Part shown: positions 1-64,000 of the stretch, one piece after another
How the letters are laid out: each line of letters begins with the position of its first letter
Numbering within the stretch: position 1 is the first letter of the stretch
Assembly (NCBI GenBank): GCA_943736015.1
Contig: OX031065.1
Location: 43,882,992 to 43,946,991 of the forward strand
Length of the DNA: 64,000 bases
From: Tridacna crocea
Lineage: Eukaryota; Mollusca; Bivalvia; Cardiida; Cardiidae
Direction of reading: 5' to 3'
Translations under genes and position numbers: made by a program
Notes under the pieces: model-generated
The model's database searches: none
Seen by the model: the letters and a program-made list of their open reading frames with translations, nothing else
What the model was told of the DNA's origin: nothing

Positions 1-1
1 A

Positions 2-229
2 TTAACCCTTTACTCCATAGATACACATTTCTATGCAATGCTTGTAGGAGCCTTTGGAACACATTGTGGCAAAAGGTGAAATTGCTTGTGATGAGCAATT
101 TCTCTTTTTGTCACAATGTTTTCTATGCTATCAAAAGGTGTTAATACACCATAGAAACGGCTTCATCCTTGCTGTTATTTAGGGTCAATTAGAGATGCCA
201 TAGAAATGCCATATGGGGTAAAGGGTTAA
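2..229. mobile_element. TTAA hairpin MITE, GGTG/GCTCG subfamily (type c)
   Basis: It runs from TTAACCCTTTACTCC to GGGGTAAAGGGTTAA, with TTAA at both ends. The centre pairs GGCAAAAGGTGAAATTGCT with a slightly decayed partner arm. Other copies of this subfamily lie at 29276, 49397 and 60531. Confidence 0.85.
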
Positions 230-609
230 ACAAATTAGCACTGGATGGAAATGTCCAGGTTACTATGTCAAATAAGTATGTGAAAACAGCCTTGCAAACC
301 GAGAAATTGCCAGGACAGTTTTCCATTTTGGATTGTTGTTTGGGAGTGCTTCCAATTCAAGAGGTAAACAAATTTGCTATTTTGGCATGGAGTTAACAGG
401 TCCAAATGATACAAACATCATCATGTACCTGGTACCAAAATCAGAAGAAGAGCACTGCATGGAAGTGCCAACGCTTTGCTGCAAACTGCTTGATTTTTCA
501 TAGAAATATCCAAGTCAAAAAGGGACACAACTGTGTTGAAAGTATTTGGATGGTAACCAGCCCCTGTTGTATGAGTTCCCCTTTTGATAGTTAACAACTT
601 GTTAAAAGT
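230..609. other. Intron or flank, no gene seen
   Basis: AT-rich sequence with no splice-bounded open frame matching the A2M-like gene and no repeat I recognise. Confidence 0.4.
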
Positions 610-837
610 ATAACTTTTTACCAAACGACAAAATCTTGGACTAGTCCAAATTGAAAGCATTTGCAGACAACAAAACAAATGTGAATCAAAATTTTAAATT
701 TGATTTGGGAAGGATAGAAAACATTATAGGAAAAGGAGAAAATGCTGGTTACCAGCATTTTATCCTTCTCCCACAATGTTTTCAAAAGGCTTTTTCTCAG
801 GGTCGTCAAAAGTCGGGATTGTGTGATAAAGAGTTAA
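610..837. mobile_element. TTAA hairpin MITE, GCTGG subfamily (type a)
   Basis: Left end TAACTTTTTACCAAACGAC, right end GTGATAAAGAGTTAA, central palindrome GAAAATGCTGGTTACCAGC.. with a one-base mismatch (TTTTATCC). Confidence 0.85.
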
Positions 838-1560
838 AGTAAATATTTTAGTAATAACAAAGATATTACATAATCATCAAAGTTTTAACACAACACTGCA
901 GACCTTGTAGAGGACAACGATAACAACCACTCCAGGGCTATGACAATAAATCATCATTTTCTTCAAAACAGCTGAGCTAAAAACAGGCAGCAATGAATGT
1001 AAACAAACCCTTTATCAAACAATTTAGTGTTTTGACTCTTTTTTATCATTCAAAAAGGTCCTATACTTGTAAAAATTTAAAGTTTTTTAAGCTGAAAAAT
1101 TTGACATAGGCATAAAAGAACTGATGTCAGCCGAAGAAGCAGGATGAAATTTAGCATTGTGGGAAAAGAAACAAATGCTGCTAATAAGTATTTTTCAGCT
1201 TTTAACTCCTAATAATTTCAAATTTTTCCCCAAGTCTATAAAAATCCTGGATTGCTTGGTAAAGGGTTTAGGAAAAAAAATTTAAAAAGCTAAGTGGAAA
1301 AATGGCACATTGCTGATAATAAATATTTTGTTCTTTTCCAAAATGTCTTCTTCCCTTTCAAAAAATAATCCCATTGTATGGACCTGATTAAGTTTCTCTT
1401 CTCAAAAGCTGTCAATTTGGACATGTGCAAAATTCATAAGCACGAAGCAAGGTATAAGTGACTATTTGCAATTACAGTCAAATCTTAATTCAGTCCTTTC
1501 CTTCCATAAAATACAAGCAAACTAGATACTAATGATGTATGCAGGTGTCCATCCTGCATG
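838..1560. other. Decayed repeats, no gene seen
   Basis: Contains an eroded hairpin-MITE fragment (about 1148-1270, ending GGTAAAGGGTTTA) and a second possible one near 1290-1370. The rest is unassigned. Confidence 0.45.
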
Positions 1561-2007
1561 CAATTCTTTGCCAAATGACATAACTGGACTTGTCCAAATT
1601 AAAAGCACTTTCAGTAGACAATATACATTTGACTCAAAAATTGAAATATGTGTATAGAAGAGTGAAAAACATAGTGGGAAAAAGGAGAAAATGCTGGTTA
1701 CCAGCATTTTCTCCTTTTCCTACAGTGTTATCTAAAGACTTCTTTCTCAAGGTCGTTTAACCCTTTCCCAAACAAGCCCTGGTTTTTACGTGTCTGCAGT
1801 AAAAGTCTTTTGAAAAGACTGTGGGAAAAGGAGAAATTGCTCGTAATGAGTAATTTCTCCTTTTCCCACGGTGTTTTCTACCTTTTACAGAACTTTCTGG
1901 CATTTTCTCTAAATCTAAAATTGTTTGCAAACTCTTTTGGTTTGGAAGAGTCCAAAATTTGTCGTTTGGGAAAGGATTAAAGATGGGATTGTGTAGTAAA
2001 CAGTTAA
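1561..2007. mobile_element. TTAA hairpin MITE type a, split by a nested MITE
   Basis: The left part runs from AATTCTTTGCCAAATGAC through the GCTGG palindrome to CAAGGTCGT. The right part AGATGGGATTGTGTAGTA..GTTAA resumes after the insertion at 1757-1980. Confidence 0.85.
1757..1980. mobile_element. TTAA hairpin MITE, GGAG/GCTCG subfamily (type b), nested
   Basis: Starts TTAACCCTTTCCCAAACAAG and ends TTTGGGAAAGGATTAA. Central arms are GGAGAAATTGCTCGTAA and TGAGTAATTTCTCC. Inserted in the internal TTAA of the surrounding type a copy, giving a TTAA duplication. Confidence 0.9.
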
Positions 2008-2182
2008 TGCATCTGCAAAAAGTATTAAACTATTCCAGCCTGCACAGTCACAGGTAAAAATGTTTTGCTATCTGCAATTTTTTTCATGTTCAAGGATCAT
2101 TTTACCTCATAGTTCAGTCTATTGTAAGGCAAAATGGATTTCATATTTTCAAAAACAAGACACTATTTTACCCTGGTAATGG

Positions 2183-2415
2183 GTTTATTCTTTACCAAAC
2201 AAGCCCTGGTTTTCATGATCCTGGATAGTAAAGCTTTAGAAAACCTTGTTGGAAAAGGAGAAAATGCTGGTAACTAGCATTTTCTCCTTTTCCCACAATG
2301 TTTTCTACCCTTTCAGAGACAAATTTCATTTATCCGTACACTTAATTTGCTGTCTGCAAATCTTTCACTATGGGCCAGTCTAACATAATTATTGTCACTT
2401 ATTAAAGAATTTTAA
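2183..2415. mobile_element. TTAA hairpin MITE type a, eroded ends
   Basis: Has TTTACCAAACAAGCCCTGG at the left, palindrome GAAAATGCTGGTAACTAGC, and a degraded right end near TTGTCACTTATTAAAG. Confidence 0.75.
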
Positions 2416-2642
2416 AACTCTTTACCACACAACCCCTACTTTTCATGACCCTGAGAAGGAAGCCTTTTGAAAACATTGTGTGAAAAGGAGAAAGTGCTGG
2501 TATCTAGCATTTTCTCCTTTTCCCACAATGTCTTCTACCCTTCCCAAAACCAATTTTTATTTTTCAGTCACATTTATTTTGTTGTCTGCAAATGCTTTCA
2601 ATTTGGACCAGTCTAAGATTTTGTCGTTTGGTAAAGGGTTAA
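2412..2642. mobile_element. TTAA hairpin MITE type a
   Basis: Starts about AAACTCTTTACCACACAAC and ends GTCGTTTGGTAAAGGGTTAA. The palindrome carries point decay (GAAAGTGCTGGTATCTAGC). Confidence 0.8.
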
Positions 2643-2947
2643 GCAGTCCTAGAAGTTAAAATCTCTGCACAACTGGCTGGTTTCATGTTACAATGTGACA
2701 TTACCATGCAATAGCATGTAAGTATGCAAGGATTGGAGCCAGGCAATAACACATTATATGTGCAAGGAGTGGAGTCACGGTCTGTCAGAAACAGATCATG
2801 ACGGTGCTACATATATTGCAGTTTACGTCAATGCATTATATCGTATTGGTCAAGAAAAAGCTTAACCTTTTCCCAAACGACAAATTTTGGACCCTTCCAA
2901 ACCGAAAGAGTTTCCAGATGACAATTTTTGATTTGGAGAAAAGTATC

Positions 2948-3178
2948 TTAAACCCATTACCACACAATCCCTACTTTTGATGCCCCTGAGAAAGAAGCCT
3001 TTAGAAAACATTGTGGGAAAAGGAGAAAATGCTGGTAACCAGCATTTTCTCCTTTTCCCACAAATGTTTTCTACCCTTCACAAAACAAATTTCAAATTTT
3101 CAGTCATTTTTATTTTGTCATCTGCAAATGCTTTCAATTTGGACAAGTCTGAAATTTTGTCGTCTGGTAATAAATTAA
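2948..3178. mobile_element. TTAA hairpin MITE type a, behind a type b fragment
   Basis: TTAA at both ends with a near-perfect palindrome. Just before it (2862-2947) lies a left-arm fragment of a type b-like copy (TTAACCTTTTCCCAAACGAC), which the TTAA insertion appears to interrupt. Confidence 0.85.
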
Positions 3179-4053
3179 TCAAACCTGCTGGCTATAAACA
3201 AAAAATAATGATCATCTAAATAATAAAATATTTGTCATTGTTTGTCTTTTACTTTCTAAAAGAAGAAATGAATTGTAATCTGTGCTTGTTGCCAAAGAGA
3301 CCCATTTGAATTGACCACCTAAGTTTAAGGAATGACCCTCAATTAATGAGGCAAAGGGTCCATATGGCCCCAAATTTCAAACTCAAAGCTGTAAGGGTCA
3401 GAAGGCTATGCCTTGAGCTGGCTGGCTTTCAGCCACTAAAGCCTATAATTATGGCCTTTTCTCATTTCTCCGTTCGTTCTCGCTTCTCCTTTCATGTACT
3501 AAAGCGGAATGAATAAGCGCTCGTGACGTTTTTTCCACCCTGGTTCTATTCTACTCTGTCAGATATTATGCATAACATCCTATCCTACGTCGAAAGTTTT
3601 TTTCTATCAAATAGGACGCAAAAATGCAACAACAGAGAGTACTTTTCATAGTTTGAAAGAAAATATTTCATTAGATACAATAAAAAGCAAATTTTCAATG
3701 TTTTTCAACATTAAATATGCCTAAATGGATTGCAATTACCCTTTGCTATGAATAAGCTAATCCATCTGAACTAGAGTGTAGAATATTCATCAGTCTTTAG
3801 TGACCGGCCTTGACATTCAGTCAAATGAATGGAAAAATGAGAAAGTTGCCATACTACCCAGGTTGGTGAGGAAGTTTTGGAAAAAACCCTCGGATCGAAC
3901 CTTTTGAGGCAAGCTGTAGTGACTTTTTTCAGTTACAAGTTTTTTAGATTTTAGATTTGATCATTACACAAAAATTTAGATTCCTTGACCGAAAATGTGA
4001 ATCTTGTGAGCTTATTTACGCTTAGGTGATGGAGAAAGGAGAACACAGTATAT
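3179..4053. other. Unassigned intron or flank
   Basis: No coding exon or known repeat recognised. A short segment at 3400-3450 (GAGCTGGCTGGCTTTCAGCC) is imperfectly self-complementary and could be the end of a decayed element. Confidence 0.35.
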
Positions 4054-4282
4054 TTAACTCATTACCACACGAGACAATTTTGGACTGGTCCAAATTGAAA
4101 GCATTTGCAGATGACAAAAAAAAGGTGACTGAAAAATTGAAATTTAGTTTGGGAAGGGTAGAAAACAATGTGGGAAAAGGAGAAAATGCTGGTTATCAGC
4201 ATTTTCTCCTTTTCCCACAGTGTTTTCAAAGGGCTTCTTTCTCAGGGGCGTCAAAAGTAGGGATTGAGTGGTAATGGGTTAA
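4054..4282. mobile_element. TTAA hairpin MITE type a next to exon 9
   Basis: TTAACTCATTACCACACGAG to GAGTGGTAATGGGTTAA with the GCTGG palindrome. It ends 34 bp from the 5' splice site of the 4317-4457 exon. Confidence 0.9.
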
Positions 4283-4316
4283 AGAACACACTGGCATTGG
4301 TAACTTATTCACCTAC

Positions 4317-4457
4317 CTTTTCCAAAGAGCTGTCTAGTTCAACCATGATGAACTTTCCACTGACTGACATTCCTTCTCGAACCTGCACTTCCACTTTCGA
4401 ACTCATCAGTGGCTCTTCTTCTTCCCCTGCATTGGGCTGTTGGTACTCAAACCATAC
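4317..4457 (-). CDS. A2M/TEP-like exon (end of MG4, start of MG5)
   Basis: Internal exon of 141 nt (47 codons), phase 0 at both ends. Acceptor ATTAAAG|GTATGG and donor GAAAAG|GTAGGTG on the minus strand. It encodes VWFEYQQPNAGEEEEP..., an acidic stretch, then KVEVQVREGMSVSGKF and a VELDSSLEK end. The position after the MG4 strand GVLK-VWFEY and before an expected MG5 strand fits A2M-superfamily architecture. No further exon of the gene could be supported between here and coordinate 1, so the rest of the gene probably lies to the left. The acceptor side carries a 12-base repeat of the preceding exon's donor side. Confidence 0.8.
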
Positions 4458-4580
4458 CTTTAATTAACAATACAAGACCAAAATAGTCCTGTCTTAAATT
4501 GACTATGAACAAGTTATTCATAATAATTCCCATTAACAATTTTTACAACGGAGTAAGAAGTCTTATAATTTACAGAAAAA

Positions 4581-4783
4581 TTAACCCTTAAGGTCCTAAG
4601 GGCAACTCTTGGACCCTATGCAGACAGTGCAGATCAAGATCAGACTGCATAGAACATGCAGTCTGATCTTGGATCTACTCTGATAAGGAGATATCATTCC
4701 CCCTAAACTAGCATTATGTAGCAGAATTTGGATTTTTATTGTCAGCTTGCAAGTTTCATTTCACTTCACAGGATAGGGGTTAA
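4581..4783. mobile_element. Second TTAA family with GATCAAGATC palindrome
   Basis: TTAACCCTTAAGG at the left, GGATAGGGGTTAA at the right. Central arms are GATCAAGATCAGACTGCATA and ATGCAGTCTGATCTTGGATC. Related copies lie at 41781, 45262, 49240, 53160 and 61505. Confidence 0.8.
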
Positions 4784-5283
4784 CCCTTCAATAAACAATC
4801 CCAGGTCTTAACAACTCTGTAGAAGAGGCCTTTTAAAAACATTGTGGGAAAAGGAGAAAATGCTGCTATCCACATTTTTCCACATTTTTTCTACCATATT
4901 AATGCAATATTGCACCATTTCATCTGCAATGAAATCATTGTTTGCTAATGCTTTCAATTTCGAGAAGAAGCCTTTTAAAAACATTTTGGGAAAAGGAGAA
5001 AATACTGCCAACCAGCATTTTCTCCTTTTTCCACATTTTTTCTACCCTATTAATGTAATATTGCACCATTTTGAACCAAACTAAAATTATTGTCTGCTAA
5101 TGCTTTCTATTTGGAGAAGAGGCCTTTTAAAAACATTTTGGGAAGAGGAGAAAATGCTGCTAACCAGCATTTTCTCCTTTTTCCACTCTATTAAAGCAAT
5201 ATTGCACCTTTTGAACCACATTGAAAGTGTTGTCTGCTTATGCTTTCAATTTGGAAAAGGCTAACATTTTGTCACCTGGTTAA
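4780..5283. mobile_element. TTAA MITE with triplicated hairpin core
   Basis: One pair of TTAA ends encloses three tandem hairpin units, each beginning GAAGA(G/A)GCCTTTTAAAAACATT, at 4822, 4964 and 5116 (spacing 142 and 152 bp). It shares its right TTAA with the next copy. Confidence 0.85.
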
Positions 5284-5509
5284 CTTTTTACTAAACCACA
5301 AAATTTCAGACTGGTCCAATTTGAAAGCACTTGCAGAATGACAAAATATATGCTACTCAAAAATCGAAATTTGTTTCCAGAAAGGTAGAAAACATTGAGG
5401 GAAAAGGAGAAAATGCTGGTAACCAGCATTTTCTCCTTTTGCCACAATGTTTTTAAAAGGGTTCTATCTCAAGGTTGTAAAAACCAGGGATTGTTTGTTA
5501 AAGGGTTAA
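5280..5509. mobile_element. TTAA hairpin MITE type a, sharing a TTAA
   Basis: The left TTAA (5280-5283) is also the right end of the preceding element. Right end GTTTGTTAAAGGGTTAA. Confidence 0.85.
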
Positions 5510-5764
5510 GGGTTACTAAAACTAACAATTTAGGGGATAAATCTTACATATCAGTACAAGGTCAGTGAGTATGAAGGAGGTCAGTGAATATGACAGAGGT
5601 CAGTGCAATGAAAATTCTTGCTAATTGTCTATGATCTCTAAGAAACACCAGGTGAGCAAACCAATTTCAGAGTTTTGAAAGCTGAAAAAAAATCTTTTCT
5701 TTGGCATAAATGATCAAGATTCTGAGAGAAAATAATAAAATGATAAAGGCACTATACCCTTCAA

Positions 5765-5840
5765 GAATATCTTACATCCCTTTCCCCATACAAGTCCAAG
5801 TTTTAATGGCTAAAGGAAATGGCTTTTAAAAACATTTTAA
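5765..5840. repeat. Truncated hairpin MITE arm
   Basis: CCCTTTCCCCATACAAGTCC..GGCTTTTAAAAACATTTTAAAA resembles one outer arm and stops where the 5841 element begins. Confidence 0.55.
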
Positions 5841-6570
5841 AACAAGGGGGCCATGATGGCTCTGAAATCGCTCACCCGAGTCTTTTGACCAAACATGACC
5901 CATTTTCAATCTCTTTTGAGATATTATGACAAACATTTTACCACGGTTATTCACCCAAAATGACCCACTTGCAAACTGGTGCAAGACCAATATTCTGACC
6001 AAGTTTCATGAGTATTGCATCAAAAATGAGGCCTCTAGAAAAAGACCTAGTTTTTTATCCAACGTTACCCATTTTCCAACTCTTAATACATTTCCATGAA
6101 ATTATCATGACAAAGATTCTGACCAACTTTCCAGAATTTTGGACTTAACATGTGGTCTTTACAGTATACACAAGGTTTTTCTATGATTTGACAAAGTGAT
6201 CCAGTTTTTTACCAGACATTACCCATTATCTTTCACTTTTGAGATATAACTCGGATAAACATTCTGACCATGTTTCGTGAGTATTGGACAGAAAATGTGG
6301 ACTCCAGGGCGTTCCCAAGATTTTTGCAAGATTTGACCTAATGACCTAGTTTTTGACCAAACATGACCCATTTTTGATCCCGTCCGAGATTCTATTAGGA
6401 GAAACATTCTGACCAGGTTTCAAGACTATCTGACTGAAAATTTGGCCTCTAGAGTGTACACAAGGTAAAAGTTGACGACAGACGACAGACGACAGACATT
6501 GCACAACGCACTATGGACACAGCATGATCACAATAGCTCACCATGAGCACTTCATGCTCAGGTGAGCTAA
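5841..6570 (+). mobile_element. HINE/pearl-like element, family B copy 1
   Basis: 5' end ACAAGGGGGCCATGATGGC then CGCTCACCCGAG. The body is diverged ~145-bp tandem units (TTTGACC..TGACCTAGTTTTTGACC..CATGACCCATTTT). The 3' end has GACGACAGACGACAGAC, the palindrome GAGCACTTCATGCTC and terminal AGGTGAGCTAA. The layout (conserved ends, tandem core, 3' hairpin before CTAA) resembles bivalve pearl/Helentron-associated elements; family assignment is inference. Confidence 0.75.
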
Positions 6571-6919
6571 AATTAATCTAACAAACAAAAAGTGTGGCCT
6601 CCACAGCATACACAAGACTCATAGAAGATTAGACCATATTTTTAATCCAATGTGACCTTTTTTCAAAGTCATCTTGGATATCGTCAAGAAAGAGATTCTG
6701 ACCTACTTTAAGGTGTGGTTGATTCATAATATGGCCCCTAGAGTGTGCTCAAGGTTCTTTTAAGATTTCACCCGATGATCTATTTTTTTACCCAAAATAA
6801 ACTGCTATCAAAGATGCATGAGATATTACCAAACCAAAATCCTGACCAGGTCTTATCAGTAATATTATCAAACCGAAATCTGACCAAGTCTTATCAGTAT
6901 CTGACTGAAAATGTAGCCT
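6571..6919 (+). repeat. Eroded family B tandem units
   Basis: About two diverged 145-bp units (GTGTGGCCTCCACAGCATAC, GATTCTGACC) without recognisable ends, cut by a TTAA MITE. Confidence 0.6.
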
Positions 6920-7072
6920 TTAACCCTTTACCACACAATACAACTTTTAACAAACCTGAGAAAGAAGCCTTTTGAAAACATTGTGGGAAAAGGAGAAAAT
7001 ACTGGTTCCAAGACATGTACAGAAGGCCCCTATTTCAGAGTCAAAGCCAATGTATTGTTTGTAAAGGGTTGG
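6920..7072. mobile_element. Internally deleted TTAA hairpin MITE
   Basis: TTAACCCTTTACCACACAAT through GGGAAAAGGAGAAAATACTGGTTCC, then an abrupt switch to GTTTGTAAAGGGTT. The second hairpin arm is missing. Confidence 0.65.
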
Positions 7073-7369
7073 GCAATAGGCATAGCAATTATACAAATAT
7101 TCCTGCAGCTGACAGTATCCCTTGAGTTGACAGCCTATAGAAGTGATAGTTTTTAGCAGCACTGCAATATCCCACATTGCTTTTCTATTTGATTAAAAAA
7201 GAATGATAGTCCTTAGTACTGCGTGATGGGTAACGGGTGACTTAATGTACTGAGGCCACGACTTCTTTAAATTTTTGCATTATATATCTGGATATCTGCA
7301 CAGATACTTTGAGTTTTTTGCAAGGTCGGAATGTAATCACAACATGCAGTTGTCCTCTTGCTTTTAAGG

Positions 7370-7795
7370 GGAATTGATGAAAGAAGAAGATCTCAGTGGG
7401 GCATCAACTGAGCTAGCACTCCAAGGTAAGGTGTTGGAAAGCTGAGCAAATGTAGAACACAACTGATGATATATTTGAGAAATGTGGCTTCAAAAATGGG
7501 TATTTCTGGAGACCACACTTGGTAGAGGTCCACTAGATAAAGTGACATGCTAAATTTGGTAGCCTTAGGTCTTATGGTTTCAGACAAGATAATTTTCAAA
7601 GATATACAATGTTTATCAGTTTTGTTGCCATGGCAACCACAGTTTTTGAAGGAATCAAAGTCTTTCAAGGAACTCTGGAGAGGACCACAGCAGGACTATT
7701 TCTGTGAAGTTTCATCATTATTGAAATTGTGGTTTCATGGAAGATGATGATTGGGCCATGACATAAGCCCGCTGGCCTTTGGCCAGTGGAGTTAA
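7370..7795 (+). mobile_element. HINE-like family C, 3' fragment
   Basis: Contains body phrases TTTGGTAGCCTTAGGTCTTATGG and TTGTTGCCATGGCAACCA, and the family C end GGCCATGACATAAGCCC..GGCCAGTGGAGTTAA. The 5' end is absent. Confidence 0.7.
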
Positions 7796-7796
7796 A

Positions 7797-8308
7797 AATT
7801 CAATCAAGCTTTATAAATATAATTATTCCTGTATACATGGTATGTCAAACAAGCAAGTCAATGGTGCATTATACATTTAAATTGTAAAAGGATATGATTC
7901 ACTGTTAGATTTCTATAATAAATTACGGCACTTACAAGCATAGAAGAAAGACTTGAAAATGGTAGTTTCAGCAACTAGAGTGATTGCATAGGTGCAAAAG
8001 AAAAATGATACCATCATATGACAGACTGTAATGCTAACATGCCTCTGCCCTTTCAGATGAATCCTGTTCTCCAATATTAACACAAACAAAAGGGCCATTG
8101 GCCCTGCAGCGCTCACCTGAGACTATAGATTCATTTCCCTCATTTTTATGTGATGAACTTACGGAATTGGCAGAGTTGTGACAATTACCAATCTATGATA
8201 CTCTCCAATATTCATTAGATCAGTGAATCCCTCGATACCTTACATGGTTAGTTCGCCAGTCACTTGCAATCGTTGCTCTTGCAATCGTTGCTATCTACAT
8301 TACTCAAA
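7797..8308. other. Unassigned intron sequence
   Basis: No exon consistent with the gene is seen. 8090-8125 (AAAGGGCCATTGGCCCTGC..GCTCACCTGAG) looks like a stray family B 5' end without a body. Confidence 0.4.
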
Positions 8309-8547
8309 TAACATCTTTACCACACAATCCCGACTATTACGGAATCAGAAAAGAGACGGCTTTTGAGAACATTGCAGGAAAAGGAGAAAACGCTGATAAC
8401 CAGCATTTTCTCCTTTACCCACAATGTTTTCTATCCTATCCTTCACAGAAATCTTAATTTCAGCAGCATTTCATTTTGATTTGTTGTTCGCACATTCTTC
8501 GAATATGGTCCACTCCCACAAATTATCTATTGGTAAAGACCCTTAAC
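8309..8547. mobile_element. TTAA hairpin MITE type a, eroded
   Basis: Left CATCTTTACCACACAATCCC, palindrome GAAAACGCTGATAACCAGC, right end decayed to GGTAAAGACCCTTAA. Confidence 0.7.
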
Positions 8548-8690
8548 TTATTGATGCCAGGAAACATCTCCTTTTTTGTCTACCCTTTCTACCCAAGTGT
8601 TTCTAGATCCAACTTATCAGTCAATTCCTTAGATCTAGCCTTGAAAATCAAACAAGGATGAAAGTAACAAAGTAAGTTGGAGGCATTTGC

Positions 8691-11010
8691 AACAAGAGGG
8701 CCATGATGGCCCAGAAACTGCTCACCTGAGTTTATTGACCAAACATGAACCATCTAGTTTCCCAGTGACCTAGTTTTTTATCAGACATTACCCATCATCA
8801 AACACTTTTGAGATATCAATAACACAAATATTCTGACCAAGTTTCATGAGTATTGGACTAAAAATGTGGCCTCTACAGCGTACAAAAGGTTTTTCTAAGA
8901 TTTCACAAAGTGACCTAGTTTTGGACCCAACAATTACCCATTATCAAACTCTTTTGAGACATCACCAAAACAAACATTCTGACCAAGTCTGAAGAGTATC
9001 AGGCAGAAAATGTAACCTCTAGAGTGTATACAACGTTTTTCTAATATTTGACCCATTGACCTAGTTTTTTACTCTACATGACACATTTTCAAACTCATTC
9101 AAGGTATCAGCAGGACAAATATTATAAACAAGTTTTAGGAGTATCAGACTGAAAATGTGTCCTCCAGAGCATACAAAAGGTGTTTATAACATTTGACTTA
9201 TTGACCCAGTTTTAGACCCAACATGACCCATTTTCAAACTCATCCAAGATATTATAAAGGCAAACATTCTGACCACTTCTCAAGAGTGTTGGACTGAAAA
9301 TGTGGAAACCAGAGCATATACAAGGTTTTTCTAAGATTTGACCTGGTGACCTAGTTTTTAACCCCCATGACCCATTTTCAAACTCGTCTACTATATCATC
9401 AAGGCAAACATTCTGACCAACTTACAAGAGTTTTGGACTGAAAATGTGGCCTCTAGAGCCTACAAAAGGTTTTTCTAACATTTGACCTGGTGACCTAGTT
9501 TTTGACTCCACATGACCCATTTTCACACTCGTCCAAGTTATCATAAAGGCAAATAGTCTGACTAACTTTCAAGAGTTTTGGACTGAAAATGTGGCTTCTA
9601 GAGCATACACAAGGTTTTTCTAACATTTGACCTAGTGACCTAGTTTTTGACCCGACATGACCCATTTTCAAACTTGTCTGAGATATTATTAAGACAAACA
9701 TCCTGACCAACTTTCATGAGTATCCGACTGAAAATGTGGCCTCTAGAACATACACAAGGTTTTTCTAAAATTTGATTTAGCGACCTAGATTTTTACCCCC
9801 ACATGACCCATTTTAGATCTTGTCCGAGATATCATCCAGGCTTACATCCAGAGCAATTTTCATGAGTATCGGACTGAAAATGTGGCCTTTAGAGTTTACA
9901 CAAGCTTTTCTAAGATTTGACCTGGTGACCAAGTTTTTGACCTGGCATAACCCATTTTCAAACTCATCCTACATTTCATCGAGGCAAACATCCTGACCAA
10001 CTTTCATGAGTATCCGACTGAAAATGTGGCCTCTAGACCGTACACAAGATTTTTCTAAAATTTGACCTAGTGACCTACTTTTTGACCAGACATAAAACAT
10101 TTTTGGACTAGTTCGAGATATCATCAAGACAAACATTCTGACCAACTTTCAAGAGTTTTGGACAGAAAATGTGGCCTCTAGAGCGTACAAAAGGTTTTTC
10201 CAAGATTTAACCTAGTGACCTAGTTTTTGACCCATCATGACCCATTTATGAACTCGTCTGAGATATCATCCAGACAAACATCCTGACCAACTTTCATGAG
10301 TATCCAACTGAAAATGTGGCCTCTAGAGCGTACAAAAGGTTTTTCCAAGATTTAACCTAGTGACCTAGTTTTTGACCCATCATGACCCATTTATGAACTC
10401 GTCTGAGATATCATCCAGACAAACATCCTGACCAACTTTCATGAGTATCCAACTGAAAATGTGGCCTCTAGAGCGCACACAAGCTTTTTCTAAAATTTGA
10501 CCTAATGACCTAGTTTTTGACCCCACATGACCCATTTTCCAACTTGTCCAAAATATCATCCAGACAAACATCCTGACCAACTTTCATGAGTATCCGACTG
10601 AAAATGTGGCCTCTAGAGCATACACAAGGTTTTTCTAAAATTTGACCTAGTGACCTAGTTTTTGACCCAACATGACCCATTTTTGGACTTGTCCAAGATA
10701 TAATCAAGACAAACATTCTGACCAACTTTCATGGGTACCCGACTGAAAATGTGGCCTATAGAGCGTACACAAGGTTTTTCTAAGATTTGACCTAATGACC
10801 TAGTTTTTGACCCGACATGACTCATTTTTGAACTCGTCCGAGATTTCATCAAGGCAAACATCCTGACCAACTTTCATGAGTATCGGATTGAAAATGTGGC
10901 CTCTAGAGCGTACACAAGGTAAAAGTTGACGACAGACGATGTACGACAGACGACAGACACAGGACGATCACAATAGCTCACCATGAGCACTTTGTGCTCA
11001 GGTGAGCTAA
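8691..11010 (+). mobile_element. HINE-like family B copy 2, about 15 tandem units
   Basis: 5' end AACAAGAGGGCCATGATGGC and GCTCACCTGAG. About 15 units of ~145 bp follow, each with TGACCTAGTTTTTGACCC, CATGACCCATTTT, ATCATC(A/C)AGACAAACAT and GAAAATGTGGCCTCTAGAG. The 3' end has a GACGACAGACGATG tract, palindrome GAGCACTTTGTGCTC and AGGTGAGCTAA. Reading frames of about 71 aa on the minus strand arise only because one unit chains into the next in a shifted frame (145 is not a multiple of three). Confidence 0.85.
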
Positions 11011-11234
11011 AAAGTATAAACCCTGGTCAGCCGAGGCAGTCTGCACAAGGTAGAAACTTTTCACTTTTGTGAAATATCCAAATGTAAAATTTAATGGTCT
11101 TTCTACTTTACTAAACTGTCAATGGAAAGTTATTGACTGGCAGATCTTTCTTCAGTTGTGTTGACTGCTATTTAATGCATTTGATACTTGGCCCTTTTTT
11201 TGCATGACATGTCACATGTAGTTCCTACGTTCAA

Positions 11235-12358
11235 GCTTCTGGCCCCCTGGGGCAGGGCCAGTTTTGTCCACAGGGGCATAACATGAACAAGGTTGGTAGA
11301 GGCCTATGAGGAGATACTACAAACCAAATATCAAAGTCCTAAGCCTTCCAGTTTCAGAGAAAAACCTTTCCTTCTTTATTCCTATGCTCAAATTTGTGAC
11401 CCCGGGGGTGGGGCCAGTTATGACCCCAGGGTCATCATATAAATAAACTTGGTAAAGAACCATAGGAGATACTACATACCAAATATCAAAGCTCTATGCC
11501 TTCCTGTTTCAGAGAAGAAGATTTTTATAGTTTTCCTCTTTTGTTCATATGTTCAAACTTGTGATCCCCCTGGGCTGGGGCCAGTTTTGGCCCTAGGGAT
11601 GTTATTTGAACAAACTTGATAGAGGTCAACAAGGAGATGCTACATAGCAAATACCAAAGCTCTACGCCATCAAGTTTCAGAGGAAAAGATTTTTAAAGTT
11701 ATCCTTCTTTGTTCCTATGCTCAAACTTGTGATCCCCCTGGGGTGGGGCCAATTTTGATCCCAGGGGCATCATTTGAACAAACTTGATAAAGTCCACTAG
11801 GAGATGCCACATACCAAATATTAAAGCTTTAAGCCTTCTAGTTTCAGACAAGTAGATTTTTAAAGTTTTTCTAATCTGTCCCTATGCTTAAACTTGTGAC
11901 ACCCGGGGTGGGGCCAGTTTTGATCCCAGGGGCATCATTTGAACAAACTTGGTAAGGTCCACTAGGAGATGCCAAATACAAAATATGAAAGCTCTAAGTC
12001 TTCTAGTTTCAGAGAAGATTTTTAACGTTTTCCTTCTTAATTCCTATGCTCAAACTTGTGACCCCTAGGTGGGGCCAGTTTTGACCCCAGAGGAATCATT
12101 TTCAGAGAAGAAGATTTTTAAAGATTTTTTTTTTCCTTTTTGTTGCCATGGGAACAAGAGCTATTGGCGGAATTCAATTCTTTGAACAATAATTTATTTT
12201 GGTAGAGCTTCAACCAAGGAACATCCCTGCCAAATTACATCAAAATCAGCCCAGTGGTTTAGGAGAAGATGTTGAAGAAATTGTTGACAGACGCCGGATG
12301 CCGGACATAGGGCGATCACAATAGCTCACCTTTAGCACTTTGTGCTAAGGTGAGCTAA
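11235..12358 (+). mobile_element. HINE-like family D (GACCCC-rich units) with family B-type 3' end
   Basis: About five to six units of ~160 bp (CTTGTGACCCC..GGGGTGGGGCCAGTTTTGA, CCAAATATCAAAGC) are followed by TTGCCATGGGAACAAGAG and the 3' end GATCACAATAGCTCACC, palindrome TAGCACTTTGTGCTA, AGGTGAGCTAA. The 5' end is not clear. Confidence 0.75.
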
Positions 12359-12400
12359 AAAGGTGAAATTGTTCATTTAGAAATGTTCAGTTTACCATAC

Positions 12401-12604
12401 CTTTAGAACACCATTTGAAAGGGAAAGTCCATCTTGTTGTGGAATGTTAACCGCTACAGGGTTTTCTGTTACATTCATCTTCTTTGTTGCTGTTCTACCA
12501 TTTAATTTATATTCATAGAACAGCTTGTAGTTCAAAATGTTTGCCGACTCGCCAGAATCTTCCCAAGCGCTCCAATCTTCCCCAGTTGCACGTACAAGTT
12601 TTAC
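12401..12604 (-). CDS. A2M/TEP-like exon (MG4)
   Basis: Internal exon of 204 nt (68 codons), phase 0 at both ends. Acceptor TTTTTCTCAG|GTAAAAC and donor CTAAAG|GTATGG. It begins VKLVRATGEDWSAWEDSG, following PYFIKDRAYNFS of the previous exon as in the MG3/MG4 transition (known pattern: a proline- and aromatic-rich hinge, then a V-K-V strand). It continues YKLFYEYKLNGRT, includes a sequon (NVT), and ends NGVLK. The AWEDSGESAN insertion in the first MG4 loop has no counterpart that I can name. Confidence 0.88.
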
Positions 12605-12634
12605 CTGAGAAAAATTTATTTAATGTATGTCCTT

Positions 12635-13030
12635 TATCACACAACTCCAGGTTTTAATTACCATAGGGAAGACAACATTGTGGTGAAGAGGAGATAATCT
12701 ATTACTCCTTTACCACATAATCCCGACTTTTAATGACCCTGAGGAAAAGGTCTTATAAAATCACTGACGGGAAAAGGAGAAAATGCTAGTAACCAGTATT
12801 TTCACCTTCCCCCAAGTGTGTTTTCATCCTATCACAAACAAATTCAATCATTTAACCCTTTTCCAAACAATCCCTGGTTTTTACAACCCTGAGATAGATG
12901 CCTGTTGAAAACATTGTGGGAAGAGAAGAAAATGTTGGTACTCAGCATTTTCTCCTTTTCTCACATTGTTTTACTACCCTATCAATTAAAGAATTAGTCA
13001 TTTTACAAGCAGGTAATTTGTCATCTGGTT
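12635..13030. repeat. Two to three eroded TTAA hairpin MITEs in tandem
   Basis: Fragments begin at about 12635, 12700 and 12853 (TTTAACCCTTTTCCAAACAA). Palindromes are decayed (GAAAATGCTAGTAACCAGT; GAAAATGTTGGTACTCAGC). Confidence 0.65.
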
Positions 13031-14344
13031 ACCAGCATTTTTTTTAATTGTCCCTCAGGGTTTTAAAGGTGGGCATTTCGATTTTTCACATCTCACAAAA
13101 CTAAAAAATATATATATATCACTGAAATTTATATGAAAAATAATCAATAATTAAGAATCATAAAACTACAATTTTTTTTAATGGTATTCCCTAAAAAGGG
13201 TATGTAGCCTCTTGAGCTATTTTTGGATTTCGCGCCAAAAATGTAAAAAAGCATAGTGGGAATGTTAAGTGACTAATGACACTGAAATTCTGTAAAATAA
13301 CAAACATGCAATTATTTTCCTTAATGTCAGACGCTATGTTTGAAGCTTCGTCTGTGTTTTCGGGTATGTAAATGAGCGAGTTACTCATTTAAAAATAGAC
13401 TGTGTTTCCCGTCGTTGCTGACCTTGGCTGTAGTAAATCTCTAATTTCTCTTGATGGTTTTCGACTACTGGGGTTTTGTGAATGAAAACTAAAAGGCTTT
13501 AGGAGTATAAGGATGATTTTTTGTGTTTTTGTAAAATTTTCTTCCCAAAATCTGAAGGGCCACCTATAAATAGGCTTCATTTGAAGTGACTTGGGATTGT
13601 GCAGTAAAGGGTTAAGGCACATGTAAACATATGCTTTCATTTCCGACAAGTCTACATATTTCTTGAGTGGTAAAAGGTTAAGCTGATTTGCCTTCTTTTT
13701 CCACAATCTTTCTACTACATAATATGTATTTCATCCATCCCTTTCACCTTATTCCATTTACTGACTGCATAATCTTTCATTTTGGACCTTCACAAAGAAA
13801 ATTCATATTCACAGCCCCAAGAAAAAGAGTCCTTTTGAAAAAACCGGTAGAAATACTTGTACTGTTCCTTTTAACCTTCTTGACCAAACAGTTTGGTTTT
13901 TCAGTGACATAATAAGACTTTTTCTATCAGATTTTGATTTGCATAAGAAATCTTACTCTAAAGAAGGGTCCTGTCAATGTAATTATCTTTAGTTGTCCCT
14001 TGGAAACATGGTAGATTTGGGGAAAGTATTTTCTACATGCAACAAAAGATGGCCTTGGAAAGCGTGGAGTACTTTCTCCTTTTTCCAGCAAAGTTTTCTA
14101 CCCATTTACAGACAAATCCCATTCTCTGAATCAGATTTATTTTTTCATCAGTGAATTCTTTCATTGTGAGACAGTCTATAATTTTGTTGTTTCGTAAAAT
14201 GGTAAAACAAACTTATCTTCATGGAAAAGGTACAGTTTTTCAGAAGTAATGTTACAGAATTGTGGCATTGGTTGAATAAAGGTCTAAGATTAAACAAGCA
14301 ATTTTGTTGAAATGATATCCCCTGCCGAAAAAGACCTTTTTTGA
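13031..14344. other. Intron with scattered MITE remnants
   Basis: 13585-13682 holds MITE end pieces (GTGCAGTAAAGGGTTAAGG, GTGGTAAAAGGTTAAG). 14040-14205 is an eroded half MITE ending GTTTCGTAAAATGG. No coding exon recognised. Confidence 0.45.
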
Positions 14345-14911
14345 TGCGAGGGGAGGTCGATAAGTTTGTAGAACTCTGTATTTTTCTTTAGAATTCAAAT
14401 GTTTTTCTTTTATTTTTGTGCAGTATAAAACTTTGCCAGTTGAATGATAAAAGCCATTCAGTCAACACTTTACAGTTTTTGCTCTTACTTTTTGTTGGAA
14501 AACCTATACCCATAGACAAAAATGAAAAGTCAGAATATTGAGTTCAGAGCACAAGACCAGAGTTGCACAAGCGGCTGTTCGTGAGTGCAAGCTCGAGCAG
14601 TTAAATGCCCCACCATACAGTCCAGACCTGGCCCCAAGTGATTATTGTCTGTTCTGAAATTTGATATCCCACTTGCTTGGAGCTAGATTTCCGGACGATA
14701 ATGAGCTCAAGTCTGCTACAGAGTGGCTTCTGACTTTCCATTTTTGCAGATGGGTATAGGTTTTCCAACAAAAAGTAAGAACAAAAAAAAGTAAGAGCTG
14801 ACTAAATGGCTGTTATAATTCAACTGACAAAGGTTTATACTGCCAAAAAATGAAAGAAGAAATTTTTAACTGTATAGAAAAATACTGAGTTCTTATTGAC
14901 CTCCCCTCGTA
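14345..14911 (+). mobile_element. Mariner-like element remnant with ~190-bp terminal inverted repeats
   Basis: The ends TGCGAGGGGAGGTCGATAAG and its complement CTTATTGACCTCCCCTCGTA are inverted copies. The match continues inward to GTTGGAAAACCTATACCCAT, for about 190 bp on each side with substitutions. Between them lies the 3' part of a mariner transposase frame. Most of the transposase is deleted. Confidence 0.85.
14550..14729 (+). pseudogene. Mariner transposase C-terminal fragment (broken)
   Basis: The frame from 14550 reads HKTRVAQAAVRECKLEQL, then PPYSPDLAPSDYCLF followed by a stop codon, then NLISHLLGARFPDDNELKSA. PYSPDLAPSDY is the signature around the third catalytic Asp of mariner (DD34D) transposases. 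The N-terminal DNA-binding region and the first two catalytic Asp residues are missing, so it cannot encode an active enzyme. It sits between the long inverted repeats. Confidence 0.9.
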
Positions 14912-15026
14912 CAAACATATTAGAGGTATTGTGTTTGGCATGTACATGTGGCCTTTTTGCTATTGGTCCATGATGAAATTACACATTAAGCTCCCTTGTC
15001 CCATGGCACAGCACTTCATTGCATAA

Positions 15027-16636
15027 AACAATAGGGTCATTATGGCCCTGAAATCGATCAGCTGAGTCTATTGACCAAACATTAAGCATTTTCAATCTAG
15101 TTTTCCCAGTGACCTAGTTTTTTATCAGACATTACCCATTATCATACACTTTTGAGATATCAATAAGACAAACATTCTGACCAAGTTTCATGAGTAATGG
15201 ACTGAAAATGTGGCCTCTACAGCGTACAATAGGTTTTTCTAAGATTTGACCAAATTACCTAGTTCTTGACCTGACAATTAACCATTATCAAACTCTTTTG
15301 AGACATCACCAAAACAAACATTCTGATCAAGTTTGAACAGTATCAGGCCACAAATGTGGCCTCTAGAGTGTACACATGTTTTTTTATAATATTTGATCCA
15401 ATGACTTAGTTTCTGACTCCACATGACCCATTTTCAAACTCATTCAAGGTATCACCAAGACAAATCTTATGAACAAGTCTCAGGAGTATCAGACTGAAAA
15501 TGTGTCCTCCAGAGCTTACACAAGGTTTGTATAACATTTTACCTATTGACCTAGTTTTTGACCAAACATAATCCATTTTCAAACTCATCTAACATATCAT
15601 ATAGGCAAACATTCTGACCAATATTCAAGAGTGTTGTACTGAAAATGTTGCATCCAGAGCGTATAAAAGGTTTTTCTAAGATTTGACCTGGTAACCTAGT
15701 TTTTGACCCAACACAACCCATTTTCAAACTTGTCCGAGATATCATCAAGACAAACATTCTGACCAACTTACAGGAGTTTTGGCCTGAAAATGTGGCCTAT
15801 AGAGCGTACAAAAGATTTTTCTAACATTTGACCTAGTGACCTAGTTTTTCACCCGACATGACCCATTTTCAAACTCATCCAAGATATCATCAAGACAAAC
15901 ATTCTGACCAACTTTCAAAAGTTTTGGACTGAAAATGTGGCCTCTAGAGTGTACACAATGTTTTTCTAAGATTTGACCTAGTGACCTGGTTTTTAACCCA
16001 TCATGACCCATTTTCACACTCGTCCGAGATATCATCAAGGCAAACATTATGACAAACTTTTATGAGAATCGGACTGAAAATGTGGCCTCTAGAGCGTACA
16101 CAAGGTTTTTCTAAGATTTGACCTAGTGACCTAGTTTTTAACCCAACAAGACCCATTTTCAAACATGTCCGAGATATTATCAAGGCAAACATTCTGACCA
16201 CATTTCATGAGCATGGGACTGAAAATGTGGCCTCTAGAGCGTACACAAGGCTTTTCTAAGATTTGACCTAGTGACCTAGTTTTTGACTCGACATGACCCA
16301 TTTTCAAACTTGTCCAAGATTTTATCAAGGCAAATATTCTGATAAACTTTCATGAGTATTAGACTGAAAATATGGCCTCTAGAGCATACTTAAGGTTTTT
16401 CTAAGATTTGACCTAGTCACCTAGTTTTTGACCTGACATGACACAATTTTGAACTTGTCCGAGCCTTCATCGAGGCAAACATTCTGACCAGGTTTCATGA
16501 GTATCTGACTGAAAATAAGGCCTCTAGAGCATACACAATGTTAAAGTTGACGACAGACGACATGATGGACGACGGACGCCTGACACAACACTATCACAAT
16601 AGCTCACTCTGAGCACTTCCTGCTCAGGTGAGCTAA
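15027..16636 (+). mobile_element. HINE-like family B copy 3, about 10 tandem units
   Basis: 5' end AACAATAGGGTCATTATGGC with GATCAGCTGAGTC (decayed). About ten ~145-bp units follow, then the GACGACAGACGACATGATGG tract, palindrome GAGCACTTCCTGCTC and AGGTGAGCTAA. Confidence 0.85.
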
Positions 16637-17650
16637 AGATAAATTAGAGCTTCAGAACAAGATTATACATAAAATACCCTTTTTGCAGAACTTGGCATTT
16701 TATGAAATGAAAACAAAAAGAAAAAAACATGTATACATAAAACCCCCTTTTTCCATGACATGTCTTTTTATATATGGAAAAAAAATGTATCAACAGATTA
16801 TCCAGTAGAAGACCTGCATGAAGTTTCATCAATTTTTGTCAAGGACTTTAGAAGATGTCCCTCTCACAATATACGCCTCAACATTGCCGCCATTTCAAAG
16901 AGCTAGCTTAAAAGACTAAAGTGTTGAAATTTCTAGCACCTGCCTGGGTAATATATAATGGTGTTCCTTGTGATCTAAAAGGTTTACAAACAGACTGATA
17001 GATGGAGAGATGGATTCACAATAGACTCATTGGTCACTGGCTTTGATCAACCAATAAAAAAATGAAGTTTCATGAAACTATGTCCATAAGTTGGAGATAC
17101 ATGTACATTGATAAAAAATTAAATTTGACATGAAGCCCTCTTTTTCCATGATACAGTGATAAATTGCAAAACCCTGACAACATGCGCTAGGTCACATGAT
17201 CTGTGAAAATCTCATCTAAATCTGTTGAGATATGTCCAGTAATTAAAGAGATATTGGTGAAAAATTTAATATAAGATGCAGCTACAAATCCCAAAACCTT
17301 GACAATATGCGGCAGGTCGCATGATTACGTGAAAATTCTATCCAAATCTGCCAAGAAATGTGGGAGGTGTTGCATTCACAAGAAATAGAATGAAATGAAA
17401 CATAAAGTCTCCTTTTTTCATGACACAGCTACAAATCGAAAAACCTTGACAACATGCGATAGGTCACATGATGAGAAACATTCTGTGAAAATACTATTCA
17501 ATTCCATCAAGAAATGTGGGAGGAGCTGCATTCACAAGATATGGAATGAAATACAACATGAAGCCCTGTTTTTCCATGACAACATATTACAAAAACAAGA
17601 GTATATAACTGTGTTGTTGCACAGTCAATCCAGGTGAAACTTTTTTCCCT
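16637..17650. repeat. Tandem-unit repeat (CATGACA..ACCTTGACAACATGCG family)
   Basis: Units of roughly 120-150 bp carrying TTTTTCCATGAC, AAACC(T/C)TGACAACATGCG, TAGGTCACATGAT and AGAAATGTGGGAGG. No clear termini are seen. Probably the body of another HINE-like family. Confidence 0.6.
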
Positions 17651-17804
17651 GCATTTCTGAATGGTGGCTGATAGAATGATGTGCCAAGTTCAATGTAAAA
17701 ACTCTGTATAGTTTTCAAGACAAGACTCAAAACATCAAAAGTGTACTTTAGTGTAACTCAAGTGAAATTTAAAATCGCTCTCAGTTGGCCATATTGCATT
17801 GAGT

Positions 17805-19046
17805 AACAAGAGCTTCGCAAAGCGGCGCATATACGCCTGAAGGTGCTTGTCAATGAAATGAGTTGAAATGACGGAAGGGCCATGAATGAAGAGTAATTAA
17901 TCTCTGTCAGTCTTGAAAGGTTCAAGCTTTTATATTTTAGAAATTATGGCCCAGACAAAAATTCAAAGAGAAAACTAACAAAGGGCAATAACTAAAAAAG
18001 AAGGATGGCAGAGTTATGGTTCTTGTGCAGTGAACTTCTTCATAATGTGTTGTATTAGTCTTTGAAGTTTCAAGATGATAGGTTTTAAAGTTTGGGAGTT
18101 ATGGCCTGGACAAAAAATCAAACTGAAAATTAACAAAGGGCAATAACTAAAAAAATAAAGGTCGCAGAGTTACGGTTCATGTGCACTGCACTTCTCCATT
18201 ATGGGTTCTATCAATGTATGAAGTTGCAAGTTATTAGCTTTTATAGTTTGGAAGTTATTGCCTGGACAAAAATTCAAACTGAAAATTAACAAAGGGCACT
18301 AACTCAAAAAATAAAAGTGGCACAGTTATGGTTCATGTGCACCACACTTCTCCATAATGTGTTCTATCAGTATATGAAGTTGCAAGTTATTAGCTTTTAT
18401 AGTTTGGAATTTATGGCCTGGACAAAAATTCAATTTGAAAATTAACAAAGGGCAATAACTCAAAAAATAAAAAAGGCAGAGTTATGTTTTATGTTCACTG
18501 CACTTCTCCATAATGTGTTCTATCAGTGTATGTAGTTTCAATTTGATACCTTTTATGGTATGGAAGTTATGGCCTGAACAAAAATTCAAAGTGAAAAGTT
18601 GGTTATTTCAGAAATCAAGGGCAGATAATTTTGGAATGCAAACAGCGATCAAAATTCTAAGACCCAGGTGCACAACTAGACATCATGGAGATTCATTGTG
18701 GCAAGTTTCAAATAATTCCGATGAAAACTGTAGGAGGAGTTGCACACACAAGAAATTGCTAACGGACGGACGGACAGTCTTACGAGACGGACCTTGTGAG
18801 GTCGAATTGCTCTTTATTCAATACACCCAAATAACCCCACAAAGTTAACCCCACAAGCTTACCCTAACCCCACAAACCCTAACCCTACAAACCTAAGCCT
18901 AACCCTAACCTACCAGATGGACGGAAGGAACCCCATAGAGACTAAATGGACAAATGACCCCTAACCCCACAATGTCGGGCTCGTAAGGACAGACAGACGG
19001 ACGACTGCGGGTATAACATAATACGACCCTTCGCGCGTATAAAAAA
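17805..19046 (+). mobile_element. HINE-like family F copy 1
   Basis: 5' end AACAAGAGCTTCGCAAAGC then CGCATATACGCCTGAAGG. About five ~150-bp units follow (GGCCTGGACAAAAATTCAAA, ATTAACAAAGGGCAATAACT, CTTCTCCATAATGTGTTCTA). 3' end GGGTATAACATAATACGACC, CTTCGCGCGTATAAAAA. The 5' CGCATATACGCC and the 3' GCGTATA are complementary. An extra 209-bp element sits at 18779-18987. Confidence 0.85.
18779..18987. mobile_element. Small TIR insertion carrying telomere-like CCCTAA repeats
   Basis: Ends CTTACGAGACGGACCTTGTG and the near-complement of it, CACAATGTCGGGCTCGTAAG. The interior has CCCTAACCCCACAAACCC, AACCCTAACCCTAC and related degenerate (CCCTAA) units at about 18835-18920. GACAG flanks both sides. 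Family F copy 2 lacks this insert at the matching place (around 44296). Confidence 0.7.
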
Positions 19047-19206
19047 AAAAGGCTCAGTAGAATGGGTTATTGTACACATGTATAAAGTTTCCAGAAATTC
19101 CATCCAATGGTATTGGAGCTATTCACTGGGATGGATACACAGACAGACAGATGGAAGGATGATTGGACAACACTAAAACTATATCCCTTCACCTTCGGCG
19201 GGAGAT

Positions 19207-20489
19207 AAACAAGTGTGCCATGATGGCCCTGTATCGCTCCACTGGCTTATGAGTAAAAACACTACAAGCCAAACATTACAATATTTTGTCCAATTGGTTT
19301 CAAACTTGAGGACAAACAATTTTTTTTCTATAAAATCCTACAAGAAAGTTGTGACCCCAGGCAAAGCCAATTTTGACTTGAATCCTGGTGGGGGTCCACA
19401 ACATAAATCTCCATACCATATAATACAGGTATAGAATGTATGAATATAACCAAGAAGATTCTCGAATTTTTCTCAGTAGAACCCAAGAGACAGGGCTATA
19501 TTTAGTAGCCCTAGTCTACATTATGGTTAGTAACAAGATGACTTAGAAAGATTTCACCACAAAAACCCATGTAAAACCTGTGACCCCTGGTGTGGGGCCT
19601 AACTTGACTCCCAGACTATAATTTGGGCCTTCCTGGTTGAGGCCCACTATATAAAACTACATGAAAAATTTGGTAGCCCTAGGCCTTATGCTAGGTACAA
19701 GTAGATTTTTAAAAAAATTCCAATATGAGCCCATGTAAAACTTGTGACCCCCAGGACGGGGCCAAATTTAATCTAAGGGCTATAATTTGGGCACCTTTGG
19801 TAGACAACCACTTGACAAAACTAGAAGCAAAATTGAGTAGCCATAGGCCTTATGGCTTGGTACGAGAAGATTTTTAAAGTTTTCCCTATATAAGCCCATA
19901 TAAAACTTGTGACCCACATACCTGGGCCAAATTCGACCCCTTGGCTATCATTTAGGCACTCTTTGTAGCCAACCATTTGATAAAGATACTTGTCAAATTT
20001 GGTAGCCCTAGGCCCTATGGCTAGGTACCAGAAGGATTTTAAAGTTTTCCCTATATAAGCCCATATAAAACTTGTGACCCCCAGGATGGGGTCAATTTTG
20101 ACCCCAAGGCTATTATTTGAAGGAACTTGATAAAGCTACATGCAAACTTTGGTAGCCCTAGACCTTATAGTTTCAGAGAAGAAGATTTTTAAAAAAAATT
20201 CAATATTTTTCAGTTTTGTTGCCATGGCAATCAGCGTTTTTGAAGGAGTAAAATTCTTTCAAGTAATTCTGAAGAGGACCATGGCAGGATAATTTCTGTG
20301 AATTTTCATCGAAATTGTAAGGGTAGTTTCAGAAGAGGACAATGGCAGGATAATTTCTGTGAATTTTCATCGAAATTGTAAGGGTAGTTTCAGAAAAGAA
20401 GATGTTTCAAATAAAAGTTAAGGCACTCACGCATGGACACACGAACGCACCATGACATAGGCCCTCTGGCCTTCGACCAGTGGAGCTAA
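19207..20489 (+). mobile_element. HINE-like family C copy 1 (complete)
   Basis: 5' end AACAAGTGTGCCATGATGGC, CGCTCCACTGGC. Units of ~165 bp follow (CCCATGTAAAACTTGTGACC, GGTAGCCCTAGGCCTTATGG), then TTGTTGCCATGGCAATCAGC. 3' end GACATAGGCCCTCTGGCC, GACCAGTGGAGCTAA. A 58-bp stretch near 20275-20390 is duplicated in tandem. Confidence 0.85.
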
Positions 20490-20664
20490 TAAACAAGAGA
20501 ACCATGATGGCCATGTATCGCTCCACTGGCTATTAAGTAAAAAACACTACAAGCCAAATATTACAATATTTGGCCAATTGGTTTCAAACTTGAGGACATA
20601 CAAAATTTTTTCTATGAAATCCTACGAAAAAGTTGTGACCCTTGGGCAAAGCCAGTTTTGGGGT
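20490..20664 (+). mobile_element. HINE-like family C copy 2, 5' end only
   Basis: AACAAGAGAACCATGATGGC and CGCTCCACTGGC start immediately after copy 1 ends. The copy stops near GGGCAAAGCCAGTTTTGGGG. Confidence 0.75.
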
Positions 20665-20785
20665 TACCAAAAAGCTATAATTAATCGTGACGTGCAATTT
20701 CACCTTTTGCCCCAATGTTTTCTACACTATCAAAAGGTAAACAACTAGATTTTGTAGAAAGTCCAAACAACAAGGGGTTAGAAGC
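20665..20785. repeat. Type c hairpin MITE fragment
   Basis: CGTGACGTGCAATTTCACC, TTTTGCCCCAATGTTTTCTA and ATCAAAAGGT match one arm of the type c MITE. Confidence 0.65.
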
Positions 20786-20799
20786 ATGACATAAACAGA

Positions 20800-21425
20800 A
20801 CATTTGTATTTTTCTGTGAAAGATTGAAATTTTATTTCTTCAAGTGAACATCATTGGTAATATTTTCACAAGTACTAAGCCAATTATGAAAATATCAGAT
20901 TATGTTCACTCTGTGGAATAAATGGAGGATATTTTTTTTTCATCGAAAGATCAAAATTTAATTCATCAAGTGAACACCATCTGTAATATTTTCTCCAGTG
21001 GTGCAACCATGACTGAAAATATTACTGATGGTGTTCATGAGATGAAATAAATTTTGATCTTTCACTGAAGAAAAATAAAGGAAATAAATATTCTATCTAT
21101 TTCATGCTTTTAACCCTTTCTGAGAGGAGCTCTATCAAAATCCAGTACTGTTCTTTTCAGTTACTTCCCGTGGCGAACCCCTCCCACATAGCAACACATT
21201 ACAATATCATGTCAAGCGAGAGAAATGTAATGTAAATGACATCATATTTCCATCAGGTTGTGAGTCACACGCAATTTACCTAGGCAACTAGAATATAAAA
21301 ATTGGTATTTTCACAAGTCATACCAGTGGAATATCGAAAAATATTTTCACTGTTATTTCTCGATATACTACCAGAAAACATGAAATAAATTTTTATCTTT
21401 CACAGAGAAAAGAAACAACATATTC
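20800..21425. mobile_element. Foldback family J copy 1
   Basis: Inverted arms GAAAGATCAAAATTTAATTC..CAAGTGAACACCATC and GATGGTGTTCATGAGATG..TTTTGATCTTTC flank a short loop, preceded by a decayed duplicate and followed by a conserved right half (TTACCTAGGCAACTAGAAT, ATATCGAAAAATATTTTCAC). A second copy is at 58375. It ends about 25 bp from the exon at 21450. Confidence 0.75.
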
Positions 21426-21449
21426 TCTATAGACTGTTTGGTTACTTAC

Positions 21450-21659
21450 AGAGAAATTGTATGCTCTATCCTTTATAAAATAGGGAATTGGAGTAACTGG
21501 TTCTGCTGCAAATGGACGTGGTAGGACTGTTAGTGATGCACTCATGTTTGCTGAATTGCCGGTGAACTTTTCCTCTACAATGGCGAGGACTTTCAAAATC
21601 ACTTTGGTGTCTAACTTGGGAACTTCCACAAGCAAATCGAAAGCTGTACTACCATCAAA
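21450..21659 (-). CDS. A2M/TEP-like exon (MG3 to MG4 junction)
   Basis: Internal exon of 210 nt (70 codons), phase 0 at both ends. Acceptor TTTTTCTTCTAACAG|TTTGATGG and donor TTCTCT|GTAAGTAACC (near-ideal). It encodes FDGSTAFDLLVEVPKL, then VILKVLAIVEEKFTGN and the end PIPYFIKDRAYNFS. The AxVEEKFTGNSANMSASLTV segment fits the last MG3 strands, and PYFIKDRAYNFS is the family's hinge into MG4. Sequons NMS and NFS are present. The longest exon of the set and the only one with most of its length visible as an ORF. Confidence 0.92.
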
Positions 21660-21740
21660 CTGTTAGAAGAAAAAGTTGTAGTGCCAATGTTCAAATGCTT
21701 TCTTTCCCAGATTTGTTAAGTCTGCATTGTATGCTAAAGG

Positions 21741-21966
21741 GTTCACCCTTTACGACACAACAAGATTTTAGACCTATACGAATTGGAAGCATTTGCTGAT
21801 GACAGTTTCAGTGTGGCTCGTATAAAAATTATTTTTCTTTAAAAGGGAAGAAAGCATTGTGGGAAAAGGAGAAAATGCTGATAGCATTTCTCCTTTTCCC
21901 ACAATGTTTTCAAAAACCCACTCTTTCAGGGGTGTTAAAAGTCGTCATTGAATAGTAAAGGGTTAA
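21741..21966. mobile_element. TTAA hairpin MITE type a
   Basis: Left CACCCTTTACGACACAAC, right TAGTAAAGGGTTAA. Stem GGGAAAAGGAGAAAATGCTG pairs directly with ATAGCATTTCTCC. Confidence 0.8.
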
Positions 21967-22189
21967 GAAAATGTAAGTCAATATATGTTTTGAAACAATC
22001 AACAACTCAATGTATACATAATATAGGAAAGCATCATTTCAAGTAAGAAAAGGTTTTTGAACACATTGTTAGAAAAGGGGATGATATTCTTAATCTAAAT
22101 TTTCTGCCTCTCCTCAATTTTCAATTCTTGAGTCAAATTAAAAAACATCCCTATGAACAAGTCTAAAATATTATTTTTTAATTACAGAG

Positions 22190-23473
22190 ACCTCTTCACT
22201 ATAAAATTGCAGCAAACATGCATAGCAAGTTTGAAGTCATTCTGACTTGAGATGGCAAAGTTATATTCCGGATGGTACAAAATGCTGTAAAAATGACATT
22301 CAAAAGGAAATAACTCAAAGACAGCACGAGGTAGTTACAATTCTTGTGCACTGCACCTCCAAATATTGCAACAAATAAGCATAACAAATTTCAAGTCATT
22401 TCTGCTTTAGATGACAAAGTTTTGCTCAGAACAAGCTGGAAATGCTATAAAAATGAAGGTCAAAGAGGTAATAACTCAAACTTTGTACAAGGAAGAGTTA
22501 TGATTCTTATTCACTGCACTCCATAATTTATCAACAATCATGCATATCAATTTTGAAGATGTTCAGGCTGGAGATGACAGTTATACTCAAGGTGAGCAGA
22601 AAATGCTGCAAAAAATTAATATCCAAGGGAAATAACTCATAAATAGTATGATGTAGAGTTATGGTTCTTTTACACTAACCTCTGTTTTATTGCAACAAAC
22701 ACAAATGCCAAGTTTCAAGTCAATCAGACTGGAGATGACAAAGTTATGTTCCTGACTAAGAACTATTCTAAAGAACTTTCTAATTCAAGGGCAATTAACT
22801 CAACTTGTTCTGGTCTGATTACACCTATAATCGAACTCATCCGAGATCTTAGAATCATATATATTTTGAATGGTTGGTATTTGTAGATGCTAGAGTGTAA
22901 ACAATGTGAAAAATAGCAATTTTTCTAATTCAAACACAAATAACTCCAGTTGTTTGGTCCGATTAGACCCATAATTGAACTAATCAGAGATCTTACCTCA
23001 TGTATATTTTGATTAAGTTCAGTGCTGATTAATTAATAATTGTAGATGCTAGAGTGTAAACAAAGCCAAATATAGGAGTTTTTCTAATTCAAGGGCAAAT
23101 AAGTGCAGTCATTCTCATCTGATTACACCCATAATCAAAATCAACCAAGGTCTTATGGTTGTATATAGTTTGGCAAAGTTTGGTACTAATTGGTTGATAT
23201 TTATGGATGCTATAGAGTACAAAAAGCCTAATATAGCAACTTTTTCTGTTTCAAAGGCAAATAACTCAAGTCTTTCTGATCCGATCAGACCCATAATCGA
23301 ACTCATCCGAGATCTTTTTGTCATATACATTTTGACCTATTTTGGAGCTGATTGGTTGATCTTTGTAAATACTAGAGTATAAACAAGGAAATGTGAACAG
23401 ATGACGGACGGACGACGTATGGCAAGTGATCACAATAGCTCACTCTGAGCACTTCGTGCTCTGATGAGCTTAA
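22190..23473 (+). mobile_element. HINE-like family G with family B-type 3' end
   Basis: Two kinds of tandem unit. At 22200-22790 there are ~150-bp units (CAACAAACATGCATA, AGTCATTCTGACTTGAGATG). At 22800-23390 there are ~160-bp units (TTCAAGGGCAAATAA, CCCATAATCGAACTCATCC). 3' end GACGGACGGACGACG, GATCACAATAGCTCACTC, palindrome GAGCACTTCGTGCTC, TGATGAGCTTAA. The 5' end is not identified. Confidence 0.75.
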
Positions 23474-23681
23474 AACAGTGTAAACCCCCTGACTTTGAAA
23501 GAAATGTGCTTTCAATTCGTAGTCTCCTTGAGGTTGGTTTCAGCAAAATGTTTTGCGATATATCAGCATAGATCAAATAGAGACGGGCTGACCTTGATAT
23601 ATGAAGCAAAAGAACCATTGCTAGCCATAACATGGGCAGGGTATTATTATAATGTTGCAGTTTTATTAAAACAAGTCTTAC

Positions 23682-23757
23682 CTCTGGATCAACAAGCTTC
23701 TCCTGTCCATTTATCTTTAATCTCATGATTCCCTCAACAAACTGGCCATTAGTGTAA
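23682..23757 (-). CDS. A2M/TEP-like exon (MG3)
   Basis: Internal exon of 76 nt. It starts with the last base of a Tyr codon (phase 2) and ends at phase 0. Acceptor GTGTATTTTCAG|TTACAC and donor CCAGAG|GTAAGACTTG. It encodes YTNGQFVEGIMRLKINGQEK followed by LVDPE. Y-x-G-x-x-V-x-G is the diagnostic second strand of MG3 in A2M, C3 and TEP proteins. Only 14 bp separate the acceptor from a TTAA MITE, so the branch-point region of this intron lies in transposon sequence. Confidence 0.9.
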
Positions 23758-23771
23758 CTGAAAATACACAT

Positions 23772-24003
23772 TTAAACCTTTACCACACAATCCCGAATGT
23801 TAATGACACTTAAGAAAGAAGCCTTTTGAAAACATTGAAGGCAAAGGAGAAAATGCTGGTAACCAGCATTTTCTCCTTTTTCCTCAATGTTTTCTACCCT
23901 TCCCAAAACATATTTCAATTGTTAAGTCTCATCTATTTTGTCTTCTGCAAAATGCTTTCAGTTTGGACTCACATAAAAGTTTGCTGTGTGGTAAAGAGTC
24001 TAC
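23772..24003. mobile_element. TTAA hairpin MITE type a, abutting exon 23682-23757
   Basis: Left TTAAACCTTTACCACACAAT, palindrome intact, right end decayed (GTGTGGTAAAGAGTCTAC). Confidence 0.8.
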
Positions 24004-24215
24004 TCTTTACTGAACGAACAAATTCTAGACATTGAAAGAATTGAAAGAACTTTGAAATTGAAAGCCAAGCCACTGGTGACTGCTATCCCATATATACATC
24101 ACAAGAATATCTACTAGACTAAGTGAGGGAGAACTTCATTCTCATACAAGTCTAAAATCTCCTGCTCTGATAAATAGTACACCTGACTGAAACTAGAGCT
24201 GTCACAGAATGTGGC

Positions 24216-24439
24216 ATAACCCATTACCACACAATACGACCTTTAACGACCCTGAGAGGGAAGCCTTCTGAAAACATTGGGGAAAAAGGAGAAAATGCTG
24301 GTGACCAGCATTTTCTCATTTTCCCACAATGTTTTCTTCTCTTCGTAACAGAAACTTCAAGTTTCCAGTCACCTTTATTCTGTCGTCTGCAAATGCTTTC
24401 AACTTGGACCTGCGTAAAATTCTGTTGGTAAAGAGTTAA
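24216..24439. mobile_element. TTAA hairpin MITE type a
   Basis: Left ATAACCCATTACCACACAAT, right GTTGGTAAAGAGTTAA. The palindrome centre is GGTGACC rather than GGTTACC or GGTAACC. Confidence 0.85.
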
Positions 24440-24830
24440 TACCCCCGCCAGTGCTTTGACAGAAACAGGCAATTATTTGTACGCAGAAGGCCAGACAGAT
24501 TAACAAAAGGACAGACAGACACACAACAGACAGGCTGATTCCAGTATACCCCCAAAAACATTTGCTTAGCTGGGTTATAACAAGAAATACCTACCAGCAT
24601 AAAGTTGCTATGCTTTTAACCATATTAGATTCTAACACAGCATGTAAATTTGGCTCTGTAAAGACAGACTACAAATTTGTTGTAAAATTGAAGTCATTCT
24701 AATATAATGGCTTGCAACCATCAAAAAGGGGCATTCATACATTTGGGTAAGGGTCATTTTGGATCTGCATGCGCAGTCCGCAGTCCGTAGAGGCTAATTA
24801 GAGACAGCACTATTCGACTACATTATTACT

Positions 24831-25515
24831 TATACAGTCAGGTGGCAGTGGACTTGGAAAGCTGTTCACAGCTGTGGTGAATCATGGCGCCCCGAGCTTC
24901 ATCCGCGATTTTACTCTAAGTTTGATTTTTTTCGCCTTTCATTAAGAATTTTTTGTCAAGTTAGAATAGAGATAATCTTTTCTCTATCATGGTTTATCAT
25001 TCAATTAACCATGATGTGAGTTACGAGGCGCAATGAAGAAACCACTCAAGCTATCACCCTCATGGATTATTTATTGTGCCTCATGACTCACAGCTGTTGG
25101 TTATTGAACAATAAACCACGATAGAAAGCAGATTATTTCTTGATAAAGCCAGGTAGTGAGTTATGAGGCATAATTAACTACTTGGACTATCGTCCTGATG
25201 TATTATTTACTGTGCCACGTAACTCAGAACCGTAGTTTATTGAATGATGTCACATGATAGACAGAAGATTATTTAAGAAATAATCTTCTTTCTATCGTGG
25301 TATATCGTTCAATAAACCACAGTTGTGAGTTATGAGGCACAATAAATAATCCACGAGGGCGATAGCGGGTTATTCATTGCGCCGCATAACTCACAACATG
25401 GTTTATTGAACGATATACCACGATAGAAAGAAGATTATTTCGATTCTAACATGGCCAATCCTTAGTGAAAGGAAAACAAGTTCAAACTTAGAGTAAAAAC
25501 GCGGATGAAGATTAT
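24831..25515. mobile_element. Foldback element of three stacked palindromes
   Basis: Outer inverted ends CATCCGCGATTTTACTCTAA (24900) and TTAGAGTAAAAACGCGGATG (25490). Inside are three palindromic units of about 135-165 bp (24971-25136, 25140-25275, 25278-25440), each with AATAATCT..CTATCGTGG and its complement, and GTGAGTTATGAGGC paired with GCCGCATAACTCAC. 24831-24893 is one arm of the L hairpin also seen at 46978. Confidence 0.8.
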
Positions 25516-25703
25516 GTTCCATTGAATAACTCACTCATTGAATGACGTCACTCTACATGGATTGTCGCAGATTTTACAACGTTTTCCTTGCACCGTGTTT
25601 ATAGAGCCAAAGTCGCGTGTCATGTTAGAATTCCTTATTTGACATCATGAAATGTGCAACAGTTACTGCTTGCTAGCAACAATTTCTCATGAGCTATACT
25701 CAC

Positions 25704-25803
25704 TATCCCTGGACTTGCCCCTTCACTGGAACCATTTCCAAAGAGGATGTTCGTGCATAACGTTCCGTGTCAAGAGTTAACTGGGTTTCAAACTTTGGAA
25801 GTT
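25704..25803 (-). CDS. A2M/TEP-like exon (MG2/MG3 boundary)
   Basis: Internal exon of 100 nt. It starts in phase 1 (two bases complete a Glu codon) and ends in phase 2. Acceptor AATCATTTCAG|AACTTCC, donor GGGATA|GTGAGTATAG. It encodes (E)LPKFETQLTLDTERYARTS and ends VKGQVQGY. LPKFE is the hallmark of the MG2-MG3 link in A2M-family proteins. An in-frame stop lies directly beyond the donor, so the end is set by splicing. Upstream lies the largest intron, 25.8 kb. Confidence 0.92.
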
Positions 25804-25854
25804 CTGAAATGATTACAAAAGGTGCTGAAATTTTCATGAAGAAAAATGATGCAC

Positions 25855-26083
25855 TTAACCCATTACCACACAATCCCTACTTTTGACGCCCCTGAGAAAG
25901 AAGACTTTAGAAAACATTGTGGGAAAAGGAGAAAATGCTGGTAACCAGCATTTTCTCCTTTTCCCACAATGTTTTCTACCCTTCACAAAACAAATTTCAA
26001 ATTTTCAGTCACTTTTATTTTGTAGTCTGCAAATACTATTGATTTGGACAAGCTTAAAATATTGTCGTCTGGTAATGGGTTAA
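25855..26083. mobile_element. TTAA hairpin MITE type a, first of a chain
   Basis: Clean TTAACCCATTACCACACAAT to GTCTGGTAATGGGTTAA copy with a perfect palindrome. It shares its right TTAA with the next element. Confidence 0.92.
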
Positions 26084-26308
26084 CCCTTTACCAAACAATC
26101 CCTGATTTTTACGACCCTGAGATAGAAGCCTTTTAAAAACATTGTGGGAAAAGGAGAAAATGCTGGTAACTAGCATTTTCTCCTTTTCCCGCAATGTTTT
26201 CCATTCTGCTGGAACCAAATTTCAATTTTTGAGTTACATTCACTTTGTCGCCTGTGAGTGCTTTCAATTTGGATCAGTCTAACATTTTGTCATTTGGTAC
26301 AGACTTAA
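26080..26308. mobile_element. TTAA hairpin MITE type a, second of a chain
   Basis: TTAACCCTTTACCAAACAAT to TTTGGTACAGACTTAA. Its left TTAA is the right end of the preceding copy. Confidence 0.9.
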
Positions 26309-26356
26309 TTGTTTATTTTTTCTGATCAACACAATCTATGCTTTTGTAAAGGGGAT

Positions 26357-26585
26357 TTAACCCATTACCACTCAATCCCTACTTTTGACGCCCCTTAGAA
26401 AGAAGCCTTTAGAAAACATTGTGGGAAAAGGAGAAAATGCTGGTAACCAGCATTTTCTCCTTTTCCCACAATGTTTTCTACCATTCACAAAACAAATATC
26501 AAATTTTCAGTCACTTTAATTTTTTCGTCTGCAAATGCTTTCATTTTGGGCCAGTCTAAAATATTGTTGTTTGGTAATGGGTTAA
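26357..26585. mobile_element. TTAA hairpin MITE type a
   Basis: TTAACCCATTACCACTCAAT to GTTTGGTAATGGGTTAA with a perfect palindrome. Confidence 0.92.
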
Positions 26586-26660
26586 AGCTTATCCAAAAAG
26601 TACAGACCCAAGTCAGCTTGCACAACCTATGCAAGCTGACTTGTGTCAGCATCAGTTTAT
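26586..26660. repeat. Palindrome AAGTCAGCTTGCA..TGCAAGCTGACTT
   Basis: The arms at 26610-26622 and 26630-26642 are perfect complements with a 7-base loop. Resembles the core of the second TTAA family with changed arm bases. Confidence 0.65.
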
Positions 26661-27183
26661 TCTATGCATGTCAAAGGACCTGCATACTTAATGATTCATT
26701 GTATTCAAAAGACTTTTCTTTCGACCTTTAAATCGCAACAGCCAAGAACTCAGACCTTTCTAAACAGCATCCTGGAATGAACTAAACTTTATGGCTTACA
26801 AGTACAAAAGTTGCTGCAAAGATGCAGCAAAATGGGGAATAGCACGGCGAAAAAATAATTTCGCAGCTGCCATTTGTTTCAAGAAATCTTGAAATCAGAA
26901 TTCACGAAATTCGATATTGTATACCAAAGTAGATCTACAGTCAAAACGTCCCACCGTCAAAACGTCCCACAGTCAAAACGTCCCACTTTTGGTTAAAACG
27001 TCCCCCCAATTTGGTTAAAACGTCCCACTATTATATATGATCCCTGCTTGGTTATACCTACTTATCATTACAAGTATAGATATTTAAGAATAGATATTTA
27101 CACACTTTTAAAGTTAATTAAAATATTAACATTTTTTTAGAGGGGGACGATTGTAAGATATATTCTGCACTTCAAATATTGTT

Positions 27184-27395
27184 AACTTTACTCTTTCACA
27201 AACAATAAAATCATGGACTCTTCTTGATTGAAAACATTTGCGAACCATTATAAGATAAGGTTTGGAAGGGTATGAAAAACATTGTGAGAAACGGGAGAAA
27301 GTTGTTGCCAACATTTCCTCCTTTACCTACAGTGTTGTAAAATTTTATTTTTCAGAATGATTGTTAATACTTCCGATTGTGTAATTAAAGGTAAA
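27184..27395. mobile_element. Eroded TTAA hairpin MITE inside the large element
   Basis: Left TTTACTCTTTCACAAACAAT, decayed stem GAGAAAGTTGTTGCCAACATTT, right GTGTAATTAAAGG. Confidence 0.6.
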
Positions 27396-28620
27396 TTGTG
27401 TTGTTTTTTTTTTGGGGGGTGAAAAAACATATTCAACTAAATGTCATAATTGAACATTTCCATTTTGAGCTTAAACTGACTAGATCTAACTTATTTTTTG
27501 TCAACCTTATAAAGGGGCGGGGTGAATATAATTAATATTATGTAGCATCGTGTACAAATGTTTGTAAATAATCTTTTATGAAAATAAAACTGTTAAATGG
27601 TAACAAGCTTAATTGTTACACCTGATTAGTCCTGACTTAAACACATCGCCCACAAGTGAATGTAACTTAGGCTACAACCATGCATCATTTTTAAAGAATT
27701 AAAAGCATATAAAGTGAGTTTGGATTTAAAACATCCTTGAAAGGTAAGATACATGAAGTTTTTAATTTATAACTAACAATTAAATTGGTTTAATGAAAAT
27801 TTTACTTTGGGTACGTTTTGACTAAACTTTTGGGTACGTTTTGACTTAACTTTTGGGTACGTTTTGACGTATTTTTTGGGTACGTTTTGGTTCAGGTACG
27901 TTTTGACAGCATCCCATAACAACTTGTTCATTACGGTCGGCAAACCAGGGTCCAAACATTTCCAGAAAAGGCATTCGTCCTGTAGGACAAGTGACCTTGA
28001 AAAAAAAAAAAAAAAAAAAACACTGGCCTTGCTTCGATCGATCTACACTCATCCGACAAGAAAAAAACCCTTTCTAAATTGAACTCTGTCAGTTTGATAT
28101 TTGTTTTTTTCAGACGAAACGGTTACATTACAACGAACTATAAATAGATCTATCAGGTCTTAAAAACCGGTATCCGTTATACGGCCATGTTACAGAAATC
28201 AATAAAGCCAAAAGAACACAGTTTTTCGAAGTGGTATCAGGAAAGTATTTGCGTTAATTTTAATATCGTTCGTTTCAATAATTAGCAAAGTCGCTCATGT
28301 TGAATTAGGTCCACTCAAAGCATATTCCGAGATTTTTGTTTGGCATGAAAGGTCCTGGGTTATATCATTAGGCTGACTTGAAACCAGTCTTAATGTGGGG
28401 GGTGGGAACCAGCACGTTTTAAGTTCTGTTTCAGAATTTGATTTCCTAAATACCCTTGATTTCCTTATTCAATAATTAAATGGCCGTTTTGTCTTGTGTA
28501 AATTAAATATTCATCCGAAAAACTTCTTTTACTATCTCCTATTCACCACTCGTCCTACTGGACAAGTTTTGCAGATATTTCACTCGTCCTCATCCATTTC
28601 TTCTCGTAAATTACGAGTGG

Positions 28621-28674
28621 TTTTTTTTTTTTGGTTTTTTTTTTTTTTTTTTTTTTTTTTTGGGGGGGGGGGGG
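28621..28674. repeat. Poly-T/poly-G tract
   Basis: A long T run broken by one GG, followed by a run of about 14 G. Prone to sequencing and assembly error. Confidence 0.9.
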
Positions 28675-28870
28675 GAACCGTGCAAACAAATTTTCATTTC
28701 TACTCGCAAAGAAAATGCTAGTGGTCGTAAAATCTACTCGCAAAATTAATTTTCCGTTCGTATTTTGTGAGTTTGCTAGTGTTTATTTCGGACCCTGGAT
28801 GTAACCAATTTGCAATGGAAATGGGAACGTTTTAACCAAAAGTAGGACGTTTTGACTGTGGGACGTTTTA

Positions 28871-29166
28871 TCCGGATACCGTCTGCGCATGTGCAGGACG
28901 CGCTTAAACTTTTAACTGAAGGGATTCCTCATATCCGTAAACACATTCTTTATTTAATGAATACAACAATAATTATGAGGCAGGAATAAAGTATGATGAC
29001 ATATGTAGACAATATTAGGTATACAAAGAATCGGCAAATTCTATGAGTAATGAAATATTTCATAAATAACGCCGCAAAATTCGAAGGGAGATTTCTGTTC
29101 GGATTTAATCCATGGACAGGGAGAAAACCCATCAATATATGCACTGCGACTGATGTCGCCGTGCAA
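28871..29166. other. Unassigned intron sequence
   Basis: No repeat or exon recognised. Confidence 0.4.
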
Positions 29167-29247
29167 TAACACTACTTTGGTAATACTAGTTTTACTCACA
29201 ATATTAGCTAAATCAGTTACACATCTCAGTAATCTAACAGCAAGAGA
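29167..29247. repeat. Direct repeat flanking a MITE, left copy
   Basis: ACTACTTTGGTAATACTAG, TTTTACTCACAATATTAGC and AATCAGTTACACATCTCA recur at 29503-29578 with few differences. Confidence 0.8.
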
Positions 29248-29275
29248 TCCTTGAACGAAATAACCTTTGTGGCAT

Positions 29276-29504
29276 ATAACTCTTCACTCCATAGATACTC
29301 ATTTCTACGCATTGCTTGTAGGAGCCTTTGGAAAACATTGTGGCAAAAGGTGAAATTGCTCGTCACGAGCAATTTCACCTTTTGCCACTATGTTTTCTAT
29401 GCTATCAAAAGGTGTCATATACATATAAGAAACAGCTTCACCCTTGCTATTATTTAGGGTCAATTAGAGATACCATAGAAATGCCTTATGGGGTAAAGGG
29501 TTGA
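29276..29504. mobile_element. TTAA hairpin MITE type c
   Basis: Left ATAACTCTTCACTCCATAG, right GGGGTAAAGGGTTGA. Perfect stem GGCAAAAGGTGAAATTGCTC with a CGTCACG-type centre. Confidence 0.85.
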
Positions 29505-29578
29505 TACTATTTTGGTAATACCAGTTTTACTCACAATATTAGCTAAATCAGTGACACATCTCACTTATCTATCAACAA
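29503..29578. repeat. Direct repeat flanking a MITE, right copy
   Basis: Near-identical to 29167-29247. A family C element starts at its right end. Confidence 0.8.
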
Positions 29579-30712
29579 GAGGGCCATGGTGGCCCTGTAC
29601 CACTCCAAAAACGGTACATGCAAAACATTAAATACTTGGCCAATTAGATTCAAACTAAAAGACATACAGTATTTATGACCCCAAGGCAAAGCCATTTTTG
29701 ACCCAGGGCTATAATTACTCAAGTCCTGGTACAGATCCTCAAGATAAAGCCCCATACAGAATAATGGGTCTAAAATGAATGGTTATAAACCAGAAGATTT
29801 TCAAAGTTTCCTGAAATAAAGGCCTTGTGAAACATGAGATCCCTGAGGCAGGTCTACATTTGTTAGCCCTAGGTCTTTTGGTTATTGATAAGCAGATTTC
29901 TGAAGTTTTCTCTTTATAACCCCCTGTAACACTTGTGACAACAGGGGTGGAGCCAAACTTGCACCCAGGCATACAGCTTGGGCACATTTGGCAGAGGCCT
30001 ACTAGATTAGGCTTCATCCAAAATTTAGTAGATCGAGGCCTAATAGCTAGGTATGAGAAGATTTTCAAAGTTTTCCCTGTAAAAGCCAAAGTCAAACATG
30101 TGAACCACGGAACAGGGCCAAACTTGACCTGAGGGCTATTATTTGGACAGTCTCTGTTGAGGCCTGCTGGATAAAACTTGTAACATGCAAGATTTGATAG
30201 CTCTAGGCTTTATGAGTTGCTACAGGAAGGTTTCTAAAGTTTTCCCTTTATAAGCCTATGAAAAACTTGTGATTCCCAAGACGGGGCCAAATTTAACCCC
30301 AGGACAGTAATTTGGGCACTCTTGGTAGAGACGCACAAGGTAAAGCTACACGTCAAATTTGATAGCCCTAAGCCTTATGGCTTGGTAAAGAAAGATTTCT
30401 GAAAATTTTGCGTTGTATGCCTATGTAAAACCTGTGACCCCCAGTATGAGGCAAATTTTGTCATCAGGGCGTCATTTGAAGATACTTGGTAGAAGTCTAT
30501 TAGATAATGCTACACTCCAAATTTGGTAGCCCTAGACCCTTTGGTTTTTGGCAACAAGAGTGTCACAGATTTTCAACACTTTTCAGTTTTACTGCTATGG
30601 CAACCAGAGACCTTGAAGTAATCAAATTCCTTCAAGAAGTTCTGAAGAGGATGATCACAGGATCCTTTCTGTGATGTTTCATCAAAACTGGATGGGCAGT
30701 TTCAGAGATGTT
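29573..30712 (+). mobile_element. HINE-like family C copy 3, 3' end replaced
   Basis: 5' AACAAGAGGGCCATGGTGGC, units of ~165 bp (GGTAGCCCTAGACCCTTTGG), TGCTATGGCAACCAGAG. The usual CCAGTGGAGCTAA end is missing; a TTAA MITE starts instead. Confidence 0.75.
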
Positions 30713-30939
30713 TCAACTCTTTACCAAAAGACAAAATTTTGGACTAGTCTAAATTGAAAGCATTTGCAGACAACAAATCTAATGTGACTGAAAAATGGAA
30801 TTTGTTTTGGTAAGGGTAGAAAACATTGTGGGAAAAGGTAAAAATGCCGGTAACCAGCATTTACTTCTTTCCCACAATGTTTTCAGACGGCTTCTCTCTC
30901 AGGGTCGTTAAAAGTTGGGATTGTGTGGTAAAGAATTAA
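30713..30939. mobile_element. TTAA hairpin MITE type a
   Basis: Left CAACTCTTTACCAAAAGAC, right GTGTGGTAAAGAATTAA, stem with compensable decay (GTAAAAATGCCGGTAACCAGC). Confidence 0.8.
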
Positions 30940-31439
30940 AATCAAAGGACTGAAGGTCCTGAAAGTCGCACTAATGGTGAAACCTTGATATTTTGGGACT
31001 GATAGGTGGTCATCACCCTTTTACAGGACAATCTTGCTTTTACGTAATTCAAACAGCTTTGGAAAACAGAGCTGAAAGAAAGAAAAACTCATTTTTTTTT
31101 ACTCAAGGTTTTCTTCCAATTAGACTCAAATTTAATGGTTTACCGTAAGTCAAATTTGATTAGTTTTCAGCAATTCTTCGATTTTGACTAGTCTGCAATT
31201 TAGTTGAGCAAATGCAGTTACTTGTAATAGGCAGCTTCCCACCAAGTTAGATCTTTTCATTTTTCTTTTTCTTTAATATATCCATGTTGGCATATAGCCT
31301 GACATAATATACCCAAAACAATATTAAATGTATGTCATTGGTCACCTCTATTACTTGGAACTTACTGAAACAGTGCCACTGCATACCGATGCTAGCACTT
31401 GACAATTTTTGAAAAGGGACACATAAGGGACATCTCTGT

Positions 31440-32750
31440 GAAATCATTTCAAAATCTGACCAACCATTTCAGTGAAGAAGAATTTTCAAGAATTTCTTCA
31501 TGTCCGAATAGTGCAAGTGGACCCCATTTACCAGAGCCATGCTTCTTGGTGGATCAGAATTTCGAAAACATTTTTTGAAAATGGTCACCCAAGGAAGATT
31601 GCTTTGAAATTATTTTAAAATCTGATCATGGGTTTCAGAGAAGGTGAATTTTCAAGAAATTCTTCATTTCCATATTGTAGCCCCAATTCACCTGAGCCAT
31701 GTTTCTTGGCAAATCAAAATTTCGCGAACAAGTTTTTAAAAGGGTCACCCAAGGAACATCTCTGTGAACTTTTTTCAATATCTGATCAACCGTTTCAGAG
31801 AAGTAAGAATATTCAAGAATTTCTGCATGTCCATATAAGTACAAGTAGCCCCCATTCACCAGAGCCATGTTTCTTGATGGATTGAAATTTCGCAAACAAT
31901 TTTTGAAAAGGGTCACCCATAGAACATCCCTGAGAAATTATTTCAAAATCTGACCAGTGGTTTCTGAGAAGAAGAATTTTTTAGAATTTCTTCATTCCTG
32001 TATAGTGCAAATAGCCCCCATTCACCAGAGTCGTGTTTCTTGACTGATCAAAATTTCACGAAAAAGTTTTGGAAAGGGTCACTTAAGGTAGTGGACCCGT
32101 AATAAGCATAGTGCAGCATGGCATAAAATTTCTGGACAGTTGATAAGACATATTTTGTACAGATATGATACTGTTGCACATTTTTGACCGAACAGAAATT
32201 CCTTCGGGGTCCGTCTTGAAATTATTTGTATTTGTTAGTTTCCAGAAAAGGGAGGTAATTATCATATCCATTTGTAATGAAATTATAGTAGTTATAGATT
32301 TATAAATGATAATTCTAGGAAGGACAAAAAAGAAAAAGTGGCTCGGTGAAAGTAATACAATAGTGCTCAATTTTAATCTTAGCAAATTTTCTAGGGTAAC
32401 ATTATAGTGGAAATAGCTGTGTTCTATTACGGGTCCACTACGTTAAGGAACAACTCTGTGAAATTATTTTAAAATCTGGCCAGCTGTTTCAGAGAAGAAG
32501 ATTTCTAAAGAATTTCTTGGAAAACTGTTTGGTTGCCATGGCAACCAAAACTTTTGACGTAATCAAATTCTGTGAACAATTTTCAAAGAGGACCTCCCAA
32601 GGAACATTCCAGCCAAGTTTGGTCCATATTGGCCCAGCGGTTTTGGAGGAGTTGATGTTTAAAGAATTGTTGATGACGCATGACGGATGACAGACACCAG
32701 GTGATCCTAAAAGCTTCCCTTGAGCATGTTGTGCTCAGGTTAGCCGAAAA
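31440..32750 (+). mobile_element. HINE-like family E copy 1
   Basis: Units of ~165 bp (CCAGAGCCATGTTTCTTG, GGGTCACCCAAGGAACATC, TCAGAGAAG) followed by TTGGTTGCCATGGCAACC. 3' end GATGACGCATGACGG, CTTGAGCATGTTGTGCTCAG, GTTAGCCGAAAA. Interrupted by the element at 32087. Confidence 0.8.
32087..32442. mobile_element. Third TTAA family (family H), copy 1
   Basis: TIRs GGTAGTGGACCCGTAATA and TATTACGGGTCCACTACG, 356 bp, flanked by TTAA on both sides. The duplicated segment has a single TTAA at 34890-34893 and no element. Confidence 0.9.
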
Positions 32751-32866
32751 AACAGTCCTAAGGTTTTTCATCTCAACCAAACTGACTCTCAAACTATAAA
32801 AAATATTTGCAAAGTAATTAATAACTATGCAATCTACAACAGGTTAAAGACCATTGTGAAATTAGT

Positions 32867-33087
32867 TTAACTCATTACCAGACCAGCCCAATTTTAGGCT
32901 TGTCCAAATTGAAAGCATTTGCAGACGACAAAATAAAAGTGACAGAAAATTTGAAATTTGTTTTGTGAAGGTTAGAAAAAATTGTGGGAAAAGGAGAAAA
33001 TGCATTTTTTTCCCTTTTCCCACAATGTGTTCTAAAGGCTTCTTTCTCAGGGTAGTCGAAATTAGGGATTGTGTGGTAATGGGTTAA
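32867..33087. mobile_element. TTAA hairpin MITE type a, inside duplication copy 1
   Basis: TTAACTCATTACCAGACCAG to GTGGTAATGGGTTAA. The loop side of the palindrome is deleted (GAGAAAATGCATTTTTTTCC). The same lesion exists at 35316-35535, so it predates the duplication. Confidence 0.9.
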
Positions 33088-33188
33088 TCACCACATTAAA
33101 TTTGTTACACTCTTTTTGAGTGCTGAAATTGTATCTTTGCTATCCAAACAATGTAATTAATGTATCACATTTCTGTTATATCATTTCT

Positions 33189-33416
33189 TTAACCCATTAC
33201 CACACAATCCCTACTTTTGACGCCCCTGAGAAAGAAGCCTTTTGAAAACACTGTAGGAAAAGGAGAAAATGCTGGTAACCAGAATTTTCTCCTTTTCCCA
33301 CAGTGTTTTCTATCCTTCCCAGTACAAATTTCAGTTTTTCAGTCACCTTTATTTTGTCGTCTGCAAATGCTTTCAATTTGGACCAGTCCAAATTTTCTTG
33401 TGTGGTAAAGAGTTAA
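33189..33416. mobile_element. TTAA hairpin MITE type a, present only in copy 1
   Basis: TTAACCCATTACCACACAAT to GTGTGGTAAAGAGTTAA. In copy 2 the same flanks meet at one TTAA (35639-35642). Confidence 0.95.
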
Positions 33417-34239
33417 ATGTGCTGATGCTTATGTTGTTTTTTTTTCATATATAAAACATATTTTTATAATGATGGATAAATATTTTTAAAGTATCCAAAA
33501 TGCTTTTTTTTTTTCATTAATATTAACTTTATCTTCCTTAAAAAAAAAATAGAAAGAAAAACGTGATTTTATCACTAAGCATTTGATTCACTTCGCTATG
33601 TTTATTGTTAAATAAGTTTCATCATTGGTTTTAATCATGTAAGGCAAATTTAAAATAAAGCAAGAGTTATAAATCGTCTTGATGACGAATACGTAATTTC
33701 TATTAATTTTTACATAAATTGAAGTTAGAAATACTATAATCAAAGGACTGAAGGTCCTGAAAGTCGCACTAATGGTGAAACCTTGATATTTTGGGACTGA
33801 TAGATGGCCATCACCCTTTTACAGGACAATCTTGCTTTTACCTAATTCAAACAGCTTTGGAAAACAGAGCTGAAAGAAAGAAAAACTCATTTTTTTTTTA
33901 CTCAAGGTTTTCTTCCAATTAGACTCAAATTTAATGGTTTACCATAAGTCAAATTTGATTAGTTTCAGCAATTCTTTGATTTTGACTAGTCTGCAATTTT
34001 GTTGAGCAAATGCAGTTACTTGTAATAGGCAGCTTCCCACCAAGTTAGATCTTTTCATTTTTCTTTTTCTTTAATATATCCATGTTGGCATATAGCCTGA
34101 CATAATATACCCAAAACAATATTAAATGTATGTCATTGGTCACCTCTTTTACTTGGAACTTACTGAAACAGTGCCACTGCATACCGATGCTAGCACTTGA
34201 CAATTTTTGAAAAGGGACACATAAGGGACATCTCTGTGA

Positions 34240-35197
34240 AATAATTTCAAAATCTGACCAACCATTTCAGTGAAGAAGAATTTTCAAGAATTTCTTAATG
34301 TCCGAATAGTGCAAGTGGACCCCATTTACCAGAGCCATGTTTCTTGATGGATCAGAATTTCGCAAACATTTTTGAAAATGGTCACCAAAGGAACATTGCT
34401 TTGAAATTATTTTAAAATCTGATCATGGGTTTCAGAGAAGGTGAATTTTCAAGAAATTCTTCATTTCCATATACATGTAGTGCAAGTAGCCCCAATTCAC
34501 CTGAGCCATGTTTCTTGGCAAATCAAAATTTCGCGAACAAGTTTTTAAAAGGGTCACCCAAGGAACATCTCTGTGAACTTTTTTCAATATCTGATCAGCC
34601 GTTTCAGAGAAGTAAGAATTTTCAAAAAATTTCTGCATGTCCATATAAGTACAAGTAGCCCCCATTCACCAGAGCCATGTTTCTTGACGGATTGAAATTT
34701 CGCAAACAAATTTTGAAAAGGGTCACCCATAGAACATCCCTGAGAAATTATTTCAAAATCTGACCAGCGGTTTCTGAGAAGAATTTTTTAGAATTTCTTT
34801 ATTCCTGTATAGTGCAAATAGCCCCCATTCACCAGAGTCATGTTTCTTGACTGATCAAAATTTCACGAAAAAGTTTTGGAAAGGGTCACTTAAGGAACAT
34901 CTCTGTGAAATTATTTTAAAATCTGGCCAGCTGTTTCAGAGAAGAAGATTTTTAAAGAATTTCTTAGAAAACTGTTTGGTTGCCATGGCAACTAAAACTT
35001 TTGACGTAATCAAATTCTGTGAACAATTTTCAAAGAGGACGTCCCAAGGAACATTCCAGCCAAGTTTGGTCCATATTGGCCCAGCGGTTTTGGAGGAGTT
35101 GATGTTTAAAGAATTGTTGATGACGCATGACAGATGACAGATACCAGGTGATCCTAAAAGCTTCCCTTGAGCATGTTGTGCTCAGGTTAGCTGAAAA
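34240..35197 (+). mobile_element. HINE-like family E copy 2
   Basis: Same units and end as copy 1 (GTTAGCTGAAAA), uninterrupted. Confidence 0.8.
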
Positions 35198-35315
35198 AAC
35201 AGTCCTAAGGTTTTTCATCTCAACCAAACTGACTCTCAAATTATAAAAAATATTTGTAAAGTAATTAATAACCATGCAATCTACAACAGGTTAAAGACCA
35301 TTGTGAATAATTAGT

Positions 35316-35535
35316 TTAACTCATTACCAGACCAGCCCAATTTTAGGCTTGTCCAAATTGAAAGCATTTGCAGACGACAAAATAAAAGTGACAGAAAATT
35401 TGAAATTTGGTTTGTGAAGGTTAGAAAAAATTGTGGGAAAAGGAGAAAATGCATTTTTTTCCTTTTCCCACAATGTGTTCTAAAGGCTTCTTTCTCAGGG
35501 TAGTCGAAAGTAGGGATTGTGTGGTAATGGGTTAA
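35316..35535. mobile_element. TTAA hairpin MITE type a, inside duplication copy 2
   Basis: Copy of 32867-33087 with the same shortened palindrome. Confidence 0.9.
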
Positions 35536-35957
35536 TCACCACATTAAATTTGTTACAATCTTTTTGAGTGTTGAAATTGTATCTTTGCTATTCAAACAAT
35601 GTAATTAATGTATCACATTTCTCTGTTATATCATTTCTTTAAATGTGCTGATGGTTATGTTTTTTTTTCATATATAAAACATATTTTTATAATGATGGAT
35701 AAATATTTTTAAAGTATCCAATATGTTTTTTTTTCATTAATAGTAACTTTATCTTCCTTAAAAAAAAATTAGCAAGAAAAACGTGATTTTATCACTAAGC
35801 ATTTAATTGACTTCGCTATATTTATTGTTAACTAAGTTTCATCATTGGTTTTAATCATGTAAGGCAAATTCAAAATAAAGCAAGAGTTATAAATCGTCAT
35901 GATGACGAATAGGTAATTTCTATTAATTTTTACACAAATTGAAGTTAAAAATACTAT

Positions 35958-37195
35958 AAAAATCATGTGTTCATTTTGACTACACATTGGGTACGTTTTG
36001 ACTCCACTTGGATAGGTCTAGACTTCATTTGGGTAAGTTTTGACTCCATTCAGGTACGTTTTGACTCCACCCGGGTACGTTTTGACTTGGGTACGTTTTG
36101 GTTTGAGTACGTTTTGACTGTAAACCCCTCAACGTACGGTCGTAATTGCTGTATTTTACCTTGCGTTTCATATTTCATGTTGTATTTACTGTATACGGAG
36201 GGGATGAAATATCCTCGTCGCCACTCTTTTGGGGTCCGAACAAAAGTAGTAATCAACATTTTAACTTTAATGGACTGGTGTTAATCGTTATGTGCGTTTG
36301 TTTTCTATCCCGTCCGCCATTTGCATTTTCTTAAAGTACAATGTTGTACTTCAAACTTAAGCTGATCAAAGACCTAAAATACTAGAATTGATAGCAAAAG
36401 TTCATGTCTGATTTCCATAAAATCGTGTATGTAAGCGTTTCGCATGCAGTTTTATATGTTACAAAAGTTTTTTGATGTGTAACGGAATAGTTTTTGAGTG
36501 CTCTGTTTTGGGGTATTTTTCGAGTGGTTTGGGGTGTTTCATCCGAGACGTACGTTACACACTAGATCAAAGCTCCGGAACGAAACAAATTTTCAAATTT
36601 AGAGCCAGTTTTACGATATTTAACCCTGAATTCATGGTTTGCATGGTTTAAAAGAGTTGATTTCAAATGACATCACTCGAGTCCGAAATTCTACCCTTAT
36701 AAGCGAAGCTTTACAGGTCTCGATAATACATGAATATTTACAGTAAGGTGCTCTCGATAAGCCATATTAATCCGCGATCCCTTTTAAACTCACATTAAGC
36801 ACTGATGTGGGGATATCTTAGCTGAATTATGTTTTATTTACCCATCTAAACAAAGATGGATGTTAAATTTTCACATGATATAAAAAATAACCGCCTTTTT
36901 TTTAATTTAAAATTTGAGTCACGTTCTCCTTTTTCTAGCGTAGGTATATGAGTTATATGAGTTACCGGGTCCAGTCCCATCATAAAGAACAAATTCCAGA
37001 CATACCAAAGAAAAAGTAGTTCTACAGCGATCGGATGAAAAGCAGAGTAACTGCACCTCGTTTATGAAGTATATACGACGTTCTTGATCCAATTTTTAGC
37101 ATGATTCTTCAACCCACTATAGACACCCCCCCAACCCACCCTGAGCTCCTCGAGCTCATCGCAAAAAGTCGAACGTTTTGACAAACGTGCGACTT
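35958..37195. repeat. Tandem duplication 2, copy 1 (GTACGTTTTGAC array at its start)
   Basis: Begins AAAAATCATGTGTTCATTTT, has a run of GGTACGTTTTGACT-type units at 35988-36120, and ends GTCGAACGTTTTGACAAACG, TGCGACTT. The next copy follows at once. Confidence 0.9.
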
Positions 37196-38414
37196 AAAAA
37201 TCATGTGTTCATTTTGACTACACATTGGGTACGTTTTGACTCCACTTGGGTAGGTTTAGACTTCATTTGGGTAAGTTTTGACTCCATTCGGGTACGTTTT
37301 GACTTGGGTACGTTTTGGTTTGAGTACGTTTTGACTGTAAACCCCCTCAACAGTGCAACTGTCAATGTACGGTCTTAATTGCTGTACTTTACCTTGCGTT
37401 TCATATTTCATGTTGTATTTACTGTATACGGAGGGGATGAAATATCCTTGTCGCCACTCTTTTGGGGTCCGAACAAATGCAGTAATCAACATTTTAACTT
37501 TACTGGTGTTAATCGTTATACATGTGCGTTTGTTTTCTATCCCGTCCGCCATTTGCATTTTCTTAATCAAAGTACAATTTTGTACTTCAAACTTAAGCTG
37601 ATCAAAGACCTAAAATACTAGAATTGATAGCAAAAGTTCATGTCTGATTTCCATAAAATCGTGTATGTAAGCGTTTCGCATGCAGTTTTATGTGTTACAA
37701 AAGTTTTTTGATGTGTAATGGAATAGTTTTTGGGTGTTTTGGGGTATTCGAGTGGTTTGGGGTGTTTCATCCGAGACGTGCGTTACAAACTAGGTCAAAG
37801 CTGCGGAACGAAACAAATTTTCAAATTTAGAGCGATATTTAACCCTGAATTCATGGTTTGCATGGTTTAAAAGAGTTGATTTCAAATGACATCACTCGAG
37901 TCCGAAATTCCACCCTTATAAGCGAAGCTCTACCGGTCTCGATAATACATGAATATTTACAGTAAGGTGCTCTCGATAAGCCATATTAATCCGCGATCCC
38001 TTTAAAACTCACATTAAGCATTGATGGGGGATATCTTAGCTGAATTGTGTTTTCTTTACCCATCTAAACAAAGATAGATGTTAAATTTTCACATGATATA
38101 CAAAATAACCGCATTTTTTTTTAATTTAAAATTTGAGTCACGTTCTCCTTTTTCTAGCGTAGGTATATGAGTTATATGAGTTACCGGGTCCAGTCCCATC
38201 ATAAAGAACAAATTCCAGACATACCAAAGAAAAAGTAGTTCTACAGCGATTGGGTTAAAAGCAGAGTAACTGCACCTCGTTTATGAAGTATATACGACGT
38301 TTTTGATCCAATTTTTTGCATGATTCTTCAACCCACTATAGACACCCCCCAACCCACCCTGAGCTCCTCGAGCTCATCGCAAAAAGTCGAACGTTTTGAC
38401 AAACGTGCGACTTA
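37196..38414. repeat. Tandem duplication 2, copy 2
   Basis: Same start and end as 35958-37195, about 20 bp shorter, with one or two array units fewer. Confidence 0.9.
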
Positions 38415-38518
38415 ATAAAAGTTAATTCAAGCACCAACTGACAGAGGCACACAAGAACGCACATACAACAGACACCATGCCATGACATAAGCTAACATGC
38501 CTTCGACCAGTGCAGCTA
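38415..38518 (+). mobile_element. HINE-like family C, 3' end only
   Basis: CCATGACATAAGCTAACATG, CCTTCGACCAGTGCAGCTAA with an upstream ACACAAGAACGCAC tract. Confidence 0.7.
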
Positions 38519-38601
38519 AAAAATCATGTTGCCTCTTTATTATCATAATCAGTCTTAAGGTGACTGGCAAAAGTATTCCGTCAGGGTTCTGTCAATTTTC
38601 T

Positions 38602-38830
38602 TTAACCCATTATCACACAATCCCTACTTTTGACGCCCCTGAGAAAGAAGCCTTTAGAAAACATTGTGGGAAAAGGAGAAAATGCTGGTAACCAGCATTT
38701 TCTCCTTTTCCCACAATGTTTTCTACCCTTCACAAAACAAATTTCTAATTTTCAGTCACTTTTATTTTGTCGTCTGCAAATGCTTTGAATTTGGACCAGT
38801 CTAAAATATTGTCGTTTGGTAATGGGTTAA
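38602..38830. mobile_element. TTAA hairpin MITE type a
   Basis: TTAACCCATTATCACACAAT to GTTTGGTAATGGGTTAA, perfect palindrome. Confidence 0.92.
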
Positions 38831-38927
38831 GCTTTTTAATTTGCTAATTTTGGCTTAATATGCTGTTTTCAATCATAGATAAAAATCATGATAACTGCTT
38901 CATTTGCTATGTGCAGCTGTCTTGGAA

Positions 38928-39160
38928 TTAACATTTCACTCTACCAAACAACAAAATGTTTAACTCTACAAAATTGGAAGCATTTGCAGACCACGAAATA
39001 AGCATTTCTCAAAACTGGAATTTGTTTTTGTAGGAGTAAAAAACATGATGGGAAAAGGAGAAAAGGCTGGTCACCAGCATTTTGTCCTTTTTCTACAATG
39101 TTTCCAAAAGTCTTTTTGCTTTTGATCCCTAGGATTTGGCACTGTTTGGTAAGGGGTTAA
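38928..39160. mobile_element. TTAA hairpin MITE type a
   Basis: TTAACATTTCACTCTACC to TTTGGTAAGGGGTTAA. The palindrome centre is GGTCACC. Confidence 0.8.
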
Positions 39161-39216
39161 TAGTAGCTGGAGATGAATACATTCATGTCACAAGTTCCAA
39201 ACTTGCAAGATCCACT

Positions 39217-39400
39217 ATTAACTCCATGCTTTTATGACTATGTAAAAACAATAAAAGGTTTTGTAAACAATGCGGAAAAAGGAGAAAATACTGGCTAACA
39301 AAATTTTCTCCATATCCCACACAATTCTTTACCATTCTGTCACATTTGTCCTCTGCAAGTGCTTCCTATTTCAAGTAGTATAAAATTCTGCTTGAGTTAA
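39217..39400. mobile_element. Eroded TTAA hairpin MITE, chained
   Basis: Left ATTAACTCCATGCTTTTATG, right TTCTGCTTGAGTTAA. Shares TTAA 39397-39400 with the next copy. Confidence 0.7.
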
Positions 39401-39625
39401 CCCATTACCACACAATCCCTACTTTTGACGCCCCTAAGAAAGAAGCCTTTTGAAAACACTGTAGGAAAAGGAGAAAATGCTGGTAACCAGCATTTTCTCC
39501 TTTTCCCACAGTGTTTTCTACCCTCCCCAGAGCAAATTTCAATTTTTCAGTCACCTTTATTTTGTCGTCTGCAAATGCTTTCAATTTGAACCAGTCTAAA
39601 ATTTTGTCGTGTGGTAAAGAGTTAA
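39397..39625. mobile_element. TTAA hairpin MITE type a, chained
   Basis: TTAACCCATTACCACACAAT to GTGTGGTAAAGAGTTAA, perfect palindrome. Confidence 0.92.
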
Positions 39626-40292
39626 ACTAAATGGTTGGTTAACTTTCATATTTCGCCATTTGCAAATGGAAAAATGTAATTGAGATAGTTCTCTGGCAAT
39701 TCTAATACAAAAGTTGAAGTTTTTCACTCCAGTGAGTAGCAGATAAATAAAACATTCCAAGTTTTGACAAATTAGAAGTAATGACATCCATCCTTTGCTG
39801 ATGTATTTCGATGTGAACAAGCAATGTCGCCAAAATGATCCCCCCCCCGGACAAATTTACTTGACCGCCTAACTTAAAATTTACTGACAATTTCATTATT
39901 TGACCTTTCACTGTGACCTTGACCTAACTATACTAATGATTGAAATGGCACTTTTACTGATAAAGGATATTTTTAAATCCATCAATAAAATGTAGAACTT
40001 GTAGCTTGGACAAGCTTTGTGTATAACAACAGGGGAGTGAGACAGCGGCTATTATTGGCCATTCATGGACAACACAGACTGCATAAGCTACATGGGTCAA
40101 ATACTTTTTGCTGCTGGTCAATTTTCTGCATGTCACTGACTCATTCTACCTCTAGATTCAGTCACTTGCTAGCTAACAAAAGAAAAGGCCATATTGATCA
40201 AGTATCCTTAATGTCAAATACTAAATACTTGGGAAACAGAGAGCTGGCTCTGAAATTTTGAATAACAAGAGACAGTCTGAACTGATAAGTTG
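39626..40292. other. Unassigned intron sequence
   Basis: No exon of the A2M-like gene fits here and no repeat family is recognised. Confidence 0.4.
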
Positions 40293-40293
40293 G

Positions 40294-40344
<51 letters not shown>
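40293..40344. repeat. (ATTG)n microsatellite
   Basis: About 13 perfect TGAT/ATTG tetranucleotide units. Confidence 0.97.
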
Positions 40345-40345
<1 letters not shown>

Positions 40346-40357
40346 CTGCTTGGTGTT

Positions 40358-40577
40358 CAACTCTTTACCACACAATCCCGACTTTTAACAACCATGAAAA
40401 AGAAACCTTTTGAAAACATTGTAGGAAAAGGAGAAAACGCTGGTAACCAGCATTTTCTCCTTTTTCCGCAATGTTTTCTATCCAGCTGGAAACAAATTTC
40501 TTTTTTTGACTAACATTTAATTTTTTGTCTGCAAGTGCTTTCAATTTGGACCAGTCTAAAATTTTGTTGTTCGTTTA
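40358..40577. mobile_element. TTAA hairpin MITE type a
   Basis: Left CAACTCTTTACCACACAATC, right GTTGTTCGTTTAA (end decayed), palindrome GAAAACGCTGGTAACCAGC. Confidence 0.8.
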
Positions 40578-40857
40578 AGCTACCTCCAATGTAATTTCAT
40601 TTTATTGGCAGTGGCCAATGTAGTTATCCATACTTTTCAGGCGTTTTCTTTATCAGTGCAAGTATTCTTCCCAAGCCAGTCCTGCTGCTTTCCTACATCA
40701 ACATCATAGAAACAATAATCAGCAGAGAGACAGGAATGAATTCATTGCTATAAATACAATCAATTGCCGGAAAGTAGCTGCCCAAGCTTTGGATTCAATC
40801 CAACAACTGGCCGTTCTCAAGTCCTGTGAGCTACAACTTGTGCAACCTGGCCTTTGT
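40578..40857. other. Unassigned intron sequence
   Basis: No repeat or exon recognised. Confidence 0.4.
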
Positions 40858-41095
40858 TTAATCCTTTGCGAGACAACGAAATTTTAGCCTTGCCCAAATT
40901 GAAAGCATTTGCAAATGACAATTTCAATGTGGCTCAAATGGTGCAAATTTTCTGAGAGGGTAGAAAACATTGTGGTAAAAGGAGAAAATGCTGGTTACAT
41001 GCTGGTTACCAACATTTTCTTCTTTTCCCACAATGTTTCCAAAAGGCTTCTTTTCCAGGAGTGACAAAAGTTGACATTGTGTGGTAAAGGGTTAA
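40858..41095. mobile_element. TTAA hairpin MITE type a with slipped centre
   Basis: TTAATCCTTTGCGAGACAAC to GTGTGGTAAAGGGTTAA. The hairpin tip is duplicated (ATGCTGGTTACATGCTGGTT). Confidence 0.88.
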
Positions 41096-41556
41096 AATCA
41101 ATATTGAACTGTTGATAACTGTGGCCCTCTATCCTACCAAGTAAGTCTGTTTTCACCAACCATTCTTAAAAACATTCTTTGTCTAATTTCTCAACATTTT
41201 CTAGATTTTGAAAGTAAAACAACTTGTGATTGGCTAAACCAAATGATTAGGCCAATCAGAAGTTGTGTTTCTTTCAACTTTAGAAAACTCTCACTTAGAA
41301 TATTCTTCAGAATGGTTGATGGATAAGAATCCTACAGATGACTAACCCCAGGTTTTAAAAGAAGAATAATATAATGGAATCTTCTGTAAATACAGCTTCA
41401 GATCCTAATTGGATAGCCAACTCACAAATCAGATATCATCAAGAACAAGAATGATTCCTAAAATGCTGTCCATGATTAAAACTGACTATTTACAACAAGC
41501 AGCCAGTCTCCTGTAATTGGACACCCATTCGACACTCCTAGTGTCCTTCAGGGAAT
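41096..41556. other. Unassigned intron sequence
   Basis: Contains an imperfect inverted pair around 41145-41330 (CACCAACCATTCTTAAAAACA and AGAATGGTTGATGG) that may be a decayed foldback element. Confidence 0.45.
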
Positions 41557-41784
41557 TTAACTCTTTCCCAAACAAACCCTGGTTTTTACGTGTCTGCAGT
41601 ACAAGTCTTTTGAAAACACTGTGGGAAAAGGAGAAATTGCTTGTAACGAGCAATTTCTCCTTTTCCCACAGTATTTTCTACCCTTAAGGAGAACTTTCTA
41701 CCATTTTCATCAAATCTAAAATTGTTGTCTGCAAACTCGTTCAGTTTAGAGAAGTCCAAAATTTATCGTTTGGGAAAGGGTTAA
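41557..41784. mobile_element. TTAA hairpin MITE type b, first of a chain of three
   Basis: TTAACTCTTTCCCAAACAAA to GTTTGGGAAAGGGTTAA. Arms GGAGAAATTGCTTGTAACG and GAGCAATTTCTCC. Confidence 0.9.
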
Positions 41785-41992
41785 CCCTTAGAGTGTGGAA
41801 TATTCCCATTGCATGTATTCTATCTTATAATAGGTTGCAAATAAAGGCAAATTCAATGGTTGCTCTTGTCTATAGTGTTTCAACTAGCAGGCCGTGTAGA
41901 TCAAAGATCACAACGTATGATTTGCCAGCCTGATCTTGATCTACACTGGCCCAATAATCAACAATAGAAGTAAAAGGTGCTGTTAGGGTTAA
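41781..41992. mobile_element. Second TTAA family (GATCAAGATC type), chained
   Basis: TTAACCCTTAGAGTGTGG to GCTGTTAGGGTTAA. Arms GTGTAGATCAAAGATC and GATCTTGATCTACAC. Shares a TTAA on both sides. Confidence 0.85.
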
Positions 41993-42054
41993 CCTTTCAC
42001 CAAACTTTCTGGTGTTTCTACAACTCGGGGGTGGGGGGAGAGAAAGGAAGGAAG

Positions 42055-42087
<33 letters not shown>

Positions 42088-42126
42088 ATATCTAGAAAAT
42101 ATTGGTAACAGCCATTTCTTCTGTTT
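41989..42126. repeat. MITE left arm with (GA)n run
   Basis: TTAACCTTTCACCAAAC then TTTCTACAACTCGGGGG and a 30-base GA run at 42056-42085. The rest of the MITE is not recognisable. Confidence 0.6.
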
Positions 42127-42352
42127 CCAATACATTATCTCATTATCACACGAGAAAACTTCTTTAGACAAATCCAAATTGAATGCATTTGCAGACGACA
42201 AAATAACTGTGACTGAAAATTTGAAATTTGCTTTGTGAAAGGAGGAAAACATTGTAGGAAAAGGAGAAAATTACCAGCATTTTCCCACAATGTTTTCTAC
42301 AGGCTTCTTTCTCAGGGTCGTCAAAAGTAGGAATTGTGTGGTAATAGGTTCG
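42127..42352. mobile_element. TTAA hairpin MITE type a, ends decayed
   Basis: Left ATCTCATTATCACACGAG, right GTGTGGTAATAGGTT. The palindrome is shortened to GAGAAAATTACCAGCATTTT. Confidence 0.75.
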
Positions 42353-42364
42353 GGTTATCTGTCC

Positions 42365-42545
42365 TTTAACTCTTTACCAAACGACAAAATTTTAGACTGG
42401 TCCAAAATGAAAGCACTAGTAGATGACAAAATAAACATAGCAAAAAAACTGAAATTTATTTTTTGAAAAGTGAAAAACATTGTGGGAAACGGAGAAAATG
42501 CTGGTTACCAGCATTTTCTCCTTTTCTCACAATGTTTTCAGCTCC
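42365..42545. mobile_element. TTAA hairpin MITE type a, right arm lost
   Basis: TTAACTCTTTACCAAACGAC through a perfect palindrome, then unrelated sequence after CACAATGTTTTCAGC. Confidence 0.8.
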
Positions 42546-43008
42546 TTGTCACAAAAACACAGAATGCAGTATGGTTTAATACAAAAGTAAAAGTTGAAAA
42601 AAGTTCAAGGGGAGATAATTCAATAACAAATCACTGCAGGACCATGAAAATTGCACATGCACAACTTCATATATATATTAGCATAACTCGGAGTATTGCT
42701 GCCGACAAATTTTTGTCTAAGGACAGATGAGTGGGTTGGCTGGCGGACAGACAGATGGACAGAAGGACGGACGGACAGCTATGACAATTCCAGTATACCC
42801 TCTGCAACGATATTGTGGGGGGGATTAATAATGACTTGTATGACATATATCACAAATTTTACTATCAGACAGACTTTTGTTAACTTTGCACATACAAAGT
42901 TCATCATTTCTTTAGCAAATCAAAGTAACAAAAATATGGGTCACCAAACTTGTTTCTGAGAAATTTATCGTTAAAAATAGGTAATATACAGTGCAGCTTT
43001 CATTGGAA
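42546..43008. other. Mostly unassigned; possible element 3' end with GGACGGACGG tract
   Basis: 42700-42800 has GGCGGACAGACAGATGG, GACGGACGGACAGC and then GACAATTCCAGTATACCC. A similar end (GATTCCAGTATACCC after a GACAGACAG tract) occurs at 24480-24552, suggesting one more element family. Confidence 0.45.
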
Positions 43009-44490
43009 TTAACCCATTACCACACAATCTCTACTTTTGACGCTCCTGAGAAAGAAGCCTTTAGAAAACATTGCAGGACAAGAGCTTCGCAAAGCAGGGG
43101 GTATACACCCGAAGGGGCTTGTCAGTGAAATGAGTTGAAATGACGGAAGAGCCATGAATGAAGAGTAGTTTAAATCTCCATGATATGTGAAAGATATTAA
43201 AGGGCAATAGCTAAAAAAAGAAGGGTGGCACAGTTACAAATTTTGTGAAATGTTGTTCTCCACAAGGTGTTCTATCAGTCTTGAAAGGTTCAAGATCATA
43301 GCTTTTATATTTTAGAAATTATGGCCCAGACGAAAATTCAAAGAGAAACTAACAAAGGGCAGTAACTAAAAAAGAAGGATGGCAGAGTTATGGTTCTTGT
43401 GCAGTGCACTTCTTCATAATGTGTTCTATTAGTCTTTGAAGTTTCAAGATGATAGGTTTTAAAGTTTGGGAGTTATGGCCTGGACAAAAATTCAAACTGA
43501 AAATTAACACAGGTCAATAACTCAAAAAATAAAGGTCGCAGATTTATGGTTTATGTGTACTGCAGTTCTCCATAATGGGTTCTATCAGTGTATGAAGTTG
43601 CAAGTTGTCAGCTTTTATAGTTTGGAAGTTATGGTCTGGACAAAAAATCAAACTGAAAATTAAGAAAGGGTTATAACTCCAAAAATAAAAGTGGCAGAGT
43701 TATGGTTCATGTGCGATGCACTTCTCCACAATGTGTTCTATCAGTGTATGAAGTTCCAAGTTAAAAGCTTTTATAGTTTAGAAGTTATGGCCTGGAAAAA
43801 AATTCAAACTGAAAATTAACAAAGGGCCGTAACTCAAAAAATAAAAGTGGCAGAGTTATGGTTCATGTGCACTGCACTTCTCCATAATGTGTTCTATCGG
43901 TGTATGAAGTTGCAAGTTATTAGCTTTTATAGTTTGGAAGTTATGGCCTGGACAAACATTCAAACTGAAAATTAACAAGGGCAATAACTCAAAAAATAAA
44001 AGTGGCAGAGTTATGTTTCTTGTACACTGCACTTCTCCATAATGTGTTCTATCAGTTTATGTAGTTTCAATTTGATACCTTTTATGGTATGGAAGTTATG
44101 GCCTGGACAAAAATTCAAAGTGAAAAGTTGGTTATTACAGAAATCAAGGGCAGATAATTTTGGAACGCAAACAGCGATCAAAGTTCTAAGACCCAGGTGC
44201 ACAACTAGACATCATGGAGATTCATTATGGCAAGTTTCAAATAATTCCGATGAAAACTGTAGGAGAAGTTGCACACACAAGAAATCGCTAACGTACAGAC
44301 AGACGGACGACCGGGGGTATAACATAATAAGACCCTTCGGGCGTATAAAAAGAGAAATCTACTTTTCTCACAATATTTTCTACCCTATCAGTCAGAAATT
44401 ATCATATTAACAAAATTTCATTTGTTGTCTGCAAGTGCTTTGATTTTGGTCCAGTCAAAAAAATTGACATAAATTTTGGTAAAGAGTTAA
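43009..44490. mobile_element. TTAA hairpin MITE type a split by a HINE-like element
   Basis: The left part TTAACCCATTACCACACAAT..AACATTGCAGG ends at 43077. The right part AGAGAAATCTACTTTTCTC..GGTAAAGAGTTAA starts at about 44350. Confidence 0.85.
43078..44349 (+). mobile_element. HINE-like family F copy 2, inserted in a MITE stem
   Basis: 5' ACAAGAGCTTCGCAAAGC with GGTATACACCCGAAGG. About six ~150-bp units (GGCCTGGACAAAAATTCAAA). 3' GGGTATAACATAATAAGACC, CTTCGGGCGTATAAAA. Here the 5' CCCGAAGG matches the 3' CCTTCGGG exactly. Confidence 0.88.
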
Positions 44491-44559
44491 TTCGTCTGAA
44501 AACAGATAAACATCACTATGGAAGTTAATTTTTTTTAAGGAAAAAATAGGATAAAACCT

Positions 44560-45261
44560 CAGCAAATATAGCCGGAAAAGGAGAATTTGTTCATTTGGAG
44601 TGATTTCACCTTTTGGCACAAGTACTCTCTAAGTGGAAACAATTGTAATTCCACTGCTTAAAATTTCCTACTTTTGTTTGCTTGTTTGGTGTGTAGTGCC
44701 ATGTCATCAGCATTTTACAAGGACAGCCTCACAGATCCATTATTTTCTCTTTACTAGTATTACCCCAAGAAAAAGCATCTTGTTTCAGTGCACCAATACT
44801 ATTGAAATATTTGAAAGAAATACCTAGGTGCACTTTTGATTCACTATCAATGACAAAAATACATGTGCAGGACGATGCACACAAACATTGTGGTATATCA
44901 TTAAGGCTTCTCCATGTTGTAAGAATCTGCAGATTACAAATCTGAAAGCGGTACAAATGAATGGAAAGTCTTTAACAGAGTAAAACACATATGGAGAAAA
45001 GTAGTTGAAAATGTTGAAAATGGCATTAAACAAAATTCAATCAATCAATCAATCAATTGATTCATCAATCCATCCATCCATCCATCTGTCCATCCATCAA
45101 TCAATCAATCCCTATTTGCGCAACAGTTACACATAAGCCATGCTTTAATTTTCTCATCTATCAATATGTCAAAATGTCATTCATTACGTCTGATATAATT
45201 CTATTTTTCTCTTGAAAGGTATTCAACTAAACAGAATTAACAACTTCCTTTTGTGGGTAAA
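44560..45261. other. MITE remnant plus unassigned sequence with (ATCA)n
   Basis: 44560-44645 is an eroded type c-like hairpin (GGAAAAGGAGAATTTG..GATTTCACCTTTTGGC). 45036-45111 is an impure CAAT/CATC microsatellite. The rest is unassigned. Confidence 0.5.
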
Positions 45262-45475
45262 GTTTTACTCTTAGAGTGCGCAATAAACCTATCAGATATT
45301 TACATCCTAGAAATACAGTTCAAATAGGGGCAATTGCATGGTTGCCTTTGTCTACTATATTTCATAAATGTGGACAGTGTAGTTCAAGATCAGACTACAC
45401 ATTTTGTTCAGCCTGATCTTGATCTACATTGGCCCCAAAGGCAGCTATCACCATAAAAGACACTGTAGGGGTTAA
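45262..45475. mobile_element. Second TTAA family (GATCAAGATC type)
   Basis: Left TTTTACTCTTAGAGTGCG, right CTGTAGGGGTTAA. Arms GTAGTTCAAGATCAGACTAC and CAGCCTGATCTTGATCTAC. Confidence 0.8.
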
Positions 45476-45564
45476 TAATGTCATTTGCCGACACTCTCCC
45501 AGACCAATTTACCCGTAATTACTGTGACAAGCAGAGCCTCAATACACCACAGAAAGATGTGGCT

Positions 45565-45795
45565 ATTTGTAGTCTTTACCAAAGGAGAAAAAAATTCAAC
45601 TGGTCTGAATTGAGAGTATTTGCAGGCAACAATTTTAAGTGGGCTCAAATGAATGAATTTGTCTTTCATAGGGAAGAAAACATCGTGGGAAAAGGAGAAA
45701 ATGCTGGTTACCAGCATTTTTGTCCTTTTCCCACATTGTTTCTTTAAGAGGCTTCTTTTTATGCTTTTTTACTACTTGGAACTAGATGTTGTTAA
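45565..45795. mobile_element. TTAA hairpin MITE type a
   Basis: Left TAGTCTTTACCAAAGGAG, palindrome GAAAATGCTGGTTACCAGC, right end decayed but with TTAA shared with the next copy. Confidence 0.7.
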
Positions 45796-45953
45796 CTCTT
45801 TACCATACAATCCCTACTTTTAACGGCCCTGAGAAAGAAGCCGAAAGAAAACACAGTGGGAAATGGAGAAAATGCTGGTAACCACTATTTTGTCCTTTTC
45901 CTACAATATTTTCTACCTTATCAGTCACAAATCATCATATAAACAAGATTTAA
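45792..45953. mobile_element. TTAA hairpin MITE type a, right arm truncated, chained
   Basis: TTAACTCTTTACCATACAAT, stem decayed (CAGTGGGAAATGGAG). Ends at TTAA 45950-45953, the start of the next copy. Confidence 0.75.
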
Positions 45954-46232
45954 CCCATTACCACATAATCCCTACTTTTGACGCTCCTGAGAAAGAAGCC
46001 TCTGGAAAACATTGGGGGAAAAGGAGAAAATGCTGGTAACCAGCATTTTCTCCTTTTCCCACATTGTTTTCTACCCTTCACAAAACAAAATTCAAATTTT
46101 CAGTCACCTCTATTTTGTTGTCTTCAAATGCTTTCAATTTGGACCAGTCTAAAATATTGTCATTTGGTAATGGGTTTGCTTTATAATGAATTTGGTTTAG
46201 TCTGAAAACTTGTCATTTGGTACAGAGTTAAC
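45950..46232. mobile_element. TTAA hairpin MITE type a with doubled right end
   Basis: TTAACCCATTACCACATAAT to TTTGGTAATGGGTT, followed by a second right-arm tail (GTTTAGTCTGAAAACTTGTC..GGTACAGAGTTAA). Confidence 0.8.
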
Positions 46233-46399
46233 CAAAAGTCAGAAATTCATGAAAAGAAGCATTGTTTCATAGCACAGACACTGCTCAAAGAGTTGCCCTA
46301 ATGTTGAATGTAGGGCACAAATCTCTGCCCAGAAAATACATATAAGTTGTTATACAATGCCAATGTAACCCTAAGGAAAGAATCTCAATATAGCAAGGT

Positions 46400-46614
46400 A
46401 ATTCATTTACCTCCCCAACACCCAATTCTGAGTTCTACTGCCTCTGAGACATACAGCATTTGAAAACATTGTGGGAAAAAGAGAAAATGCTGGTAACCAT
46501 AATGTTTCCTACCTATTCAGAAACAAATTCCATCATTTGAGCAATATTTCAAATTGTTGCCTACCACTGCCTTTAATGTGGACCTGCCTAAAATGTTTTT
46601 TGGAACAGGGTTAA
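46400..46614. mobile_element. TTAA hairpin MITE type a, half stem deleted
   Basis: GAAAACATTGTGGGAAAAAG..GCTGGTAACC joins directly to ATAATGTTTCCTACC. Right end TTGGAACAGGGTTAA. Confidence 0.7.
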
Positions 46615-46615
46615 T

Positions 46616-46968
46616 TATTATACTGCAAAGAAATTTCTCGTAATCTGACTGGTTAACATGCCGGGAACATATATCATGTTCCCTGGCAAAAACCACGAAA
46701 AACCAGTTTCCCTTTTGGGTGCCCTGTAAACATCACTACACATGCAACACAACATCCAAAATGGCGGCATCGATTGATCACAAGACTGCAAATTTATGCA
46801 CCAAGATGCATGTTTTAGTGATGTCAGTTTCCAGTGATGTCAGTTTTCACTGAATTTGGGCACACAGAAGGGAATTTCTACTTTGTCAGCATACTTGATG
46901 CGTGAAATTACGAAACAAGAAAATTTTGCTTAGCACGCTTTAGAAGGGTAAAACTTTGCAGTATAATA
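46616..46968. mobile_element. TIR element K, copy 1
   Basis: TIRs TATTATACTGCAAAG and CTTTGCAGTATAATA. The interior includes the CATCCAAAATGGCGGCATCG region. A second copy is at 62245, and both are followed by hairpin L. Confidence 0.8.
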
Positions 46969-46977
46969 AATTTGTTG

Positions 46978-47114
46978 TACGGTCAGGTGGCAGGGGACTT
47001 GGAAACTTGTTCAGGGCTGTGGTGAATCATGTCGCCACCTCGCCTTCGGCTCGGGGCGACATGATTAACCACAGCCATGAACAAGTTTCCAAGTCCCCTG
47101 CCACCTGACTGTAC
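46978..47114. repeat. Hairpin L, ~60-bp near-perfect arms
   Basis: Left arm TACGGTCAGGTGGCAGGGGA..GAATCATGTCGCC. Right arm GGCGACATGATTAACC..CCCCTGCCACCTGACTGTAC. The loop is only about 14 bp. Confidence 0.9.
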
Positions 47115-47422
47115 AGCCAATACTGTGTCACTCAACAGGCCTCAAAATCACATGCCTATATGAGACATAATGGAACTTGAGGTACTTTCACAGGAAAATC
47201 ATTTTGATCAATGGTATAATCTTCCATTTAATACCCTCATTCTTCAAAAATTATTGTAATTTGAAAAAGTCATTTGCATTGACTATAATAAATGTATTGC
47301 ATGTACAATGATTTGAGACCCAGTTTACTAACATTAATAGATCTATGTAACTTCTCAAATCCTGAGCTGATGGAGCATCTCAGACCTAAGCAAAATAAAT
47401 AGACTTGACTGAGTTAACAGAC
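47115..47422. other. Unassigned intron sequence
   Basis: Nothing recognised. Confidence 0.4.
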
Positions 47423-47650
47423 TTAACCCTTTCCCAAACGATAAATTTTGGACCCTTCCAGACCAAATGAGTTTGCAGACAACAACTTTAGATATGGAGA
47501 AAATGGCAGAAAGTTCTCAAAAAGTGTAGAAAACACTGTTAGAAAAGGAAGAATTGCTCGTTACGAGCAATTTCTCCTTTTCCAACAGTGTTTTCAAAAG
47601 ACTTTTACTGCAGACACGTAAAAACCAGGGCTTGCTTGGGAAAGGGTCAA
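47423..47650. mobile_element. TTAA hairpin MITE type b, reverse orientation
   Basis: TTAACCCTTTCCCAAACGAT to GCTTGGGAAAGGGTCAA. Perfect tip GAATTGCTCGTTACGAGC. Confidence 0.88.
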
Positions 47651-47711
47651 GTCCCTAATTTTGCTGTATGAGCCTGCAACATCATGTCAACACAGGGTTT
47701 TAGAATGTTAC

Positions 47712-47940
47712 TTAACTCATTACCGAACGAAAAAATTTTAGGTTCGTCCAAGTTGAGAGCATTTGCAGACGACAAAATAAAAGTGACTGAAAATTTGAAA
47801 TCTGTTTTGTACATGGTAGAAAATGTTGTTGGAAAAGGAGAAAATGCTGGTTACCAGCATTTTCTCCTTTTCTCACAATATTTTCCTAAGGCTTCTTTCT
47901 CAGGGTCATAAAAGGATGGGATTGTGTGGTAATGGGTTAA
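47712..47940. mobile_element. TTAA hairpin MITE type a
   Basis: TTAACTCATTACCGAACGAA to GTGTGGTAATGGGTTAA. Confidence 0.9.
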
Positions 47941-48019
47941 GTATGTTAATGTTAAAGACTTGCATTAACCTAAGTTTTTCGAGGAACCATAACACTGAGA
48001 GCAGACTCTGTAAAGACTA

Positions 48020-48215
48020 GACCAATTTTAAACCATTTGCAAAAGACATATCAAATCTGGTTCAATTAACTACATTTGTCCTAAAAGATTAGAAAACATT
48101 ATGGGAAAAGGAGAAAATGCTGGTTACCAGCATTGTCTCCTATTCCACCATGTTTTCACAAGTTTTATTCCTCCAGGGTCAATATAATTTTTGATTTTTG
48201 AGGTAAAGTAACACA
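48020..48215. mobile_element. Eroded TTAA hairpin MITE type a
   Basis: GAGAAAATGCTGGTTACCAG tip intact. Both outer ends are unrecognisable. Confidence 0.6.
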
Positions 48216-48242
48216 GGGTGGTTATAAAGTGAAGGGCTATAA

Positions 48243-48471
48243 TTAACTCATTACCAAACGACAAAATTTTAGACTGGTCCAAATTGAAAGCATTTGCAGA
48301 CAACAAAATAAAAGTGACTGAAAATTTGAAATTTGTTTTCTGAAGGGTAGAAAACATTGTGGAAAAAGGAGAAAATGCTGGTTACCAGCATTTTCTCCTT
48401 TTCCCACAATGTTTTCTAAAGGCTTCTTTCTCAGGGGCATCAAAAGTAGGGATTGTGCGGCAAGTGGTTAA
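48243..48471. mobile_element. TTAA hairpin MITE type a
   Basis: TTAACTCATTACCAAACGAC to GTGCGGCAAGTGGTTAA. A fragment of another right end lies at 48548-48614. Confidence 0.88.
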
Positions 48472-48754
48472 TGTGAATGACATTGAAGTCATGAGTACCA
48501 TTTGACATGAACTCAAATGGTTTTCATATTTTTCTTAAGTTTTACCAATTTTGGATTTTTGGAGTAAAGAGTCTCAGGATCGTTACAATTTTGGATTGTG
48601 GGGTTGACAGGTTAAATGTATTTGACAGTAAAGTAATGAGTGCCATTTGACATGAACTCAAACTGTTCATGTCATCAAGACTCCCCTGGAAATGTCACAA
48701 CTTCTTCCCCAATATTTTACAGTTCCAAGATAAATAAATGTGGACATTTCACAC

Positions 48755-48988
48755 CACTTATTCCTCTACTACAAAATCCCCCGTTTTAAATGTCCCTTCA
48801 GTAGGAGGCTTTTGAAATCATTGGGGAAAAAAGATGAAATGCTGGTTACCAGCATTTTCTCCTTTTCCGACAATGTTTTCTACACTATGAAAGACAGAAA
48901 TCATCATTGAGCTACTTTAAGTTTGTCATCTGCAAATCTGTTCAGTTATGTCAAAACCAAATTTTTGTTGTTTGTTAAAGATTTTTCA
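48755..48988. mobile_element. Eroded TTAA hairpin MITE type a
   Basis: Left TTATTCCTCTACTACAAAAT, tip GAAATGCTGGTTACCAGC, right GTTGTTTGTTAAAG. Confidence 0.7.
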
Positions 48989-49010
48989 AACTCTATGAGA
49001 GCTAATTAAA

Positions 49011-49240
49011 CATAACTATTTCCCAAACAAGCCCTGGTTTTTACGTGTCTGCAGTACAAGTCTGTAGAAAACAGTGTGGGAAAAGGAGAAATTGCTCGTA
49101 ACAAGCAATTTCTCCTTTTCTCATACTGTTTTCTAGCCTATCAGAAAACTTTCTGCCATACTCATCAAATTCAAAATTGTCATTGGCAAACACTTTGAGA
49201 TTGGGACAGTCTAAAATTTGTCATTTGGGAAACGGTCAAT
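49011..49240. mobile_element. TTAA hairpin MITE type b
   Basis: ATAACTATTTCCCAAACAAG to CATTTGGGAAACGGTCAA. Arms GGAGAAATTGCTCGTAAC and AAGCAATTTCTCC. Confidence 0.82.
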
Positions 49241-49638
49241 TGACAATTTCAGTCTAGAATTAAGACCTAAATTCTTTTGCAGATTCAATGTTGCTTTTGT
49301 CTGGAATGTAGCAGCAAAGCAGACTATGTAGATAAAAGATCAACCAGCATGTTCTGCAAAGTTTGATCTTGATCTACATTGACTTATAAAACAACTTTAA
49401 CCCTTTACCCCATAATGCATTTCTATGGTATCTCTAATTGACCCTAAATAATAGCAAGGATGAAGCTGTTTTTTATATGTATATGATACCTTTTTATAGC
49501 ATAGAAAACACTGTGGCAAAAGGTGAAATTGCTCGTGACGAGCAATTTCACCATTTGCCAGTGTTTTCCAACGGCAATGCATAGAAATGAGTATCTATGG
49601 AGTAGAGGGTTTAATTGTGGAAGGTGCTTCAGGGGTTA
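49240..49638. mobile_element. Second TTAA family copy split by a type c MITE
   Basis: Arms GTAGATAAAAGATCAACCAG and TTTGATCTTGATCTAC. The tail TTGTGGAAGGTGCTTC..GGGGTTAA resumes after the nested element. Confidence 0.75.
49397..49614. mobile_element. TTAA hairpin MITE type c, nested
   Basis: TTAACCCTTTACCCCATAAT to TATGGAGTAGAGGGTTTAA. Stem GGCAAAAGGTGAAATTGCTC is perfect apart from CACCATTTGCC. TTAA on both sides. Confidence 0.88.
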
Positions 49639-49754
49639 AACACACTTTGATAAAGAATAATGTCAAAATTGACTTGGTTCTTAGTTTGTTTGTAAAACTG
49701 TTGAAACAAAATAAAGTCTGGTCTTGATCTGTACTGTTTGCAACAGGTCCTTAA

Positions 49755-49825
49755 GGTTGTGGACCCGTAATAGTTCTAGTGCAGCATGGCATAAAATTTC
49801 TTGACATTTGTAAAAGACAGATAAG
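49755..49825. mobile_element. Third TTAA family (H), truncated copy
   Basis: GGTTGTGGACCCGTAATAG start after TTAA, as at 51228. The rest of the element is missing. The 25 bp before the TTAA (GATCTGTACTGTTTGCAAC) match the flank at 51195. Confidence 0.75.
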
Positions 49826-49899
49826 TCACATTACAGCAGTCAGTGCAACTATGCATGTATTTCCTGGCTTCCTCCCACATATACTAATATAATATTCTT

Positions 49900-50194
49900 T
49901 TAACCCATTATCACACAATCCCTACTTTTGATGACCCTGAGAAAGAAGCCTTTAGAAAACATTGTGGGAAACGGAGAAAATGCTGGTTACCAGCATTTTC
50001 TCCCTTTCCCACAATATTTTCTACCCTTCACAAAACAAATTTCAAATTTTCAGTTACCAGCATTTTCTCCTTTTCCCGCAATATTTTTACCCTTCACAAA
50101 ACAAATTTGAAATTTTCAGTCACTTTTATTTTATCGTCTGCAAATGCTTTCAAATTGGACAAACCTAAAATATTGTCGTTAGGTAAAGTGTTAA
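49900..50194. mobile_element. TTAA hairpin MITE type a with 63-bp internal duplication
   Basis: TTAACCCATTATCACACAAT to GTTAGGTAAAGTGTTAA. The second hairpin arm plus AACAAATTTCAAATTTTCAG occurs twice in tandem. Confidence 0.9.
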
Positions 50195-50568
50195 GAAACA
50201 GAGTTCTTTTCCCACATACATCAGGGGTGAGAGGCGAAAAATCCCCATGTAAGAAAATATGTCTCATCTGGGTATCAGGCCCAAACCACATGGTCACCAG
50301 TCAGATAAACTAGCCAGTGAGTTACATGGCCAGGCAGGTTGACATGGCCAACATATTGTAGAATGGTTATATACCATAATAGTTCTGGCTCCATAGTTTG
50401 CCTGAGCTTTGGCAAAAAGTTGTTGGCAATACAATGCCAAGCAACAACCAATGAGGATCAAGTTACCAGTCCTGCCTATGCACAAGTATTTACCTAGGAT
50501 TGAACCAAACCAGACTGGCCAACTTGATGATCTCTCTGAATACACTTATGCCAACACAACTCCCCAAG
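50195..50568. other. Unassigned intron sequence
   Basis: No exon of the A2M-like gene fits. No repeat recognised. Confidence 0.4.
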
Positions 50569-50796
50569 TTAACCCTTTACCAAACAGTCCCTGTTTTTTA
50601 CAACCCTGAGATAGAAGCCTTTTGAAAACATTGTGGAAAAAGAAGAAAATGCTGTTAACCAGCATTTTCTTCTTTTCCACAATGTTTTCTACCCGGCTTG
50701 AAACAAATTTCAAATTTTGACTTACATTTATTTTGTCGTCTGCATGGGCTTACAAATTGGACCAGTCTAAAATTTCACTGTTTGGTAAAGGGTTAA
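50569..50796. mobile_element. TTAA hairpin MITE type a
   Basis: TTAACCCTTTACCAAACAGT to CTGTTTGGTAAAGGGTTAA. The arms show paired changes (AAGAAGAAAATGCTG and CAGCATTTTCTTCTT). Confidence 0.9.
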
Positions 50797-50989
50797 ATCA
50801 TAGGCCTTTAAAGTGCTATTTGCTTATCACAGAAGGCTAAAATTTTCCCTGATCGAACATTGAACACTTACGGCACATTGATGCCTTGCCTGTATAGCAC
50901 AGAATGTACTCTAATTTTCACAAACACCATTTCTATAAATAGCACATTGGCAACTAACTTCATATTGAATATAGTAAGACAAGGTGTGA

Positions 50990-51158
50990 TTGGTTGGTTA
51001 TTTGCGTTTATTTATCATCGCTACAGGTCTATATGTCTCGTCCGAAAGACTATAAGAAAATTTAGTTGGCCAGCCGGGGATTCGAACCCACAACCTGTAG
51101 TGACCCGAAACATTACGTTCACGAGTCCTACGCTCTACCTACTGAGCTATATCGGCTG
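50990..51158 (-). mobile_element. tRNA-derived SINE with 16-bp target duplication
   Basis: On the minus strand the head has an A box (TAGCTCAGTAGGTAGAGC) and B box (GGTTCGAATCC), enclosed by CCAGCCG and CGGCTGG. A ~75-bp unrelated tail follows, ending ACCAACCAA. GTAAGACAAGGTGTGA flanks both sides (50974-50989 and 51159-51174). Mispaired T stem and no 7-bp acceptor stem argue against a working tRNA gene. Confidence 0.88.
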
Positions 51159-51227
51159 GTAAGACAAGGTGTGAAACAATTATAAAGTCTGATATCTTGA
51201 TCTGTACTGTTTGCAACACGTCCTTAA

Positions 51228-51590
51228 GGTAGTGTACCTGTAATACTTCTCGTGCAGCATGGCATAAAATTTCTTGACATTTGTAAAAGACAGATTTATA
51301 CAGGTATAATACTTTTGCACAGTTTTAACCGACCAGAAATTCCTCTGATGTCTATCTTGAAATTATTTCTTAATACTTTTGTTAGTTTCCACAAAAGGGA
51401 GGTAATTATTATCTCCGTCTGTTATGAGAATATAGTGGTTTTAGATTTATAAATGATAATTCTAAGGAGGAAAAAAAAGGAAAAAGTGGCTTGGTTAAAG
51501 TTGTACAACAATACTCATTTTTAATCATAGCAAATTTTGTAGGATAATATTATAGTGGTAATAGCTGTTTTCTATTACGGGTCCACGACC
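51228..51590. mobile_element. Third TTAA family (H), full copy
   Basis: Begins GGTAGTGTACCTGTAATAC, ends TATTACGGGTCCACGACC, 363 bp, with TTAA on both sides. Confidence 0.9.
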
Positions 51591-51647
51591 TTAAGTCGCA
51601 CTTAGCAGCGTAAGGGTTCACAGCAACAAAGTAAGACCGGTACTTAC

Positions 51648-51690
51648 CATACTTTTCAACTGTAAAGTATAATTCTTTCTTGGGGACCTC
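51648..51690 (-). CDS. A2M/TEP-like exon (end of MG2)
   Basis: Microexon of 43 nt, phase 0 in and phase 1 out. Acceptor CATATTTTATAG|GAGGTC, donor AAGTATG|GTAAGTACC. It encodes EVPKKELYFTVEKY plus the first base of Glu, completed by the exon at 25704. The joined YELPKFE is the canonical family link, which is strong support for both splice sites. A TTAA MITE starts 23 bp beyond the acceptor. Confidence 0.9.
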
Positions 51691-51713
51691 CTATAAAATA
51701 TGAAGAAAATAAG

Positions 51714-51944
51714 TTTAACCCATTACCACACAATCCCGACTTTTGATGACCCTGGGATAGAAGCCTTCTGAAAACATTGTGGGAAAAGAAGAAAATGCTG
51801 GTAACCAGCATTTTCTCCTTTTCCCGCAATGTTTTCTACCTTTCCAAAATCAGAATTCAATTTTTGATTCAAATTTATTTTGTTGTCTGCAAAATGCTTT
51901 CATTTTGGACTAGTCCAACGTTTTGTCATTTGGTAAAGAGTTAA
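51714..51944. mobile_element. TTAA hairpin MITE type a near exon 51648-51690
   Basis: TTAACCCATTACCACACAAT to CATTTGGTAAAGAGTTAA. Confidence 0.9.
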
Positions 51945-51963
51945 CCCTTGACCTATCAATCCC

Positions 51964-52192
51964 TTAACCCCTTATCAAACAACAGAATTCTAGACTGGTC
52001 CAAATTGAAAGCACTTGCAGACGACACAATAAACACAACTGAACAACTGAAATTTGTTTCCAGCAGGTTGGAAAACATTGTTGGAAAAGGAAAAAATGCT
52101 GGTTACCAGCATTTTCTCCTTTTCCCACAATGTTTTCAAAAGGCTTCTATCTAAAGGTCGTAAAAACCATGGATTGTTTGGTAAAGGGTTAA
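51964..52192. mobile_element. TTAA hairpin MITE type a
   Basis: TTAACCCCTTATCAAACAAC to GTTTGGTAAAGGGTTAA. An 80-bp left-arm fragment of another copy follows (52189-52270), sharing the TTAA. Confidence 0.88.
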
Positions 52193-52272
52193 CTCATTAC
52201 CAAACGAAAATGCGCAACCTTCATTTTATATGCCTCAAAAAAAAAATTTCCATCTAAATTTCCTTGTTAATT

Positions 52273-52457
52273 TTAACCCTTTACCAAACAATCCCTGGTT
52301 CTTACAATCCTGAGATAGAAGCCTTTTGAAAAAATTGTGAGAAAAGGAGAAAATGCTGGTGACCAGCATTTTGTCCTTTTCCCACAATGTTTCCTACCCT
52401 GCTGACAGTTTTTGAGTTGTATTTTATTTGTTGTCTACAAATGCCTTCAAATTGGTT
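52273..52457. mobile_element. TTAA hairpin MITE type a, right end lost
   Basis: TTAACCCTTTACCAAACAAT through GGTGACC-centred palindrome to CTTCAAATTGGTTGAG. A further arm fragment (CCAAATTGAAAGCATTTGC) lies at 52545-52625. Confidence 0.75.
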
Positions 52458-52849
52458 GAGTGAATGCTTATAGGGAGTACTTCAACAAAATGAAGCCAAT
52501 GAAATTTTCTGCATCATTGGAGCTGTAAGCATAATAATAACATATTAAATCTTCACCAAACAAGAAAATTTTGGGAATAATCAAAAATCCAAATTGAAAG
52601 CATTTGCAGATGACAAAATAGATGAGAGTCGTGGAAATCTCGAAATCAGGCTCGATCCACCATGGTAAGATACACATACTGATAGTAACCTTGGCTCGAT
52701 AAAACTCTAAGTTTACCTGCACCTAAAATATGATACTGATACCCTTGTACTGTTCAGGTAACCCTCTTTGCACTGCAATTTGTTAACATGATCAATGGTG
52801 AGAAATACCATCCTCAGAACCCAAACACAGAATTGAGAGATATGAAGCA

Positions 52850-53030
52850 GACACTAAGTACACAGACTAAAGGAATAATGGACAGACAGACAAAAAGAAT
52901 AATGAGAGACAGACAAGCAGGCAGACCTATGGACAGAAAGATGGGCAGACTGGCAGACAGACACATGAAGGTACAGACAAACAGATGGAAAAACAGACAG
53001 ATGAAGACGATTCCTATAGTCTCTCTCTGC
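52850..53030. repeat. Impure GACA-rich simple repeat
   Basis: Many GACAGACA blocks interspersed with GGCAGAC and GATGG, similar to the low-complexity tracts found before HINE-like 3' ends. Confidence 0.85.
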
Positions 53031-53159
53031 TTTCGCCAACAGTTCTGGACAGGAGTATTTTCCCCTAGAGCACCATGTAAACTAAAGAGACACTTTCAGT
53101 CCCATAGTATTAAGAGCCAAGTTCTTACATATGTTGAGTCAGTTTTGTCCAAAATGATC

Positions 53160-53262
53160 AAAGTGAACAGTACAGATCAAGGATCAGACTGCATGTTTTG
53201 TGCAGTCTGATCTTGATCTGCACTGGCTGCAAGGACAACTGTAGTCATGACGGGCACTTTAA
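53160..53262. mobile_element. Second TTAA family fragment (GATCAAGATC type)
   Basis: Arms AGATCAAGGATCAGACTGCA and TGCAGTCTGATCTTGATCT. Ends at the TTAA where the next MITE starts. Confidence 0.78.
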
Positions 53263-53488
53263 CTCTTTACCACACGAGAAAATTTCAGACTGCTTCAAAT
53301 TGAAAACATTTAGCGATGACAAAATAAAGGCAACTGAAAAATTGAAATTTGTACTGGGAATGGATAGAAAACATGGTGGGAAAAGGAGAAAATGCTGGTT
53401 ACCAGCATTTTCTCCTTTTCCTATAGTGTTTTCAAAAGGCTTCTTTCTCAGGGGCGTCAAAAGTAGGGACTGTGTGGTAATGGATTAA
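53259..53488. mobile_element. TTAA hairpin MITE type a
   Basis: TTAACTCTTTACCACACGAG to GTGTGGTAATGGATTAA. It lies 42 bp from the exon at 53531. Confidence 0.9.
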
Positions 53489-53530
53489 GGGTTAAAAAGC
53501 CTATTTCAGACAAATGAACTGTATACAAAC

Positions 53531-53619
53531 CCCAACCACGAACATAGTGATCTTATATTCTCCGAGAGGTGCTTCGTCTATCAGGGTAAAGCTGCTGTCA
53601 ATTATACCTCTCTCTTGAT
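53531..53619 (-). CDS. A2M/TEP-like exon (MG2)
   Basis: Internal exon of 89 nt, phase 1 in (completes Asp) and phase 0 out. Acceptor CTATTTTTTCAG|ATCAAG. Donor GTTGGG|GTTTGTATAC is weak after the GT. It encodes (D)QERGIIDSSFTLIDEAPLGE and YKITMFVVG. The pattern G-x-x-x-x-F-x-L-x-D-E-x-x-L-G-x-Y/W-K-I is typical of MG2 in A2M-family proteins. Confidence 0.9.
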
Positions 53620-53972
53620 CTGAAAAAATAGATACATGTAGATACAAAGCTCATCTTAACCTTGTAATGAAAACTCAAATGAATTCAGATTTTCAAACAA
53701 ACCGATCTGTTTGTTAGTATTGAAGTTTAAGGCTGTATTAACAGAGGCAGTCAGTGTACGGTGCTCATACGTTTTCTGGCTTTCTCCCACCAGTACTGAC
53801 ACAACTCTCTTTTCAAATCACCGACCACTTTCTCACATGCATACGATGTGAGAGACATTAAAAATTGCCGCAAAGAAAGTTTGTCTCAACTCGGTTTGGA
53901 ACTCCTGCTGTATTGTTATGCAGATGACTTCAGATCACATTTTAAAACATTAGGTGACAGGAGAAATCACTA
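53620..53972. other. Unassigned intron sequence
   Basis: 53740-53800 (GTCAGTGTACGGTGCTCATA, TTCTGGCTTTCTCCCACC) resembles 49830-49880, a low-copy repeat of unknown type. Confidence 0.45.
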
Positions 53973-54190
53973 TTAACTCTTTACCAAACGACAAAATTGT
54001 CCAAATTGCATTAGCAGAGTACAAAATGGATGTGGCTCAAAAAATTGAAATCGGTTTTGGGAAGGGTAGAAAATATTGTGGGAAAAGGAGAAAATGCTGG
54101 TTACCAGCATTTTCTCCTTTTCCCGCAATGTTTTCAAAAGGCTTCTTTCTCTGGGGTGTGAAAAGTCGGGATTGTGTGGTAAAGAGTTAA
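53973..54190. mobile_element. TTAA hairpin MITE type a
   Basis: TTAACTCTTTACCAAACGAC to GTGTGGTAAAGAGTTAA. Confidence 0.9.
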
Positions 54191-54535
54191 CATACTATAT
54201 TCTCCTTTTGCAACTATGTTTTCAAATGTATTTATGTATCAATTCAAAAAGCTTGTTAACTACCAAACAGAATATCTATTTAAAAGACCATTTCAGACTT
54301 ATTCACTGCAAATTCAGTGTCCTCCAACAAGTAGCTAGATGAGATGCTCTTCTGGTATCACAAAGGAGATAACTACAAAACTTACATTCAAGTATTTGCC
54401 AAGTTATCTACCTTCAGCCTCATGTAAATGTTAATCATAAACTTAAGACATGTACTAGCATGGTTTGTGGGGACTTGAAGGAGAGAAGAAAAGAAAGAGA
54501 GAGCAGGTACACGTACTGAAGAATACTGTGCATAC

Positions 54536-54763
54536 AAACCCTTTACCAAACAACAAAATTTCAGACTGGTCCAATTGGAAAGCACTTGCAGACGTCAAAT
54601 AAAACGTAACTCAAAAATTGACATTTGTTTCCAGCAGGGTAGGAATCATTGTGAGAAAAGGACAAAACGCTGGTTACCAGCATTTTCTCCTTTTCCAATA
54701 ATGTTTTCTAAAGGCTTCTTTCTCAGGATCATAAAAACCACGGATTGTTTGGTAAAGGGTTAA
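54536..54763. mobile_element. TTAA hairpin MITE type a
   Basis: Left AAACCCTTTACCAAACAAC, right GTTTGGTAAAGGGTTAA. Paired arms carry independent decay. 54191-54535 to its left is unassigned. Confidence 0.85.
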
Positions 54764-54992
54764 ATGACTGATTCTGGCCTGTCAATCACTCTTTTGTTTT
54801 TCTTCCTCACTTTTCAGAGGTCTCCCATATTTTTTAAGCCAATCATTTTTTCATATTTTTCAGCTGGCGATTTGTTTATCAAGATCTCTTTCCTTATTCA
54901 ATTTAATTTACTTGTATTTTCATATTACATTTATGTCATATAGAAACAGTGTTAAGACAGACCATGTAGTGCAGGACTTATTCTTTCCTTAC

Positions 54993-55038
54993 CTTCAGAA
55001 TTAGATTCCACCTCCCATAGCTTGTTTTTGTAAGGATC
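54993..55038 (-). CDS. A2M/TEP-like exon (MG2)
   Basis: Microexon of 46 nt, phase 0 in and phase 1 out. Acceptor AAATTTTTACAG|GATCCT, donor TCTGAAG|GTAAGGAAAG. It encodes DPYKNKLWEVESNSE plus the first base of Asp. D-P-x-x-N-x-x-x-x-W is the standard beginning of the second MG2 strand in this family. Confidence 0.88.
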
Positions 55039-55099
55039 CTGTAAAAATTTCAAAAATTTTAAAAATAGTTAGTCCTTACTGACAAAGTCCGAAACAAAG

Positions 55100-55295
55100 A
55101 AAAAAATTAAGAAATGCATGGCTGAAAGACAGACAACCAGACAGGATTCAAACCTAGAAAGCCCAGACGAAAGACCAACACCATAATTATAACCACTGAG
55201 CAAAAGAGAATTCTCTCTAACTCAGTTCTTAGGTATTGTATGTAAACCGGGATGAAGTCATGCATGAAGGAGTAGTCTCCCATAACACACCCCTC
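55100..55295 (-). mobile_element. tRNA-derived SINE, second family, copy 1
   Basis: Minus strand: TTGCTCAGTGGTTATAAT (A box), GGTTTGAATCCTG (B box) and a head-proximal CAATACCTAAGAACTGAG segment shared with the copy at 55590. Confidence 0.7.
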
Positions 55296-55366
55296 TTAAA
55301 GTCATCACTTATTGATGACTCAAAGCATTATTAGGCAGGAAGTCCGTTTTTGGACAATAAAAGTGA

Positions 55367-55547
55367 TTAAACCCATTACCACACAATCCCTACTTTTGAC
55401 GCTCCTGAGAAAGAAACCTTTAGAAAACATTGTGGGAAAAGGAGAAAATGCTGGTAACCAGCATTTTCTCCTTTTCCCACAATGTTTTCCATTTGGATGC
55501 TTTCCATTTGGACAAGTCTAAAATTTTGTCGTTTGGTAATGAGTTAA
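55367..55547. mobile_element. TTAA hairpin MITE type a with right-arm deletion
   Basis: TTAAACCCATTACCACACAA to GTTTGGTAATGAGTTAA, only 181 bp. Perfect palindrome. Confidence 0.9.
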
Positions 55548-55589
55548 TGGCTCAGTGGCCAATCCCTGATGAGCCCCCGTCTTACCAAT

Positions 55590-55969
55590 AAAGTTTTTTT
55601 TACAAAGAAACAAATGAACAAAATTAATGTATGCCGCAAATACAGGGACCAAGCAGGATTCAAAGCTAGAACATCCTGACGAAAGGCCAACGACATAACC
55701 ACTGAGCTAAAAAGAATTCTAAAAAGAATTCTTTCTAACGCAGTTGTTAGGTATTGTATTTAAACCAGGAAGAAGCCATGCATGATGGAGTGGTCTCCAT
55801 AACAAAGTTTTTCTAACGCAGTTGTTAGGTATTGTATTTAAACTAGGAAGATGCCATGCATGATGGAGTGGTCTCCATTACAAAGTTTTTCTAACGCAGT
55901 TGTTAGGTATTGTATTTAAACAAGGAAGAAGCCATGCAGGAAGGAGTGGACTTCCATAACAAAGTTATG
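55590..55969 (-). mobile_element. tRNA-derived SINE, second family, copy 2 with 3 x 78-bp tandem head
   Basis: Minus strand A box TAGCTCAGTGGTTATG and B box GCTTTGAATCC at 55650-55715. TAACGCAGTTGTTAGGTATT repeats begin at 55736, 55814 and 55892 (period 78 bp). Confidence 0.75.
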
Positions 55970-55977
55970 TCAGTACC

Positions 55978-56197
55978 TTAACTCTTTACCAAACAACAAT
56001 ATTTAAGTCATGTCCAAATTGAAAGCATTTGCAGATAACAATTTCAAAGTGGTTAACAGGACCCAATTTTCCTTCGATAGGGTAGAAAACTTTGTGGGAA
56101 AAGGAGAAAATACTGGTTACCAGCATTTTCTCCTTTTCCCACAAAGTTTTCTTCTTTTAACAGGGTCATTAAAAGTCGGGATTGTGTGGTAAGTTAA
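55978..56197. mobile_element. TTAA hairpin MITE type a, chained with a fragment
   Basis: TTAACTCTTTACCAAACAAC to GTGTGGTAAGTTAA. The stem foot has a paired change (ACTTTGTGGG and CCCACAAAGT). A left-arm fragment follows to 56275, sharing the TTAA. Confidence 0.88.
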
Positions 56198-56496
56198 CCC
56201 TTTAACAAAAGACAAAATTTTAAACTTGTCCAAACTGAAAGCACTGACTGGCAACAAATACAGCATCTCACTATAAAATTCCTAGAGATGCTTCCAAAGT
56301 AAAAACAAGAAAAAGTTGATGCAAAGCATCAAAGTTGCCGCAAAAAAAATTTGTTTAATGCTTCAAGAAAGCCAGGGCAAGCAAGTAAATGTCAGTTTTC
56401 ATCAGCAGATTTTTTAACACATTATGAAATTATGTGAATAGTAACCTATATCAAAATTTGTCTTCTGTTACAGTATCTAATACCCTAGCACAGCGC

Positions 56497-56728
56497 TCTC
56501 TTAGCTCTTTTCCAAACGACAAATATCAGACTTCCAAATTCAAAGAGCTGGCACATGACAATTTAAAAAGCTGCAAAAATGGTGGAAAATTCGCTAGTAG
56601 TGGGGAAAAAGTATTTAATAAAGAAGAAATTGCTTATAACGAGCAATTTCTCCTTATTCAACATGTTTTGACAAAAGAATTTGATAGCACACATGTGATA
56701 ACCCGTGTTTGTTTGGGAAAGTGGTGAA
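56497..56728. mobile_element. TTAA hairpin MITE type b, eroded
   Basis: Left TAGCTCTTTTCCAAACGAC, tip GAAATTGCTTATAACGAGC, right GTTTGGGAAAGTGG. Confidence 0.75.
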
Positions 56729-57171
56729 AGCAGGGCTAAGTTACTAAAATGTTGCTGTCCTAGGAAAGTATGATTCAAGAGGACGTAAGTTTGCAAGGCA
56801 TGCTTTCAATTTAAACAAATCTAAGACTATAGTGTTTGGTGAACAGTGTTCATAAAGAATCATGGTTTTGCATCGCGCTTTATCATTATGAACAACAGAG
56901 CGAAAAAGTGGCCTCTCTCCAGATTTTTTCCACAAATTAAATTTATGCAGAGCTCGTTGAGAAATAAACAAAGGAGTTCTAAACTATCTTTGTTGTAAAA
57001 ACTAAACTTAGAAATAAGTAACCAATAATGGTCAGATACAATCATAACCATCATACCCGTTCTTCGGCGGAATTTAGCACAATTTCAGCAATGCACAATT
57101 TTAGCAGTGGTCATTCAACAAACAACACACAAATAGTAGGAAAAACTATCTACAAAATAATCAAAATGATT
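56729..57171. other. Unassigned intron sequence
   Basis: No exon or repeat recognised. Confidence 0.4.
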
Positions 57172-57312
57172 ATTAAACCTGTGTACGAAGGTTGTACAAA
57201 ACGGCCAACTGGGTACGAAATGACCAAAATTGAAAGTATAAGTAGGTACGAAATGACCAAAATCGTACGAAATGACCTAGGTACGAAATTAACAAGGTAC
57301 GAAATGACTGGA
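57172..57312. repeat. GGTACGAAATGAC motif array
   Basis: GTACGAA(A) recurs at least six times, mostly followed by TGACC or TTAAC, with irregular 14-40 bp spacing. It resembles the GTACGTTTTGAC arrays at 27.8, 36.0 and 37.2 kb. Confidence 0.8.
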
Positions 57313-57787
57313 AACCTGTACAGCCTTGACCAATGGAAACAAGGCATTTATGTGGACGAGTCCATTTCTCACGAATAGCGACAATAAAAGAAATAATTAG
57401 GCGGTTTTTTGATGTTGTAAGTATTAATAGAACAAAAATAGTATCGTATTGCAATTTCGTAGTTTAAGAATGAATTAAAAAGCCAGTTTAAGGCGAAGTA
57501 ACGTTAGAAAGATTCCTTGTTAACCTAACACCCGTATAAAAACGAAATTCCCACTATCCATGTCCTAACTCGAAAAACTATTAAAAATATAGTCGCGCGC
57601 TTCTGCGCGGCGACTAATTAAATAGAGCTATACTCTATGAATAGGGGCCTTAATGCATCTGCGAAAAGTACATGTATTGAGCTATGTCAGCCTGCGCAGT
57701 CAGTGCAGGCTGACCTGGACAGCAACTTTTTGATATCAAGTTTTTGTTTGTCAAAGGTCCAGTCAACCTCATGATTAGGTAAGTTAT
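57313..57787. other. Unassigned sequence with a GTCAGCCTGC palindrome
   Basis: GTCAGCCTGCGCA..TGCAGGCTGAC at 57687-57715 resembles the core of the second TTAA family with other arm bases. The rest is unassigned. Confidence 0.5.
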
Positions 57788-58016
57788 TTAACCCTTTCCC
57801 AGACGACAAACTTTTGGACTGGACCAAATTGAAAGCATTTGCAGACGACAATTCAACTCTTGCTGAAAAGATTATTTCTGTCTATGATAGGGTAGAAAAC
57901 ATTGTGGGAAAAGGAGAAAATGCTGGTTACCAGCATTTTCTCCTTTTCCCACAATATTTTCAAAAGGCTACTATTCCAGACCCGTAAAAACCAGGGATTG
58001 TTTGGGAAAGGGTTAA
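57788..58016. mobile_element. TTAA hairpin MITE type a with type b-like ends, chained
   Basis: TTAACCCTTTCCCAGACGAC to GTTTGGGAAAGGGTTAA with the GCTGG palindrome: subfamily b-like ends, subfamily a core. Shares TTAA 58013-58016 with the next copy. Confidence 0.9.
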
Positions 58017-58243
58017 CTTCTTTACCAAACTACAAAATTTTAGACTGCTCCAAATCGAAGGCATTTCACAGACAACAAAATGAAGGTAACTAAAGAATTG
58101 AAATTTGTTTTAGGAAGGGAAGAAAACATTGTGGGAAATGGAGAAAATGCTGGTTACCAGCATTTTCTCCTTTTCTCGCAATGGTTTCAAAAGGCTTCTT
58201 TCACAGGGGTGTTAAAAGTCCAGATTGTGTGGTAAAGGTTTAA
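58013..58243. mobile_element. TTAA hairpin MITE type a, chained
   Basis: TTAACTTCTTTACCAAACTA to GTGTGGTAAAGGTTTAA. Confidence 0.88.
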
Positions 58244-58374
58244 AGAAGTGGCTCTTCTGGATCCATAATAATCAGATGACTTTGGGAGATGTCATGTACA
58301 ACAGGGAGGCATGAAGCCCCCTTTTGCCAGAGTATGGCTAGATAGTAGTAGTATCATGTTGATGATGATTATAT

Positions 58375-58835
58375 AGAGGATATTTGGGTTTTTTTCGTGA
58401 AAGATCGAAATTTATTTCATTTAGTGGACACCATCGATAATATTTTCACTCGCTGCACAGCCACGAGTGAAAATATTACCAATGGTGTTCACGAGATGAA
58501 ATGAAATTCAATCTTTCATCGAAAGAAACAAATATTCTATTTATTTCATGCTTTTAACCCTTTCCAGGAGGAGCTTTATCAAAATCCAGAACAGTTCTTT
58601 TCCGATATTCCCTGTTGTGTGCCCCTCCCGCATAGCAATACATTACAATATCACATCAAGCGCAAGAAATGTAAGGTAAATAATCGTATTTCCATCTGGG
58701 TTGTGAGGCATGCCCAATTTACCTAGGCAACAAGGACATGAAAATCGGTATTTTCACTGGTGGTACCAGTGTAAGATCAAAAAATATTTTCACTGCTATT
58801 TCTCGATATCCTACCAGATAGCATGAAATAAACCC
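58375..58835. mobile_element. Foldback family J copy 2
   Basis: GAAAGATCGAAATTTATTTC..GGACACCATCGATAATATTT pairs with AAATATTACCAATGGTG..ATCTTTC. The right half matches 21115-21390. Confidence 0.78.
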
Positions 58836-59125
58836 TTTTCTTCATTCATTTTCAATACTAATCAGTGACTCAGTGACTGCTTCCATGGTCACATTCTTTC
58901 ATGACTCAATAGTGAAACCTTTCAATTTTTCTCTCTCAGAATTTTTCTGCCTATTATCTTGATTTTGATTTATGTATTGTATACTTTAATCATATTCGTA
59001 AATGGAGGGAATAGAAATATAAATGAGCTATCAGTAACTAATTATATCCTAAAAAAATAAAATAATTACAACAGGTAACTCTGAAAATATGCAATTAAAA
59101 GATGAATGATCAACATCAAGTAGAT
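58836..59125. other. Unassigned intron sequence
   Basis: Nothing recognised. Confidence 0.4.
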
Positions 59126-59354
59126 TTAACCCTTTACCAAACGGCATTATTTTAGACCGGTCCAAATTGAAAGCACTTGCAGACGACAAAATAAACGAAA
59201 CTCAAAAATTGAAATTAGATTCTAGCACAGAAGAAAACATTGTGGGAAAAGGAGAAAATGCTGGTTATCAGCATTTTTTCCTTTTCCCACGATGTTTTCA
59301 CAAGGCTTGTATTTCAGGGTCGTAAAAACCAGGGACTGTTTGGGAAAGGGTTAA
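59126..59354. mobile_element. TTAA hairpin MITE type a
   Basis: TTAACCCTTTACCAAACGGC to GTTTGGGAAAGGGTTAA. The two ends come from different subtypes. Confidence 0.9.
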
Positions 59355-59378
59355 TAAATGAGCAGGAGATAATCATGT

Positions 59379-59604
59379 TTAGCCCTTTACCACACAATGA
59401 CATCTTTTGACGACCCAGAGGGAGAAGCCTTTTGGAAACATTGTGGGAAAAGGAGAAACTGCTGGTTATTAGCATTTTCTCCTTTTCCCACAATGTTGTC
59501 TACCCTTCCCGAATCAAATTTCAATTTTTTCAGGTTTGTCGTCTGCAAAATTATGCTTTCAATTTGGACCAGTCTAAAATTTTGTTGTTTGGTAAAGAGT
59601 AAAC
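59379..59604. mobile_element. TTAA hairpin MITE type a, ends decayed
   Basis: TTAGCCCTTTACCACACAAT to GTTTGGTAAAGAGTAAA. Confidence 0.82.
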
Positions 59605-59826
59605 CTTAAATCACACAACAAAATTTTGGAATCATCCACATTGAAAGCAATAGCGAACAAGTACTTAAACACAGCTAAAATCATGAAATTTGTCTCTACA
59701 AGGGAAGATAAAACTCCAGGAAAAAGAGAAGATGCTCATTACCAGAATTTTCTTCTTTTCCCTCAATATTTTTAAACGCATTCATCCTCAGGGTTGTTTA
59801 AATTGGGATTATGTAGTAAAGGGTTA
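59600..59826. mobile_element. Eroded TTAA hairpin MITE
   Basis: Left AAACCTTAAATCACACAAC, stem AGAGAAGATGCTCATTACC, right ATGTAGTAAAGGGTTAA. A 65-bp arm fragment follows to 59889. Confidence 0.7.
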
Positions 59827-59889
59827 AATGTTTTACCAAACGACAAAATTTTAATGAAGACCAAACTGAAAGGGTTTGCAGACATCCAT

Positions 59890-60118
59890 TTAATTCTTTA
59901 CCGAACGACAAAATCTTAGACTGGTCAAAATTGAAAACACTTACAGATGACAAAAAAAACATAACCTAAAAATTGAAATTTGTCTCAAGCAGGGTGGAAA
60001 ACATTGCGGGAAAAGGAGAAAATGCTGGTTACCACTATTTTCTCCTTTTCCTACAATGTTTTCAAAAGGCTTCTATCTCGGGGTCTTAAAAACCAGGGAT
60101 TGTTTGGGAAAGGGTTAA
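59890..60118. mobile_element. TTAA hairpin MITE type a
   Basis: TTAATTCTTTACCGAACGAC to GTTTGGGAAAGGGTTAA. A core fragment (GGAGAAAATGGTGCTTACTA) follows at 60118-60250. Confidence 0.88.
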
Positions 60119-60250
60119 GTGTGATTCAAATGATAGAATATAGAAACACTAAAGGAAAAGGAGAAAATGGTGCTTACTAGGATTTTCTCCTTTTCCCATG
60201 TTCTAAAAAATGTAAGGGTTATTAAAACTAGGCTTTCCATCTCAGGGTCA

Positions 60251-60479
60251 TTAACCCATTACCACACAATCCCTACTTTTGACGCCCCTGAAAAAGAAGC
60301 CTTTTAAAAACACTGTAGGAAAAGGAGAAAATGCTGGTAACCAGCATTTTCTCCTTTTCCCACAGTGTTTTCTACCCTTCCCATAACCAATTTCAATTTT
60401 TCAGTCACCTTTATATTGTCGTCTGCAAATGCTTTCATTTTGAACCAGTCTAGAATTTTGTCGTGTGGTAAAGAGTTAA
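60251..60479. mobile_element. TTAA hairpin MITE type a
   Basis: TTAACCCATTACCACACAAT to GTGTGGTAAAGAGTTAA. Paired stem-foot change (ACACTGTAGG and CCACAGTGT). Confidence 0.92.
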
Positions 60480-60502
60480 AACTTGCAATGTTCAGTAAAG
60501 AG

Positions 60503-60962
60503 TTAATCCTTAACCACACAATTCCAACTTTTAACCCTTTACCCCGTAAGGCATTTCTATGGTATCTCTAATTGACCCTAAATAAATGAAGGGATGAAGC
60601 TGTTTCTTATGTGTATATGACACCTTCAGATAGCATAGGAAACATTAAGACAAAAGGTGAAATTACTCGTCACGAGCAATTTCACCTTTTGCCACTATTT
60701 TTTCCAAAGGCTCGTACAAGCAATGCGAAGAAATGAGTATCTATGGAGTAAAGGGTTAAGCACCCTGAAGAAGAAGCCTTTTGAAAATGTTGTGGGTAAA
60801 GGAGAAAATGCTGGTACCAAGCATTTTCTCCATTTCCTGCAATGTTTTCTACTCAGTCAAAGGAAAGCTTCATCATTAAATTTTGAACCTCATTTAAATT
60901 GTCGTCTGCCAATATTTTGAATTTGGACGGGTCTAGCATTTTGTTATGATGTAAAGTATTAA
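60503..60962. mobile_element. TTAA hairpin MITE type a split by a type c MITE
   Basis: The left arm TTAATCCTTAACCACACAAT..CCAACTTTTAA resumes at CACCCTGAAGAAGAAGCC and ends TGTAAAGTATTAA. Confidence 0.88.
60531..60759. mobile_element. TTAA hairpin MITE type c, nested
   Basis: TTAACCCTTTACCCCGTAAG to TGGAGTAAAGGGTTAA, inserted in the internal CTTTTAA of the host MITE. Tip GAAATTACTCGTCACGAGC. Confidence 0.92.
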
Positions 60963-60965
60963 CCC

Positions 60966-61195
60966 TTAACCCTTTCCCAAATAATCCCTGGTTTTTACGG
61001 CCCTGATATAGAAGCCTTTTGAAAATGTTGTGGGAAAAGGAGAAAATGCTGGTAACCAGCATTTTCTCCTTTTCCCACAATGTTTTTCTACCCTACTGGA
61101 AACAATTTTCATTTTTTGAGTAACATCTATTTTGTCGTCTGCAAGTACTTTCAATTTGGACCAGTCTAAAACTTTGTCGTTTGGTAAAGAGTTAA
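60966..61195. mobile_element. TTAA hairpin MITE type a
   Basis: TTAACCCTTTCCCAAATAAT to GTTTGGTAAAGAGTTAA. Perfect palindrome. Confidence 0.9.
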
Positions 61196-61209
61196 TCTGC
61201 TAAAATAAG

Positions 61210-61437
61210 TTAAGTCTTTAACAAACCACTAAAATTTAGACTGGTCCAAATTCAAACTATTTGCAGACTTCAAATTAAACGTGACTGAAAGGATGATTTT
61301 TGTTTTTGGTAGGTTAGAAAACATTGTGGGAAAAGGAGAAAATGCTGGTTGCCAGCAATTTCTCCTTTTTCTACAATATTTTTAAAAGTCTTCTGCTACA
61401 GGGTCGTTAAAGCTCGGGATATGTGGTAATGGGTTAA
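61210..61437. mobile_element. TTAA hairpin MITE type a
   Basis: TTAAGTCTTTAACAAACCAC to ATGTGGTAATGGGTTAA. The tip is GCTGGTTGCCAGC, a paired A-to-G/T-to-C variant. Confidence 0.88.
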
Positions 61438-61504
61438 ATGAAACTTTCCTACTGATAGTTTAAATCCAAATAATGCTTTTTTCAAACATTTTTGGGGGGA
61501 AATT

Positions 61505-61628
61505 GATATCTCCATAGCAGACAATGTAGATCCAAGATTAGACTGCACATTCTGTGCAGTCTAATCTTGATCTACACTGTCTGTAAGAGGTCAGTAGCTC
61601 ATGCTTTGCAGCGTAAAGGTTATGAGCA
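61505..61628. mobile_element. Second TTAA family fragment, covarying arms
   Basis: Arms GTAGATCCAAGATTAGACTG and CAGTCTAATCTTGATCTAC. GATTAGAC/GTCTAATC replaces GATCAGAC/GTCTGATC on both sides. Confidence 0.78.
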
Positions 61629-61648
61629 ATATAAAGTTCTTTATTTAC

Positions 61649-61719
61649 CTCTATACTGACTTGTACCACATTCTGTAAAGGCTTTAGGTTAGTGCCAACA
61701 TTCAAAATTCTGAGGTTAA
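61649..61719 (-). CDS. A2M/TEP-like exon (start of MG2)
   Basis: Most upstream exon found: 71 nt, phase 1 in and phase 0 out. Acceptor TTTATGTTTCAG|TTAACC, donor ATAGAG|GTAAATAAAG. It encodes NLRILNVGTNLKPLQNVVQV followed by SIE. In the family this follows a D-K-P-x-Y-K-P-G-Q segment, which should be the end of the preceding exon; I could not find that exon in 61720-64000, so it is probably beyond the window. Confidence 0.85.
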
Positions 61720-62244
61720 CTGAAACATAAACAAAAGTAGCATAGGTGTTACTTCTATTACGCACACAACGCACGTGCGTGATGTAAAAATCGAGAATAG
61801 GTCATAGGCAGCATCTTTTCTTCTAAAACAGCCAATATTAGAAATATCTTAATTATATGGCTCTGATTCTATTTGGCTGATTCCGAATTGCTCTCATCAC
61901 CTGCCTAAAAAATTTCCAACTACATTATTAAATGCATTCTAATTTTCTGGACCTTCAGCATGCGTATATTTTACTTTTTCTTGGTTACGCCCCTGAGTAT
62001 GGTGACATTAGTCCTGAAGTCTTTGCCCAAAAGACAAAATTTTGGCCAAAACTAAATGTAGAGGCCAAATAGTGGCCAAAACTTCTAAGCAGGTGTTACA
62101 ATGAATTCAAATTTACATCGTGCCATTTTAAAGCATGGAAAATATTATGAAGATAATACCCTGTTAATGTTTGGTTGGTCCAAATGTTAGTCACTGACAG
62201 AAATATAAATTTTAAAATCAGGCCGGAAAGTAGACAAAAGCTAT
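61720..62244. other. Unassigned intron sequence
   Basis: No exon recognised. 62030-62090 has short GGCCAAA repeats only. Confidence 0.4.
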
Positions 62245-62584
62245 TATTATACTGCAAACAAATTTCTCGTGATTTGATTGGTTAACATGCCAGGAACATA
62301 TATATCATGTACCCTGGCAAAAACCACGTAAAGCCAGTTTCCCTTTTGAGTGCCCTGTAAAACATCACTACACCTGCAACACAACATCCAAAATGGCAGC
62401 CGCTATCAATCACCAGACTGCACGTTTATGCACCAAACTGCATGTTTTAATGACGTTACTTTTCATTGAATTGGGGCACTCAGAAGGGAATTTCTATTTC
62501 TTCAGCATACTTGTTTCATGAGATAAAAAAACAGGAAAATTTAGCTTAATGCACTTTTAAAGGGTAAAACTTTGCAGTATAATC
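62245..62584. mobile_element. TIR element K, copy 2
   Basis: TATTATACTGCAAACAAATT to ACTTTGCAGTATAAT. The interior matches 46616-46968 (CATCCAAAATGGCAGCCGC). Confidence 0.8.
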
Positions 62585-62589
62585 AATTT

Positions 62590-62692
62590 GTTGAACCATC
62601 AGGTGGCAGGGGCCTCAGCTCGGGGCGACATGATTCACCAGAGCCGTGAAAAAGTTTCCAAGTCCCCTGCCAACTGATTGGTCACCCGGTAG
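62590..62692. repeat. Hairpin L, copy 2, left arm shortened
   Basis: CATCAGGTGGCAGGGGCC, CTCGGGGCGACATGATTCAC, CAAGTCCCCTGCCAACTGAT. Most of the left arm is deleted. Confidence 0.75.
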
Positions 62693-63503
62693 AAGCCGGC
62701 GACCTTATATTTAATATAGTTTAGAAGAGATGTTCATGGAGAGTGTAGGTACTTCCAGTTGAAATCTTTCATCATATTCGCCAGGTTTAATTTGGAAAAA
62801 TAGGTGTGAATGTTTGTGAAATTGTTGTGTGGGGTTTTCTTCACCTTTTTTGAGGTTGTTTACTTGTTTTTAAACCGATAAAGAATCGTGAAAGTCTGCT
62901 GCGCAACATTTTGTGAAACAATTGATGTTCTTGTGCAGAATGCATCTATTTTTAACGCAAATGAACTCGTCCAGTCACATGATCTTAGGAACCAATGGAA
63001 ATGCAGAAGTACTCCTACTCTTTACCGTTGTCTGCGCGTGTCATATTCTTCGATGATTCGAGTATTTATAGAATGCCATCTAGCAGGAGATAATGACTCT
63101 TTACCGGTGAACTGGCCACCGTTGTATACCGTGTATTACACGTAGTAGTATCAGGGGCGGTAACCAGTCTACTTTACCAGTAGGCCTAAAGAGCGGAATG
63201 GAAATATTTTAGAGCAATGGACGGAATGGAAAAGAAAATACGCATGGAAATATATTATGCCTGTTTATTAAATAGAATAACAATAATGATTTGAAACATG
63301 CTTTTTTTTCTACCCATTAAAGGTAATTTACAAGTAAAAACCAAAAATTATGTTTTTGTACTGCTGAAAAAAAATGTACTTGTAGTGATATTTTTCCTTT
63401 ATGGATGTATTCCTAGATGGCGAAATGAAAAATTTACCAACAGTATATTGTACCTAAAGTGTTACAGGTCTTTAATTTATTTTCTTATGGGTAGTTAATT
63501 GAA
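62693..63503. other. Unassigned sequence, no gene supported
   Basis: An 85-codon plus-strand frame (62888-63145) has no recognisable domain and no family similarity I can name, and nothing suggests splicing to it. The missing MG1 exon was sought here on the minus strand without success. Confidence 0.4.
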
Positions 63504-64000
63504 GACAAGAGGGCCATGATGGCCCTGTATCGCTCCACTGGCTAATTCTTAAAAACACTACAAGCCAAACATTACATTATTTGGCCAACTGGTTTCTATG
63601 CATACAATTTTTTTAAAGACCAACAAAAAAGTTGTGACCCCTGGGCAAATCCAGTTTTGACCACAAAGCTATAATTACTTGAATCCTGGTGGAGGTCTAC
63701 AAGATAAAGCCCCAGACCAAATAATACAGGTCTAGAATGTGTGGTTATAAACAAGAAGATTTTCAAAGTTTTCTCAATAAAAGGCCCTGTAAAACATAAA
63801 ATCTATGAGACAGTGCTAAATTTAGTGGTCCTAGTCTTTATTATGGTTAGTAACAAGATGACTTAGAAAGTCTTCATCACAAAAGCCCATGTAAAACTTG
63901 TGACCCCTGGTGTGGGGACAAACTCGACCCTAACGCTATAATTTGGGCCCTCCTGGTAGAAGCCCATGAGATAAAGCTACATGCAAAATTTGGTAGCCCT
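63504..64000 (+). mobile_element. HINE-like family C copy 4, runs off the window
   Basis: 5' end ACAAGAGGGCCATGATGGCC, CGCTCCACTGGC, then units with GTAAAACTTGTGACCCC and TTTGGTAGCCCT. Confidence 0.82.

Follow-up and report, generated by a model that had tools for sequence, protein, structure and literature searches.

Paired subfamily-founding changes in the arms of a central palindrome in a piggyBac-type MITE family of Tridacna crocea

The analysed stretch of the Tridacna crocea genome, 64,000 nucleotides long and hereafter called the window, is rich in copies of a short MITE with a palindromic centre, and the question it raises is how the two arms of this palindrome stayed complementary while the subfamilies of the element diverged. 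When searched with at most three mismatches, CCAGCATTTTCTCC gave 142 matches in the 64-kb window (shuffles: mean 7.21, maximum 14), and iterated nhmmer yielded 166 overlapping matches, which were reduced to 91 non-redundant copies and fragments per 64 kb. The element is non-coding and about 229 bp long, and has TTAA ends and CCC(T/A)TT.. inverted repeats; these terminal repeats comprise about 16 complementary positions and read CCCTTTACC or CCCATTACC in the most numerous class. TTAA was found within 6 nt of both ends in 28 of 39 full-length rows (1.4% expected by chance for random 229-bp stretches) and at one end or more in 36 of 39, counts that arise partly by construction, as the seed copy itself terminated in TTAA. 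Two neighbouring copies, at 25855 and 26080, have one TTAA in common (Table 1). The end motifs CCCTT and CCCAT both occur among the copies of the window, and both are listed as 5' end motifs of piggyBac elements in the available part of a survey of animal genomes (PMC10813416). Thus, by its TTAA target, CCC(T/A)T terminal repeats and short non-coding multi-copy form the family is a piggyBac-type MITE. The elements of that survey likewise have TTAA duplications, but are kilobase-sized and encode a transposase, and an internal palindrome is not mentioned in the part available. Neither a transposase nor an autonomous partner was found in the 64-kb window; four open frames outside the MITE copies had no match in Pfam, and one of these also had none in PDB. 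A search for known structured RNA families in Rfam gave 0 matches at the gathering score, and the exact stem patterns had 0 matches in viral_contigs and genome_contigs, which by design hold no animal genomes.

The closest published parallel, as judged by description, appears to be the CMITEs of the coral Acropora (PMC2872659). According to the accessible portion of that paper, these too are MITEs of small size that have TTAA as target site and ends of the piggyBac type, they have tandem neighbours and an internal region common to families that differ in other parts, and the end of their family I, CCCTTTCCC.., is close to the class b end described here. Conservation is higher in the internal region than at the ends, and the authors of the paper propose a role for this region in transposition. 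Unlike the present element of about 229 bp with its long central palindrome and covarying arms, CMITEs are about 100 bp long with a 75-base internal region, and the strings ‘hairpin’ and ‘palindrom’ are absent from the same portion of the text (PMC2872659).

The centre of the MITE is a near-perfect palindrome, in which 33-bp arms flank one central base (67 bp overall), and not a stem of 25-27 bp per arm with a loop of 0-2 bases, as the preliminary description had it. Its claim of at least three palindrome classes with arms staying complementary was confirmed: the arms pair at 33/33 positions in the consensus of class a (55 rows) and at 32/33 in those of class b (5 rows) and class c (4 rows). 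Compared with class a, three stem pairs are changed on both arms in class b and four in class c, and one pair (67/109, G-C to G-T) is changed on a single arm in each, its state being mixed within class b (3/5) and class c (2/4). These differences are spread along the arm from column 62 to column 85; T-A at 80/96 occurs in 11 copies, each of which has a class b/c base at 85/91 as well. The junction, at which the arms meet around one central base, is identical across the three classes. Class c has the ends, the hairpin and some hairpin-adjacent bases in common with class a, the rest of the outer arms being little alike by eye. Folded as single-stranded DNA, one class a copy formed a 34-bp hairpin (-39.3 kcal/mol, z -16), and the same test gave z -14.1 for one class b copy and -14.5 for one class c copy, versus +0.65 and +1.4 for two flanking outer arms.

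Table 1. Copies of the MITE and related features in the window (class, position, strand and particulars).
Feature	Position	Strand	Particulars
Class a copy, seed	38602..38830	+	229 bp, TTAA to TTAA
Central palindrome of the seed copy	38655..38726	+	Model columns about 53-124; fold -39.3 kcal/mol, z -16
Class a copy	4054..4282	-	229 bp, TTAA to TTAA
Class a copy	25855..26083	+	229 bp; shares TTAA 26080-26083 (its right end) with the copy that follows (left end)
Class a copy adjoining the 25855 copy	26081..26303	+	
Class a copy	60251..60479	+	Subgroup with 62/114 C-G and unpaired G66A
Further members of the 62/114 C-G and G66A subgroup	33190-33413, 39398-39622		
Class a copy	49901..50190	+	Central base T; tandem duplication restarting near palindrome centre (50053)
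Copy with private paired change 61/115	55981..56192	-	55978 in the preliminary description
Copy with private paired change 74/102	50570..50793	+	50569 in the preliminary description
Copy with changed columns 80 and 87	61215..61436	-	61210 in the preliminary description; changes unpaired
Class b copy	1758..1975	+	
Class b copy	41557..41784	+	228 bp, TTAA to TTAA
Class b copy	47426..47647	-	Additional private pair 66/110 T-A
Class b copy	49013..49235	+	
Class b copy, diverged	56505..56722	-	
Class c copy	2..229	+	228 bp, TTAA to TTAA; pair 75/101 is T-T, unpaired
Class c copy, aligned part	29277..29419	+	Central base C
Class c copy, aligned part	49488..49611	-	Central base C; outside the tree tests, low coverage
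Class c copy	60531..60759	-	229 bp, TTAA to TTAA; central base G
Fragment	20679..20740	+	Class c-like hairpin half in another context

Plain counting gave 47 cells changed on both sides at the true pairs versus 18-37 in 16 slid versions, and 34 of the 47 were complementary; as proof of covariation these counts were discarded, since five subfamily-marking pairs account for 26 of the 34, and events counted on trees were used in their place. Trees were built with FastTree for 63 of the 91 copies, midpoint-rooted and combined with a simple ancestral reconstruction; the other 28, which had under 58 of 66 stem letters or under 60 letters in the outer arms, were dropped, among them one of class c (49488..49611). 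On the outer-arm tree, six paired events fell on internal branches (column-shuffle mean 0.79), and on the tree of all columns five (mean 0.35), values reached in 0 of 20,000 shuffles in each case. Private paired changes numbered 15 against 18.0 (sd 3.5) expected on the former tree and 18 against 18.9 (sd 3.6) on the latter. Among 40 bootstrap trees, complementary internal pairs numbered 3-9 (mean 6.1) and private pairs averaged 18.2 versus 17.8 with slid partners; leaving out class c gave 2-5 internal pairs (mean 3.2, versus 0.55 with slid partners). Of 300 simulations with independent columns, one had at least five complementary internal pairs. The simulated mean for private complementary pairs was 4.4 (sd 2.2), with 243 private events generated, against 9 pairs in the data with 291 events, which leaves room for a mild excess of private pairing. 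About 10 of 20-25 shared events, and 18-20 of 292 private ones, belong to complementary pairs (Fisher p about 1e-5 or less). Subfamily-founding changes are therefore strongly paired, and private changes are about random, with no clear excess of pairing. Swaps (A-T to T-A, G-C to C-G) make up four of the five founder pair types, the complement-type share among private stem changes being 22% (binomial p 0.0097, in a test picked after the data were seen). Unpaired founder changes are also present, such as G66A in a class a subgroup and C109T within classes b and c, and the founder evidence consists of five kinds of pair and few founding events in one window. That the signal is chance, or an alignment artefact of a few subfamilies, would fit this small number of founder events and the many cells per event that inflate simple counts; the pairing is retained in the tree event tests, the bootstraps and the simulation, and we regard such an origin as very improbable indeed.

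The paired changes cited for single copies in the preliminary description were recovered at 55978 (61/115, A-T to T-A) and at 50569 (74/102, G-C to A-T), and not at 61210, in which columns 80 and 87 are changed and unpaired. It had also named the outcome that would speak against it, namely no enrichment of paired changes once founders are accounted for; this is what single copies display, but not the founders themselves.

Relative to private changes, shared ones are fewer in the stem (25/292) than in the outer arms (193/884; p 6e-6). This contrast is weakened if half of the outer columns are used to build the tree and the test is run on those left over (mean ratio 0.67, range 0.37-1.06, p 0.057; without class c 0.50, 0.32-0.85, p 0.007). 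The earlier statement that covariation is absent from the outer arms is true of them in general, the exception being the terminal inverted repeats, which have paired states at 7/221 and 10/218. Paired shared changes in these repeats numbered 0 in all rows and 2 without class c; private co-changes numbered 9 (3 complementary) versus 2.6 with slid partners in all rows, and 7 (1 complementary) versus 4.3 without class c. Their shared/private ratio was not lowered (0.93, p 0.91), and, as a positive control, they behave unlike the stem. Since the terminal repeats are presumably needed for mobility and still lack the contrast, the shared/private measure is no clean sign of function. A descent of the stem from a copy of the terminal repeat was also considered and rejected: the alignment of CCCTTTACCACACAATCCC to the stem CCTTTTCCCACAAT had a score reached by 45 of 2000 shuffles (interior) or 22 of 2000 (one arm), and the scores of three other variants by 164 to 1659 of 2000, so that, given the several variants tried, the likeness is not significant.

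That shared changes are paired and private ones about random indicates that dead copies mostly decay freely, and that symmetry was kept in source lineages, whether through selection or through repair linked to mobility. The pattern suggests that symmetry was of importance during the mobile life of the element. The reading we prefer, with a probability of roughly one half, is that palindrome symmetry was kept or renewed as long as source elements were mobile, that copies no longer mobile decay, and that the matched changes came from template switching together with selection. Central symmetry would then be required, or renewed, for as long as the element could be mobilised, and spread would be limited to source copies with matching arms; copies that lost mobility would decay like other DNA. 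The matched changes would most likely arise by one arm being copied onto the other, and one such switch could alter two pairs together, for instance 80/96 with 85/91 or 68/108 with 75/101, the symmetric versions being subsequently retained by selection for mobility. Symmetry might serve a DNA hairpin or cruciform that aids mobilisation, or a symmetric site for a transposase dimer. A narrower version, that mobilisation needs or passes through an extruded central hairpin or cruciform, the arms being re-made or selected in each round and the symmetry lost when a copy dies, is tentative, and we consider it unlikely.

Arm homogenisation by itself, that is, template switching or gene conversion during replication or gap repair after excision, with no part for selection, could also produce double changes and could invert the centre. 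In yeast, a switch of template from one inverted repeat to the other makes the arms alike and inverts the spacer (PMC8604942), and simultaneous multiple compensatory changes with loop inversions mark it in RNA genes (PMC8794818). The central base would agree with this: 10 of its 14 events are complement-type, the most among 225 columns (8 in the next best columns, at most 5 in stem columns), and the copy 49901, with a central T, sits among central-A copies whose outer arms match its own at 94-97%. The frequent flip of this base to its complement is a possible trace of template switching; yet without class c it only ties with column 54 (8 complement-type events each), and an unpaired free base would also vary often. 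Moreover, arm-to-arm copying in all copies at a mutation-like rate is unsupported, as private changes would then pair as often as shared ones, and they pair less. Of the two causes offered in the preliminary description, selection in source elements or homogenisation of arms, the tree tests favour an effect in source lineages and lend no support to copying at a mutation-like rate in every copy. Homogenisation limited to active elements may be compatible with the data, template switching being a candidate source of the double changes; homogenisation as the whole explanation seems to us rather unlikely. As described in the parts available of PMC8794818, PMC8604942 and PMC7954356, template-switch mutation at hairpins predicts several simultaneous paired changes and centre inversion; it is a general mutation process and not a transposon family, and its multiple compensatory changes are enriched on both terminal and internal branches, whereas here pairing is clear on internal ones only.

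The palindrome could instead be a symmetric protein site, at which a dimer of transposase or of another protein binds and half-sites track the protein, with the hairpin never formed. Such sites would covary in mobile lineages only, which matches the observed pattern, and the ends of piggyBac contain identical 19-bp palindromic sequences, while the palindrome of piggyBat, of the same TTAA-type superfamily, is bound by two cysteine-rich domains of the transposase dimer, according to the available excerpt of PMC11707139. Those palindromes, however, are short and near the ends (PMC11707139), unlike the single interior one of 67 bp found here; the 33-bp arms exceed such half-sites in length, the class changes are spread over columns 62 to 85, and terminal ends and stem are not clearly alike, all of which leaves this explanation fairly improbable. 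Repeated birth, in which each class is a deletion derivative of its own autonomous parent with long subterminal inverted repeats and the differences are parental, would account for founder-only pairing and for the little outer-arm likeness of class c to class a. Independent deletions would hardly give the same one-base junction in three classes, and we hold this origin to be quite improbable.

The palindrome was also considered as a breakage hotspot, and this was rejected: of 40 truncated ends, 7 are in columns 78-98, a count reached by 38 of 154 windows of columns and hence ordinary. Among gaps of at least 3, 9 of 30 touch columns 84-92 (mean 3.0, maximum 10); two pairs among these nine are duplicated loci or doubtful members, and the observation is a hint at most.

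Our literature searches on covariation or compensatory changes in MITEs found no paper, and among the papers listed in the other searches none reported paired founder changes in a MITE stem. An amplification hypothesis was reportedly put forward by Izsvak and others (1999). The requirements of source elements are recorded in thousands of dead MITE copies, and dividing changes into shared and private ones tells the constraint on live elements apart from the decay of dead ones and tests whether long DNA palindromes stay symmetric by selection or by template switching. If mobilisation does pass through an extruded centre, the latter would be a third cis-acting part of the element besides the two ends; and, should the centre have a function, the long-standing question of what MITE interiors do would become directly testable.

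The most frequent repeat of the window, which has a G+C content of about 36% and is rich in repeats, is an element of ~229 bp, whose copies were collected by nhmmer in four rounds (seed in the table below). The 166 overlapping matches in the window came down to 91 once overlaps were removed, split between the strands as 52 and 39. Full copies are bounded by TTAA on both sides, their ends reading TTAACCC(T/A)TTACC.., and TTAA lay at most 6 nt from both ends in 28 of the 39 full-length rows, as compared with 1.4% for random 229-bp stretches, although the seed itself was TTAA-ended. Since TTAA is described as a piggyBac-type mark together with CCCTT and CCCAT as end motifs (PMC10813416), we call the element, judging by its termini, a putative piggyBac-type MITE. 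Neither a transposase nor an empty site was seen in the window, and Rfam gave 0 matches there. The tandem repeats of the window may resemble those of bivalves.

Copies of the MITE and other repeats of the window
Position	Feature	Copies	Remark
2-229	MITE copy		T-T at pair 75/101
4781-5280	152-bp tandem of MITE pieces	2.1	Joins stem and right arm
8764-10920	145-bp tandem repeat	14.9	Consensus near-identical to 15108-16542
15108-16542	145-bp tandem repeat	9.9	
17925-18597	156-bp tandem repeat	4.3	Same unit as 43256-44126
25855-26083	MITE copy		Single TTAA common with next copy
26080 onward	MITE copy		
27806-27889; 35974-36119; 37212-37336	Short tandem repeats		TTTTGACT..GGGTACG units, periods 11-42 bp
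31402-33086	~165-bp array and MITE copy without palindrome centre		Resembles 34200-35534 (98% alike, 161 bp); apparently local duplication
34200-35534	~165-bp array and MITE copy without palindrome centre		
38602-38830	MITE copy		Search seed
43256-44126	156-bp tandem repeat	5.6	

The palindrome occupies columns 55-121 of the alignment model and consists of 33 pairs around a single central base (column 88), which corrects the arm length of 25-27 bp in the preliminary description. One class a copy, folded alone as DNA, formed a 34-bp hairpin (-39.3 kcal/mol, z -16), examples of classes b and c gave z of -14.1 and -14.5, and two stretches of the outer arms, which flank the stem, were unstructured. 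Among the 63 well-covered copies the stem carried on average 4.4 mismatches (range 0-16), four stems being perfect.

The earlier proposal that the subfamilies differ in stem sequence yet keep their arms complementary agrees with the consensuses, in which 33/33 (class a), 32/33 (b) and 32/33 (c) positions are paired. Class a differs in both arms from b at the facing columns 62/114, 80/96 and 85/91, and from c at 68/108, 75/101, 80/96 and 85/91; the sole unpaired class difference, G-C to G-T at 67/109, is mixed in state inside b and c. The chance of 8 changed columns, placed randomly among 66, landing as 4 complementary pairs is ~1e-7, the ninth, unpaired column not being counted. By eye, the outer arms of a resemble those of b, and class c shares little outer-arm sequence with either class, save for the ends and the bases beside the stem. 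The pair 62/114 is C-G in copies of all three classes (8/91 copies), possibly as a recurrent paired change, an old polymorphism or an exchange between subfamilies. In class b and c stems, columns 85/86 and 90/91 make CpGs, and TG or CA occurs at either site in 4 of the 11 copies with T-A at 80/96, as expected of CpG decay.

Changes were mapped on two trees, one built from the outer arms only and one from all columns, each with 63 rows out of the 91, the scope being one window with few founding events. On the outer-arm tree six paired events, five of them complementary, fell on internal branches (mean of 0.79 under column reassignment), and on the all-column tree five, all complementary (mean 0.35); 0 of 20,000 shuffles matched the observed internal pairs for either tree. 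Private changes, confined to one copy, numbered 292 on each tree and formed 15 pairs versus 18.0 expected (outer-arm) and 18 versus 18.9 (all-column). Paired arm changes are upheld for founder events, whereas private pairs are not clearly above chance. Complementary pairs comprised ~10 of the 20-25 shared events versus 18-20 of the 292 private ones. Across 40 bootstrap trees, 3-9 complementary internal pairs were obtained (2-5 without class c), and simulated independent columns yielded at least five in 1 of 300 runs, even though the simulation had more internal events (mean 60) than the data (26). Private complementary pairs numbered 9 versus 4.4 (sd 2.2) in the simulation, a gap partly expected because fewer private events were simulated (243 versus 291 real); there may be a mild excess of private pairing.

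The number of shared changes relative to private ones was lower in the stem, at 25/292, compared with 193/884 in the outer arms (p 6e-6), and was also lower with class c removed (13/286 versus 138/900; p 4e-6). As the tree derives from outer columns, the comparison was repeated with half of these held out, which gave a higher ratio of 0.67 (p 0.057) or, when class c was dropped, of 0.50 (p 0.007); the terminal repeats had no matching deficit of shared changes (ratio 0.93). The deficit in the stem lends moderate support only to constraint.

Arm copying in every copy would also pair private changes, and the symmetry was therefore probably upheld mainly in source lineages. We favour the reading that selection for mobility would act on the symmetric centre; the main alternative is a repair step tied to excision, which would itself uphold arm symmetry. 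The double changes were likely supplied by template switching, described as giving both spacer inversion and arm homogenisation (PMC8604942; PMC8794818). As possible signs of it, the b/c states at pairs 80/96 and 85/91 are found together without exception (11/11 copies with T-A at 80/96 have C85, G91 or both), and 68/108 and 75/101 change on one branch of the all-column tree, but copy 2-229 has T-T at 75/101, a possible intermediate. Of the 63 copies, 48 have A as the central base, 8 have T, 5 have G and 1 has C, and one copy lacks it; in all four class c copies, one of them outside the 63, it is G in 2 and C in 2. For the central base, 10 of 14 events are complement-type, the most of 225 columns, and with class c left out its 8 such events are level with column 54.

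Coral CMITEs are likewise described as TTAA piggyBac-like MITEs, with an internal region that varies less from family to family than the ends do, and for which a role in transposition has been proposed (PMC2872659); they are ~100 bp long, and the words hairpin and palindrome are absent from the text of that paper. In the open-access papers searched, covariation limited to founder changes has not been described for the stem of a MITE. The symmetry of the centre may serve a DNA hairpin or else a dimeric transposase site, piggyBac-type transposases being described as binding palindromes as dimers (PMC11707139).
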